A stretch of 64,000 nt of DNA from Schizophyllum amplum. Lineage: Eukaryota; Basidiomycota; Agaricomycetes; Agaricales; Schizophyllaceae. Both the position numbers and the translations under genes were made by a program. The DNA is taken from assembly GCA_007026445.1 (NCBI GenBank), contig VDMD01000017.1, positions 186,001 through 250,000 on the forward strand, in the 5' to 3' direction. Shown piece after piece: positions 1 through 64,000 of this stretch; position 1 is the first letter of the stretch; the number at the start of each line of letters is the position of its first letter. Under the pieces are notes generated by a model. The model saw only the letters and a list, made by a program, of their open reading frames with translations, was not told the DNA's origin and made no database searches.

Positions 1-728
1 ATGCATATGCGCGGTGTGCTCGTTCGGTCCTGGCGAGCTGTCATGACTACGGCTGTATAACAGACCAAACTACGCACCACCGTGGTATAAGCTTGCCGTC
101 GTCGCCATTGACGATGTAGTCGTGGCCAGCGGAGCAGCCCATCAGCAACATTTTCGGATCATCAGAGGCCTCGACAATCGTTTCGTGCCGTCCGCCCTGG
201 TGAGAGCGGCGTCCGCCAGTTGAGCTGTAACTGTCACGTTTCCGATGTCACGGTTGACGCCTGGTTGACGCGACCACGACGCGACCTCGCGCCGATGGAG
301 GCGCTGCGGGGGCTTTACCTTACTAGAGCAGCCGTTCCGCTTTACCTGGGACTGTCATAGTATTGCTGTACTGTCCAATTCTTGTCGTATTGAATCTCTA
401 TTCCTCCAGCTATCTGGACTCCAAGAAACCTACATATGACACGGCGTCACGCCGCGCAACTGAAATTCAACTTGAGTCGTTAGTTGGTGGTCGCAGGACT
501 AGTTCATTGTATCATCAGCAAAGGGAGCACGGCGGGTGCAAGATTCGCTTGATGCAACCTTGCGCTATAATAGTATAAGTGATAGTTAATACAGTGACGG
601 TTCAGGTATAAAATCATGATGCACGTGTATTAGTGAGGATGATACTGTAGTGAGTGACGATGTGACATATCGGCTGAGACGACAGAGTGGATGCACCGAC
701 CAGCGATGCTTGAGCGATGCAGCTCATT
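1..728. other. Left edge, no firm gene; possible C-terminal coding remnant
   Basis: There is no supportable complete gene here. On the minus strand, from about 230 down to a TAG at 47-49, a reading frame gives a natural-looking C-terminus (containing DPKMLLMGCSAGHDY and ending in WSVIQP). It may be the last exon of a gene or a relic. I do not recognise the family and find no convincing upstream exon. The remainder up to the A1 stop at 729 looks like 3' flank. Confidence 0.2.
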
Positions 729-2283
729 CTACGCTTGAGTATCGACCTTCCTAGCCCGCTTCTTCGGCGGCGGCGGGTCGTCGTCGGCGATGGACGCTTG
801 GGTTCGAGTGCGTTTGGAACTAGTTGAGGCGGCGGGAACGGTACGGTTGCGAAGCTTGCGCGCGCCCTCAGGAGTACGGGCCTGGTCAGCAGCGGGCCGG
901 GCGCACAGCGGGTCCGAGACGTCGTCAGGAGGCGGGGGAGGAGCTCGCGAAGGGCCGACAGGTACGCTGGACTTGGCGAATCGTTTGGGAAGACGGGCCA
1001 TAGGCTTGGATTTCGTGGGATTGTCGGACTTGGCTTTCTTGCCGACTTTGGATTTAGATCGCAGGGAGTAGGAGCGCTGACCATTGTCGAGCACAGGTAA
1101 CTCCTCCTGGACTTCTTCCTCGGCGTCCTCCGTCGGTTCGAACCAGTGCTGCACGGCAGGATAAAGCGTCCCGTTGAAGAAGCGGACTTCCTCGGGGGTG
1201 AGGTCCTTCTTGAGCTTGGGGTCGCGCATACGAGTACGGAACTTCATGGCGAAGTCGTGGATCATGAAGACCGGGTTGAAGTGGCTGAGGAGGCGAAACT
1301 TGAGGTCTGGCACATCTGGACGCAGAAGGAATGAAGTATGACTGTCATGGCCGGCAGGAGGCACGCGGTATCTCTCGGGGACATCACCAGCCCTGAGTTT
1401 CCAATCCTTCTTGTCGTCTTTGCGCTCGCCAGAGATTGCTACGAGCTTCGCATCCTCGTAGCCCTCGCGCTTGGCATCAGCGGATGCAGCAGCGACATCG
1501 CTCAGGTGTGCATAAGTACGACGAGCAGAGCCGTGCCTTGGGATAATGGTCGATTCTCCAGACCCAAAGACCCGCATCTCGTACTCGTAGTAGGGCTGAT
1601 CAAAGAGCTGAAAAAATGGTAAGCTTGATTCAAATGCAGCGAATACCAACGTACATCGGGGTAGGGAGTCCGGGGGTTCTCTTTGATACGCTTCAGGCAA
1701 GGATTCAGATCCACGGGAACGAGTGCGAATGATCCCAATCCGATCTGCGTTGTGACCGACTTGCCGTCAAACAGCGCGTGCACCCAAGCCATGACTGCAG
1801 ATATTCAAGTCAGATTCAATACCAAGTGCCTACAAGCAGCACGCACACAGTTCCATATTGGCCGTCGTGTCCAAATTCAGGACCCGAACTTTCTCGCCAT
1901 TTTCGAGGATGATGAACCCTACGCTGTCGCGAAACAACTCGAACTGCAGTAAAAGTCAGTACATTATATTGTAGTAATGACGAAGGATAACTCACAAGCT
2001 CAGGGTGAGTCCATTCGAGGGACCGCGGGACACCATGTGCGCAATGAATCCCATGTCCGGGGAATATTGCGCCAGTTATCAGGCAAGCCGCGATACCAGC
2101 TCGACGCACGGTCCTTGCCCTGTTCTTGGCTGGGCGATGGACAGAGGTACGTTGCTTCGGCGTTGCAGTCATGTCGCGATCCGTGGACTTCTGCTCCGCT
2201 CTGGTGGGCGTGTGCTCCCTGTCGGACGTGCCGCCAGCGGTAGCCTTTTCTTTGCCACGTTTCTTTCCGCCATCCCCAGCCAT
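729..2283 (-). CDS. A1: HNH_2-type nuclease-domain protein, nuclear-looking (467 aa, 4 exons)
   Basis: Exons on the minus strand are 2283-1996, 1943-1847, 1794-1655 and 1607-729, joined by canonical GT-AG introns of about 50 nt. The N-terminus is basic and low-complexity. The core then shows the order expected of fungal HNH_2 proteins: a CLITG motif, a histidine in AHGVPR, a strand-rich segment, an asparagine in TANMEL and a histidine in HALFDG, followed by FALVPVDL. The middle carries SHFNPVFMIHDFAMK, shared by all A copies. The tail is rich in Lys, Arg and Pro, has the repeat-like RTPEGARKLRNRTV and ends in PPPKKRARK, a likely nuclear localisation signal. Unlike A3 and A6 it has no long Asp/Glu tract. 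It is divergent from B1 across 391 bp. The HNH assignment rests on motif spacing; substrate and activity are unknown. Confidence 0.8.
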
Positions 2284-2674
2284 GGCGAGGGGAGGAGAAA
2301 GAAAGAGCGAAAGGACCAGGACTGAAACATGAATTCAACCTGCCTCATTATATAGTCAAATCTGTGCAGAGACCCATTGTTCTGCCCATGGCGTCAAACT
2401 CGTGGCTGGGCCAACGAGAATTAAAGAAGCGCAGCATGTTTGACTCACAAGACAATCGACGGCGAACATTCCAATGATGTCGGAGCCAGGCGGCGGGCGG
2501 CGGGCGGCAGGCTGGCCAACAAAGGGGAACAATGATCGCGTTCAAGCGCCGGGATATTGCGATGACATATTCAGTTGCTGACGTGCACGAGGCCCGGGCC
2601 GCTCAAGGGCCGCCGGTCCGCTGATGACATGCGTTTTCCGTCTTGTCCTCCGCCACCACCATTATTCCGCTGCT
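2284..2674. promoter_or_regulatory. Bidirectional promoter of pair A1/B1
   Basis: This 391 bp interval separates the two start codons. Towards A1 it holds TATATAA (minus strand, 2348-2354), 65 bp before the A1 ATG, and AACAATGG (minus strand, 2374-2381). Towards B1 it holds ACAAAGGGG (2519-2527) running directly into AACAATG (2528-2534), both resembling HMG-box protein sites. The block AGAACAATGGG plus GACTATATAA recurs in the A3 promoter. Confidence 0.6.
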
Positions 2675-3963
2675 ATGTCTATGTGTGAAGAAGCCCTCAG
2701 ATGTCCCATCACTGGTGCTACCGACAATCTCCTGCAATGCCGTGTTGTATCCGAGTCCGCAGACGCAGACGAATCTCAGGCAAGCTCTATCACTCGCTCG
2801 TGCATGTCCTCGCTGACTCTTGTTGACTAGATTGCATGCATGGAATGGGTATTTGGGCTTCCTAGAGGAGGCTTATCCTATTACCTTCAATCGCAGGAGA
2901 ACACGATCTGGTGTACGTTTGATTGAGATTCATCTGTTGCCCAACGTGCTTACTGCCCGGTAGTTCGTGAAGATATCTGCCGCATGTACTCGCGAATGGA
3001 ATTTCTCCTTGTGCCTACATTCAAGACCTTCATCGACGCAATGGCCTTCATGCAGCACGCGGGTGTCACGGCCCGAAAAAATAACGATGAATCACCGCGG
3101 CGCCCATTGACTGCGGTTAGTGCTGCAAAACCTCGTTCATACGCCGTGATTCCGTCTTCTGATCAGACTTGCAGCTCGCCTCCAACAGAGCCTCGTATCG
3201 CTACACGTTCATCGCGTTCACAGAGGCTGCACGTGGTCTTCAAAAGGAATTCAAGATGCAGTCGCCAACTATGGAAGATCTCAATAATAACTGGCATCCA
3301 CTGCTAGAGAAACCTTTGTTGGAAGGCAGCGACACGTACCCTGTTCTGGAATGCTTCTCGCATCCATTCTGCATCTCGACTTTCGCAGAGAAGGCCTTCT
3401 GGCGTCGTCGGAAGACCGAAGTCACTGCACAATGGCATGTCTGCTGCGATGAACTCGTCGACCAATGGCGCCTAGAGAGAATCCCGCCTCCGCAATGGTT
3501 TATCGATGCGCCAAAACTTGGACAGGACGACACAGATCTGAGCGCCACCGAGGCCTCTGGCTACAATCCTCTCACATCTGAGGACACCGTTGCACCAGAC
3601 CAGGGTGGGGCGATTGGAGCGACCGACACCCCTCATCCGCGCATGAAGGTGTCTTCTTGGTTGGGCAAAGTCGATCTTACGATCGAGCCCATCGAGGAGG
3701 AAGCGCCTCCCTCCCCTCGCAAGCTACGCCGCTCTAGCCGTATCGCTGCACTCTCGTCTCCGTACGCTTCGTCTCCCGAGCTCTGCGCACCGGCCTCTCC
3801 TGTGCGTCACGCTCCCTGGCCCTCCACGCGTGGTCGCAACCCCGTCCGTTACCCACCAGCGTGGGTCAAGCGCAATGGGTGCTTCCCGACAAATAGATTT
3901 TCAAGCAACGACTGGGCATACTTCCAGTACGGTATCGCTCTGGCCGCCCGCGCTGACCGATAG
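2675..3963 (+). CDS. B1: partner protein of A1, degenerate HNH-like fold (375 aa, 4 exons)
   Basis: Exons are 2675-2779, 2831-2912, 2964-3115 and 3175-3963. The first intron appears to use a GC donor (CAG/GCAAGC), the others GT-AG. The N-terminal core reads CPITGA, then ACMEWVFGLPRGG, then QENTIW and REDICRMY, then FLLVPTFKT. This parallels the CLITG, N and FALVP blocks of gene A but lacks the histidines there, so I infer a non-catalytic relative. After YTFIAFTEAARGLQKEFKM comes a B-specific domain. It has PPQWFIDAPK, the acidic DDTDLSATEASGY, a basic segment SPRKLRRSSRIA (likely a nuclear signal) and a conserved end FSSNDWAYFQYG. The function is unknown and no named domain is recognised with certainty. 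Confidence 0.75.
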
Positions 3964-4704
3964 AGCGCGCTGCGCTCCGCGGACCGAATCATACTCCGCG
4001 TTCATCCATTCTAGGTCGTGTTGACCCTCGAGCATCTCAGGTCCATTATGTCAGGCGTCACACGACGTTTCTGCCTCTATGACCTGCTCGGGTCGCGCTG
4101 AGCACATGACGCGACTCTCTCAGTACGCTCATTCAGTGTCCTCAATGTACAACAACGAGTGGTCGCCGCGAGGGGACCTCCGCACGGAATTTTGGCATTC
4201 GCCGGGGACAACGACGTGCAGAATGGCGACGCCAAGCCTCGCTGCGTATCTAAGGCATCCACTGGCCGTGATCTGGGGCCACGTACTGTGCGCATCTATC
4301 AAGAGCGACGACAAGTCGACTGTATCCTGGCCGTCGCAGTGGAGGAAGGATTTCTTGATATCTTGATGCCGGTCAGTCTCGAAAGCATCAATGACCAACA
4401 AGCGGAGGCGTTAGTATACAAAGGTGCAATGAATTTTATCAGTATGACTTATGGGATCTGGCGTCTGCTGGTGCGTGCTGCGTATTAAGTAGACATGTGT
4501 GACCACCAAGCAAAGGCGCCCGGCGGACGGCGCCTGGTCCGGAAATAACTCGTTAGTCGTGACTAGTCACGTGATCTCGGAGCCGCCGTCGCTTGGCCAG
4601 CTGAAAAGATCATCACTAAGACTTGGTCCTGACAGTGACAGTGATAACCTTTGTTTTCGCCTACTTTGCATCCTGCCGTCGACGTCTGCAACTCATTGCC
4701 CGCC
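3964..4704. other. Intergenic, B1 3' flank and B2 upstream region
   Basis: No supported gene and no A-type partner or relic of one is visible upstream of B2. About 50 bp before the B2 ATG the minus strand reads AAAACAAAGG (near 4647-4656), similar to the HMG-type motifs of the paired promoters. A short plus-strand frame at 4159-4488 has no recognisable features. Confidence 0.5.
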
Positions 4705-6059
4705 ATGTCTCATCCTAGAGAAGTCATCAAGTGTGTGATATCGGGGGCTACCGACCATGTGCGTCAATGCTGCCCCATGAAGCGTGACGACGATCTGGAG
4801 GAGTTTGCAGTAAGTCATCCCGCAGTGTGGGTGCCGGTGATTTCCTCTGACTTCACGAATTAGGTTGCATGCCAAGAGTGGATCTTTGGTATTCCTCGAG
4901 GAAGCTTGCCTTATCGAACACAATCATGGGAGAACACTTTGTGTTGTATGTCAATTGAGTCTGCATAATCTATGACATGCTGATTGTATGCCAGTCCGCG
5001 AAGACATCTACCACATGTATAGGCGGGGACAGTTTCTTCTTGCGCCCACATTTAGGACTTACATCGACACTACCGTCTTCATGGAGCAACGCGCGGGCCT
5101 CACGGGCCGCAAGGACGACGACAAGTCACCACGTCGTCCATGGTCTGGAGTCAGTCATTTTCAATCTGATTGCCGTGTATCATAGGTGAAGCCATATCGC
5201 ATACTGATATTCATACATACAGCTCACTTCCAATGGAGGTCCTTTCCGCTACGTCTTCATTCCGTTCACCGATGCCGCGCGCAAACTCCAGGAAGAATTC
5301 AAGATGCAACCGCAAACCGACGACGACCTCAACTACGGTAAATATCCAGGGACCTCCAGAGAATATCTTCTGGACGGCAGTGATGTGTACCCAGTAATCG
5401 AGTGCTACGCACACCCGTTCGCGGTTTCGACGCATGCGGACAAGGCCTTCCAGCGTCGTTCCGGTTCAACTACGCCTGTGAGGGCACAGTGGCATGCCTG
5501 CGCCTCCGACATAGTGGATCAATGGCGATGCGAAGAGATCTTGCCTCCGCAATGGTTCGTCGATGCGCCGAAGTATGAACTGGACGACTCGGATTTGAGC
5601 TCGACTGAAGCCTACGGTTACGACCCATCAGCCACCTCGGAAGATACTGCCGTATCCGAGCCCGCCGCCAGAAGACTACCTGGCGAACCAGACGCGGATG
5701 CGGAAGGTGCTGATCCGCACACAAAGGTGCTCACCTGGCTAGGTAAAGTTGACCTCAGGTCCAAGCCCCTCGAGGAAGAATGGTTTCGCGATCGCTCACC
5801 CCGCAAACTGCGTCGCTCTGACCGCATCGCTGCACGCTCATGTCCATATACCTCAACGTCTCCACGTCATAATCTCATGCCGTCTCCGACGCGACGAGCG
5901 CCATGGCCTTCAGTGCGTGGGCGCGACCCTCTTCGCTATCCGCCAGCGTGGGTGAAGCGCAACGGCCACTTTCCGACGCCCAAGTTCTCGAGCAACGACT
6001 GGGCCTATTTTCAATATGGTAGCGCTCTTGCTGCCCGCAACGACGGGGAGGAGCGCTAA
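4705..6059 (+). CDS. B2: solo member of the B family, no A partner (392 aa, 4 exons)
   Basis: Exons are 4705-4809, 4864-4945, 4995-5149 and 5223-6059. The intron positions and phases match B1, but here all donors are GT. The core has CVISGATD, ACQEWIFGIPRGS, WENTLC, VREDIYHMY and FLLAPTFRTY. The rest follows with FRYVFIPFTDAARKLQEEFKM, PPQWFVDAPK, DDSDLSSTEAYGY, the basic SPRKLRRSDRIA block and the terminal FSSNDWAYFQYG. The frame is open throughout, so the gene looks functional. It lies in the same orientation as B1, 741 bp downstream, and is the only intact B copy here without a divergent A gene. Confidence 0.75.
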
Positions 6060-6526
6060 CACCAGCGATCGAAATTCGACACGGATTCCTGTCTCATCGC
6101 TACAGATGTTCTTCGCAAGTCGCTCTGCCGGTCTCCTCAGCAAGGACACCATCACCGCGAGCGTCGTCTCGCGATGCGCTCGCAGCGCGGATGTGCGCAA
6201 ACGCGTCTCACTGGTCCCGAGGAATCATCGACATCATGTGCATCTGTTGCTCGCGACCTATGGATGTGGCAGACCGCGATTTGACTGGCCATCGTTCGAA
6301 CTCAACCTTGCAATTGCTGTAGTCATCGGAATATTGACAATCGACTGTCGATTGCAAGGCTTCCCTGCAGCTCGCGTCTTACAGTACACAATCATGGAAA
6401 GGAGTAGAGGCGATGATAGGCACGAGGGGCCTCAGGGTAGAGACTAGTCCGTCATAGATGTTTTGTCGTTGAACCATAGAATACATTGTTATGCGCGACG
6501 CTTGCGCATCCACTTCTACACAGAGT
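6060..6526. other. Intergenic between B2 and the agmatinase-like gene
   Basis: This is the 3' flank shared by two convergent genes. No gene, repeat or terminator is identifiable. Confidence 0.5.
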
Positions 6527-7973
6527 TCACAACTCCTGCGCTCCCTTCATCAGGAACGGGCCATTGTGCTTCGGTGGCGGCGCCGACATCTGGATCATCG
6601 CGAGGAAGTCGTGCACGAGATCGGCGGCAGCGATGCTCGTGACGTCTGCGTTGTCGTACGCTGGAGCGACTTCGACGAGGTCCGCGCCGCTGTATAGCAC
6701 GTTAGTCACTGAAGCTCACGAAATAGACGAAAGATACATACACGAAGTTGAGTCCGGTGAGGCCGCGCAGAATGCGCTTCATTTCACGGACAGTCCAACC
6801 GCCGGCTTCGGGCGTACCCGTCGCGGGCGCGAAGGCCGGGTCGATCACGTCGATGTCGAGACTACATTCGCCGGTGAGAAGGGAGGGTATGGGAAAGGTT
6901 GAGGAGCAACGTACGTGAGGTATACTGCCGTGTCGCCGACGCGCTCGCGGATGGCCTTGACAACATTGTCGAGGCCGTAGTCATCAATGTCCTCAGCACT
7001 AATGACCTGGAAGCCAACCTCCTCGTCATGGCGGACCGACTGCTGGTCCTGCGGGAATTGTGAGTGCTTTTTCATACGAGCATTGAAAAACTACACACCC
7101 GCATCTTCTGCCGGATGCCACCGTGCACGCTGCGGTCCGTCATGCAGCCCTCTTCGTATGCAACGGTGAAGTAGGAGCCGTGCGTGACGCGCTCGTACTT
7201 GGTGCTGTTGCCTGACTTGCCCGTATCTGTAGGTCTTGTCAGCACTGGTCAATCTCTGCCTTGTGACGAACGTACCGAAATGCGAGTCGAAGTGGATGAC
7301 GGAGATCTTTCCGTAGTATTTGGAAAGCGACCGGAGGATGGGGAGGGTGATAGTGTGGTCGCCGCCAAGCGTGACGATCGCAGGGTGCGCGACACCGTCG
7401 AGTGCGAGGGATGCACTGCGGGCGGTGATGCCAGTCGCCGTCGCGCCGCTTGCCACCGGACGGCCGAGAAGGGTGGTGTATGCGGCCTCCATCTGATCGA
7501 GCGCCTTCTCGTTGTCGTACGCGCTGAGCGGGACATCACCACAGTCGATCATCGTCGCGCCAAGCTCGACCGGGCTCTTGCCCCATGCAAGCGTCCAGCC
7601 CTCCGGCCGCTGTCTGCGCGATCCCGAGCGAATGCCATACGGTCCGAAGCGTGCACCTATAGTTCAGATCAGCAAAGGGAAATCAGTGGGTACGTGCATG
7701 CGCACCAGGTCTGTACGACACGGTCGTATCGAAGGGGAAGCCAAGGATGGCGATGTCGAATTGGGCACTGGCGTCGTCCAGACAGCGCGTGTACGGCATG
7801 TGACTGAAGCTGAGCGGACCACTGTATCCCAGATCTTCCTGCGAGCCGTACTTCGATGTCCAGGGCTCCTTGCTCACGTCGACCGCGCGCGCCGCGGCCG
7901 GCGCGGAGAGCGGGACTTGCGACGCGAGAGCGATGCTGGCAAGGACAATAGGGAGGAGACGGAGGACCTGCAT
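6527..7973 (-). CDS. Agmatinase-like ureohydrolase with signal peptide
   Basis: This is an arginase/agmatinase (ureohydrolase) family enzyme, expected to hydrolyse a guanidino compound to urea and an amine using two Mn ions. The minus-strand gene has about five exons. The N-terminus [18 protein letters not shown] is a typical signal peptide, so the product is probably secreted or vacuolar. Family metal-site motifs are visible in order: GGDHTI, then HFDSHFDT across an intron after HF, then [22 protein letters not shown], here cited as two motifs SLDID and DPAFAP. The C-terminal block is [12 protein letters not shown], and the protein ends MKGAQEL. The canonical DAHxD is DSHFD here, a tolerated variation. 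Which guanidine it uses cannot be read from sequence. Confidence 0.88.
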
Positions 7974-8665
7974 TGCGGTTCAGACGACTTGCGTTGTGGC
8001 TTCATGCAGTCTTCACGGTATTTATTCTGCCATGATAAGCCAGCCGGTGATAAGCGTACACATGGGTAGCGATTCGGATTATCTGGCCCGCCGGGTTGAC
8101 TCAGAGGTGCCTCGGCCAAGTGCTCTAAGACCACGATAAGAAGCTGTAGAGGAAGAGAGGAGATGGACAACACACCGACGAACCCGCCTTGCTTATGAAC
8201 ACTTCAGTCGCGCAAGGGATACAGAAGTCACGGATGCACAGACCGCGGTGACCATTGTAGCCGTGTGTGGCTTGAGCTGCAGTACTGGACCAACAATTCT
8301 CTCAGATAGGCCGATCAACAACTTCAGAAGAGCAGCGCGACAGAAACCTGACAGAAACTGGAGGAGGAGGAGAAGTGTGACGACGTGACCACTGTGACGC
8401 GCCCTCAACAAGCCAACAGTCAACTCCCCACAAACGTGGACAAATGAAGGCACGCTCGCTCTTCTGAGAACCCTCAAAGTCATAACGCTCAAGCGCCTGT
8501 CACCTGAGGCAAGATGATCTATTTAGCTGCGTGTCCTTCCAGATAGCTAGAATATACAAATCGATAGCACCCAGTCTAAGTAATACTTACATGCTCCAAA
8601 AGACTACAGACAGTGATCGGCGACAATCGCGTGCACCGGACATATAGCGCTGCCACAACTCTAGG
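7974..8665. other. Intergenic
   Basis: This holds the promoter side of the agmatinase-like gene and the 3' side of the permease. No gene is supported. A short GGAGGAGGAGAAG purine run lies at about 8359-8371. Confidence 0.4.
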
Positions 8666-11105
8666 TTAGGCAGACAAAACATACACATCCGCGCCGTCCT
8701 TCTTCTCCTCCGATGCCGTGTCGCTTGGGTCTTCATCGCGGGCCACTGCGGTCACAGTATCCGTCCCTATAAGTTTCTCGCCAGCGGCTTCCCGCGCATC
8801 ATTGGCGTCCGCGAGTGCCTCGAATGGCTCATCGAACCTCGGCTCGGGGAACACAAGGCATATGGCGTAGTACATCACACAGGCGATGGCGTACGTAAGG
8901 ACGAAGCTGCATTTACGCATTCGTCAGAAGGTAGCTTTGACAGAGATGCCGAACGCACCCAATGTAGAACAGCCGCTGAGATGTCACGCTGATGTTGAGT
9001 GGCTCCGTCGCCACGCTGTTTGCGAAGCCAGGCAAGCACGGAAGGAGAGACAATATGACGACCGAGATCGCACGCCAGTTCCAGCCCTGAAGCCAACGAT
9101 CAGAACAGGCCCGTATGGTGAAGGGAGGAAAGCCCACCTTAGTGTAGTAGTACCTCCCTGTCGGCGCGCCGGTATAAAGGTGAGGAAGGTCAATGTTACC
9201 GCGCTTGACATACTGAGAGGAGATGTTAAGTAGATATTCATGTGTCGCAGAAAGGACGCAAACGCACATAGTAATCCACCGTCAGCACTGCCGCGATCGG
9301 CGCAAGCCAATATCCGTAGCCCGAGAGGAATGTCAGGAATGCCTTGGCGGACACGAGGATCTCTGTGAAGTACGATGCATTAGGGCTGAATATGGATTGT
9401 GGGGAAGTAGAGACACGCACTCCATGGCACAATGCACACGCCCAACATCGTCGCCGCGAACTGACCACGCCGGATGGTGAAGTACCTCGGGAACATCGCG
9501 GTCATATCCGAGCCAAATGGCAGCGAGCTGCGCAAGCCCAAGGATCAGCCTCGAACCCGAAGCAGCTACAAGAGACGTACTTGATGGCCAGGTTAGTCCC
9601 GACGTATGCCAGCGCAAGGATAGAGGCAAGGAGGAATATCCCGAAGCGTGCACCGCGGTTTTCGGACTCGGGGTACTGGTCTAGCATGTAGTCAAGCGTG
9701 CTGGTGGGCGCCAAATCAGCACAGAATATCGAACATGACAGTTCGGCCAACGTACTCCCACAAGTTCCAGAGCGCAGTGCCCGTGATCTTCTTGCTAGCG
9801 GACGCGACAAGTATGCCATACAGACACGGCAGCGCAGACGCGATCGGGTAACCTACCCAGGGATCAGCAAGGAACCGAATGTGAGGGTGAAGCTCATACC
9901 GATCAACGTTGTCCAAAGCGGATCATTCGGCTTCGTCGCATAACGCGCCATATCGCCTTGGTTGACGGTAAGCGACGATGCCGTTCCGAGCCCAGCGTTG
10001 AACGCTTGCAACACGAGCCATGCGCGCGAATCCGTCGACATATGCGCCTCGGGGAAAACGGTGAAGTTGACCCCCTTTGCCTTGACCATCCACCTTCCAA
10101 AACCGTGAGCAACATCTCTGGAGAGGAGCGAGATGTACACTCACCAGATTAACAGCGCGTGCATGACGATGAAGACGAGAACGGACTTGACCTGGTAGAA
10201 ATAGCGAAGGTCGCGCGAATGGATGAATGACATTCCGGCGAACACCATGATGAAGATCCAGACTACGCGCAGAGCGTCATTGAGTGTTTGCGAGACAAGC
10301 TAGAGCGCAGCAACGTACACGCAGCCATGTCCGTCGACGTGATGCCCGCGCTCGCGGGAAGCGCATTGGGAAGATTGCCCCATGATGGCCAGATCGCCTT
10401 GATGGCGACGCTGACGAGCTTGCCGCCGTAGTAGCTGTTGACCCCGTTCCACACGATGCACACGACCGCGCTGACAGGTAAAGTTCAGCACGTATATTCT
10501 GCAGCAGCTATGATCTGACTCGCCGCATGAAGATGACCATATAGCTGCCCCAAACCCCGAACACCGAGCGCGCTATGACAGGGAAGCCAATATGATACCG
10601 AGAAGGTCCACGACCACTGCGTAGACCATGAGCGACAATGTCGATAGGGAAACGAGGTGCACACTTACTTCAGCACGATGAGAGCGGTGACGAAGAGATG
10701 CGCGAAAGCGAGAGAGAGCCAGGCGCTGAGCGGGGACAGCCCAAGGGTGATAGTAGATGATCCTGAAGTCCATGCGCTACCGTTCGCAGCATCTGTTGGG
10801 TAAAGCAACCGAAGTCAATCTCTATACTCATTCTCGGTGAAATTTGGGAACAACATACGAGAAAGCCAGAAAGCGAAGTACACCCATGAGTTCCACGTCC
10901 GGTCCTTGGGCGGACTGGGATCCAGGTCGACATTGCTCCACTATACAAAGTCACCGGAGTCAGAAGGCTCGACATCTAAAAGAGCCTAGCGCGATTGATC
11001 ACACACCTGATGATCCTCCGTCTGCACGATATCCGCCTGCTCGGATTGGATGGCGTGCAGAAAGGCCTGGCGGCTCTTGAAGTCTGAGGGACGAATCCAG
11101 CGCAT
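8666..11105 (-). CDS. NCS1-family nucleobase/allantoin permease
   Basis: This is a multi-exon minus-strand gene for a polytopic membrane transporter of the NCS1 (purine-cytosine/uracil/allantoin) family. The start MRWIRPSDF at 11105 is followed by an exon with WSNVDLDPSPPKDRTWNSW, the Fur/allantoin-permease entry signature. Next come FWLS and DAANGSAWTSGSS, matching the first transmembrane segment of the family. Later exons are rich in hydrophobic helices and small residues, and the cytosolic tail ends VYVLSA at the 8666 stop. Substrate choice among uracil, allantoin, uridine or thiamine is not decidable. A ureohydrolase next door is compatible with nitrogen scavenging, but that link is only suggestive. 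Confidence 0.85.
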
Positions 11106-11744
11106 GACTGCTAGAGGGGAGGAAGGGATCAGGAGGATCTGGGGACGGGGAGGTGTACGCCACGACGAGTGAACTTGGGCATTCTCCATAATATATGTCT
11201 GCCGCGATCAAAGGGCGGTATATGGTTCCCGCACGAGATGGGGGGTGAGATAAGTGTGGGTGAAGCCCAGAGGGCGTCCTGATGTAGAGCACAGGCGTGC
11301 GTGGGGCCGCCTTCACGCATCTTGACAAGTTCGAAGGAATGGCCTTGCTCTGTCAAACCTCGTTTACGAGGGATTGGACGCGCTTGACATGGGGATGCAA
11401 GAAGTTCAGATGTGTGTATGTGACTTGACAAGCTTCATTAGAGACTTTCAGCGAAGCGGGTCGGCAGTAAGTGAAGGTTCCTTATCGCTCTTAATTTGAC
11501 TGTGAAGTTGGCCTTGGCAACGCCGGATCCAACGGTCCGACACTCCACGTGCGACCTACCAAACACAGGACAACATCAACCTACAAGGCCCGGCAAGCCC
11601 TAGGGCCGAGGCGATGGTCGAGAGGCTCCAGCTCAGCACGCGGGGCTGCAGTGAGATTAAAGCACGCGTGCCCGATTTGCACCTCCCATCTAAAGTAACA
11701 TCGGCTTTGGCAATCTCATGTTTCTCCTCTTGCCTTCCTTCCCA

Positions 11745-11809
11745 CAAGACACGCACCGGAGGCGCGGAACGCTTACGTCAGCGTGTCTTGACACTTCCGA
11801 AGACACGCA
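11745..11809. repeat. Cluster of the CAAGACACGCA motif and its complement
   Basis: CAAGACACGCA occurs at 11745-11755, its complement GCGTGTCTTG at 11781-11790 and AAGACACGCA at 11800-11809. The inverted copies could form small hairpins. The same word recurs in the pairs at 14675-14795. Confidence 0.6.
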
Positions 11810-12689
11810 CGTGACGCGGGTGGTCGGCGCGCGCGGCCGGTGATAGCGGCCACATACGGAGGTCCTCCGCGCCGCCATCTGCCTCCGCGTTTGCTCCCAC
11901 GGGCGGCGTCCGCGGCGTCGCGGGCCGCGGCTCGTCGTCGCAGCCCGCTGTTACTTAGTTTTTGTTATTCTCCCCATCGTCCCCTCCCCGCCTCGCTGCT
12001 CGGAGACCTGTATATGTTATAGCTCTGACTTAGTTCTCGATGCTATTACTTGCTCTTACCTAGTTCCTGATCGCGTCGCCCCCTCACCCTCCCGGCCCCT
12101 CCCGTCGCCGATCCCCCTCGCGCGATGTCCCTGTCAGCGCGGAAGAGTACTAGCAATCTGGAGAGAAGACGCTGTTTCAGCATGTGCCACAAACCTCGTA
12201 AATACCTTGTTGCCCACGCCTACAGTGCAGTCGTGCGCACGAATGCGCGCCAACGTCGACGAAGACCTCGAGAAGGGGGTGGCCCTTGCCATTGATCCCT
12301 TGCTGTTCGCTTTGACTCAGAAGGTCAACAGCGGCACGAGCTCATTATCTATACCTACTGAAAACATCGGCACAGTACGAGGGAAGGGCAAACTCAGTAT
12401 ATTCACAAATTCCATGCCTAGTGCCCCCCGCGTGCCACCCTACAGCCCTCAGCCCCCTACGTCTTCGGCGCAAACCAAGCAGCACCTCAGCACGAGGGCA
12501 ATGCCGCGAACAGAAGAGAAACTCACCGAAGTACGAAGCAATGCGCCTATGCTGACGGACGACACGGAGTCTCCAGTGTTCGTCGCCTCCGTCCCGTCAT
12601 TGTGGCGCTCCCGCCCTCGACGATCTCGCGCGTGCCTTCCTTTGATCTGGCTGTTGTCGTTCTCCTCCCGTTGCTCTCATGCTAACCTG

Positions 12690-13060
12690 GTGTTGCCGCC
12701 TTTGTTTTGCTCGCGCTCCCATGCTCGTCCCGCTCGCGCGCCCATGCTCGTTCCCATGCTCGTCCCGTGAACCCGCGCTCTCCCGTTTCCCCCCCGCCCT
12801 CGCCCTCGCGTCCCTCGTATCTCTTCCGTCGTCACCGCGTTCATTCCATCCTTGTCGCGCTCGTTACGAACTTGTCGCGCTGTTTCTGTCCCCGCTGCAG
12901 CTTCCATCGTCGCACTCATCCTTTTGTGCTCTTCGCCCTCGCTCCCCTCACGCTGGCGTGCTCATCGTCTTTCTCCCGCCCTTCAGCGCTATTCCATCCC
13001 GCGCTCCTTGCCAGCCCGCCCTCGTCGCTTTCCACTTAGCACCCCCCGCTCGTTCTCCAA
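12690..13060. repeat. Pyrimidine-rich low-complexity tract
   Basis: The plus strand is heavily C/T and repeats words such as CCCATGCTCGT and CGCGCTCCCATGCTCG several times between 12708 and 12770. The open frames across it are composition artefacts. Confidence 0.5.
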
Positions 13061-14674
13061 TCCGTGCCGTAGCACCTGCTGCTCTCCGTCTACTCTGACG
13101 CTCGTTAATTGGCACGCAACTCGTCGCTGGCCTCGCCCACTTGCCGCTTTGGGAGTGCACAGTATGCCATCCTCTGCGAAAGAGCAAGTGAGTCGTTAGG
13201 AATGGTGTGGGTGAGGGGCAAAACGAGGGGACGAGGGATGCACGAGCTGGAGAGGGACGACGGAGGGCCCGGTCCCAGCCAAGAGCGGAACTGCGAGTTC
13301 CCGGTGCGGTGAGGACTCAGAGCAGTCCACGCTTTGCATGGGATGCGCAGCCAGGGAGAGGGAAAGGCACAGGATGGATGAGAGGGAGGTAGGGGGAAGG
13401 GCACATCACTCACATGCTCGCTGTGTCTCCTGTTGCTCACCGGGAATGCGACAGCTTCTTCGGGCAGGCATGCTTCGCGCGTGGTCAGGCATTCCTGAAC
13501 AATGGTTCTGGACTAGCAAAACAAGGCCGCCGGGTGCCTAGTACCCATCTCTCGCGGCGTTTGTCGGTACGTTTGTTTGCCGAGTAAAGCTACGCCACGC
13601 ACGCGTTCGGCGGTTCGGAGGTCGCGCAATGGTCGCCTACCGTGTTGTCAGTACACAGTTAGAGGCATAGGTCAGAGGGGAAGGGATGGGATTAAGGAGA
13701 AGGCAAACATGCGAAAGTACTTACTTGCATAGGTCCTTGCCCATCCCACGTACGCTTCCGAAGGTCCCGGGTTCTTTTAAAGAACCCCCTCCGACGTCGC
13801 TTGCATGCATGGATGTTCGTGAGCCCGGTCTCTTCTTGCTCGGGCCCGTGCGCATATCTTCGGCAGTCCTGATGCGCCACGCGGGTCGCCCTTGGACGTG
13901 TTAGCGCGCTCTTGCTGCAGGTGACGGGCGGACTAACCTGCGCGGTCGGCAAACCATTCGAGGGGCGCCGAGCGTGGTGATTGGCGAGTCCGGAGGCGCT
14001 CGCCGCGAAGCAGAGGCCTTCGCGTCCGTATTCGTATTTGAGAAGCTTATTGGTAGCCCCTCTGTGGCGAGGAACGGCGCGTGAACGACACCCGGGGCAT
14101 CGCTGATAGCGGTGGGGCTAGTCTAGCGGGGCAGCGTCGAGGGCAGCCGTCTTGGCAGGGCGCGCCGCGTCGACGCTCTTGCTGTAGCATCGTATGGTGC
14201 CCATTGAGGCACGGACTGTGACTGTTTTTAACAGTACTTATAAGCATGCTGATGATCCTAGAGTACTCTACACACGCACCTGCAACACGTCCTATATCAT
14301 TATGCCTCCACACGATGGGCGGCGCCGCGTGAAGTACGTCGACGTCTCTGAGAACGTCGCGCCGGGCGGCGTCGAGGAGGTATGTCCAATAAGGACCTCC
14401 GACGCTCGCTCTGTCAGCTGCGCCGCGTTCGGGCTGCAGCCCGAGACTGCCCGTTGTTGAAAGCGCGAGATGGTGGGCGGGGGAAGGTGATCGAACCGCG
14501 CCGGGAGTGGGCGGCGGTTTTCGACTTCGCGTGCCGGCTCGCTGCCTGGGTCGCTGCAGCGCGTCTGTCAGCTCGTAGACCAAGTAGCCGGCTCGAGCCT
14601 GCCCATAGCTCGCCTGAGAAGGCGCGGATCGCCCCTTGAGCTCCGAGCGCGAACCGAGCGGCGTATACTTAGAA

Positions 14675-14795
14675 TGCGTGTCTTGCGATGGGCTGCAACT
14701 TATTTCTTCACAAGACACGCATCCAGTGCGCTGCCCGCCCAGGATTTGCGTGTCTTGTGGGGTGCTAAGTCGCTGATCCTTCCGCAAGACACGCA
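14675..14795. repeat. Two consecutive hairpins with perfect 11 bp arms
   Basis: TGCGTGTCTTG at 14675-14685 pairs with CAAGACACGCA at 14711-14721. TGCGTGTCTTG at 14747-14757 pairs with CAAGACACGCA at 14785-14795. Loops are 25 and 27 bp. A further single TGCGTGTCTTC lies near 15087. Together with the 11.7 kb cluster, this is a short inverted repeat confined to this gene-poor stretch. Confidence 0.75.
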
Positions 14796-15367
14796 GCTCG
14801 CCCAGGGAAGTCCTCGGGGAGGGGCAAGCCGCCGTTGCAGCCTTCGCTGTTCGGACGCGCGACAGCGCTCGACTTCGGCTGTATTGGTGAGCACTCGCGT
14901 TCATGGGCGTCGGTGCAGTCTTTTAGCCACTGTTCGTACAATTCCAACGATACTAAACATGCCTGGGTACGTTGAAGAAGTACGAGATGGAGGGGGCGGA
15001 GAACAATGGGCGCGCCACTGTAATCAGGTCCCGCCCGAGCGCGGCCGGAAGGCACGTGCCGCAGCCGTACTCGCTTTACTTCCGTTGCGTGTCTTCGGTC
15101 GTTCTAAGTGTTGCTTTGTTCACTGTCCAAGATCCTCACCTTGACGATCTACTTCCGCGGGAGCAGCGCAGATCCCTTGCCCAGAAAGAGGCATTGCTTT
15201 GGTGCTCAATGCGGATATTTGCAGAGTGCACAGGGTCGGTGCGAAGATGCAGGAGGGGGCAACTGATATGATACAACAAGCTGAAATGCATACGATGTAC
15301 AACAGAGACGCGTAGGGCATAAAGAGAAGATGGATGGGGGCCGATGGTATATACAGGATGTCCAAGC

Positions 15368-16121
15368 TCAATAGCCGTCGTTACCCGACAAGAATAGCGA
15401 CTCGGCGGCAGCACGCCGGTGCGGGCGGATGGCATATTGGAAGAGTTGAGCATAGTACGCGTCTGACGCGATTTCGTCTGCTTCGCGCTCTGGGTATGCG
15501 CAAGGCTGGATGTATATGTCAGAAATGAGCAACGAGAAGCATGAACGAGCGAACTGACCGGTGTAGAGAAGTACGTATCGTCATGGCTGAGGCGCGGTCC
15601 ATTCTCGTGAGACGATCCCGCGGTCTCATCGTGCGCAGAGTGGGGATCTTGGGCAGGCGTAGCCTGGTGTGATTTCGAGCTCGATGTCGAGGACGTGGAC
15701 GAGCTCCGGGTGGAAGGGGAGGGGGAAGAGGGCGAAGCCGGCGTATTGTTCCAGCGGAAGTTGGGGTTGTCCTGCTTGAACTTGATCAGGAGGACCTGCG
15801 CGTCGTGCTCGAAGGGGCGCTTGTCCTCATCCGACATGGTGTTCCACACTTCCGCCGCCTTGCGGCTGATGCCGCGCTGACGCTTGTCGGTCTTGGGGTG
15901 CCCGTGCAGGATGTACCAGGAGCGGAAGAGGATGAAGGCGTTCGGGGGCCGCTTGACGCAGTCTGTTTTGGTCTTGCTGCTGGATGCAGCTGCTGGGATC
16001 GGTATGAGTACGCGTGATCGAGGAAGATGAACCAAGTACACGCACCTGCAGAGCGGCTAGAGCTCTGGGGAGGATAGGGCTGAGCACGCGAGGCGCTGTA
16101 CGCGGAATGCTGCATAGGCAT
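15368..16121 (-). CDS. HMG-box transcription factor (MATA_HMG-like)
   Basis: This is a small nuclear DNA-binding protein on the minus strand. The start MPMQHSAYSAS at 16121 leads to a short exon ending SSSRSA, followed by an intron. The main exon carries an HMG box: KRPPNAFILFRSWY, then GISRKAAEVWNTMSDEDKRP, then LIKFKQDNPNFRW. A Ser/Thr/Pro-rich linker follows. A second intron (GTCAGT...CAG near 15562-15507) joins an exon whose frame ends in RRAAAESLFLSGNDGY with the stop at 15368-15370. Reading straight through that intron gives a longer but less protein-like tail. The box resembles those of fungal mating and pheromone-response regulators, but this copy cannot be assigned to a pathway. Confidence 0.85.
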
Positions 16122-16872
16122 GGAGAGCTGGCGAGAAGGCTAGGGGGGTCGGTAGGAGTCGCTGGAGACGCTCAGGACGCTGGAAGCTGGCCTGCATGAC
16201 ATGGCTTCTCGCCAGCTTAAATACTGGACGGCCGATGCCTGCATGATTGTCAAAAGTAAGTGTGCCAGAAAGTAGCATTGCTATATTATCACTCTGTAGA
16301 AACCTCACGTCGCGTCGTCACACACGAGGCTGATGGCCGACGCGGCCGTCTGGCGTCCTGTCCCGATATGGTGACCCAGCGCCAGGCCAGCCGCAAGATG
16401 GATCCAAGGGGGATCGAGATCAAATCGAGATATGGCGGCGTTCACGAGGGTGCCTCGGCCCTCCTTCCGTGCAATGCCAAGATGGGTCACTGATGTGCAA
16501 GATATGTAATGCCATAGCGCCAGGAAGGCGCGCCCGTTCATGAGTACGGTATCACCGAAGAGACAGGATGACTGCGAGCATTCGATGCAAGGCGTGTGTC
16601 CATTTTGAATATAGAATATGAATGGGAAGGAAAGACAATCGATACATGGGTGAAGCGGATGCGACAAAAGGTCAGTTAGGGCCACGTGGCTCTATTGAAC
16701 ACGAACCACGCGTGTGCACCCACACCAATCCGACTGCAAAACTTCGTCGAGGCTCGAGAGCTGGAATACGTAGTCGTCGACTTCGTGCCACGCTGCATAC
16801 TGACCTCGGCTGTCCAAGAGAATCGCCTGTTGTGGACGTCGCAGGGCCTGAGAAGTCGGTCGTATTGAAGGC
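16122..16872. other. Intergenic
   Basis: Promoter region of the HMG-box gene and 3' flank of the 7TM gene. No gene or repeat is supported. Confidence 0.4.
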
Positions 16873-18304
16873 TCAGTTCAGGCTGATATCCTCCGACGAG
16901 TTGAATGTGGTCAGACTGTCGCCTGCGTCGGACCTAGCATCGCCAAACGAGGCAAAGCGTATAGATCTCGACAACTGAGCGGACCCTATCATCGCCTCGG
17001 CCGTAGACCGTTCCGCGGCAACGACGAGGAAGACGAAGGTCGGGTAGATGGCCTAGTATTGTAGGTTAGCTGACGCGTTGGCAGGTAGTACTAGTAAACC
17101 CTCGTACTGCAATGTTGTGGAACGTAGATATCATCACTCCGTACCAGATATCGTCGCTATAGAGATGCGTGTACATGGACGACCTGTAAGCATGATCAGA
17201 AAAAACGCAGATACATAACAAACCAACGAACTCGCCCTCTCGATGGTACAAATTTCGCATACAGCAAGATCTGCCGCGGAATCAGTGAACCCCAACCGCG
17301 CCATTCGCATTAGACATACCCATAAGCCGAGATATACAATACCAGATTCGACCAACAGTAGGAGAATTTTCTCGACTCTGCCCTTGTTTTGACGTCCGAG
17401 CGACTTCTTGATGTGCCGTCGATAATACCTATGGGCGCCCATATATTAGCTCCGTGTATGTACAGCGACTTCGTCCTGACTTACCAGATTCGCGCAGCTA
17501 TAAGGCCAGTGCTAATCAAGTTGGTCGCTATCAATGGCGTCGCGAGCATCAGAGTAGGCGAGCGCGTTCCCCTTATGTCGTATCCCTCCGGGTTGGCGAA
17601 GACGGGAAGGACCTCAAGACAGACCCCAACTGGTATGATAATCACGGCTCAGTATTTAATGGTCGGGAGAATACCAAAGGACGCACGTATGCTGCAAAGG
17701 AAGCAAAGTACCAGGGCACCACGCGCGATGCGATGACCGGGCCAGATGACCCATGCGCGCCAAACGACGACAAGGTCGCTTAATAGGTACTGCGTAGGGT
17801 CAGCCGCTAAGACGCAGAACTCACGTTAACCCGGTCCGTCACAGTCAGAACGGACGTCAATATATGGAGCTTGTCTTGCGTGTTCAAAGCGTGTGAACCG
17901 TATTGCGAGGTGCGTATTTGCGAAAAGTCAAGAAAAGCTATGAGACCCATAGTCGAAGAAAGGAAAAGGATGACTAGAGGTGCCTGCACCACTTGTGGCG
18001 TGTGGTTCTGTTTTCTGCGGCAGCGTGAGCAACCTGGCCAATTCTGAGGAGAGCATGAACGCCGCCACGCACGCCAACGCAGAGGCTGCTGCAGCAAACA
18101 GCGCAACTTGAACCCCTACAAGGAGAGTAGCTTTGAGCTATTTCGACGCAAACTGTACATGGATGCTTGCGTACCATAAAGGACGACGTCGACCCCGGCC
18201 GTGATAGCAATGGTCTTCAGATCTGTGACGTCGGAGCCCGATACGCTCATAGACGTCCCAAGATATGCGGACGTATAGAGAGTGTACTGGCCTCGAGCGC
18301 TCAT
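16873..18304 (-). CDS. Seven-transmembrane protein of the DUF6533/DUF6534-like basidiomycete family
   Basis: This minus-strand gene has about seven exons and encodes a polytopic membrane protein. The probable start is MSARGQYTLYTSAYLG at 18304. The following exons give hydrophobic helices, including GVQVALFAAAASALALA. A conserved loop-helix KGRVEKILLLLVESGIVY and a penultimate exon with DDIWYGVMISTFHNIAV come next. The last exon is IYPTFVFLVVAAERS, then a Ser/Thr-rich tail ending SEDISLN at the TGA at 16873-16875. The LLVESG and GIYPT signatures are hallmarks of a large, uncharacterised mushroom family. It lacks STE3 pheromone-receptor motifs. Ligand and role are unknown. Confidence 0.7.
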
Positions 18305-18691
18305 TTGAAGAGGACTCGTGCGCGAAGCAGACAGCACAAAGTGACGCGAAGGGAGCAGCCTGCCACGGTGCCACCTGCGATGTGCGCAGGACTTCAAGCT
18401 TCAAGACTCAAAACCACTGCTGGGAGCTCCTAGAAGGTTGTTATGACGGTTGATAACAGCCACAGAAGAGGAAGAGGGTAAATGATGATGCGCGTGCATG
18501 CCTTCGAATTCAACACGAAGCGGCCGCTTCCTCGCACTGTTGAGCGGCAAAATGGCGGCAGTTTGCGTGGGAATTTGAAAACCCAACCGTCGTCACGCGG
18601 CGTCCACGTGCTGCAGTACCCGGCCGTTTTCGGATGTGGTGCTCGTCGTCGTCCTTTTCACCCTCACGTTGACCATATACTTCTATTCACA
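18305..18691. other. Divergent promoter region, 7TM gene and ATP15
   Basis: The 387 bp between two divergently transcribed genes contain no other coding feature that I can support. Confidence 0.4.
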
Positions 18692-18996
18692 ATGAGCGCG
18701 GTCTGGCGTGGTGTTTTCACGTATGTCGCGATGACGACGGAGATGTTCTTGCACTGACCGGCGCCCGCGCAGCTACAACAAGTTCACCGAGATCACGGCC
18801 CGTGCCGTGCGCGCCTCCTTGAAGGAGGAGAAGCGGGTCGTCGCCGAGAAGCGTGGCCTCACGGCAGTCAAGTACCAGAAGTGGGAGAATGGCGAGGGTG
18901 GCGAGCAGGTGCGTTCTCAGCCCGATGTATGCGCGGTGGTTCTCGTCTGACGCGATCGCGTAGGTGTTGCTCAACCAGGAGCCAGCAGCAAAGTAA
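18692..18996 (+). CDS. ATP15: Mitochondrial F1F0-ATP synthase subunit epsilon (66 aa)
   Basis: The central-stalk epsilon subunit helps join the c-ring rotor to gamma and delta in the inner membrane. Three exons (18692-18720, 18773-18908, 18964-18996) encode MSAVWRGVFTYNKF, ITARAVRASLKEE, AEKRG, KYQKWENGE and a terminus QEPAAK. This matches the family in length (about 60-75 aa), in its W near residue 5 and in its ARAVR helix. The introns are 52 and 55 nt GT-AG. It is a conserved housekeeping gene too short for most simple gene calls, and it marks this region as normal euchromatin. Confidence 0.9.
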
Positions 18997-19731
18997 TGGC
19001 GCCCTAAAAGCCTAGACATCCGTCGCATCGTATATCGTTGGATAGAAATATTCAGGCTGCAAGCTTTTACTGGCCTTACCATTGCTAGGAACATGTCCGT
19101 CGAAGCAACTATCCTTCAAAGCATTCACTTCTTGCATGGGACGCCGTCTCGAGGCTGAGTGCACCAGACCTCCGTGCGGTAGTTGAAAGTCGCGAACTCT
19201 TGCTGTAGGAGAAGCAGTGCAAACTCTTCGCGTCCCAGTGAGCTGACCGTTCACTGGCGGAGGTCCGACACACTGACAGGTCAGTTGGGTGAAGCTCAAG
19301 CACGTGAACTAATGCGGCAGATGTAGCTTGCATCGCCCGGCGCACCACGATGCCTCAGCCCCGACGCCCTGGACTATGTGCGGCTCATACTGATGTTCCT
19401 CACTGCATCTCGAGCTCCGTTCTCAGTCGCCATCAGGCCGCCGTTTCCTGACACTGGCACTCATGGCATAGGACGCGACTGAAATGTCTTGGCGGCGCAT
19501 GACATCTCAGTACGACGCCACCTTGCAAGGGGCTCGGATGCCTCGGAGCAACCGGTGCCGTCGGGGCATACCCCTTCGTGAGCGCCGCGGTCGTGGAATG
19601 AAAGGATGGGTCGCCGGGGTCGGTTTACATCTGGTATACATAATCAAGTCCGCCGCGCGTGATATATAAGTACGGCCCTCCTTTATCCTCGACGCCGCAT
19701 CCCCCTCGCACTGCTGCCGACGTTGTCCAGC
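18997..19731. other. Intergenic, ATP15 to P450
   Basis: No gene is supported. TATATAAG at 19663-19670, about 65 bp before the P450 ATG, is a plausible TATA element. Confidence 0.4.
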
Positions 19732-21796
19732 ATGGATTCAGCCCGTGCCGAGCTTCTTGCTGCAGCTTTCTGCCCTTACAACCTGACTTTCGCCGCTTTT
19801 ATCGCCACCATCGTCTATGTGATTCGCAGGCCGCACCATCCTGACGTGCGTGGTGTCGTTCTCAACCTCGATTGAGCGCTTCCGGCATTAACGTCGACAT
19901 CGAACAGCTCAGCGCTATACCCGCCATCGGTCCCTCCGGTTGGCTTGCGCCTTATCGAGGAGCTGAGATGTTCGAGAAGCACGCATGCGAGATGGTGAAG
20001 GAGGGCGTTGCGAAGTACCCCGGTCGCATGTTTCGCGTGCCGCGACTGGGCTGGACAGTCGTACTGAACGGTCGACGATGGGTTGACGAGCTTCGCGGGG
20101 CTCCGGAGGAAGAAATGTCGTTCTTCGCAGCTACTGAGGAGGTAACTATCAAGCACATCCATCGTGTCGCTCGGAGCTGATGGGCGCCTTCAGTTCACGC
20201 AAATGAGGTACACCCTGGGTCCGAACATCGTCGACGGTGACCACGCGCATGTGGAAGTCGTTCGTAACGAGTTGACCAAGAACATCGGGGCGTGCTTTGA
20301 CGACATATACGATGAGATACGCCAGGGCTTCGGCGACAGCATCACTTTCGAGGAAGGGCAAGGTAGGACATTACTCTTCATGTTGCTCCCCCATGTTGAC
20401 GCCTCTACAGAATGGAGCAGCATCCCAGCCTTTGCGATGGCGATATCGATCATCGCTCGCGCCACCAATCGTGTCTTTGTCGGCTTACCACTATGTAAGC
20501 GCTAGCGAGTCTCTTTGCGGTAGCCTTTGCTGATAATCCTCAGGCCGTGACCCGGCTTTCCTTCACTCTAATATAGAGCTTGCCAGCAATGTCATGAAGA
20601 CGGCGCAGTGGATCAGCGTATGGCCAGAGGTGCTGCGACCGTACGTATGCATCCACCGTACCGCTCCTTGTTACTAACGTGTCATGCAGGTTGGTTGGAA
20701 CGGTCATGTCCCCGTATAAGAAGTTTCTCTCCAGTCTTTCCGATCATATCGGCGCAATTGTGGCACAGCGCATCGACGAGGATAAAGTCTTGGGCGTGGA
20801 CAGGGAGGACAGGCCGGCATGTCTGCTTTTCTGTATCTTTACCAACCCCGAATGCTAACGTCACACAGAACGACGCGATATCATGGCTGCTGAACCACTA
20901 TGCTCCCGGACAAGCCCAACCGGATGCGATCGTCGTGCGCATATTGGGAATGAACTTCGTGGCCTTGCATACTTCGACGAATGTGAGGTTCCATGCGCTT
21001 CCGATGTGCAGTACAGTGCTCACTGAACCATCCTAGGCCTTCACCCATGCCCTGTATCAACTAGCATCGCAACCGGAGTACATTGCGCCTCTGCGTGCGG
21101 AGGTCGAAGAAGTCATCGCGCGGGAAGGCTGGTCGAAGAGCGCCATGCGCGACATGCACAAGATCGATAGCTTCCTTCGCGAGTCTGGCAGGGTCAGCGA
21201 GGGCGATTGTCGTGAGTTGTGAATGTCGTGTTTGATGGTGTCCTTGCTGATCGCCTTCAGTCGTGATGAACCGCAAAGTGGTCAAGGATGGCGGCTATAC
21301 TTTCTCGGATGGCACGACGCTTCCGAAGGGTACCTTGGTGTCGGTGGCGATGCCGTCGGTGCATCTCAATGCAGGTATGTACGGTCGTATAGCTGGTCCT
21401 TCAGTCCCTCGAGGACGTATCTGACCTATTGCCAGATGTATATCCGGACCCAGAGACCTTCGACGCGTTTCGGTTCTCTCGCATGCGGGAGGAAGACTCG
21501 ATGAAGTACCAGACGGTGTCCACCGATTGCGACTTCATACCCTTCGGACATGGGCGTCATGCATGCCCTGGGCGGTGAGTTTTCGGTGCCGTGTGGAGGA
21601 TCTGCAACTCATCCTGGTGGCGCTCTCCAGATTCTTCGCTGTCAATGAGCTGAAAGCGATGCTTGCGCACGTCGTTCTGCACTACGACGTGCAGCTCGAT
21701 GGCGGGTCGCGGACCAAGCCGAGGAGCGAGTACTTCGGCGACATCGCGTTGGCGAATACCGCTGCTCGCGTCTTATTCCGGAAACGTGTTGAGTGA
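19732..21796 (+). CDS. Cytochrome P450 monooxygenase (ent-kaurene-oxidase-like clan)
   Basis: A membrane-anchored haem monooxygenase spread over roughly nine exons. The N-terminal anchor is hydrophobic (LTFAAFIATIVYVI). Then come a proline-rich hinge (IPAIGPSGWLAPY), an I-helix region LGMNFVALHTSTN where the usual acid-Thr pair is His-Thr, the K-helix ExxR as FLRESGR, YPDPETFDAFRFSR, and the haem loop FIPFGHGRHACPGR with its cysteine ligand. The protein ends ARVLFRKRVE. The ALHTST I-helix and overall layout resemble fungal P450s annotated as ent-kaurene or trichodiene oxidases. The CYP number and substrate are not assignable. All catalytic landmarks are present. Confidence 0.88.
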
Positions 21797-21922
21797 GGAT
21801 CAGCAGGACACTAGGCATGGGACAGGTGCGCTCCCTTTTGAATGGTGCCCAGAGTATAGTCGAATGTACGTAGCGTACATCACGAATTTCTATGTGTGTA
21901 CCCCTCGACCCCAGCAATGTCC

Positions 21923-22674
21923 TTATGCTACTTCCCTCTTCTGCCTCTCCTGCAAGTCCGCGCGCTCGCTGATCGTCTGCGCCATGCACTTTCCTAACTC
22001 ACTGCCCATCGCATTGAAGCCAGCTACAGTTCCTGCACGGTCGCCCTCGCCCAGCTCCTGGCTCATCTTCCACTTCCCGCCCATATCCGTGACCTCGATG
22101 GACACGCCGATGACCGCCTTCCTCAATAGCGCAACGTAGCTCGCGGGCGCCTCATCCACCGTCCAGGGCTTCTCGTGCTGCATGAGGGCCTCCTCTCCGA
22201 GACGCGTCAGGTCGGCCAGTTGAGGCTGCAGGAACGCGTCCGTCGCTTCGCCAGGCTCGAAGTGCACCGTCGCGCGGCCGTAAACCTGCACGGCAGCGTA
22301 GTCCCACGTCGGCACGACCTTACCGGTAGCGGGCTTTGTTTCTGTATAAAACTTGGGTGACACGTAGTGGTGCGCTGGTCCATTGAAAAGTACGAGGACG
22401 TCGCGCTGGAGCGTTCGAGTGTTGCCGTTCGCGCTGAGCTCGCCGAGCATCGCCTTCGTCTGTGGATTCGCGCGTGCCATGTGCCCACGGAGTGTCCCCA
22501 GCTCCTCCGTGCTTGTCTCGTCCGGGATGTCCAAGACGAAGGGGATATGACTAGTTTGTAGGAAGGGGAAGTCTGGTGAATCGACGAGGTCGTCAGTAGG
22601 CCGAGGGGGTTGGCGCGGATGAATGCCTGGAGGGTCGGAATGTCATGTTCGGCATGCACTGCGCGGAGATACAT
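21923..22674 (-). pseudogene. PaiB-like FMN-binding protein with an apparent frameshift
   Basis: The product belongs to the FMN_bind_2/PaiB family of flavin-binding split-barrel proteins. From the start MYLRAVHAEHDIPTL at 22674 the frame runs to NPLGLLTTS and then leaves the family sequence. Homology resumes one frame over as DSPDFPFLQTSHIPFVLD and continues through VLFNGPAHHYVSP, VPTWDYAAVQVYGRA and KWKMSQ to the stop at 21923. The shift lies at about 22583-22589, and only one base would need to be missing. No intron-like GT-AG of credible size fits there. It is therefore either a recent pseudogene or a sequence error. The rest of the frame is intact and well conserved. Confidence 0.65.
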
Positions 22675-23422
22675 GGTGTGTAGGCGCTCGGAACTTCGGA
22701 CCGTAGACTTCCACGCCAAATTCTGCTCTGCGCAAGCTCTGCGTTACGCAGGCAGGTTCATATGCGCACACCTAGCGGTAGCTACGCTAGATGCTATGAG
22801 TCAGACGACAGCCGTATCATTGCTCAATGGGCAAATTTACATATATACAGAGTTCTCCCCGTCACCATGTCCTTCTCTGAGGTCGTTTCAGAAGCGCTTG
22901 AACGCGCCCGATACTCCTCGACGCATCGAAGTGCGAGTTGTCGAAGATTTGACGAGGGTAGCTCGACCTCGACGGCCGAGATCGGGAGCGTCTTGGTCGT
23001 TGAACTATTCGTCGATTCGAGCCGCGGTCTCCGTAGCCTAAGTCGCGGCTAGTGCAGGCGCGCGATACGCAGCGCCTGGAGAACGCATGCCATAGTACGT
23101 CCAGTTCATTGCACATCATGCTGCCGTGCAAGAGCTCGACGACAGTCGAATGGTCCAGGTGCAGAGTCGGAAAGGATATGATGGGCGACAGGACCACGAT
23201 GACGGTCTGCATGCGATCGACCGATGTCATACAGCCCGTGATGCATCAAGCGCACCGCGAGGGTAAAGTGCAGGCATGCCGGACGAGTCGCTATGAGCGC
23301 GAAAGGACGTGAAGGCTGACGTGCCTTGCGCCGGGAGGGGTTGACCCGAGATACTCAAGGGACAACGCTGTATGGCGAGTAGATGTACGGGCTCGCATTG
23401 AGTCCTCTAGATGCAGCCCGTC
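22675..23422. other. Intergenic; right part is duplicated B 3' flank
   Basis: No gene is supported in 22675-23250. The stretch of about 23260-23422, immediately 3' of B3, is similar to the 3' flanks of B6 (about 46320-46505) and B8. Shared words include GAGTAGATG and GATGCAG followed by CGTCCTAGG. Confidence 0.6.
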
Positions 23423-24715
23423 CTAGGAGCGAGAGCGGGCAGCGAGAGCGATGCCGTACTGAAAGTAGGCCCAGTCGTTGCTCGAGAACCTGCGTGTTGG
23501 AAAGCGTCCGTTACGTTTGGCCCACGCAGGCGTGTAACGGATGGGGTCGCGACCACGCGCGGAAGGCCAGGGAGCCCGACGTATAGGGGAGAGCGGCGCG
23601 TAGAACTCGGGAGGAGAAGAGGCGTACGGACTCGAGAGCGCAGCTATGCGGGTGGAGCGACGTAGCTTGCGAGGCGAGGGAGGTGATTCTTCTTCGACGG
23701 GCTTGGCCTCGAGATTGATTTTACCAAGCCAAGAGGAAACCTTGGTACGTGGCTCAACAGGATCCGCAAGCCGGTCGGCCACTGCTGTCGTCGCTTCGCG
23801 CACGGTATTGTCCTGGGAGGTGGACGGGTCGTAACCAGACGCTTCAGTGGCGCTCAGATCCACGTCGTCCAGTCCGAATTTCGGCGCATCGACGAACCAT
23901 TGCGGGGGTTTGATCTCTGCACAACGCCACTGGTCCACTATATCGGCAGTGCAGGAACGCCATTGCGCGGTCATCATGGAGGTACGACGGCGACTGAAGG
24001 TTTTGTCGGCGTGCGTCGCTACCGCAAACGGATGTGCGTAGCATTCGACGACCGGGAAGGCATCGCTTCCGACCAAAAGATCTTTCCCCCGGGGATGTTT
24101 TCCGTAGTTGAGGTCATCGGCAGTTTGCGGTTGCATCTTACATTCCTCCTGCAGTTTGCGCGCAGCGTCGGTGAACGGAATAAAGACATATCGGTAAGGA
24201 CCTCCATTTGGGGCGAGCTGTCCTCACGTCAGTACGTAGCACACCGAAAAAGACTGATCGTTCAAATGACTTACCGCGGACCATGGACGGCGTGGTGATT
24301 CGTCATTCTCGTCGCGGTCTGTGAGGCCAGCACGCTGCTCCATGAAGACCAGTGTATCGAGGTATGTTCTGAATGTCGGTGCCAGAAGAAACTGCCCTTG
24401 TATGTACATGCGGCAAATGTCTTCGCGAACTGGCATATGATAAGCATGTCGCGGAATAAGCAGAGTCTTGAACAACGTACAAAATATGTTGTTCTCCCAA
24501 GATTCTGAATGGAGATGCAAGCTGCCTCGAGGGATCCCAAAAATCCACTCCTTGCAAGCAGCCTATTTCACAAAGTCAGAGGAAAGTTCCCGGAAGCTGC
24601 TGGTACGTCTTACCCTATAATCCCGATCTTCCTCAGTCTTCATGGGACGACATTGGAAGACACGGTCAGTGGCGCCGGATATCACACATTTTATGAGTTC
24701 CTTCGGATGTGACAT
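23423..24715 (-). CDS. B3: partner protein of A3 (four exons)
   Basis: The start MSHPKELIKCVISGATD is at 24715. The first exon ends after EEDRDYR. The second carries ACKEWIFGIPRGS and SWENNIFC, the third VREDICRMY, FLLAPTFRTYLD and ESPRRPWSA. The last exon (24217-23423) begins LAPNGGPYRYVFIPFTD. It continues through PPQWFVDAPKFGLDDVDL, SATEASGYDPS, the basic SPRKLRRSTRIA block and RRFSSNDWAYFQYG. The exon structure equals B1 and B2. It is closest to B6 and B8 (the shared C-terminal PLSPIRRAPWPSARGRD is nearly identical). It lies head-to-head with A3 with 444 bp between the starts. The frame is intact. No enzymatic residues are evident. Confidence 0.78.
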
Positions 24716-25159
24716 CACTGAGGGAGTCCAGACTTCGAATGCGGGTAACAGACGGGTAACAGGGGAGTACCAGTGGCAGAGGGAAACAAGGAGGGAAACA
24801 CAAAGGCAAGACGTGCCACGCGGCATGCGGACCGACAGCCCGCGCATCGTGTACATCAACGAACTGTTGAAATGCAGTCACGCCGTCACCCTCAACTCGC
24901 CTATTGTTCGCCATTTGTGGACCTGCTGTTTGACCTCCGCCATCGCTGGCCTTTGCGCAATCGATTACATGTTGTGTCAGATGTGCTGCGCTTCCACATT
25001 TCATTGCCTTATATGGGGCAGGTGTCCCCGGTTTGCCACGAGTCAAGGGCCATGGGCAGAACAATGGGCACTGTTAGACTGACTATATAACGGAGCCGTG
25101 CTGATCTCTTTCCTTGATCCTAGTCCTCGCTCTCTCTCCGCCTCTTCCACGTCCTCTCC
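24716..25159. promoter_or_regulatory. Bidirectional promoter of pair B3/A3
   Basis: Towards A3 there is AACAATGG at 25060-25067, then TATATAA at 25084-25090, 70 bp before the A3 ATG. The block around the motif (GGGCAGAACAATGGG, GACTATATAA) is shared almost exactly with the A1 promoter. Confidence 0.6.
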
Positions 25160-26790
25160 ATGGCCCGCAGGAGGAGACGTGGTAAGGGCAAGGGTCCCGC
25201 CGGCCGGGCGCCTGACCGCGAGCGTAATCCGCGCAAACAACCATTGCCTGATTGCGAGAGGGCTACAACGCCTGTCACGGACACAAGACCCAGTCGGCCT
25301 CCAGATAACCGGGAAAGGACCATACAACGTGCGGGTGTTGAGGCTTGCCTCATGACTGGCAAAAGAGGCTCGGCCAACGTCCATTGCACCCACGTTTTAC
25401 CTAGGACTTTTGAATGGACTCACGGTGATATAGTGCGTTCCGTTCTGCTCATTTCTTCTTCATACTGAGAAAAAGTAGTTTGTGCTTTTTCGTGCCAGTG
25501 TGGGGCTCGTGATTCGGAAGAACGGCGAAACGATTCGCGTTCTCAACATGGACACGACCGCCAACATGGAGCTTCGTGCGTCTACCATCTCTTCAAAGGC
25601 CTTTGACTAACAAAGCCCACTCGCAGTTTATCATGCTCTGCATGCCTTGTTTGACGGTCCCTCCGTCAGGTCCGGGTTCGGGATGGGCAAATTTGCCCTG
25701 GTCCCCGTCAATCTGCCCTTCTTCTTGAAGCGCATCCGGGAGAATCCCAAGATGCCGTATCCAGAGGTAAGCAGACGCGCTGTGCTCATTAGTCAATGGA
25801 GAAGCTTACGCTCGTTTGCAGCTCTTCCCAGAATCCACGTACGAGTATAAGATCGTGGTCTTCGGACGAGGCGACAACGACCTCTTCGGGAGACATGCCG
25901 ACTTTCTCCGTAGCTACGACAACACCGTCCCTGAAGATCTTGCGAGCGAGGATGCCCATAACGAGGCCTGCAGTGCCACCTCTGAGAACGCAGACGAGAA
26001 CGACAATCAGGACGATGATGAAGGCAAGAGCGAGCACGACGACGAAGATGACCAGGCGGAAGGCGTCACAGAAGCGAATGAATGGTCAGATGACAGCGAG
26101 AACGACGAAGACTACAATGCGGACGAAGACGAGGAGGACAGCGACGACCACGACATCCCTACCTCTGACTCAGGGCCTGTCAGCGACCCGGACGTCATCC
26201 CATTCTTCCTCAACCGTGGCGACCCGCAACTGGATGTCCCCATGCGTAGCCATTTGAACCCAGTGTTCCCGATCCTCGACTTCGCGCTGAAGATGCAGAC
26301 TCGCATGAAGGATGAGGTGCTCTTGACGACACTTAGCCGCGACGATCGTGCGTTTTACATTGACGATCTCTACCCGTCTGTCCAGCACTGGTTAGAGCCC
26401 GCTGAAAAGGACGACGAGGAGCCGGAGGATCTGGAAGCTGACATGTCCGAGGCTGGCCGGCCAAAGCGAAAGACTCGACAGGACGCCAAGTCTGAAAAAC
26501 TCGCGAAGGCTGCTCCCATGGCTTCTGTCCAGAAGCGAACCGCCAAAACCAGCCCAACCGCCACCTCCTCGCGCGCTCCACCTGCCAGTATTCCTCCCAC
26601 TCCCACTGGCCCACGGCGCTCGCAGCGCAGCGGTGTTCGTGCGCGTACACCCGAAGGCGCGCGCAAGCTCCGCAGCCGTACCGTCCCCGCCGCCTCAACA
26701 GGCTCTAAGCGCACCCGCGCGCAAGCGTCCATCGCTGACGACGACCAGCCGCCGAAGAAGCGGGCCAGGAAGGCTACTACTCGCGCGTAG
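25160..26790 (+). CDS. A3: HNH_2-type nuclease-domain protein with long acidic tract (492 aa, 4 exons)
   Basis: Exons are 25160-25432, 25479-25575, 25627-25766 and 25822-26790. The second and third have exactly the sizes (97 and 140 nt) of A1 and A6. The basic N-terminus leads into ACLMTGKRG and a histidine in CTHVLPR. The core continues with VGLVIRKNGETIRVLN, TANMELLYHALHALFDG and FALVPVNLPFFLKRI. Then follow LFPESTYEYKIVVF and a stretch of about 80 residues dominated by Asp and Glu. The conserved SHLNPVFPILDFALK comes next. The C-terminus is RARTPEGARKLRSRTV and PPKKRARK. HNH landmarks (H, N, H) are all present, so activity is plausible. The acidic tract suggests histone or basic-protein contact, but that is inference. 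Confidence 0.82.
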
Positions 26791-27871
26791 GCTGAGCCGC
26801 TGCATTGCTGGCTTATGCATCGACTGCGGCGATGATCCTGCCTCGCCACTCGCCCGGGGCCTCTTGCAACCTTGCAGCTACTTGAACATTCTCTTGCACA
26901 CTCCGAGTCCTACATACCTTATTGACACGGCCCTACTCTAGTTTGTACACTAATTGCCGAACCTTTAGGTTTGGCTTGTATACGTGAGTCCGGTCTTCGT
27001 CCATCACATGACTTTCCTTTTTCGTCACTGCAAGTGTCCGGTGACTCTGAGGGTCTGGTGTTCGTCCATCACGTGACGTCCGTTTTTGGAAGTGCATACG
27101 TGTCAGAGATTCAGATGTGCATGCTCACAACATGCTCAGGCTGGTGCTTCGTTACTCATGGAATATATGTTTCTGGCATCCGCCTTCCAAGTTGCTCTCT
27201 TCTTTCCTCATCGTCTCTCCGGCGTGGTACGCGTGCCGCGCCCCTTAGACTTCCCGCCTCCGGGAACCCGTCGGGGCCAGCCGCCATTGTGGGTGATGGC
27301 GCACGTCGCGCACGCCGCCAGTCCTCAAGTGTTCTGGGCGCGTTAAAACCACAAGAAAATGCAATGCATATTATCTGATTGTGACGCGTTCCAAGACGGA
27401 CTACCTTTTGCCTCTGTCTGCCATGTCCGCTGGCGTTTTGCCTCCGCGTCCCCGCTCCATTCCCGGTTCCGTGTGCTCTGCGCCTTCATAAAGCTCGACG
27501 AGCAGCCGACTGATGGAACAAAGCCAGCGTGATGTCGGCCCTCCACGCGTTGCCGACCACAACTGAGCGCTCAATGAGAGTGCACACGTCCGTTCTACTG
27601 ACCGTGGGAGGGGCCTGCAACACGCAAGGTGCGTGTGCTACGCCGCGAGTCGGTCACGGATGCTGATATAGGACTACAGCGTGCCAGAAACCTCCCACGA
27701 GCACAAAACAAGCGTATACACCCAGGTCGTGGGTGATCGCGCTTCAACGGAAGTTCCCTTTCCACGTGCGCTCGCAAATCTCTGGAGCTGCGCGCGCGGC
27801 GCGACGCCATAAAGTCTCGTGTAGCGCGACAGAGGACCGTCCCTACCATTATCTAGATACGACCAGTACTA

Positions 27872-27940
27872 GCAGGGGGTCGTATTCCGATATCACCCAG
27901 CAGTACAGTGCCTGTACTGCTGGGTGGTATCTCAATGTGG
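27872..27940. repeat. Palindromic repeat, left copy
   Basis: GGGGTCGTATTCCGATAT lies at 27876-27893. It overlaps a 20 bp arm (27889-27908) that pairs with 27912-27931 at 19 of 20 positions, with a 3 bp loop. The 22 bp at 27872-27893 is the exact reverse complement of 31639-31660. Confidence 0.8.
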
Positions 27941-28099
27941 CCAATGTCCGTTTTCAGCAATACAGCTGGATATTTATCTGAAAAGTTCGTACCTACATAT
28001 ACATAGGTTAATTGTTGGCTGCTGGTCGTGCGCCACCCGCATCGGCAATTCCCCGCCCGCCGTGACACGTGTGCGCAGCCACACGCTCCGCTGGTATCG

Positions 28100-28160
28100 C
28101 CGCGCCGCCGCCGCCGCCGCCGCCTGCCGCCCCTCCCGCCCCTCCCGCCGCGCCGCCGCT
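28100..28160. repeat. CCG trinucleotide-rich tract
   Basis: The tract holds runs of CCG/GCC interrupted by CCCCTCCCG words on the plus strand. It is simple-sequence DNA with open frames on both strands that are not genes. Confidence 0.7.
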
Positions 28161-29320
28161 CGTACCACCCCGCCCCCTTCTCCCTCCGCCCCTTTCGCCC
28201 CTTCGTCGCGTCGTCATTCCCCGGCAGCAACGCTGTTCTGTCCCCCGTTTGAGCTGTGGGCATGCGCTCCGACGTACTCAGGCCGATCGCCGCCGCTCCT
28301 TGTCCCGCGCCGTCATCGCCATCGCCTACGTTGACCCTCCCCTCGCTCATCGCCGTGGACCTGGACCCCCATCTCGATCCTACCCTCAAGACCACGCTGA
28401 ACACCCACGCGTTCGACATCCATGCCAACAGCCCTTTACTAAAACAAGTCGACCAAAACTTCACCGCCGACGCGGGCGATCGCACCCGCGGCACAACCAC
28501 ATCCCATCTCATTGACCTTGCATACCGCCTCCATACCCTCCCAACGACCATCCTCCCCCACCATACCCTGAGACAGACGCGTCCGCGCCGTGTGCGACGC
28601 GACGACTTCGCAGGAGGGCGCGTGCGCAGCGGATTAATGTGATCACGTGATATCACGCGATCAATGTTCGACTTCGTCCGTAAGCGCGCGCTGCGCCGCT
28701 GTCGCATGCGACCGCCAACGGCGGCGCTGTTATGATGTATCTATACTATACCATATAGCGTATCTTTGCGTATTGTATTAATTGAATTCATCAAGAACTG
28801 ACGGTGTGAAAAACTCGATTGACATCAGGCCTGATTGGATGAATGCTGCTCAAGTAAGTACAAAGGGCGAGATAAAGGCTGTAGATGATGATTGAGAAAG
28901 ATGCAGGCTCATTTGCTGAGCTTCACGGTGTGCGTGTGCTGGGTACGCGACCTCAGAGCGCTCCTCTTGAGTGCTAAACCTCGTACTATATGACGGCCCA
29001 TGTTCTGGTTCTTTCCGTTCAAAACTCTGTATAGGTGTACATTATCTAAATATGAGATGTCCCGTCAGTGCCCGTGAAGCTGCGTGCAGTGATTGCTGCT
29101 CAGTCGGCGTCGTCGGCGGCGCTCGGAAAGTCGGGCCGACCTCCGATGAGCGCTCGTCGTCGTGCTCGGCGACGTCTGTGGGTCGAAGCAGGCAAGTAGA
29201 GCCCCGCGGACTACTCGGACTTGTCATTCGACGTATGGATGTCGGGATATAAGACTTCAAACCTGGCTCGATCATTGATTTCAATTCGTAATTGACATCA
29301 AGTATCACGATGGACAATAG

Positions 29321-29565
29321 GGGCTGTTTGATCCGTCAAAACTCGCTCTGAACTGGTTTTGTTTGCTGAGAGTTCTGGACGAGTTCGGAACTCGTATTCT
29401 GAGTTACAACCATGACATCAGGGGTCTTTGGTGGGAACGAGCCCGTCCAGCGCCCGTCATGCCCGCTCCAACGACGAGTTATGACTATTTACTGGACGAG
29501 TTTGGAACCAGATTGCTGATCTCGCGTTCTGTCCAGTGGCGAGTTTTGACGGATCAAACAGCCCC
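29321..29565. mobile_element. 245 bp MITE with about 26 bp terminal inverted repeats
   Basis: The left end GGGGCTGTTTGATCCGTC (from 29321) is the reverse complement of the right end finishing at 29565. Inverted identity extends about 26 bp on each side. The element is flanked by TA on both sides (29319-29320 and 29566-29567); a 3 bp AAT duplication is an alternative reading. It holds no coding capacity, only degenerate internal direct repeats of TGGACGAGTT. The GGGGCTGTTTG end recalls widespread non-autonomous DNA transposons, but the superfamily is undecided. Confidence 0.8.
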
Positions 29566-31582
29566 TAATACACAGATTGACTTGAACTTCAAGAGTCGTT
29601 GAACATATTAGACGCTATATGGAACGAGTTGAACGGCAGTTCTGAATTCAAGACTTTTGAAGTTTTGAGAGGTCGTTTTGAATTTTTACGGACCACTTCT
29701 TCAAAGTTCAAGTGAAAATTGAATCGAGTGCCCGGCGCCTGCGCGCGCTGGCGGCCCTCAGACCTGCCCTCAAGTGGCCACAGGTAGCCATGTACGTCGG
29801 CTGCGTGTCTGCCACCCTGCCGGTGCCCTTGCCAGCCGTCGCGGCTCCTCAGATACTCTTGCGAGGCCCTCGAGCCGTCTCAGCGCGTGGGACATCTGTT
29901 TGAAAATTAAAACCTTTTTCAGAGTTCACAGCCAACTCTGAATTATTCGCTTACCATTTTGAAACTTTCAAGTGAACTTTGAGCTGTTAAAACCGCGCCA
30001 TATAGCCTCTATTGAGGTCTTTGTGTCCTTCGAGGCAGAACAGTCAAGTGCCAGGCATGTAGATACAGGGTACCAGTGTAGGCTACAGGCAGTTTTAATG
30101 CCTGAAAGTACATAAACAATACAGAATGAACGAAAAGGACTGAAAGGCGGTATAATGGGCGCAGGCCGGGACCTCGGCAAGTAGTGCGTAGGCCGGGGGG
30201 CGTTGCAGTCGATGTGTAAATCACTACATACATACATGACGATAAGATCACGGCTTTGCCGAGCGTTCACAATGAGCAGAAACGACGCTAAACGTCGCCG
30301 ACCTCGTAGCGAGCTGCGAGCGCGCGCCACAAGACGCGGCGGTGACGTGACGTCACCATCGTCTCTTGCCTCCTCCCTCGTCGTCGTCCTCGCCGGCGAC
30401 CGCCATGGTCGCCCCTCGTGCAGCCTTCCCATCTCCACTCTACTTCCAAGAGCCAATGTTGGCGCTCTGGGCTCAAGGGTGTGTCCCCTTGGTTGCAGCT
30501 CTTGTGATATAGCTAACGAAAAATTCCAACATGTTCGTCTCTACGTCCTCGACCTCCGGCGGCGTTCGTGCCCTATGAACTACCTTTCGAGCTTCCAATG
30601 GCTCTCAGAGCCCGGGACTGTCCCGCTACCCAACACACCTCCCCTGCACGGCATCGACAAATGCGCACGATCGACCGGCATGCGTCCCCTCGCCCTCACC
30701 TCCTCGATCATATGCAGGAGCGGCTCTTCAGGTGGACGGTGCGTGAACGTGAATGACAATTGAGCACTGTGCTGACTACTACATAATCATACAGTGAAGT
30801 TAGATCTCCGTGGCCGTCATCGAGCGAGGAGCGTTCAAGAACGGCAGCGCGCTCCCTCATAACCGGCGCGCCCACTTTCTGACCACCCCCTCTCCCCCTC
30901 GCCTGCCCCCTTTCGCCCCTCCACCCACATCTCCCCCCTCGCCCCGGCTCCGCCGCATGATCGGAGACAACGAGCACGAGACGATCGGATGCGCGCGCGG
31001 GGCATTTGCGTTGACACTGTACTCGCGGGCCCCCGTGCGCGGCGCCCGCGCTCTCGCCATGGCCAATGCATCGCGCGGGGCCTTTGCTGTGGCTCCACAG
31101 CAGAGGCGGAGCTCACCGCGACCTCGTTCCCAGAGGCGTGTCCGTGGCGCCCACCGTATCATCGGTGTAGTCGGTCACGCAAGTCGTTGCGCGCTGCGCC
31201 GATAGACGCGCGGGAGGCGCGGCACGCACCTTTGACGCGGCAGGAGCAAGGGCGGCTCGACATGCTATCGGCGGCGTCAAGCGAGGGCGGCAGCAGCGGC
31301 AGGAAGCGGAAGCGGTGGCGGGAAGCGCGGGCGCATGCGGCGGCGGGAGGCGGCGGGAAGCGCGGATGGTCCAGATGTCGGCGGCGGCAACGACGTGGCC
31401 GCACGGGGCACCTGAAACGACGGCGGCGACAGCGCGGGCGGCGAGCGGGAGGCGGGAATACGGTCCGCGGCCCATTTGTATGACATACACCTCCTTTGTA
31501 TAATACCCATGAAATACCAACTTATTGACCATTAACAATGAAGAATATCGTCCATGATCCAACGAGCCTGAGGTCAAAAATA

Positions 31583-31677
31583 CCCCGGGGTCGTAATTCG
31601 ATATCGTCCAGCAATTACTGACTCAGTACAGCTGGGCAATATCGGAATACGACCCCCTGCAGCTACAGGGGATATCT
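31583..31677. repeat. Palindromic repeat, right copy
   Basis: GGGGTCGTAATTCGATAT at 31587-31604 pairs with 31639-31656 at 16 of 18 positions. The outer end (31639-31660) is the exact inverted match of 27872-27893. A further related word, GGATATCTCGATACGGCC, follows at about 31670-31688. Confidence 0.8.
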
Positions 31678-32290
31678 CGATACGGCCCCGGCCAATGGTG
31701 CGCGACAGTGATTCAGGCAGCAGCCTGCGCGTCTCAGCGACACGTTCGCCTCGTGTATGTGCACGATCGTGGTGACGTCGAGGTACGCCAGCAAACTTGC
31801 CCAAATATGAAGGTCTGATTTGCTTACAGCGACGACGACGTGCACTTGCGCGTCATGCCGCCGCGTCGATCAAGCGATCTACAGGCATCATGCGCACAGG
31901 GTGAGCTTTTGGCCGGATACTCTATGCATATATTCACCTCGCACGCAGAAGAACCGCAGGAAATTGTCGTGAGTTGTGATTCACAGTCCGGATTGCCTTG
32001 CCCACCTGACCTTTGCGATAGGCTCCGACTCATGCTCATTCAACAGGCAGCGGGCCGACTCGGGGACGGTGGGACAGGTGATAAGTACGTAAGTCGTCCT
32101 GGACGCGTGAGGGCGCGCGTAGCGTCTGCCGGCGACTGCACACGTCGGTTTGGCTGTGGTATAACGTATCCAGGGAGGTGTTTTGGGTCGAGTAGAATGG
32201 CGATAGAATGGGGTCGAGGCCAGTAGCATGATAGCATACATGTCAAGTATACCAGAAATAATTGTATCCTATGCATTCAGAATCACCATA

Positions 32291-32410
32291 GTCTGCTTCC
32301 AAACGCGCCCCTGGAACCGGAACGGGGCGAATTGATCTCACGTGAACTTTTCCACGCTCGGGGGTGTCTCGTTTTGGAAGGCTACCTCCCAAATGAGGGT
32401 TTATCTCCGA
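32291..32410 (+). repeat. Left 120 bp terminal inverted repeat
   Basis: It begins GTCTGCTTCCAAACGCGCCC and ends GGGTTTATCTCCGA. It matches the reverse complement of 38881-39000 at about 95%. Confidence 0.9.
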
Positions 32411-32474
32411 CCGCGAATGCTGCGCTCAGTCCTTGTACTCCTACGCCCGTTATACAGTACGCTTCACACCCAAT

Positions 32475-34563
32475 ATGGCCTTTAAATTCGTATCTCCAGC
32501 GGGACGAGCACTCATAAAGAGAATCCTCAATGAGACCATCAACATCGAGCCTCATGACCACCAGCTGGAAGCCCTTTCTCATGCGCTGGACCGCACCAGT
32601 GTGCTATCTATCACGTACACGGGCAGCGGGAAATCCGGGTACATATACATGCTCGCGGTCATCCTAAAAGCTCTCAGGGAAAATTGTGCGCTCTGTCCTG
32701 GCGCCGATGTCCCTGCAGACCCGGTGATCATTGTCATCTGCCCAACCATTGCATTGGAGGAGGATCTGGTTCGTCGTACAGTCTGCAGCACTTGAGATAT
32801 AAATTCACCACATGGTACTTCAGGAAAAGAAGATGCAGAAATACGATGTCGAGTCTCTTGTACTCAACAAGGAGAAGAAGGAGGAATACCAAAAAAGCGG
32901 CAAAGATATATTCAAGGAAGCATCCGACAAGCGTTACCGGGTCCTCATGATGACCCCGGAGATGCTAACGTCTACCGGCGTGCGGACAAAGCTGCTCGAC
33001 AACCCGAAGTTCAAACTCAGGCAGGCCGCTCTCATGGTGGACGAAGTACATCTTCTCCATGCATGGGGCCAGAGCTTCCGTGTCGAATACAAGCAACTGG
33101 GGCATATTCGGCAGCTCTTCGCAGAAACCGCACCACTCGTCGCGTTCACGGCCACCTTGCGAAAGGGCGAGCCGGGTGCGTCACCTCAGGATTCTGTTTG
33201 CAGATTCCTCGGACTGAACGCGGGCGAGTTCCACGTCATACATCGCTCGAACGCACGCTACGACATGCAGGTCATTGTCCGGCCGTTGCGCCACAATCAA
33301 CAGAGCGTTGTATTCCCTGATCTAGATTGGGTCGTGCATGCTCCCGGAAAGACAATTGTGTTCTGCCAGGGTATCAAGATGGGCAGCAAGATCGCGCATT
33401 ATCTACTCACGAAATGGCCAGGAGCGACGTTCGCAAATCGGCCGCACACATACAACCGCCTCCACAGCGATCAATTCAATCAGAAGACCATCGAGCTCGT
33501 CGGCTCGTCCTCTCGCATTGTCATCATAGCCACTGACACGCTCTCGGTCGGCGTCGATATCGAGGATATCACCACTGTTGTTGTCCTCGATCCCGACGAC
33601 ATCGACGACGCGTGGCAGAAGGCGGGACGCGCAGGGCGGAACCTTGCTCGCGTTGCACATCCGCGCGTCATCATCTACGTGTCCAGCAAGATATACGCGA
33701 ATCCCGAAGAGGCTATGGCGACATCAGCAAAGGTGAAGGCGGAGAAGAAAAGTCAGAAGCCTCCGGACACGAGCATACCGAGGTTGGTCGCAGCCCCGTG
33801 CAAGATGCGAGAGATCGACATCCAGTACGACAACGACGAAGCTGAAGAGCCTTGCGGCTGCGCAAGTTGTCGCACTCGCCCTCGGCCGCGCTTCCCCTCG
33901 CCGTGTACATGCAGTGGCTGCCTTCCCGAGCCTGCCATATTGGACGCATCATCAAGCAAGGAGAAGCCTGCGTCAAGCGCCACTCCAGACGTTCCGGCGA
34001 ATAAAAAACTCACGCCAGCTATGCGCCTCCACGCTACCAGTCGGCTCGTAGAATGGCGCAAGGCCGTTCTCGCCGATCTGCCATCCGAAGCAGACGCGTC
34101 GCCGCTGACTATCCTGTCCGACTACCGCATCGAGCAGATTATCCCGCTCCTGTCCACGTCTCTCGATCATCAGACCATCTCCAGTCTGCATGAGGCTTAC
34201 CGGACGAGCGCTCTAGACGAGCAGGCTCTGTGCGACTCGCCTGCCATGAAGCTTGTTCTGAAAACGAACAAGATTCTTCGGAGTCGGTGCGGTTCGGTCC
34301 TCGAGACGCTGCTGATGATTCACAACGATCTGGATGCGATGCGGCAGCGCGACAGGGAGGAGAAACTAGGGAAGCAACGCGAGTACCGGGCGAGAAAGCG
34401 GAAGGAGCAGATGGAGGCCGAACTGATTGATATCATTGGAGATGAACCAGTACAGTCCTATGAGTGGACATCGGAGGAGATCGAAGCAAAAGAGCGAGAA
34501 CTAAGCCCAGTACATGCACCAGAGTTCTTCGAAGGGGATCTGAGTCTGTGGTACCACAGTTGA
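32475..34563 (+). CDS. RecQ-family ATP-dependent DNA helicase encoded by the TIR element (677 aa)
   Basis: Two exons (32475-32768 and 32824-34563) encode a superfamily 2 helicase. The ATG at 32475 is the first in-frame after the TIR. Visible motifs are DHQLEALSHAL (Q-like/motif 0), YTGSGKSGYIY (Walker A), LMVDEVHLLHAWGQSFRVEY (motif II with the RecQ-type WGxxFRxEY), VAFTAT (motif III), IVIIATDTLSVGVDIED (motif V) and WQKAGRAGR (motif VI). The remainder is element-specific. It includes a cysteine cluster CGCASC and CTCSGC that may bind zinc, and a basic coiled segment near the C-terminus. There are no obvious RQC or HRDC domains. The helicase probably unwinds DNA during mobilisation or repair of the element; that role is inferred. 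Confidence 0.88.
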
Positions 34564-34927
34564 CTTCTTTTTAGCTACAAATCGATGCCAACGGGATTCA
34601 GAGCTCACTTTATGTGGTCCGCGGCGGTTCAATGTGCCTGCCAGCAGTGCACGCCATCGGTGAGCTTGAACGAAGGCCGAGGGGACGAGTGAGTGACCGT
34701 TACGTCACGGTTCGATGCTCAACCGCCGCGTGAGAAGGACACGATGTGCTCTTGCTTCTGACTCCCATCGACAACCCATAGACTTTCCCACCACTTGATT
34801 TCGAGTGCGCAATGCGCAGACGACATCCGTGGGCAATCTCGACATCGAAGGTGAGCTATGAAGAGTGAAAAGATGCACAAACTTACCAAATCTCTTCTAG
34901 GAGGTGCAATGTTGTGTTTGCACGCCC

Positions 34928-37900
34928 TCAAGCCGTTTCGTCATCCGTGTCGCCAAGCATGGGATCGTCGTAAGACGCCAACGTGTCATCCGACCCCCCA
35001 GTAAAGCCATCCACGCCTTCATCGTCGTCCTCGCTGACTAGACGCCGCTCATCCTCCAGCTGGTCCAAAACCATAACGGCTTCATCATCGAAGTCAACAG
35101 GACGCATGAAAATGCGGTCGTTGCTCAGGCAGACGAATGCGACATCAGGTCGGGTCTCGCCATCTGGGATATGGGTGTCCACGTCGTCGTCACCAATGTT
35201 CGGTTCGTCTCGCCCGTCTCCGTCTGCCATGCACTCGCTGACACCTGCGGATGCGCCGCCGCTGTTTCCAGTTGCAACGGATGTACTCGCCCGCGCCAGC
35301 CGTCGAGCCAAGCCCCGCTTGCTCGCCGTTCTGTTGATGTACTTGGGGAGCTTCTTGCGCTCCAGGACATCGATCCCTTTGTTAAAGCGCTCTCGATCCT
35401 CCGCACCATCAAGAACACGGCCGGCGCGATATGTATGCAGCTGATGGCCCTTGTACAGTGCGAGGAGCGTGCGTATCTCGGGGTTCGTACTTGGGTGAGT
35501 GTGCTTGTCTGATCGTTTGTCGAGTCCCAAAGACTCCATTGACTCCATCTTCAGCTGAGCGACATGGTAGATGTTGCGCGACCAGACATCGCGTAAGAAC
35601 TTGTCCGAGTAGTCCACGCCTTTGTGCCGTGCAACGGCGTCGAGAAGCCGGTTGAAATACTCTTGTAGTAGGTCGCCGTGGCAGAAATGGTTCTCGCGTC
35701 CGGAGGGGTTGACGAGAGATATCTGGAGTAAGGCCTTCTTCAACTCCGCACTACTCTCAAACTCATATGAGATGATCTTCTCGAGCAGGTAGTCGGTATA
35801 GTTCGTGCACGAGGACCCAGCGAATTGGAAGAGCTGGTACTTCGTCACCTCGTACACCCGACCAGGATCACCAGCCGCTGCCGCGCGCATGCTTTCTCGC
35901 GAGAGTGCAGCAGCGCGCATGAAGGTACGTGAGTTGGCTAGCGCCAGATCTCCTTTTGACTGAGGTTCGTCGGATGGTGCAAGGTTCGGCGCCTTTGCGC
36001 GGGCGGCCTTGCGTGTTTTTGTTCGCTTCGAACCAAGGTGAGCAGCGCGCTTGCCCTCGTTGATGAAACCGAAGTCTGTACTAGAGTCGTCTGCGATGAT
36101 GCCGTCCCATTGCTCGCCTATGGGGATGTCGAGCGTTGTTATACGGTCGTCGCCTTTGATGACAGTATCGTGGTCGCGGAGGCTCATGTATGCCCGGGTG
36201 AGCTTCTTCGCACTCTCGAAGAGGTCATCGATTGATGGGAGATCTGCAGCGCGCTTTTTATCACGGAAGTGATCAAAGATGTCGTCGACTTCGTAGTGAA
36301 GCCTGAGACGAATCACGGTCAGTATGACTGTCCTTGGCGCGAGCGAAACATATTGAACACACCTCCAACAGTCCAACATACGAGCATCCAGCACGAGATA
36401 CATGAGCTGCGCCCCTTGCGCGTAGTCGAACTTCTTCAAATCAGCAGGCCGCCGCCGTCCCAGCTTTGCGGCACTGTGACCCAGTGTAGAGTAGTCCGAG
36501 GTGAGCGGTTTGCCGTAGTGGTTCTCGATGATTTCGTTGTTGCTGGTGTACTCCTGATGCCATCCCTCCAGGAACGGTAGCAGAACCTCCAGTGAATCGA
36601 CGATATTATCCTCGAACTGTAGCATATCTAGCATCTCCTGCAGCCGCTGGAATGTGTACCCGTCTCCACCAGCGACGACCAAGCTCGAGTTGTGCTGCTC
36701 CCGTGTCTGCCCAATCTGAGCAAGCAGGTCGAGGTGAGCATCGCGAAGCTCGGGGTAATACATCTCATTTTTGGAGCAGCAGCCAAGCGGGTGGATCTTC
36801 GTCTTCCGAACCGGTAGCTGAAGTTTTGCAGCAACACTGGAAGTCATTGAGCGAAGGCGGGGCGTGAGATGAGCCAGTTCGGGTATGTAGTCGGTGAGCA
36901 CCTGCACCCATTGTAATGCGAGTACGGTGTTGATGTGCTCAAAGTCGACCAGGCTCACAAGCGTGTCCACGTCCACGTCTCGCCGCTGTCCGAGGTCAAC
37001 GTAACGGCGCTTCTCTTCGATGTTGAACGCTGACACGGGGACATAATCCTCGGCCTCGTACAATGCGCCGAAGTACCCGGTTTTAAGCTCGTTCTCGAAG
37101 CCTATACCCGGGTCGCGGTGCTGGTGGTAGTTATGCACGTTATCCCCTCGTAGGATGTTCAGTGTTGATGGGTTTGTACCGTAGCTGAGCGCTTCAGCAG
37201 CTGAGTGTTCGGCAAGTCGTCTCATGGCTCGCATGATCGTGTTGTAGCTGGCCATGTTGCCCATACGGCTGTGATAGCGATGGATGTCGAAGGCAGCGAG
37301 ACAACCGAAATGCAGGATGCCAGATGCGATGGGCAGGAGGTTGGCTCGGTCGGATCGCGAGAACAGCATAGTACTGATGACGTTTGTGGCGACCTTTAAA
37401 AGTTGGTCAGTATTAGACTTTCTCGCTCGTTAGTGGCCACTCACGTTCTCGACAGGCCTTTTCTGTCTAACAGCTACTATTCCATTACGTCGCCGCTCTT
37501 TCCGGGCGCAGACCTTCCCAACAAGACCCCACAAGAGAGGCTGGAGCTGCTGTATCCTAGTGCGTACATGCTTGACTGTGTCAGACCCGATATCTGACCA
37601 CTGGACCCGCTGCGAGGCTTTCGACTTGTCCCCGAGTGCGACATGCAGGCCGTTCTCGCGCTGGATCGCCACTTCGGCATCTCGCTCCAGCTTCTGGGCC
37701 GTAACTTGCGCAGCGAAGGAGGTGAGTGAGGCACGCATATCCCTCATCTCCGTGTACTTGGGCTGCAACGCGTACATGTCCTGCGCGTCTGCGTAGCCAG
37801 CTCCATATGCGTGCGAGAACCACATCTCTAGGATGCGGGAGGGGCAGTATTCGGCATCGAGCTGACCCGCAAAGAAAGCGGACACTTTGTGATATTGTGT

Positions 37901-38818
37901 ATCACTCGCCATGCCTTGCCCCGCCCCGTGCGCGGAGTAGTAGAGCAGCTCGCCATATGTCCAGCCGAGTACATGCTCGAGGAACCAGAATAGCAGGTCG
38001 AGCTTCTGCTGACGAGCACGATAGACCCGGCGCAGTGGCGGCATGCTCGGAAGGGACTCGTTGGGCTCCACATCAACGTCCATATCGAGATGCGCTGTTT
38101 TGCGGGAGGCAGCTTCAAGAAGCGCCTTGGCAAGCGGATCACGTCGCACCATCGCCTCCATCCGCTGTTGCAGGGACTTGGTGAGAAACGGTCGTTTTCT
38201 GGGTTTCCGCGGCGCCTTGTTTACTGTGGCGAGGAGTGTGGTCCGGCTACTGGACCCACGTCGTGGAGTTTGAGGGGTGGCCAGAGAATGGTACGTGAAC
38301 GTCTGCGTAGCAGGATTCACGGTTTGCACAGGTGACTTCGGCATATGCAGCTCGATGGGCTCGAATTGCGTAGGGTCCGACATGCTCGAGTCGACGATCT
38401 CGAGGCGTGCCCGCTTCGACGGGCTTTGGAGGTAGTCCAAGGCTAGTGGATTGGTGTTCTCACATGGGTGTCGCCTACGCCGTGGGGTGTCGAAGCTAGG
38501 CTGGACTCGTGGCCTGCCACTAGGATGTGGTACTGGTGCAGAAGTCGTTGTCATGGGCGAATATTGCCGCGAGGGGGACGCTTGGGCGTCGTTGAGGTGT
38601 ACATTTCGTGTGAGGGGGAGAGGGATAGGTAGCGGAGGACGTGGATACTCTGCTGGTGGCGAAGGAGTGCGCTCGTCTGGAATCCAAGGAGGGCCTGGAG
38701 GCGGGACTGGTGGTAGTGTACTTGTATATGTGCTTGTTGGTATGATACTGGTGTTCCATTGTGGGACAGTGCTGTTCGGTGCAAAGGGATTGGCACGGAA
38801 GGCAAATTTCGAGTTCAT
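34928..38818 (-). CDS. DUF6589-family protein, candidate transposase (about 1,259-1,279 aa)
   Basis: Exon 1 (38818-37445) starts MNSKFAFRANPF just inside the right TIR and is Pro/Ser-rich, then helical around DLLFWFLEHVLGWTYGELLYY. A 51 nt intron leads to the large exon from 37393 to 34928, VATNVISTMLFSRSDRAN. A second 60 nt segment (36362-36303, GTGTGT...CTGAC...CAG) is in frame but has all the marks of an intron. DUF6589-like landmarks are ILRGDNVHNY, VVAGGDGYTFQRL and CHGDLLQEYFNR. Two conserved Asp and a late Glu in these are candidates for a DDE-type catalytic set. The C-terminus is Asp-rich. The gene is convergent with the helicase and is the other gene of the element. Confidence 0.75.
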
Positions 38819-38880
38819 ATCTGCTCGGCAGGTGCTTGCAAGGTATGAGGAGCGCACGACAAGTCGCTGACTTATTGTTC

Positions 38881-39000
38881 TCGGAGATAAACCCTCATTT
38901 GGGAGGTAGCCTTCTAAAACGAGACACCCCCGAGCGTGGAAAACCTCACGTGACATCAATTCGCCCCGTTCCGGTTTCCAGGGCGCGTTTGGAAGCAGAC
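38881..39000 (-). repeat. Right 120 bp terminal inverted repeat
   Basis: This is the reverse complement of 32291-32410 with about six differences. It ends (plus strand) GGAAGCAGAC at 39000. A minus-strand frame through it is continuous with the DUF6589 exon, but the first plausible start lies inside at 38818. Confidence 0.9.
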
Positions 39001-39027
39001 GTTCCCTGAACGTCTGCCTTGGAGACT

Positions 39028-41949
39028 AGAATCACCAAAGGAATGAGTAAATTCTACAATCATTTTGAGGTGTCCTGTCAACTCAGACCTACTGAGGTCG
39101 ATGGTCCTTTGGCTGCATAGGATTCGGTAGCGTGGGATCGTTTCGGGTGTCGGGGTTCTCACTGGGCATGAGGCCTGAGGCCTGAGGGGGTGGAAACGCG
39201 CGTAAAGACGCGTCAAACGTACAGATACTCAAAGTCCTGGTGAAGGCCATCTCTGACCACCGTTGGTGCTTATACATAGGCTAGACTATGCCTATAGAAC
39301 TAATCCATATACCTGTCACCATCAATAGCTTACTACAGCAAATTGCGGCCGCGACAGGCTATTATATAGTAATATCGCCTTCGCGCACCGCCGAAATTCG
39401 AACGCGCCTCATCTGGACGCGTTCGTGACGTTACGTGCTTTTCTCTCCCTCAACCGCCATCTCGTCCGCCACGCAATCGCCGCGATACGCGCCAAAAGCG
39501 TAGAATACACAGGGTATAGGCAACTGTGGCCTCAATAGGTGCGTTTACTATACAGAAAACGTGTAAGTCGTATTGAAGAAGCCATCTTGATAGCTGTGCA
39601 GACCTGAGGCGGCCGCGCGTGGGTTCGCGTCGCCTCAGAGAGCTCCCCCACCGCGGCCGCCACCACCTCTGCTCGCAGTGAGGTAGTGGACACCCTGGGG
39701 GAGCTTTTTAAGGCAATGCGAGAGAGAGCGCGGCTGTCTGCAAGCTGCACAACGTAACCAGGCATCAAGACCGCCGCACGCCGCAATCGCCTTTTTATCC
39801 AGCGTCTTCGCCGCCGCCTTCCACTCACTCATAGCTCACGACACATTCCGCGCCCCCCATTCCCGTCCTCTTTAGGCCACTCAACGCAGCTCTGCATCGT
39901 GCATGGCTCTCTAGAACGTCATGCGCAATCCTGCAAGCGCTGAGGACCAGGCTCCCACGCGCACAGGCGCCGGCGGAGGGGCTGCAGTAGCCGCACGAGT
40001 CTCGCCAGCCACCGCTCTCCTGGCGCTCCCAGTGCCGCGGACGGCGTGAGGATGGGTCTCTCGGGCCCTGATAGCTCGAGGCCGGTACCCAGCACGCTCG
40101 GGATTGTAAAAGTGCCCGCTAACCAATTGCGCGCGCGTAAGCGTGGCTGCTTGTGAAAGCCACATAAACATCCCTTCCCCCACGTCCCCACACTCAAATA
40201 TGGCTTTCCTGTATCCCCCGAGTGACGCAGCACGCGTCGCTCGCCCGCGAAGACTTTTCGAGGTGTTTGAGTCATGCGTTGCCTCCCCCCTCCGCCCCTG
40301 TCTACAACATTTGTATCATATAGCGTATGATACACACTCATTTGTGATTTTACGCGCCCAGAACGATGCGCGGGAGGGCGGTCGGCGTCTGCGACGCGTT
40401 CCCGACGCGCGCCATCACCCGCCAGATGGCCCGCCGATGGCGCTTTACAGCGTCGCACGTAATGCTCGGAGGGAAACGCGCATCCCGCCGCCGGAGCGCA
40501 ATAGGGAGGCGCAGGGGAGGCGCAGGGGAGGCGCTCGGGTCCCAGGCTCCTCCTCTGGCCCGGAGATGCTGGGCCTGCTGAGTCCGAGTCGTTGTAGGTA
40601 TTGAATTACGGATCGTATTAATTTGAACAGCATAAGGAGGTGCGCACAGGATAGCGGCGGACGGGTGAATACGGAATTTCTGTAGAAACAGTATGTAGAC
40701 CCGTATGAAACTTGTCGAGATATTTGACGACACTGAGAGAGAATCGAAAGAATACTGAATAGGTACGACGAATGCAAAGGTTCGGCCCACGCCGCTTGCG
40801 GCCATACCCCCCACTCATTTTATACTGTATACATTCACCTCCAACCGGACTGAGATCTGGACGCCTGTTATCTGTGGGGAACGATTGAACGGATGCAATG
40901 CATGATCGCCTGCACGTAAGTGTAAGAATTTGAGAATTTCGTATTCATCCTGCTATTCCGACGTGTTGTTCGCCTCTGGTGGGCCCCCATGGACAACGTC
41001 GCAGCCGCCTCGACGCCAGGAGCCCGACACCCCTTGCCTCCTCGCAGAGGGAAGCTCACCGCGGCCTCGCCCGCCTACCTCGCCTCGCCGTGACGTTGAG
41101 AGGAGCTTGCCCCGGTACCTCGCCCGTAGGGAAATTCCGCCCCGCGACTTCGCCGAGGGAAGCTGTTTCTGTTTGACCTCCAGTTCGGTGGAGCCTTGAA
41201 AGTTGAAAGGCACATACTAGCTAGTAAGTTTACTAGACGATTGAAGCAGAACACTTGATACATAGCAACCGCGAGACAGCGACGACTCGTCTATTGTACA
41301 TATACGCAGAACTCACCACATCGGTGTTGATAAATACCACGGACAGGGAGGACACACTATCTGAGCTATAAGCGTTCGTGCCTGGACCAAACGTTGCGAC
41401 AGTCCACGGAAGCGCACTCTATGTATAGCCCAGCGAATAAGAGCAATCATCCGCGGGAGGCAGAGCTGCTCTTGCCGATGATGTGCACGTGAAAGCGCGT
41501 ACGCGCCTAATAGTAAGTACGTGCGTAGCCGTGACGCGGCCACAGGTCCATGACACACGCGACGTACTTCGGATGGCCACGTTGTCGGAAGGGGCTGTCT
41601 TGTTATGAGGTCATCCAAGTCCGGTGCAGCGCTGAGTGCTGCCGATGAGCTTGTACCAAGGCGAGCAGCGCGGTATAGTGTGGCCCTATGTGATGCCGAG
41701 AACCCAGCCATTATGTACCACCCGGACGGCGTGGCCCGTCGCGCTGGAGTGCGGGCTGGATGGGACAGGGAAGCGTCACTGGCCAATGCAGGAGGACGTT
41801 GAGTGATGGCGCAGCATCTATACGCAACTGCAACGTCGCCAGAGTACGTACGCGGGCTGAACATCGCGCGACTGAGTTCTGTGTCGGCCCGGGAGAGCCC
41901 GATATGGAGAGGCCTATACGGTGACGCTCGTCCCATGTGAACTCGGGAG
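39028..41949. other. 2.9 kb without a supportable gene
   Basis: Open frames on both strands are short and featureless. The right part, 3' of B5, shows no clear similarity to the B3/B6/B8 flanks. No TIRs or tandem repeats were recognised. Confidence 0.45.
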
Positions 41950-43240
41950 TTAGGCCGCATCGCGAATGTCGAGGGAGCATGCATCGAGGCGAGAACCATA
42001 ACAGAACATCGCCCAGTCATTGCTAGAAAACTCATGTGTTGGGAAGTGTCCATTCTGCTGCACCCATTCAGGACCGTCGTCCTCGCCGAAGTCGCACGGA
42101 CGTGGGCGTGCTGCGAGGGAGAGCTTGCGACGGAGGCGCGAGGCATCCGCGTACGGAGAAGACTGCTCTTTGAGACGCTGAGATCGACGGAGCTTGCATG
42201 GCGATCGCGAGGACTTGAGGTCCTTGTCCGCTGGAGGCCTGATCTTCGGGAACCAGCTCAGAACCTTCGCGCGCGGTTCTGGGTATTCGGACTGATCGAG
42301 TTTTAAAATATCGACGACGTTGGCAGGCGTGCGGATGAGGGCGTTGGGCGACGAGGGGAGTTCGTAACCGAGCTTCTCGGATCCCACAACCGACATGTCG
42401 TCCCAGTCCTTTTTCGGAGTATCGAGGAACCACTGAGGGATACACGTATCCGACGAGGTCCATGCGTGGACGATGCGCCTGACACACGTCGCCCACTGTG
42501 CAGTGACGCGCGTTCCGAGGCTATGGTGCTGGAACGCTTCTAATGCGTAGCTGGAGATCGAGTATGGGTGTGCGCGGCATTCTACGATCGGGAGTTCGTC
42601 GCTTCCCGGACGAAGTGACTGCTTGTAAACGGGGTGGATTCCGCCGCTCAGGTCGTCCTCGGTCTGCGGCTGCATGTGGAATGTCTTCTGAAGCTCGCGA
42701 GCGGCTTCCGTAAAAGGGATGAAGACATAACGATAAGAGCCAGAAGGAGGAGTGAGCTAAATGAATGATGCATAATTAGTCACATTCAAGGAGAACGTGC
42801 GCAGGACGCACTGCAGTTAAAGGTCGACGTGGCGAAGAGTCCTCTTCATCGCGGTCGATGACGCCCGCGTGATTGACAAAACCCATGATCTCGACGTAGG
42901 TTTGGAATGTTGGTGCGAGAGTGAACTCGTAGTTGGCAAACATACGGGCGATATCGTGACGCACTGCGTGAAATCAGCAAGCATAATTGGAAGATTTGGG
43001 CTTGCACTACGTACTATACAAAGTATTATGCTCCGAGGAGAGATAATATAAGATTCCGCCTCTGGGAAGGCCCCATATCCATTCCATGCGAGGGATCTGT
43101 GGCCGTATGTGAGCCCGCGGAAAGCCACTTGTACGTACACGTACCTCAACGTCTTGAGGCGCGTCAATGAGATGGATAGATGCCATATCCTCACTAGAAC
43201 CAGCTATCGGACAGTCATATATCGAGCGAGACGGTGACAT
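41950..43240 (-). CDS. B5: divergent member of the B family, partner of A5
   Basis: The start MSPSRSIYDCPIAGSSED is at 43240. The following exons give MEWIWGLPRGGILYYL, EHNTLY and VRHDIARMFANYEF, with TLAPTFQTYVEIM. The last exon (42756-41950) begins LTPPSGSYRYVFIPFTEAARELQ. It then has IPQWFLDTPKKDWDDM in place of the usual PPQWFVDAPK and DDTDL. The C-terminus keeps SPCKLRRSQRLKEQSSPYA, EWVQQNGHFPTHEFSSNDWAM (shortened here to HEFSSNDWAM) and ends DIRDAA. Many conserved positions are substituted relative to B1, B2, B3 and B6, so this is a separate lineage. It lies head-to-head with A5 (441 bp), and the frames are open. Confidence 0.75.
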
Positions 43241-43681
43241 TGCGGCAAAAGACTTGAACTCGTCGTGGAAGAGGAAGAAAGAGATGTGAGCAGCTTGGAC
43301 CAACGCGTTCGATCACGAGATCATAATTGCACGTGGCCGCGATCATGAGTCATCGGTCCCTCACGCCGTCACGCGTTCGGTTCACGGTTCAACTTCAACT
43401 TCCATTTTCTACCATCAATGTGGATTTGCATTCCAGCAAGCCCGACGCAGCCACAATGCTGCGTCGCACAGAAATCTTAGTTATTCCCTTTGTTCATGAT
43501 CTCAGGGCATCGTGCTGATTATGATGACTCCTCGAACACAAGTACAATGGATCCCGCCCAGCCATGAGTAAGGGGGCCACCTCGCTCTTTCATGACCAGA
43601 CAATGGACATCCCCGGGGTATAAAAGCGACCTCTGTCTCTATGCGGTCCGTATCTCTGCACCTCGTCGATGTCGCTCTGCT
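43241..43681. promoter_or_regulatory. Bidirectional promoter of pair B5/A5
   Basis: TACAATGG lies at 43543-43550 and TATAAAAG at 43619-43626, the latter 56 bp before the A5 ATG. The spacing is wider than in A1, A3 and A6. Confidence 0.5.
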
Positions 43682-45218
43682 ATGTCCGACGTCTCTCCCT
43701 CAAGAAATCGCATCGACGCCGCGCTCGCGCCCAAGGCTCGCGACGAGTGTGGCACTCCAAACGCCCCGCAACAGCTTACTCCAGTTGACAACGCTCCAGT
43801 CAAGAGGAAGCTGTTTCCCGATACCCCTGCGCGTCGCACGGCCGTCAACAGATGGAAAGCAGGCAAGAGGAAGGTCCTTGGACTCGTGGGCTCGCCTTCC
43901 TGCCTGCTCTACGGCCGAATCAACGGGATCGTACTGCATATCATACACGTTGTACCGAGAACGCTGTGGCGGACACATCCGGAACTGGTGCGTGCCACGC
44001 ATTCTGGACGTCATTTGTGCATGTTCATTCACCACCTTGAAGTTCATCGCATTTCAAGAGGCCGTCGGCATCATCGTAACAAACCCTGACGGGTCAAAAG
44101 AGCGGGTCATAAACCTGGATGGCTCTGGAAATCAGGATCTCAGTAAGCATACATACCGCGAATGCCATGCCACAGATACTGACCCATAGTCTGTCAAGTG
44201 AATTGCCTGTCGCATACCTTCTTTGACGGTTTGTCTGTCAACAAGGGTCTCGGGGGCGGCGTTTTCTTCCTGGAACCCGTGAAGCTAGACGAGTGCTTGG
44301 AGGTCGTTGAGAGCAACACGGTTAGCAAGGACAAGGACTATCGCCAGGCGCGTAGTATTCCCATCACTTCATTTTTTCTGTGCTCATCATTTGCAGATGT
44401 TTCCGGAGCGCATTCACGAATACCGCGTACGCCTTCTCAGCGACTCTCAGGCCATGCCTATCGTATGCTGGGGTCCTGAACAACGTTCCTACGCGCATCT
44501 GTCTCCCGAAGCTTTGGAGCACACCGACGCCGTGGAGCCCGACGAGGTTCCCGAAGACGGGGATCCCAATACCAACGACGATACAAGTGGTGACGATCCC
44601 AGTGGTGACGACGACCTTGTTGCACGCATTCTGCAAGAGGTTACGGAAGAAGATATACGGGAAGCCGAATGTCTTGCCACTGTAACTCCCGACCCAGATG
44701 CGCGGCCACCTACTCGGTGGCTACCAGACGACATCATCATTGTGGTCACTCACCTCAATCCCGTGTTCCCGTTGTGGGATATGGCGAACAAGTTGCACCG
44801 TCGCCTCATGAAGGAGATCCCCGGGAAGCTATCGCAGGAAGAGACGGACCTTCACGACAAGATCTGGCCCGTCCTCAAGGTTTGGTTCGAACCTCCGACA
44901 CAAGCAGCCAAAGGCAAAGCAGATCAGCGTGTCCAGAAGCTCATCTTCGAAGGCGCTACAAGACGGTCGTCCCGCATTGCGAAGAATAACACCGAGCCGG
45001 CGCCTCCGCCCGCCCCTCCGGTCGCTCAGCCCAGACCTCGGTACGGGCGCACGGAGCCATCTGCCGACACTCGCTGCGTCCAGCCTGCTCAGTCTCGATA
45101 CGACTTCCGCGCGACAACTCTGAACGCGCAACTCTCTACCAGCGGCCAAAGTGCGAAGCGGCGTGTCGATGCCAACGCTGAGCAACCCAAGCAGAAGAAG
45201 AAGAAGACCTTTGCCTGA
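43682..45218 (+). CDS. A5: HNH_2-type nuclease-domain protein, divergent lineage (458 aa, 4 exons)
   Basis: Exons are 43682-43987, 44043-44142, 44199-44347 and 44397-45218. The third intron appears to use a GC donor (CAG/GCGCGT). After a Pro/Lys-rich N-terminus comes CLLYGRINGI with a histidine in IHVVPRTLWRTHPEL. Then follow VGIIVTNPDGSKERVINLDG, an asparagine in GSGNQDL and SHTFFDG. The shared VTHLNPVFPLWDMANK motif is present. The acidic tract is short and the tail ends with a lysine run (KQKKKKTFA). H, N and H of the HNH signature are retained. It groups with A7 by the GSGNQD core and by 100 nt second exons. Confidence 0.8.
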
Positions 45219-45536
45219 TCCTGCGTGCTTGACTAACATTATACGTCTCGTCGCTCGCCATCTTCTCCCCGCCCCCCGCTGTTCACCAGTACAGTCACAA
45301 CCACTCTTTACTCCATAAGTATTTACGATCCTCATTATGGCATATGCCGTCCGGAACGACATCCCTTTGTAACGAGGACCTTCCATTCCTTATTTCTAAA
45401 TTTCTGACCGATTGCTTTGGCTGGGCACTAAGAAAAACCCGCTGCACCAATTATGTCTATGTCACGAAGTACATGCACGTATATATATGCCAATGCGAAC
45501 ACGGTGTAGCGGCCACTCCTCGTGTGACAAAGAGAT

Positions 45537-46190
45537 CGAGAGGCGAGGTGGCGCTGAGAGCAGAGCCGTGCCGCATTGACTGTATTCGTAAGTACCAGCG
45601 CCGGCAATTATTGTCGACTGTCCCGGTCCTTGTCGGCGCTGGCAGATATCCACGTTGCGCGGGGACCTATATTCGGGCGTGGCCTGATAGCGATCCTACG
45701 CCTGCAGTGGGATTTCCGAGGTGCGTCTTCTTTGCCGAATCGCCTCGAGGAGCGGACCGAGCAGTCGTAAGACTGCAGGATATCCGAGAAGCTCAATAGA
45801 TCGGACGCAACGACGCTACGCGCTGGACGTATCGAATGCGTCGTTTGGACTTTCGCGTGCAACGACGCCTTCGCCGCGGAGGTCGGCTATGTCGAGGATG
45901 GGCGTGCCGGTCCGCGCATCAACGGAGGCAGTAGCCTTCGAAGACTGTATGAGGTTGTAGCCCGCTGCCTTCGAGCTCGCGAATATCTCGTCGTCCAAGT
46001 TCACCATTCGAAGAGGCAGCCTTCCCCGTCTACTGCCGGAGTTGGTGAAGCAGGCAGATAGACCACTGCGATCAAGTCGCCGTAGGAGTGATAATGGAAG
46101 GCATGGTCCGCAAGAGTGCAAGCGCCTGATGCGAAACGCCCAGCATCGACAATTATCGGAACGTAGTATGTACGTTGGTTCTCCTGCATG
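45537..46190 (-). pseudogene. Deleted relic of a B7-like gene and its 3' flank
   Basis: Minus-strand translation gives broken matches to B7: ACTLADHAFHYHSYGDL, then MVNLDDEIFASSKAAGYN, then SSKATASVDARTGTPILD. At about 45895 the match jumps to the sequence found downstream of the B7 stop, so roughly 515 bp encoding the C-terminal third is missing. From 45537 to 45895 it matches 50780-51153 as shared 3' flank. The 5' part beyond 46190 is absent, replaced by sequence like the B6 3' flank. It cannot encode a complete protein. Confidence 0.75.
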
Positions 46191-46505
46191 TCAAGCTTCC
46201 ACGCGAGAGCCCGACAATTGGGTCATATCGCACGATGTTGAAGGCGGTATGGCATGCGGAAGGCCCACGAAGGCGATTGATCCCCGAGCAACTGACGCAA
46301 CACGCTTCAGCAGCCTACGATACAAGAGGGGACCGCGAGGAGATGCGCACGCCCGCTGGACGAGAGGCTATGATCGTGGCCGATCGTGAAGGCGAAAGCG
46401 GCTTGCTCAGCCAGCGTCAGACCCGATATACTCGAGGGTCAACACGCCTGTATGAAGGTGGGTAGATGCACGGACTCGCATCGAGTCCGCTCGATGCAGT
46501 ACGTC

Positions 46506-47806
46506 CTAGGCGCGAGCACGGGCAGCTAGAGCGACGCCGTACTGGAAGTAGGCCCAGTCGTTGCTCGAAAATCTGGGTGTCGGGAAGCGTCCGTTGCGTT
46601 TCGCCCACGCCGGCGTGTAACGGATGGGGTCGCGTCCACGCGCGGACGGCCAGGGCGCCCGACGTATAGGGGAGAGCGGCGCGTGAAACTCGGGAGACGA
46701 CGAGGCGTACGGACTTGAGAGCGCAGCTAAGCGGGTGGAGCGACGTAGCTTGCGAGGCGAGCGAGGTGATTCTTGTTCGAAAGGCTTAGCCTTAAGGTCG
46801 ACTCTGCGGAGCCACGCAGACACCTTGGTACGAGGATCAGCAGCGTCGACGGTCGCATGCGCATCGCCCAGAGTTCTCGTTGCTTCGGGTAGAGAAGCTT
46901 CCTCGGAGGCGGAGGGATCGTAGCCAGAGGCTTCAGTCGCACTCAAGTCCGTGTCGTCCATTTCAAACTTCGGTGCATCAACGAACCACTTTGGGGGTGT
47001 GATCTGTTCAAGACGCCACTGGTCGACGATCTCGGCGGCACACACACGCCATTGCGCGTTCATCTCGGTGGGTGAATGAAGGGCGAAGGCCTTCCTCGCC
47101 CACGTCGAGACCGAGAACGGGTGTGCGTAGCACTCAACAACAGGATATTGACCGCTTCCCTCCAGCAAATCTATCTTCAACAAGGGGTGCCAGCGGTTGT
47201 TCAGATCGTCATCAGTCTGCGGCTGCATCTTGTATTTCTTCTGTAGCTCGCGGGCGGCATCGGTGAATGGGATGAAAACGTATCGATAGGGCCCTCCATT
47301 GGGGGCAAGCTAGCCTCAGGTCAGTTGTCTTTGTTCATACGAGCGCGAGATCATGACTGACCGCAGTCCATGGCCGACGCGGTGATTCGTCGGTTTCCTT
47401 GCGGGCCGTGACACCCGCGCGCTGTCTCATGAAGGCCATTGCGTCAATGTAGGTCCTGAATGTGGGCGCAAGTATGAACTGTGCTTCGCAATACATCCTA
47501 CAGATGTCTTTGCGAACTAGCAGACAATCAGCAAACGGCGGGATATGCGAGACATTGGTACAACGTACAACATAGGTTGTTCTCCCAAGACTGCATATGA
47601 AATGAGAGGCTTCCTCGGGGGATACCAAATATCCACTCTTGGCAAGCCAGCTTGACTGTACGGTCAGAAGGAAAGTCGAGATGGTAGAGCTGGGGGTTTA
47701 CCTCAAACTCCTCTGCATTTTCTTCAGGCTCCATGGGACGGCAACGGGATATATGATCGGTAACACCGGAAACAGGGCATCTCAGAATTTCTTTAGAATG
47801 ACGCAT
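46506..47806 (-). CDS. B6: partner protein of A6 (four exons)
   Basis: The start MRHSKEILRCPVSGVTDH is at 47806. Later exons give LACQEWIFGIPRGSL, SWENNLC, VRKDICRMY and FILAPTFRTYIDAMAFM. The last exon (47309-46506) starts LAPNGGPYRYVFIPFTD. It continues with PPKWFVDAPKFEMDDTDL, SATEASGYDPS, SPRKLRRSTRLAALSSPYA and the terminal FSSNDWAYFQYG. It is close to B3 and B8 along the C-terminus and in the 3' flank. Frames are intact and it is head-to-head with A6 (401 bp). The role is unknown; as in other B proteins, histidines corresponding to the A active site are not seen. Confidence 0.78.
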
Positions 47807-48207
47807 GGTTTGTGCTCTTCCCAGTAGGTAGCAGATTAGTGGCAGAGGATGGAAGCAAGAAGACAAAGAGGAAGTTGCCGCATGCCACGCGTCGGGCCGA
47901 CGGCCCGTGCTCATCAACGAACAATAATTGAAACACAGGCGGACCATTGTTCGCCTCTGTTAGCACTCGCTGCAACCTGCGCGCCTGCCCGCTTGTCATT
48001 CGGCACCACCGGCCTTCGCACAATCGATTATCTGGCGCGTTCGATAGGCTGCGCATCTGCATTTTGGTACCATATTTGTCGTGGGTTTGACTTGAATCCA
48101 CGTGTACTACCCGAACAATGGGAGGTCCCGCCGAACCAGCCGGCCGACTATATAACGGCTGTTTTGCGGTGGTTACTTGCCCTTTCCCTTTCACCCTTCC
48201 CCCCATC
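47807..48207. promoter_or_regulatory. Bidirectional promoter of pair B6/A6
   Basis: AACAATGG lies at 48114-48121 and TATATAA at 48149-48155, 53 bp before the A6 ATG. GACTATATAACGG is identical to the A3 promoter. Confidence 0.6.
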
Positions 48208-49810
48208 ATGGCTGGGGATGGCGGCAGGAAACGCGACAAGGGGAAGGCACCCGCTGGCGGGACAGCAGACCGAGAGCATACCCCCGCAAAGCCACCCCCA
48301 GTCCATGATGGGCCTCCAACGCCACCCAAGAATACGCCTTACTATCGCACGCCGGATAATAGGGAACGGACCATACGGCGGGCTGGCATTGAAGCTTGCC
48401 TCATGACTGGTCTCTTGGACGGGCTCTCCCTACAGTGCTTTCACGCTGTAGCCAGGTCCCTCGCGAGGACCCATTCGGATATAGTGAGTGCTCCCTGACT
48501 GCTTTGTTTTGTACTCACTGGCAACGCAGTATAAGCGCTTCCGGAACAGTGTAGGGCTGTGGGTCAAAAAGAATGGCAGAAAGGTTCGAGTGTTGAATCT
48601 GGACACGACCGCCAACATGGAGCTTCGTGCGTAGTATCGCGGTTCAGATGAGCGACGCTGACGAGTATTACACTCAGTCGCCGACTTTTTGCATCGCTTG
48701 TTCGACGGTCCCTCGGTGAGGCGCCGGTACGGGCAGGGCATATTCGCCCTCGTTCCTGTAAACTTAGCTTGGTGCTTGAAGCGCATTAAGGATAACCCCG
48801 ACATGCCATATCCTGAGGTATGTACACGCACATTGGATAATGATGACCAAACTTATCCCTTGCAGCTATTCCCAGAGTCGACATACGAGTACACGATTGT
48901 TGTCTTCACGAATGGTACCAACAGACGGGTATCGAGGCATGCGTCTTTCCGTCGCACATACGCCCACGCCCTTCTCGCCGAAAAGCATGACTCAAAGGAC
49001 GAGAGCGACGAAGAATACATCACGGACGATGAGGACAATGAGGAGGACGACGAAGCTGAGGATAGCGAGGACGACCAGGACGACGAGGATGACGAGGACG
49101 ACGAGGACGGAAGCGAGCACGATGAAGACACGAAGTCCAGTGATCTTAACGACCAGAAGGACGAGGATGAAGACGACTCCAGCTCAGATTTGGAACCCAT
49201 GAACGATCCTAACGTGATAGACTTCTTCCTCAATCGCGGCGTACCGGAGCTAGATGTCCCGATGCTGAGCCATCTCAACCCTGTCTTCCCGATCTTCGAC
49301 TTCGCGATGAAGATGCGCACTCGCGTAAGCAAGAAGCAACTAGAACGACAGCTTTCGCCTGAACAGCGCCAGTTTTATTCTGCTCACGTCGAGCACGCGG
49401 TCAAGCACTGGTTCGAGGCACCCAAGGTTGCCGTCGGTGGACTGAAGGACTTTTCGACAGAAGACGACGACCCTCAATCGAAGCGGAAAGCTCGACAGAA
49501 GGCCAAGTCCACCATAGCCGCCAAGGCTGCTCCTATGGCTTCTGTCCAGAAGCGAGTCGCCAAAACCACTCCAGCTGCCGGCTCTTCGCGAGCGCCTCCT
49601 GCTTCCCCCGCTCCCCCCGCCGTTGCAGGCCTGCGGCGCTCCCAGCGTACCGGTGTTCGAGCACGTACTCCCGAAGGCGCGCGCAAGCTCCGCAGCCGTA
49701 CCGTCCCCGCCGCCTCGACAGGCTCCAAACGCACCCCCATCCAAGCATCGATCACCGACGAAGACCAGCCGCCGAAGAAGCGGGCCAGGAAGGCCAATAC
49801 TCGAGGCTAA
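48208..49810 (+). CDS. A6: HNH_2-type nuclease-domain protein with long acidic tract (485 aa, 4 exons)
   Basis: Exons are 48208-48483, 48530-48626, 48678-48817 and 48866-49810. The N-terminus MAGDGGRKRDKGKAPAGG matches A1. The core has ACLMTG, a histidine in QCFHAVARSLARTHSD (the usual PR follows as ARS here), VRVLNLDTTANMEL and ADFLHRLFDG, with FALVPVNLAWCLKRI. About 90 residues rich in Asp, Glu and Ser follow LFPESTYEYTIVVF. Then come DFFLNRGVPELDVP and SHLNPVFPIFDFAMK, and the C-terminal RARTPEGARKLRSRTV and PPKKRARK. The core HNH residues are present, but the proline after the first histidine is lost. Whether that matters is unknown. Confidence 0.82.
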
Positions 49811-51208
49811 GTTACATCGCCGCCGCGTCCAGCGGCTTCAGCGCGTATGTCGCATTTCTACTCCCTATCCTTTCCATTACTACATGTGCATTATAATTCG
49901 CTACTTGTACATTCGCTGTATACACCATTATATTATTCGAGCGAGCCTTGCGCCGCTCATTATACTCGTCGCATGAGTGATCGAAGCGCATTCCACGTCC
50001 ACGGAAACTGGGTGTTGCGAGGCTTTGCGCCGGACGGCAATACGTCAAGAGCCGATGGCAGATACGACCTCGACGCCTGAGATCAGGATTTTCGACTTCG
50101 AATACTAAATAGTACTTATTGGCGTAGCGATGACTGCAATTCTGCATCCCTCAGTCGATTCTCTCCCGGCTGCTCGAGCATGACGGAAAACAGAGTAAGT
50201 GTATAGGCAAACTCAGACGTGCATCGAAGACGAGTAGTGACAGCAGAACTAAGAGCGAACTACAAAGGTGCGTATGTGAGCCAGCGTCAATCACCGTCAA
50301 CGCATGTACTACTCCTTGCCGCCGCCTTCAGTCGTACAACAGCACGTAGAGCGCGTAGCGTTGACTTCAGGACTACTTCGGCAACGATTCTACGCCTCTG
50401 AATATTCGGCTGAGCTCGAGACGCGGTCCACATCATGGATGGCAGGAGAGATATGCGGGGCGCGATGACACGACGCGCAAGCGTGTTGAAAGCGTCGCAG
50501 TCTCGCCGAGTAGGTCATGTATCGAGAGGATTCAGAGCAGTCATTGACCCGTCATGCTCGCAAGTCGTATTATGAGCCAAATCATGAGTCGACGCCGAAA
50601 GCCCTATGACGCCAGCACAACCTGTCCGTCGCAGTGTGCAGCGAGAGCTGCGTCTGCCTGCACGGGGCAGACTCCTTCTGTTGCTCGCCTTCGGGACCCT
50701 GCTCAATTGTTTGCCCCTCTCCGTTGCGCGGCGGGAGTCACAAAGCGCATACGAAGAGCGCTTGACAGTCATCAAGGTCGAGAGGCGAGGCGACGCTGAG
50801 GGTAGAGCCGTGCCGCATTGTCTGTAAGCGAAACAGCGACCGGCGGTCATTTCCGACAATCTCCCAGTCCTTGCCGCCGCTGGCAAATAGACATGTTCGA
50901 ATGATGATGTTGTGCGAGAAGCTATTCTCTGGTGTGGCCTGATATCGATCTTCACGCCTGTTACGGCATTGCCGAGGGACGTCGGCGTTGTCGAATCGAC
51001 TCGGGAAGCGGACCACGCCGCTGCGTGACTGCAATATAGGAGAACCGAGACGTCCATGTATCGGACGCAACAACGGCACGCGTCGGACGTACTGAGTGCG
51101 CCGCTTGGGGCACCCACAGCCAACGCATGCGACGACGCAGTCTCCGTAGAGGTCGGCTATGGCGAAGGGCGCTGCGAGGTGCTCCATTGACCGCGAACGT
51201 CGAAAGAT
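49811..51208. other. Interval between pairs 6 and 7; right part duplicated
   Basis: No gene is supported. From about 50780 to 51180 it is similar to 45537-45910 (shared words include GTAGAGCCGTGCCGCATTG-like and GAGGTCGGCTATG), marking 3' flank of the B7 lineage copied with the relic at 45.5 kb. Confidence 0.6.
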
Positions 51209-52629
51209 CTATGAGGGCAGCGCAGTCCGTCTGTCATCACAGCGAGCTGCAAGAGCTGCACCACGTTGAAAGTACGCCCAGTCATTGCTCGTGAAGTTGT
51301 CCGTTGGGTACCCTCCGTTGCGTTTCACCCACGACGGCGGGTACCGAATGGGATCGCGGACGCGTTCAGAAGGCCACGGCCCGCGACGAGTAGGGGAAGG
51401 TGGCGGCGGCCCGTACGGGCATGAGCGCGCCGCTAAGCGACTAGATCGGCGCAGCTTGCGGGGTGAACGGACCATCTTCTTGTCCTGGACAGGCTCGACA
51501 TTGGGGTCGTCGCAATCAGGGTCGACCTTGCCCAGCCAGGCGATGACTTTCGTCTGCGGGTCAGCGTCGTCGACAGCCGTGTCTTCAGCGGCCGTATCGG
51601 TTGTGCGCGGGATGTCGGCTGGATCAGAAAGACTGGATTTCTCGCGCGCAGGGCACTTGTCGGCAGGCATGTTGAGGGTGGGCGTGCTAGCCGACGCATC
51701 AACGGGGGCAGTAGCCTTCGAGGACTGGCTGACGTCGTAGCCCGCTGCCTCAGAGCTCGCGAGTGTCTCGTCGTCCAAGTCCACCGGTCGTGCGTTGACG
51801 AACCATTCGGGGGCATATGCATCCTCCCCCGTCCACTGCCGGAGGATGTAAAGCAGGCAGATGGACCACTGCGCTTTGACCAAGTCGCCGTAGGAGTGAT
51901 ACTGGAAGGCACGGTCCGCAAGAGTGCATACTGAGTACGGGTTCGCATGGCATTCTACGACGGGGTAAGACTCGGTCCCCGGCAGCCACGGCTCCTTCGA
52001 CACCGGGTCCAACCCGCCATTCAGATCCTCGTCCGTCTGTGGCTGCATCTTAAATTCCGTCTGCAGCTTGCGTGCAGCATCAGTGAACGGAATAAAGACA
52101 TATCGAAATAGACCATTGGGCGGTGATAGCTGAATTACACAAAAGTCAGTTCCCAGAGCAAATGTCGGCACAAATCATGCGCACCGCTGTCAAAGGCCTA
52201 CGAGGCGACATATCCGACTCGCGACGACGCAATACGCCCGCGCGCTTAGAAAATGACATCATATCCAGATACGTTTTAAAAGTCGGCACGAGGGCAAACT
52301 CCCAACCCGCATATAGTCGAGCAATGTCTTCGCGAACTTTGGATACAATTAACACGCATGTCAGCTAAACTGGAAATGCGGAACGTACAAAGGACCACGT
52401 TATGCACAGTGACGAGATAGTATTGCAGACCACCGCGCTCGAGTCCCCAAAACCATTCCATGCACGCCACCTGTAGCGAGATAGTTTAGTGTACCATCAT
52501 CACAGCTAGTTAGACATTGCGCACCTCGTATTTATCTCCCTCATCTGCGTCTTCCGGAATCAAGTCGACGGTATACATATTGTCAGTTGCACCCGAGATG
52601 GGGCATTTCAGCCAGGGCTTTGAGTCCAT
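51209..52629 (-). CDS. B7: long, divergent member of the B family, partner of A7
   Basis: The start MDSKPWLKCPISGATDNM is at 52629. Following exons give ACMEWFWGLERGGLQYYL, an HNVVLC segment, VREDIARLYAGWEF and ALVPTFKTYLDMMSF. The last exon (52129-51209) is the longest of the family. It begins LSPPNGLFRYVFIPFTDAARKLQ, has APEWFVNARPVDLDDETL and a linker of about 50 extra residues, and resumes SPRKLRRSSRLAARSCPYG with a C-terminus FTSNDWAYFQRGAALAAR. It is the parent type of the relic at 45.5-46.2 kb. The start-to-start spacing to A7 is the shortest in the window (282 bp). The frame is open. Confidence 0.76.
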
Positions 52630-52911
52630 TACAGGTAGCGAAGTGGCTGAGATAGATGATGGGAGTGAAGGAAGGAATCGCGATGGAACGCTTGGACCGA
52701 CGCGACAGCACGTGGTGTATCGCTTTCGTCTCAGATTTGTCATCAGCTGCGGCGTGGGCAGGTCTCCATTTGGCAGTTCGCTTAAGGCGAACAATGGCGG
52801 TCGCGCAACGTGAAGCCGCGCCGGCTTGCCTCCGATGGCCCATCCTTTCAAACTATAAATACCTGGGTGTCACTGTCTTGCCTGCCGTAGTGTCCCTCAC
52901 TCCCGACCTTC
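52630..52911. promoter_or_regulatory. Bidirectional promoter of pair B7/A7
   Basis: AACAATGG lies at 52790-52797 and TATAAAT at 52854-52860, 52 bp before the A7 ATG. The spacing between the two motifs (56 bp) is greater than in A3. Confidence 0.55.
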
Positions 52912-54422
52912 ATGGCTGACGGGTCGCCGTCGCCCTTCGAGGCGGGCCCGTCCCGACCTCCTGCTACCCCAGCTCCAGTCGCCCGCAAGGACGACAACTC
53001 GGACAAGAAAGTCGTCAAACAGTCTCCGAAGCGTCCCTTTGCTCCTGAGGACCTCGCATTGCTCTTCGTGACTCCGAATTATCGCACCCCGATCAACAGG
53101 TCGAGAAGGCTGAAGCGCAAGGTCATAGCTCTAGTTGGCGCCCTATCATGCTTGCTCGTTGGCATGCATCACCGCTTCAGTATGAATGTTGCCCATTGGC
53201 TGCCTAGAACGCTTGAGCGCACTCATCCGAACCTGGTCAGTCAGCCATGAACGAACATCATAGGCCATATCGTTAACTGCTTCTCACAGTTCGCGCGTTT
53301 GCAAGCCGCGCTTGGTCTTATCATACAACGTGAGGACGGTACACATGAACGCGTTTTTCACCTCGACTCCTCCGGCAATCAGGACGTCGGTGAGTTCCTC
53401 GACGCTGTCAATTACTTGCCCAACTTTTTGCTGACTTTGAAGTCTAGTAAACGGCTTTCACCACCCCTCCTTCGACGGTGACGGCGTTGGCTCTGGCATA
53501 TGGTCAATCGTACCAGTCGAGCTGCTTAAGTGTCTGGACCGGATTCGAAACAATCATCATATGAGCTGTCGACAAGTACGTTGCATACGCTTCGGCCCTG
53601 CAGCCTCTGATTGACCATCATACACAGTGGTTCCCAGAGCGTCACTACCTGTATAGACTGCATGTCTATGATCAGGAGTCGCTTGCGCTATTTCACTGCG
53701 GCCCCAAGTTGCGGTCTTACTCGCACCTTCCCTCTGAGGCTCCTACCGCCGAGGAACTCGAGGCCGAAGACATCGAGTTCAGCCAACAGGACGGCCCAGA
53801 CGATGAGGACCAGTCGCCCCTTATCGGGGAAAAGGACATCCCACCCAACTGCGCTACTAGCTCTACAGACACCAGCACGACTTTTCGCATGATCACTCCC
53901 AAGAGCCGTTCCGATTGGATCATGCGATCGCACCTCAACCCTGCCATTGTCATCGCCGACGTTGTCTTGAAGCTACGCTACCGAGTGGAACTTCTGGGCG
54001 ACGAGAACAAATTGGCGAAGAAGGATCTCGAGCTCTATCGTTTGATTTGGCCCACAGTCCAGTACTGGCTCGAAGACGTCGACCCGGCTGGCCCGAATCT
54101 CCAGGCGTCGATCGCAGACGCTTTCGAGAATGGCCCTCGGCGCTCTGAGCGCAACAAGACTGCGAAGACGGAGCCGTTGGCTAAGGCCGAACGACTCGTC
54201 AGCCTCGCCAAGAAGCGCAAGGCCGCTGCCTCTGCTCCCGTGATTGCTCCTGCTCAAGCATCCTCTTCTCGCAATAAGCGTGCCTCTGGGAAGCGTACGA
54301 CTCAGCGGTCGTCTACTGTCGATTCGTCAAAGCCGCGCCCCGGTCCTCGCGCCGACGAGCAGGCGACAGAAGGCGAGCCTGAGAGGAAAAGGCGCAAGCT
54401 CGCCCGATTTGGCAAAGACTAG
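52912..54422 (+). CDS. A7: HNH_2-type nuclease-domain protein, divergent lineage (448 aa, 4 exons)
   Basis: Exons are 52912-53235, 53290-53389, 53448-53575 and 53628-54422. The N-terminus is Pro/Ala-rich. The core has SCLLVGMHHRF and a histidine in AHWLPRTLERTHPNL. Then come LGLIIQREDGTHERVFHLD, an asparagine in SSGNQDV, GFHHPSFDGDG and WSIVPVELLKCLDRI. Then come WFPERHYLYRLHVY and SHLNPAIVIADVVLK, the A7 version of the shared motif, and a Lys/Arg/Ala tail ending ARFGKD. The acidic segment is moderate. Exon 3 is shorter than in the other A genes (128 nt) because a loop before WSIVPV is missing. It groups with A5. Confidence 0.8.
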
Positions 54423-54967
54423 ACGCAACACGTTGCCTCCCCTCGCAGGCGTGGCGCAGCGGGGGAGTTCCTTCTTCTTGCATAGAGCCACTTCATCCTT
54501 TCTTTGTCAACACCTTCGCCGTTCTTTCTCGCACATCTGTACTCTATGCGCGCTTATTATGAAGCAATATCTTGTCATGACTATCTCTACACGCTGTATG
54601 TATAATAGCCGACTCCCGTGTTCACCCCATAACAGCAACTGAACCTCGTTCGATACAAGACTCCCTTGCCGGAGTAAAACTCTTTGAGCCCGGTCAGTGG
54701 ACGCAGACATACCATGCTTTAGGTTTCCGATGAGTGCTCGACAGTTGGGTAGCATCGTGCGGGCGGTATGGCAGGCGAATGAACGACAGAACGACTGGTT
54801 TCGAAGCGGCTGACGCAGCACACTCCTGCAGCCTACAATACCTCAGGGGATCGCGAGGGCGGTGCGCAGGCCTGACGGACGAGACCCTATGAGCGCGACC
54901 GATCGCGAGGCGAAAGCGCCTTGCGCCGTGAGGATTAAACCCGAGAAGCTCGAGGGTCAACGACATA
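54423..54967. other. A7 3' flank, then duplicated B-type 3' flank
   Basis: No gene is supported. From about 54690 to 54967 the sequence resembles the B6 3' flank at about 46160-46460. The homology is broken at 54968 by the TA element and resumes after 55853 next to B8. Confidence 0.6.
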
Positions 54968-55851
54968 CTCCCCGCCACGGAAAAAAGTTGCCATTCCGGG
55001 CTGAGATGATCATGCCCCCGTGCGGCTGTACTTCACACGTCTGTTAATCAAAGTGGATGTATATAAGCCACACCCTCTTAGCTATCTGCATATGCAAGAG
55101 CATTGTGTCGGACGACAGAAATCGGCGTGAATTATGGGAGACAAACAGAGGTCACGTGGCTCATCGACTCAAGGCCGATTTATAAAATCACTGAGTCAAG
55201 CTTTCTCGTGTAAGTGCATGCAGAGGATACAGGGGATTTCTCTGAGCATGCTGCGCCCTTTCATGGCTGCTGTCCATGGCATGGCTGGGAAATATCCACA
55301 GCGAGATTTATTGATTTGTTTTTGGGGAATCACAGCCGCTGCCCTACAATCACGGCTAGGATGGCCATACTATGCTAAGCCTCAAGTGGGGGGAGGAATA
55401 TCCTGTAAAGAAACAGGGATGGGGCTCTCTACAGGAGCGACATTTTCATGATGACCTCTTGCCACACTAACATATTTCATCCCCGACGGCATAAAGTTTC
55501 CCTATTTCTCGATGGAGGAAATTCCAAATATTGCCAGGCTTCTATAATCAAACAAGAGGCATCTAGACTCTTGATTGCGCGTGGTTGCAAAAGTCATTGT
55601 GGCCGTACAGTAGCAGCGCCAGGCAATCAACGAACCGTGGGAGAAATTCACAATGTTGATTTTGATTGCATCACACAGCGAGCAGCACACTTTGCTCCGG
55701 CTCAGTCAACTGTGCTTTGGGCAGGTAAGATAGTACTATACATATATGTGATTGACTAAAGTGCAGACTCCTCCAAGGCGCGATGCAGCGTCGTGAAGAA
55801 ACGAAGACCGGATCTTCGGGCCGCCCGGCAACTTTTTTCCGTGGCGGGGAG
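54968..55851. mobile_element. 884 bp TA-flanked element with 25 bp perfect inverted repeats
   Basis: CTCCCCGCCACGGAAAAAAG starts at 54968, and the 25 bp end is the exact reverse complement of 55827-55851. TA flanks both sides (54966-54967 and 55852-55853). The interior is more AT-rich than its surroundings. It holds only broken short frames with no recognisable transposase, so it is non-autonomous. TA duplication fits the Tc1/mariner superfamily. The B3 and B6 3' flanks show the uninterrupted site (CTGTATGGCGAGTAGATG in B3), confirming insertion. Confidence 0.85.
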
Positions 55852-55909
55852 TAGAGCGAGTAGATGCTGGGGCTTGCATCAAGTCCGAGTCCGCTAGACG
55901 CAGTACGTC

Positions 55910-57215
55910 CTACGCGCGGGCACGGGCAGCGAGAGCGACGCCGTACTGAAAGTAGGCCCAGTCGTTGCTCGAGAATCTGGGTGTCGGGAAGCGTCCGTTG
56001 CGTTTCGCCCACGCGGGTGTGTAACGGATGGGGTCGCGACCACGCGCGGACGGCCAGGGCGCCCGACGTACAGGGGAGAGCGGCGCGTAGAACTCGGGAG
56101 ACGAGGAGGCGTACGGACTCGAGAGCGCAGCTAAGCGGGTGGAGCGACGTAGCTTGAGAGGCGAGCGTGGCGATTCCTCTTCGACAGGCTTGGCCTTGAG
56201 GTCGACTTTACCCAACCAGGTGAACACCTTCGTACGTGGGTCAGCAACGTCAGCGTGCGCGTCTGCCTTGCTGGGCGGTTGAATGACCCGGGGTGCGGAA
56301 GCGTCCTCGGACGTGAGGGCATCATATCCAGAGGCTTCGGTCGCGCTCAGATCCGTGTCGTCCACTTCATACTTGGGGGTATCGACGAACCATCGTGGCG
56401 GTTTAATTTGCTCCAGGTGCCACTGCTCGACTAGGCCGCCTCAGCGGTGCAGTTATGCCACTGTGCACTCAGCGCGGTGGACCGGCGACGGTCAAAGCCC
56501 CGAGTCGCCAGGGTCGAGACCGCATAGGGATGCGCGTAGGACTCGACGACTGGGTAGGCGTCGCTTCCCACCACAAGATCTTTCTCCAGAAGAGGGTGTT
56601 TGCCGTAGTTGAGATCGTCGTCAGTTTGTGGCTGCATCTTGAACTCTTCTTGAAGCTTACGCGCGGCATCGGTGAACGGGATGAAGACATAGCGAAAAGG
56701 GCCTCCTTTGGAGTCAAGCTATTACATGCCAGTATGCGGTATCGCAGAACATAATCGGGACTAAAACTGACCGCAGTCCATGGACGACGCGGTAATTCAT
56801 CGTCGTCCTTGCGACCCGCGACACCCGCGCGTTGCATCATGAAGGCCATTGTATCGATGTACGTCTTGAGTGTTGGTGCAAGAATGAATTCCACGCGTGC
56901 AAACATATCACAGAAATCCTTGCGGACTGTCCAACAGTTAGCGTTTTGCTCGATGGACGGACTTCAAGGTAACGTACGACATAATCTGTTGCCTCATGAC
57001 TGCAGGTGGAAAAGCAGACTTCCTCGAGAAATATCAAATCATATCCATTCCTGCCAGGCCAGCTACCTCACGACGTGAGACTATAGCAATGCAAATGAAT
57101 TTCACAGACAACTAACCTCAAGTTCCTCTACATCCGCCTCCAGCTCGGCCATGGGACGACATAAAGAGAGATCGTCGATAGGACCAGATACCGGACATTT
57201 CAAGAGTTCCTTACA
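55910..57215 (-). pseudogene. B8: broken solo copy of the B family
   Basis: It has the full B layout, including CPVSG, FILAPTLKTYIDTMAFM, FRYVFIPFTDAARKLQEEFKM and FSSNDWAYFQYG. It carries at least four lesions. There is no ATG at the expected start (near 57205-57215). In-frame TGA codons sit just after QEWI and in the codon before the usual ENxLC asparagine. An extra 5 bp at about 56432-56439 shifts the frame after NCTAEA. The remaining C-terminal frame is intact, so decay is recent. No A gene lies beside it. Its closest relatives are B3 and B6. Confidence 0.82.
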
Positions 57216-59239
57216 GTGGGGTAGTTCACGCCGTGTGTGGCGGAGAAGTGACGGAGGGAAGCAAGAAGTAAGAGAGAAAGATTACGCGTGCCGTCTATGA
57301 GCTGGCCGGCGCCACTGGTAGTGAGGGAAAGAGAAGAGACGCGACGCGACGTGATGCCAGGCCCAGATGGCATCACATATCTTCAACCACTTGCCATATG
57401 CGGACATATGTCCGGCGACGCCGCGAGCTACTTGCGAAACCCGAGGACCTACAATGAAAGCTGAGTTACATCAGATTTTTTCAGCAGCTGCGCAACACGC
57501 GAACGATACAGAGTAGGTATATGATACTGCTGACCAGAAGTCCTGACCAGGAATCTTGCATTCACGCGGTCTCTCGCGACTCAGCCGCGGTGGCGTGTGA
57601 AGTCGCTAAGAGGACCGTGTACGCACATCATCAAGCACCGATGAAATGACTTCTCGAGCGCCGAGCGGTGTTCATTGAACTGTGTCGGGATCAACGGCAA
57701 TTATTGATAGGTGGGACTCAGCGGTTTCGGTCCACGGTGGGTAAGGTGGCGGGCACAGGGCGTGCGTCGTTGACGTTCAAGCGTCCGTCGCAGCCTCCGC
57801 AAGACCATGATGACGGTCGTCCTCAGCTGGAAGGCATTTGCGTCAAGGACCTGCCGCTGAGCGTAAGAAACAGCGTTGCTGACGCGTTGCGCGCAATAAC
57901 GTACTTACACTTACTATCTGGCCTAAACTGCTGAAAAGTAGCCTTGCCAAATTGTAATAACGGGTATGATTCCATGACCATCGAAGCATCGTGGGATGAA
58001 GAGGACTCGAGGCAGTCAGGCTTGCAGATTCTTGACGAATGGAGTGCGGGGATCTGCGTAGGATGAACGTGGGCGAGGGAGAGTCGTACGATATCGCAGC
58101 GAGGAGGTGCACGAGATGATGCGACGAGACCCCAAGTAGATGCCAGCAGGACGGAAGGCTCGGGATGGGGAGAGCAAGCAGGGTCGAATGAAGGAACTGG
58201 ACGAGAGCGGACGCGAGGGAGATGCGGATCCCGAGACGAAGCAGACGAGGGTAAATGGACCAGAGATGGACCCGGGTCTGCGCCGCGCCAGACATAGACA
58301 TTCGCTGTCCATGTCTGTTCAAGCTCACAGCCCGTGCTGTTGCCAAGCGTGCGCCACGGCTGCTTCTGCACTGCTAGATGTTCATCGGAACTCGGAGGGA
58401 GCTTGAGGAAGTACAATCGAGGAGGTCACTGGTTCACCGGCTCGGCCGTTCGTTTACCGAATGACCGACGCCGACGCGATCGTCTTCCGCCGTCAGAGAG
58501 CCCTGAATTTCTTGCGACGTCGCGTCGAGCGCCCTGTATGCATCGACGTGCGGAGATTGACTATCTGGACCCACAGAAGGAGATCATTATAAAGAACGAA
58601 CCAAGAGGGTGACGGAGCGTCACGCATCACACCTCTCCCCATGTCCCGCTCCCAGGATGCTGTCATCGCGCGATGCTCATTGTTTCGGGACCACGCACGG
58701 AGCGACGGGGCTGGCAACGACCTCGGAGCACAGAAGTGGAAGGAGCAGCACGAGTGGCTGTAGGCGGGCACAGCCTGCTGATGGCGGTCTGTGACACAGG
58801 CGAAACGTGAATTTGACGAGTTATCCAGGGCCTGACGCGTCCGTCGGAAGAGGACTGCTGCGACGCACACTGCCGGGCGCGGAGCGAGGGGGACGAGCGG
58901 GTACAAAACAGGCGGCTCTGACGCGAGCAGTCGACTGCGACCCCCGCGTGCCCAGCGTATATATTACGAGCATCCCCCACAGCCTGAGTTGGAGCCCCCC
59001 CTGCTGATCGCCCCATCGCCTCTTCAACTTGTCTCCTCCCCCCATCCAACTCACGCAATCCGGCCCGATGTGTGTAGAGGTCCCGACGATGGTGCGTTCC
59101 CCCCGCCTTCCGCCCGCTGAAACATGGGCTCACTGTCGCGTGCCTCCCGCCCCAGCAGGCCCCCAGCGCCCTCTGCCTCCCGCCGCCATCTTCTCGCCCC
59201 CACGCCGACTGGCCCGCGTCCCCCGCCCCGCCACCCCCC
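57216..59239. other. 2.0 kb without a supportable gene
   Basis: No A partner for B8 and no other gene is recognisable. The minus strand has long open frames over GC-rich DNA (57823-58416, 58663-59670) without domain content. Confidence 0.45.
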
Positions 59240-59899
59240 ATGATCGCCGCCCCGGCCAAGCGTCCGTGCGCAGGCAGCGCGTCCCAGATCTTGCCCAACC
59301 TCTTCATCTCCGACCTCGCCTTCGCCGAGAGCGCGCCCTGTCTGGCCAACGCGGGCATCACCCACGTCCTCAGCGTCCTCCCCGAGCCCATCAGCGTCCC
59401 CGCCACCGCCGCCGGCCGCCGCATACAGCGCAAGCAGGTCCGCATCGAGGACTCTCCCTTCGCCGAGCTCGCCGCCCACCTCCCCGCCATGGTGCGCTTC
59501 ATCGAGGACGCGCTCGCCGCGTCCGCTCCCGCGACCGTCCTCGTCCATTGCGCGGAGGGCGTCTCCCGTTCCGTCGCCGTCGCCGCCGCGTACCTCGTCA
59601 AGGCGCACGGGCGCACCCCGATGGACGCCATCAACCACATCGCTGCCCGCCGCCGGATCGCCCGCCCCAACTTCGGCTTCGTGCAGCAGCTGCACGAGTA
59701 CGCGCGAGATCACCTCGGGCGCGACATCGCCGTCCCATCCGCGGACGCGATCGAGCGCGCCGCCAGGGAAGAGGCGCCGTGGGCAGGCGCGGGGCACGTC
59801 GTGCCCACCACAGACAACAACACCACCCATCCCCACTCCGCCGCACCCCGCCTGCAGACGACGAAACTGCTCGCGGTGCCACGCCGCACGTCGACATAG
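59240..59899 (+). CDS. Dual-specificity protein phosphatase (219 aa, single exon)
   Basis: This is a cysteine-based phosphatase of the DSP family, expected to dephosphorylate Tyr and Ser/Thr on signalling proteins. The start MIAAPAKRPCAG is at 59240. The domain begins QILPNLFISDLAFAES and GITHVLSV. The catalytic loop is VLVHCAEGVSRSVAV, with the HCxxGxxRS Cys and Arg intact. IEDSPFAEL supplies the expected general-acid Asp position, and RPNFGFVQQL is the family's C-terminal helix. A Ser/Thr/Pro-rich tail follows. Very GC-rich coding gives long false frames on the other strand and phase. The specific substrate is unknown. Confidence 0.85.
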   Translation: MIAAPAKRPCAGSASQILPNLFISDLAFAESAPCLANAGITHVLSVLPEPISVPATAAGRRIQRKQVRIEDSPFAELAAHLPAMVRFIEDALAASAPATVLVHCAEGVSRSVAVAAAYLVKAHGRTPMDAINHIAARRRIARPNFGFVQQLHEYARDHLGRDIAVPSADAIERAAREEAPWAGAGHVVPTTDNNTTHPHSAAPRLQTTKLLAVPRRTST

Positions 59900-60120
59900 C
59901 ACGAAGGCGCGATGCGCGGCGGCATCTACTCCGTTCCATACAGCCCCGCACGCACAGACATCCCCTGCGCCCGCGTGTTCGCCGCGACGCAGGAGGTCGC
60001 CCGCCTCGCCGCCGGATTCCGACAGGCTTGGCGCCTTGAGCCAGGCGATCGGTTCCCCTAGAAGGATACACGTCCCGCCACCCGCTGCAGATACACCCGC
60101 TCTCCTCTCTAGACTTCACC

Positions 60121-60170
60121 GTACTCAAAAGCCGCAGCTACTGGCGTACTCGAAAGCCGCAGCTACTGGC
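60121..60170. repeat. 25 bp tandem duplication
   Basis: Two copies of a 25 bp unit (GTACTC(A/G)AAAGCCGCAGC...) lie at 60121-60145 and 60146-60170 and differ at one position. Confidence 0.85.
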
Positions 60171-61045
60171 GGCGCCACAGCTGCTACAATATACCCGCTA
60201 TTTCATACGCGTTCCGCGTCCTGCCCGGACCAACATAACTAATCCCAGCTTGTATATATTGTATATATATCGCAGCAATGTACATTACCCTTCAGTCGTG
60301 TCGACGAACACTTCGGGCTTCTTGCTTGCTTTTGAAGAGCCGATCGCTGCACGCACCGTAGATAGAATGCATTCATGCACGCCATCGAAGAGCAAGCTTG
60401 AGTGACAAGTATAAGTAAATTCGAGCAACGCGTGCATATGACATATCCAGACTGCGTCGACGATAGACGTGAAACGTGGACCTGATAGCGACCCAAACGG
60501 CACAAGGTGGGCTTGAGTGTCGTATTCTCGTAAGCGACGATGGACGGAGACGAGCGGCCCATGCGCAGTCAATCCACTGCGACATGCGTGAAAGCAACAT
60601 GCATAGCCGACGTCGACACAGTACCAGTTGCTTGGGCTCTGGAGCCAGAGGCGAGGCAGTCGCGTGTCTTTGGACGTTCCCGTGTCTTTGAGACGTTCGC
60701 GGAGGAGCAAGGGCGGCGGAAGAACAGGTAAATGCATTGCGGTGACTTGAGGCCAGGCCGTGGATGGTTATTCGATGCCTTCGTGCGCGTAGATCGAATA
60801 TGTAGTCTCCCGTTAGACCTTGGAGACTACGTTAGACCGAGAGCAAGTGCGTCAATGACATCGTCTTCGGCGTCTCTAACATCGTGGCGGGTGACCCGAG
60901 ATCGCAGGAGTCTTGCTGAATGGGGCGCCGAGAGTGACTTCTGTATACGAGGCATTCATATCGCATGCTGGCAGACTGCGCGCGTCCAAAGTCCAGATGA
61001 GGGAATGCCGGAGGTGGAGTCGCGAGAGGTGGAACGTGCATGCGG

Positions 61046-61103
61046 TATTGTAGCCGCCAGCAATACTGTAGCCGCCAGCAATACTGTATTAGCCGCCAGC
61101 AAT
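61046..61103. repeat. Minisatellite, about three units of 18-21 bp
   Basis: AGCCGCCAGCAATACTGT-like units are repeated with small indels. Confidence 0.75.
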
Positions 61104-61934
61104 GCGTTGAAGCTACATTCCACGCGACTGTTTCGAGAGAATGAATGGACCGGCTGGAAAGTCGTCGCCGACGGAGATGGAGCTCAGCTGGCGTCTCGAT
61201 CTGGCTATGTTTATCTTGGTGAACGGTTGAAAGAGAAGAGACATGAAGGCTGGCTACGCACCTGTATGGCTACTCCGTGACGTGTCTGCTTCAAAGTTCA
61301 TAGTCCCCATTAGCGGTTTGCGCTGCCTGTTGAAGCAGAGCCGGGAAGAGACCAAAGCAGAGCAGGGCTTGAGATCGGAGCGACATGATGGTTCGGGACG
61401 AGCACGAAAGTTGCACTCCGAACTCTGTCTGTTGACCCCGACGTGCGTCGCGCCGCCGTGACCTCTATGCCTCTCTGCCTCTCGCAACGCTAGATCGACA
61501 TGCAGAAGTCGGTTGGAAGAAGATTAGGCCCAAGAGCTCCAAAAAGCTGGTCAAGTTGCTTACCAAGGACGCTATGTAACTGAGGTGCTCCTCGCCATCT
61601 CGGGGAAAAGGCGACCCCATCACCGTTCTTCCTGCGAGTAGCTCTGGAGTAGCTGCAAGAACCTGGCAAGACAAGAACCTGGCAAGAACCCAAACTTGAA
61701 GCAGAAGAAGCAAAGTGAGTCACCTTCCCAGTGATGATTGTATGGCATCCTGCAGCATCAAAGCCGACGCCGATCGGGCCGCTGGCAACATAAAGTCCTC
61801 ATGCGTTTCGCGGTATCAGGGCTGTTCCATTTTCCTCCTCGCCTCCGGAACTGAGCCCGGACGGCTCTTGTCTGGTTTCTTGTTCACGACCACCACCACG
61901 ACTCTCTTTTTACGACCGTTCACGATCGCCCCCC

Positions 61935-64000
61935 ATGTCCGTGACCGCACAGCACTCACCGTGCTCGAGCCAGGCGCGGGATCTCGATGATGCTACTATC
62001 AACGAGGTTCCCATCGGCCTTGAGGAGAAGGACGGCAAGGTGGTCGACGAAAAGCAGGTGTACGATGCAGAGGATGAGTTCCCCGACGGCGGGGCACGAG
62101 CTTGGTTGGTGGTTGCGGGGGTGCGTGCATTGTGCCTTGAATGCGGGGTGCACGACTGACTGACGGGTGCTTGCAGACGATGTGTGGGACGTTCTCGACG
62201 TGAGTGCGGTCTGCCTTAGCTGCGATCGAGTGGCGCGAGACTCGGCGAATCCCGAGCACCGGTCGCTGCGTTCATCGCAGCTTCGGTGACCTCTGGCCTT
62301 GAACGAAGAACCCACAGCTGACACCCTTCCTTAGCTTTGGATATGTTAACTCATGGGGGGTGAGTGCTGTCCCCTGGAATACGACGGACATCTGCTAAAC
62401 CTCGCCACAGGTCTTCCAATCCTACTACGAGCAGAACATACTCCAAGACACGTCCGCATCAACCATGTACGCCAGACCCCATAACCATGTCCTCTGGCAC
62501 TGACATTATCTCCAGCGCGTGGATAGGCTCCGTCCAATACGCCCTCGTCTTCGTCCCCGGCCTGGTCACCGGCCGAATGTTCGACCTCGGCCACCTCAAG
62601 GTCCCACTCTTCATCGCCAGCGTCGTCTTCGTCGTCGCCACCTTCCTCGTCGCACAATGCACCCAGTACTGGCACTTCCTCCTCTGCCAGGGCCTCGTCT
62701 CGGGAGTGCGGCATGTTTCTTCCCTCCGCTTTTGTTCCCCGCGCTGACGCGACGCGCAGCTCGCCTGCGGTGTGATCTTTGGGCCCATGATGGGCATCAT
62801 CGGCCATTGGTTCAGGCGGAGGCGAGGTTTAGCGCTCGGCATGACCGCCATCGGCTCGTCCATGGGTGGCACTATCTTTCCCATCGCCTCGCGTAACCTC
62901 ATCAACGTCGTAGGGTATGCGAACCCTTATCTAAATCATCATCTTACTTCTTGCTGACACCGCGCTCAGCTTCCCCTGGACGATGCGCATCCTCGGCTTC
63001 ATCATGCTCGCCGCGCTCTCGGTGCCCAACCTGACTCTGCGGCGCCGCCTTGCGCCCAAGAAGGTCTCCGGTGGGCTCGTGAACCCAAAGGCGTTCAAGT
63101 ACGCGCCGTTCACGATCTATTGCTTGTCAAACATAGTAGCATTCTTGGGTCTATATACTGGTGCGTACGCGCTCTCGCTGCAGCTCCCTTCATCTGCCGT
63201 CGCAGCTCAATCTGTCGACAAAGCGCTGACGCTTTTTATCAGTACTCACCTACATCGATGTAAGTGCCACCAAGGCCGGCGTCTCGGAGGACTTCTCGTT
63301 TTATCTGGTGTCCATAGCCAACGCGAGCAGCTCGATAGGGCGCTTGGGGGCGGGGATCCTGACTGACAGGTTTGGTGAGTGGTTCTTTTTGGTGTTCTTG
63401 GGATGTGGACGGCACCCAAGGCTGATGCATGGGGCATGGACGAGCATGAGAGCTGAAGCGCTGACGCGCGGTCGGTTTACAGGCCCTGTGAATATCATGG
63501 CACCGATGATGGTCATCTGTGCGATCATGACCTACGCATGGCCGTTCGCATCATCGCAAGGCAGCCTAATCGCCATAGCTATCCTCTACGGGTACGTTAC
63601 TTGATCTTCTCCTGCGTTTCTCGTCGTCATCCGGCGCCTTCCCTTACACTCTTCGCCCTCACGCCGAATATACATCCTCATGCCCCTAATGCATTGCCGC
63701 ACCCGACTTCTCAATCCACTGCCGTACTGACCCCGCCTCTGCAGCGTCCCCTCGGGCGCGTATGTGTCCGGCTTCCTCATCCCGCTTTACGAGATGGGCG
63801 ACATTTCAGACGTAGGGCGACGCACGGGCATGGCGATGTCGTTTGCCGCATGCGGCGCGCTCGCCGGCCCGCCCATCAGCGGCGCCATATTCGGCGCAAC
63901 AGGCGGCTACCACGCTGTGGGATACTATGCAGGTGAGAATTGCTCTTGCCCCCTTCCTTCTTCCTCGTCTTGTGGTTTTTCTTTGTCTGGAGTTCTTTCG
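61935..64000 (+). CDS. MFS transporter, monocarboxylate/riboflavin-permease type (partial at right edge)
   Basis: The start is MSVTAQHSPCSSQ, with an acidic cytosolic N-terminus ending DEFPDGGARAWLVVAG, the classic entry of fungal MCT-like (Mch-type) MFS proteins. Short exons then follow: TMCGTFST, FGYVNSWGVFQSYYEQ and ISSAWIGSVQYALVFVPG. The next are CGVIFGPMMGIIGHWFRRRRGLALGM, whose WFxxRRGLA loop is a family marker, and FPWTMRILGF. The last exons are VSIANASSSIGRLGAGILTD and VPSGAYVSGFLIPLYEM. At least eight introns are inferred from frame changes. The gene runs off the window, and the last helices and C-terminus are missing. The transported compound is not predictable. Confidence 0.85.

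Follow-up and report, generated by a model that had tools for sequence, protein, structure and literature searches.

In basidiomycetes, the HD1 and HD2 mating genes form head-to-head pairs that have been multiplied and have diverged, and that encode two types of partner. The two gene types described here, A and B, likewise occur as multiplied and diverged head-to-head pairs with two different partner types. They differ from HD1/HD2 in carrying no homeodomain and in that both look HNH-derived; Homeobox_KN matches of this genome lie on contigs C90 and C244.

Proteins with the HNH_2 domain (Pfam PF13391) are the second point of comparison, and the same genome contains four matches to this family over the cut-off (one on C223, two on C304, one on C246). 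As in these proteins, a Cys and a T-G-like start are followed in A by H, N and H in that order, and the same frame with the N kept is found in B. Unlike them, A possesses an acidic stretch and a basic tail and A1 falls under the Pfam cut-off, B is devoid of the last His and mostly of the first, and A and B are kept as divergent pairs.

According to the accessible part of PMC3482391, bacterial polymorphic toxin/immunity systems with HNH toxins also place an HNH effector beside a dedicated partner gene; the A/B genes differ in being eukaryotic and intron-bearing, and in that effector and partner are probably paralogues. The CRN effectors with HNH_2 are, like A and B, eukaryotic, but they are single oomycete proteins with N-terminal modules of their own, and no paired partner is described for them in the accessible part of PMC8044898. 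No description of such A/B pairs was found in the literature searched, including the accessible parts of PMC3482391, PMC8044898, PMC6525431 and PMC9815663.

Organization of the A/B array

Through spliced alignment, five A/B pairs have been identified in the window, that is, the whole 64-kb stretch of DNA that was analysed: A1/B1, A3/B3, A4/B4, A5/B5 and A6/B6. All are arranged head to head, with 391, 444, 441, 401 and 282 bp between the starts, respectively, which bears out the five pairs and the 282-444 bp range of the preliminary description. The three B-only remnants listed there have been retained in part: one is a B pseudogene (B7) and one a B6-like fragment, but B2 is an intact gene of four exons. 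Besides the pairs, the window thus contains a single B that is intact but solo (B2), a broken one (B7) and a fragment. The features are as follows:

729..2283, minus strand: A1, HNH gene, four exons (2283-1996, 1943-1847, 1794-1655, 1607-729), 467 aa
2284..2674: A1/B1 shared intergenic region, 391 bp, with GAACAATGG at 2374-2382 (minus)
2675..3963, plus strand: B1, pseudo-HNH gene, four exons, 375 aa, first intron GC-AG, modelled by eye
4705..6059, plus strand: B2, intact solo B, four exons, 392 aa, no adjoining A
23423..24715, minus strand: B3, 377 aa
24716..25159: B3/A3 intergenic region, 444 bp, with GAACAATGG at 25059-25067 (plus)
25160..26790, plus strand: A3, 492 aa
41950..43240, minus strand: B4, 380 aa
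43241..43681: B4/A4 intergenic region, 441 bp, with ACAATGG twice
43682..45218, plus strand: A4, 449 aa
45888..46120, minus strand: B6-like gene fragment
46506..47806, minus strand: B5, 381 aa
47807..48207: B5/A5 intergenic region, 401 bp, with GAACAATGG at 47944-47952 (minus) and 48113-48121 (plus)
48208..49810, plus strand: A5, 485 aa
51209..52629, minus strand: B6, 419 aa
52630..52911: B6/A6 intergenic region, 282 bp, with GAACAATGG at 52789-52797 (plus)
52912..54422, plus strand: A6, 448 aa
55913..57218, minus strand: B7, B pseudogene with no ATG found and two in-frame stops in the model, no adjoining A

The window has one long inverted repeat with near-identical arms (I5), and this flanks another element, at 32291-39000.

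With A5 as the query, the other four A genes of the window gave scores of 206-1244, and with B5 as the query B1-B4, B6 and B7 gave 721-1409, whereas shuffled stretches of the same kind reached at best 36-83 with any A query over the places tried; the similarity within the array is therefore not due to chance. Exon lengths are conserved within each gene type. Exon 2 of A measures 97 or 100 nt in all five window copies, as described earlier, while the 140 nt noted as usual for exon 3 holds for three of the five (122 nt in A4 and 128 nt in A6, as modelled). Exon 2 of B is 82 nt long in all six intact window copies, with the first intron of B1 set by eye, as the automatic model divides this gene differently.

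On its contig the array spans about 255 kb, and further copies, unlinked to it, are located on C1 and C237. A total of 18 A and 37 B have been found on these three contigs, 30 of the B on one of them. The search for A proceeded genome-wide with A5, then upstream of each B, by tblastn on all fetched DNA, and genome-wide with two more A queries. Every A found (18/18) faces a B head to head, in agreement with the strict pairing reported before, and we infer that the two proteins work together. In the genome-wide searches with the three A queries, in which only the best candidates were scored and which a very divergent unlinked A may escape, no further A was detected. More than half of the B (19/37) have no A; eleven of these sit behind another B on the same strand, for which tandem duplication alone suffices. 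That B occurs alone and A does not is an addition to the preliminary description.

Some of these models are to be read with care: the A at 309 kb, at 325 kb and at C237:275 kb were assembled by eye, A tails outside the window are uncertain, the gaps of the three C237 pairs are wide or incompletely modelled (719-1603 bp), and the C1 copy of A has two in-frame stops in its model. Two flanking stretches are each single-copy in this one genome, where they gave no second allele. No relatives of B were found in viral contigs.

Catalytic residues and intron positions

The residues H, D, N, H and D are invariant in all 18 A copies (the three read by eye being less independent), and H-N-H is kept even though the copies diverge to about 25% identity. 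The HNH-like character assigned earlier to A is supported. The N persists in 35 of 36 B copies, but the place of the last His, N+9, is occupied by C (24), A (8), Y (3) or G (1) and never by H (0/36), and the first-His place is H in only two of 34. B thereby appears as a degenerate HNH relative of A, a point missed in the preliminary description.

The apparent similarity of both cores to HNH_2 is weak but repeated. HNH_2 is the only Pfam family matched by more than one A core (5/16, best E 0.0019) and one of two families matched by a B core (1/18, E 0.25); no such match is given by the other 11 A cores or the other 17 B cores, and A1, the sole member with bits reported, scores 14.8 bits against a curated cut-off of 21. 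Compared to a profile of two HNH_2 sequences from the same genome, the A and B cores each exceed 100 of 100 column shuffles, the match covering the half with the first His in A and the half with the Asn in B. In a relaxed alignment, H, N and H of A line up with those of the HNH_2 reference protein L002; the other reference, L004, itself lacks the last His. Searches of A cores against PHROGs and NCBIfam returned scattered matches only (E 0.036 or worse), and PDB sequence searches with the A and B profiles nothing credible. An AlphaFold model of exon 4 of B, built on six sequences from the window, reached a pLDDT of 38 and gave no usable structure.

The HNH cores are spread over three exons and are non-contiguous in DNA. 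Intron positions and phases are shared by A and B: (i) intron 1 is in phase 0 in 15/15 A and 33/34 B; (ii) intron 2 lies four codons past the conserved N (N+4), in phase 1, in 15/15 A and 35/36 B models; (iii) intron 3 is in phase 0 at N+51 to N+56 in 10/13 A and 35/35 B. Of the 18 A, the 15 modelled automatically enter these counts, and the three modelled by eye do not; the B at C237:100 kb, which has no core, is left out of both the residue and the intron counts. Direct comparison of the A and B profiles (hhalign) was not significant (E 0.08-0.25), so the argument for a common origin draws on the HNH_2 similarity and the introns. Given the shared position and phase of intron 2, A and B appear to be paralogues of ancient origin, a putative nuclease and a putative dead nuclease.

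Divergence, selection and the intergenic regions

Close copies of A and B evolve under purifying selection, with dN/dS of 0.20-0.24 in three A pairs and 0.10-0.30 in 37 B pairs, all at dS below 1, and the constrained comparisons include solo B copies. The set contained 35 B and 13 A, among the latter the C1 copy after removal of its stop codons. A dS below 1 was obtained in only 3 of 78 comparisons between A and 37 of 595 between B, the others being higher or saturated; dS was defined for 55 of the 78 and 350 of the 595. These values, together with the unlinked copies on C1 and C237, rule out a single recent segmental duplication, which the preliminary description had named as one of two findings that would overturn its interpretation. 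Distances among A and among their cognate B are closely correlated (Mantel r 0.92, p 5e-5, 18 pairs), a match that linked duplication alone would already give. A1 groups with the A at 257 kb (support 0.96) and B1 with B3 and B5, not with the B at 257 kb (support 0.97); the A and B trees are in conflict in places. Overall, the pairs give the impression of being old, inherited together and still in use.

The motif GAACAATGG, which we take to resemble an HMG/SOX site, occurs in all but one of 15 intergenic regions, with 20 copies in total, compared to five copies in about 206 kb of other fetched sequence. Two of the 15 regions, which exclude the three C237 pairs, are only approximately delimited; copies that are related do not count as independent, and in the k-mer control single bases alone were shuffled. 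Genome-wide the motif occurs 409 times against 52 for the reversed control, and its being so common weakens the link to HMG proteins. Three of the 34 HMG-box matches of the genome lie on the array contig, inside the array span, and HMG-box genes also cluster on C299.

The possibility that the array is the mating-type locus has been rejected: C90 and C244 carry the Homeobox_KN matches and C241, C269 and C1 those to the STE3 receptor, with neither on C79 or C237, the homeodomain genes having been sought with the Homeobox_KN family rather than the wider Homeobox family. The absence of a homeodomain noted previously is upheld by the lack of a match in five A and six B, and the likeness in layout to mating-type or toxin/antidote loci is likewise supported.

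Possible functions of the A/B pairs

The best explanation, to which a probability of roughly 45% is given, is that A may be a nuclear HNH-type nuclease and B its catalytically dead paralogue, a dedicated bound partner that would control or aim A. An HNH gene would have been duplicated head to head, this direction of duplication being presumed; one copy would have kept the catalytic H-N-H, and the other lost its histidines while retaining much of the remaining domain. From a single bidirectional promoter A and B would be made together, and B would bind A in a heterodimer replacing an ancestral HNH homodimer. The pair would then have multiplied as a unit, with extra B added alone, to give a diversified repertoire. 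The basic C-terminal tails suggest action in the nucleus; the activity of A and its loss in B are predicted from the residues, and a role in conflict or non-self recognition is conceivable. A fuller version is quite unlikely: a non-self-recognition system in which an HMG-type regulator would act at mating, HNH nuclease/pseudonuclease heterodimers would form, the own B would license or block its cognate A, and a mismatch between fused nuclei would lead to DNA cleavage.

It is doubtful that the pairs are selfish toxin-antidote drivers, in which A would kill nuclei or spores without the matching B and B would protect its own nucleus. The solo B, next to no A found without B, resemble orphan antidotes, the array is diversified, and toxin domains including the HNH type have been transferred to fungi, as given in the accessible part of PMC3482391. 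Against this, B has the look of a paralogue of A and not of an antidote of separate origin, the purifying selection seen on many copies is more in keeping with a retained host function than with a driver that does not last, and tandem duplication can account for 11 of the 19 solo B. With B as the antidote, such a system is a special case of the nuclease and dead-partner explanation.

That A and B are ordinary, non-interacting paralogues sharing a bidirectional promoter is unlikely. All 18 A have remained paired, on three contigs and across divergence that is for the most part high or saturated, whereas B is found alone as well. Divergent neighbours are nevertheless common in compact fungal genomes, the promoter motif is found genome-wide, and constraint on the solo B means that B is useful without an adjoining A.

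Recognition heterodimers of the HD1/HD2 kind, in which A and B from different nuclei would trigger a programme and the HNH fold would bind DNA with no cutting, are very unlikely, as the intact H-N-H of every A argues for catalysis. The head-to-head layout, the multiplied and diverging pairs, the basic tails, the motif presumably resembling an HMG/SOX site and the HMG-box matches within the array span would fit such a system; opposed to it are the Homeobox_KN and STE3 matches on other contigs, the genome-wide abundance of the motif, the clustering of HMG-box genes on C299 as well, and the single-copy flanking stretches, which offer no second allele in which diversity could be seen. That the array arose from a mobile element of two genes, with copies inserted next to one another, is highly improbable: HNH domains do occur in mobile elements and copies lie on three contigs, but most B are on one contig, with 11 solo B being same-strand neighbours of B as local duplication gives, selection is purifying, and the I5 repeats flank something else.

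To our knowledge, the genes for somatic incompatibility in basidiomycetes are largely unknown. If the nuclease and dead-partner explanation is true, the 18 surviving pairs have each kept a nuclease head to head with its dead twin. The array would then be a clean system for studying the way in which a pseudo-enzyme gains control over its active sister, and would add a candidate class of genes for genome defence or nuclear recognition in these fungi.

Organization of the A/B array and its copies in the genome

Each copy of A (the HNH-like gene) and of B (its head-to-head partner) was modelled with a purpose-written spliced protein-to-DNA aligner. The models bear out the five A/B pairs of the preliminary description, together with their exon lengths and spacing, and the reading is open from start to stop in A1, A3-A6 and B1 to B6. 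Three B-only remnants had also been proposed in the window; this holds for the B7 pseudogene and for a B6-like fragment, whereas B2 proved to be an intact solo gene.

46120-45888: fragment of a B6-like gene, fragment only

Searches of the whole assembly (49.65 Mb, 309 contigs) with B5 and A5 showed the array to extend over C79, the contig that contains the window (at 186001-250000), between 186 kb and 441 kb, and revealed one A/B pair on contig C1 and more copies on C237. Together with modelling of the fetched pieces, at least 37 B and at least 18 A were counted. The search counts are lower bounds, and genome-wide searches that used A4 and an A core from C237 as queries yielded no extra A.

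Copies of B and A on each contig
C79: 30 B, 14 A
C237: 6 B, 3 A
C1: 1 B, 1 A

The 5' neighbour of A is an opposite-strand B in all 18 A found. The gap between the modelled 5' ends is 283-493 bp in the 15 pairs of C79 and C1, and 719-1603 bp in the three pairs of C237, where the start exons are incomplete. A partner A is missing from 19 of the 37 B, and 11 of these 19 lie directly behind another same-strand B, 496-2593 bp off, so B can duplicate alone. All A found have a B next to them, and B often lacks an A; this fits a role of B as controller or antidote, but tandem B duplicates also account for part of the pattern.

The window also carries an element which looks like a DNA transposon. It encodes a DEAD-box/Helicase_C protein, a DUF6589 protein (Pfam E 1e-111) and a 531-aa ORF; genome-wide, 19 stretches match DUF6589.

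32291-39000: 6.7 kb element with 120-nt terminal inverted repeats (94%)

Predicted identity of the A and B proteins

Five residues are invariant in all 18 A copies, three of these copies having been assembled by eye: H ... D-x3-N-x8-H-x3-D (His, Asp, Asn, His, Asp), which is the HNH pattern. HNH_2 was the sole Pfam family with matches in at least two of the 16 A cores (five matches, best E 0.0019). A profile of A scored 24.1 against a two-sequence profile of HNH_2 proteins from the same genome (L002 and L004), compared with at most 16.6 for column shuffles (beaten in 100/100) and 8.2 in reverse. The confident part of this match is the first-His half; all three catalytic residues of A and L002 line up in a relaxed alignment. 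The C-terminal tail is lysine/arginine-rich in the five window copies of A and is read as a putative nuclear signal.

The B profile scored higher than that of A against the same two proteins, at 32.6 (shuffles at most 18.9, reverse 11.1), the match covering the Asn half. Of 36 B, 35 retain the Asn. At the position nine residues further on, which is His in L002 and in all A, every B examined (36/36) has Cys, Ala, Tyr or Gly, and the first-His place holds His in 2 of 34. Since the Asn is kept, the last His gone and the first His mostly gone, B is predicted to be a degenerate, inactive HNH protein. The last catalytic His is also absent from the reference L004; L003 and L004 are near-identical HNH_2 genes on C246 and C304, both without His at this place. 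By residues and weak profile evidence, A and B are probably related to HNH_2, the score lying below the curated threshold where one was printed (A1 against Pfam HNH_2, 14.8 bits; cut-off 21).

Direct comparison of the A and B profiles gave no significant match, and the two genes are tied instead by their common structure. Intron 1 is in phase 0 in 15/15 A and 33/34 B models. Intron 2 lies four codons past the Asn, in phase 1, in 15/15 A and 35/36 B. Intron 3, in phase 0, is found at N+51 to N+56 in 10/13 A and 35/35 B, and at N+33, N+45 and N+47 in the remaining three A. A and B are accordingly regarded as ancient paralogues, which would have arisen most simply by head-to-head duplication.

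Divergence and co-inheritance of the pairs

Synonymous divergence between copies is mostly high or saturated. Among 78 A-A comparisons, dS is below 1 in three (0.72-0.93), at least 1 in 52 and saturated in 23; the corresponding numbers for 595 B-B comparisons are 37, 313 and 245. In the comparisons with dS below 1, dN/dS ranges over 0.20-0.24 in A and 0.10-0.30 in B.

Distances among the A copies follow those among their partner B (18 each; r 0.92, p 5e-5, 20,000 permutations). In both trees A4/B4 has the C1 pair as its sister, and a single clade unites the C237 copies. Two placements conflict. A1 groups with the A at 257 kb of C79 (0.96), but B1 falls in a group with B3 and B5 that leaves out the 257-kb B (0.97); A6 and B6 also differ in position, that of A6 being without listed support. 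Linked duplication alone suffices to explain the agreement of distances; what the comparison shows is that the unit has, for the most part, moved and persisted as a pair.

In both of the last two segments of B (about 80 codons), dS is below that of the HNH-like segment in 8 of the 11 B comparisons examined and not so in the other three. Between B3 and B5 it is 0.15 and 0.46 in the last segments and saturated in the HNH-like segment. This lowered divergence suggests gene conversion at the 3' ends of B, with two example stretches in the window:

46506-46750: B 3' end with lowered synonymous divergence
23423-23660: B 3' end with lowered synonymous divergence

Intergenic motifs and possible role of the array

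Of the 13 A/B intergenic regions examined first, the motif ACAATGG is present in 13/13 (no 7-mer reached more than 6/13 in 50 base shuffles) and AACAATGG in 12/13 (no 8-mer reached more than 4/13); a TATA-like box stands on the A side in 13/13. Upstream of solo B, ACAATGG occurs in 5 of 18 regions, the nineteenth being without a start model. GAACAATGG has 20 copies in 14 of 15 intergenic regions, compared with 5 over roughly 206 kb of fetched sequence elsewhere; in the window 7 were seen with 0.46 expected, two of them (13497, 15001) outside the pairs. The intergenic motif resembles the HMG/SOX site. HMG-box matches number 34 genome-wide; three fall on C79 within the array span (201.8, 269.7 and 277.6 kb), one of these inside the window:

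15136-16056, minus strand: HMG-box gene in the array

Against a special link of motif and HMG-box genes to the array stand the abundance of GAACAATGGG (409 genome-wide, compared with 52 for the reversed pattern) and the clustering of HMG-box matches on C299 (six, five within 48 kb). Among the matches listed, GAACAATGGG recurs in places on C1, C8, C13 and C68 at intervals of about 9.3-9.8 kb, one such series lying near the start of C1; the spaced copies might be a tandem repeat such as rDNA.

The array as a homeodomain mating locus was rejected on the Homeobox_KN test. Separately, Homeobox_KN matches form a divergent pair at C244:1.109 Mb, while C241 and C269 carry sets of STE3 receptors, with some equal scores, that resemble a single receptor locus in two haplotypes.

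A literature search found no description of such A/B pairs. In the reading proposed here, to which a probability of 0.45, slightly short of even odds, is given, A would be an HNH nuclease and B a dead paralogue that serves as its dedicated partner, the two being produced together and working in a complex. Because the array is diversified, it may serve in conflict, non-self recognition or genome defence.
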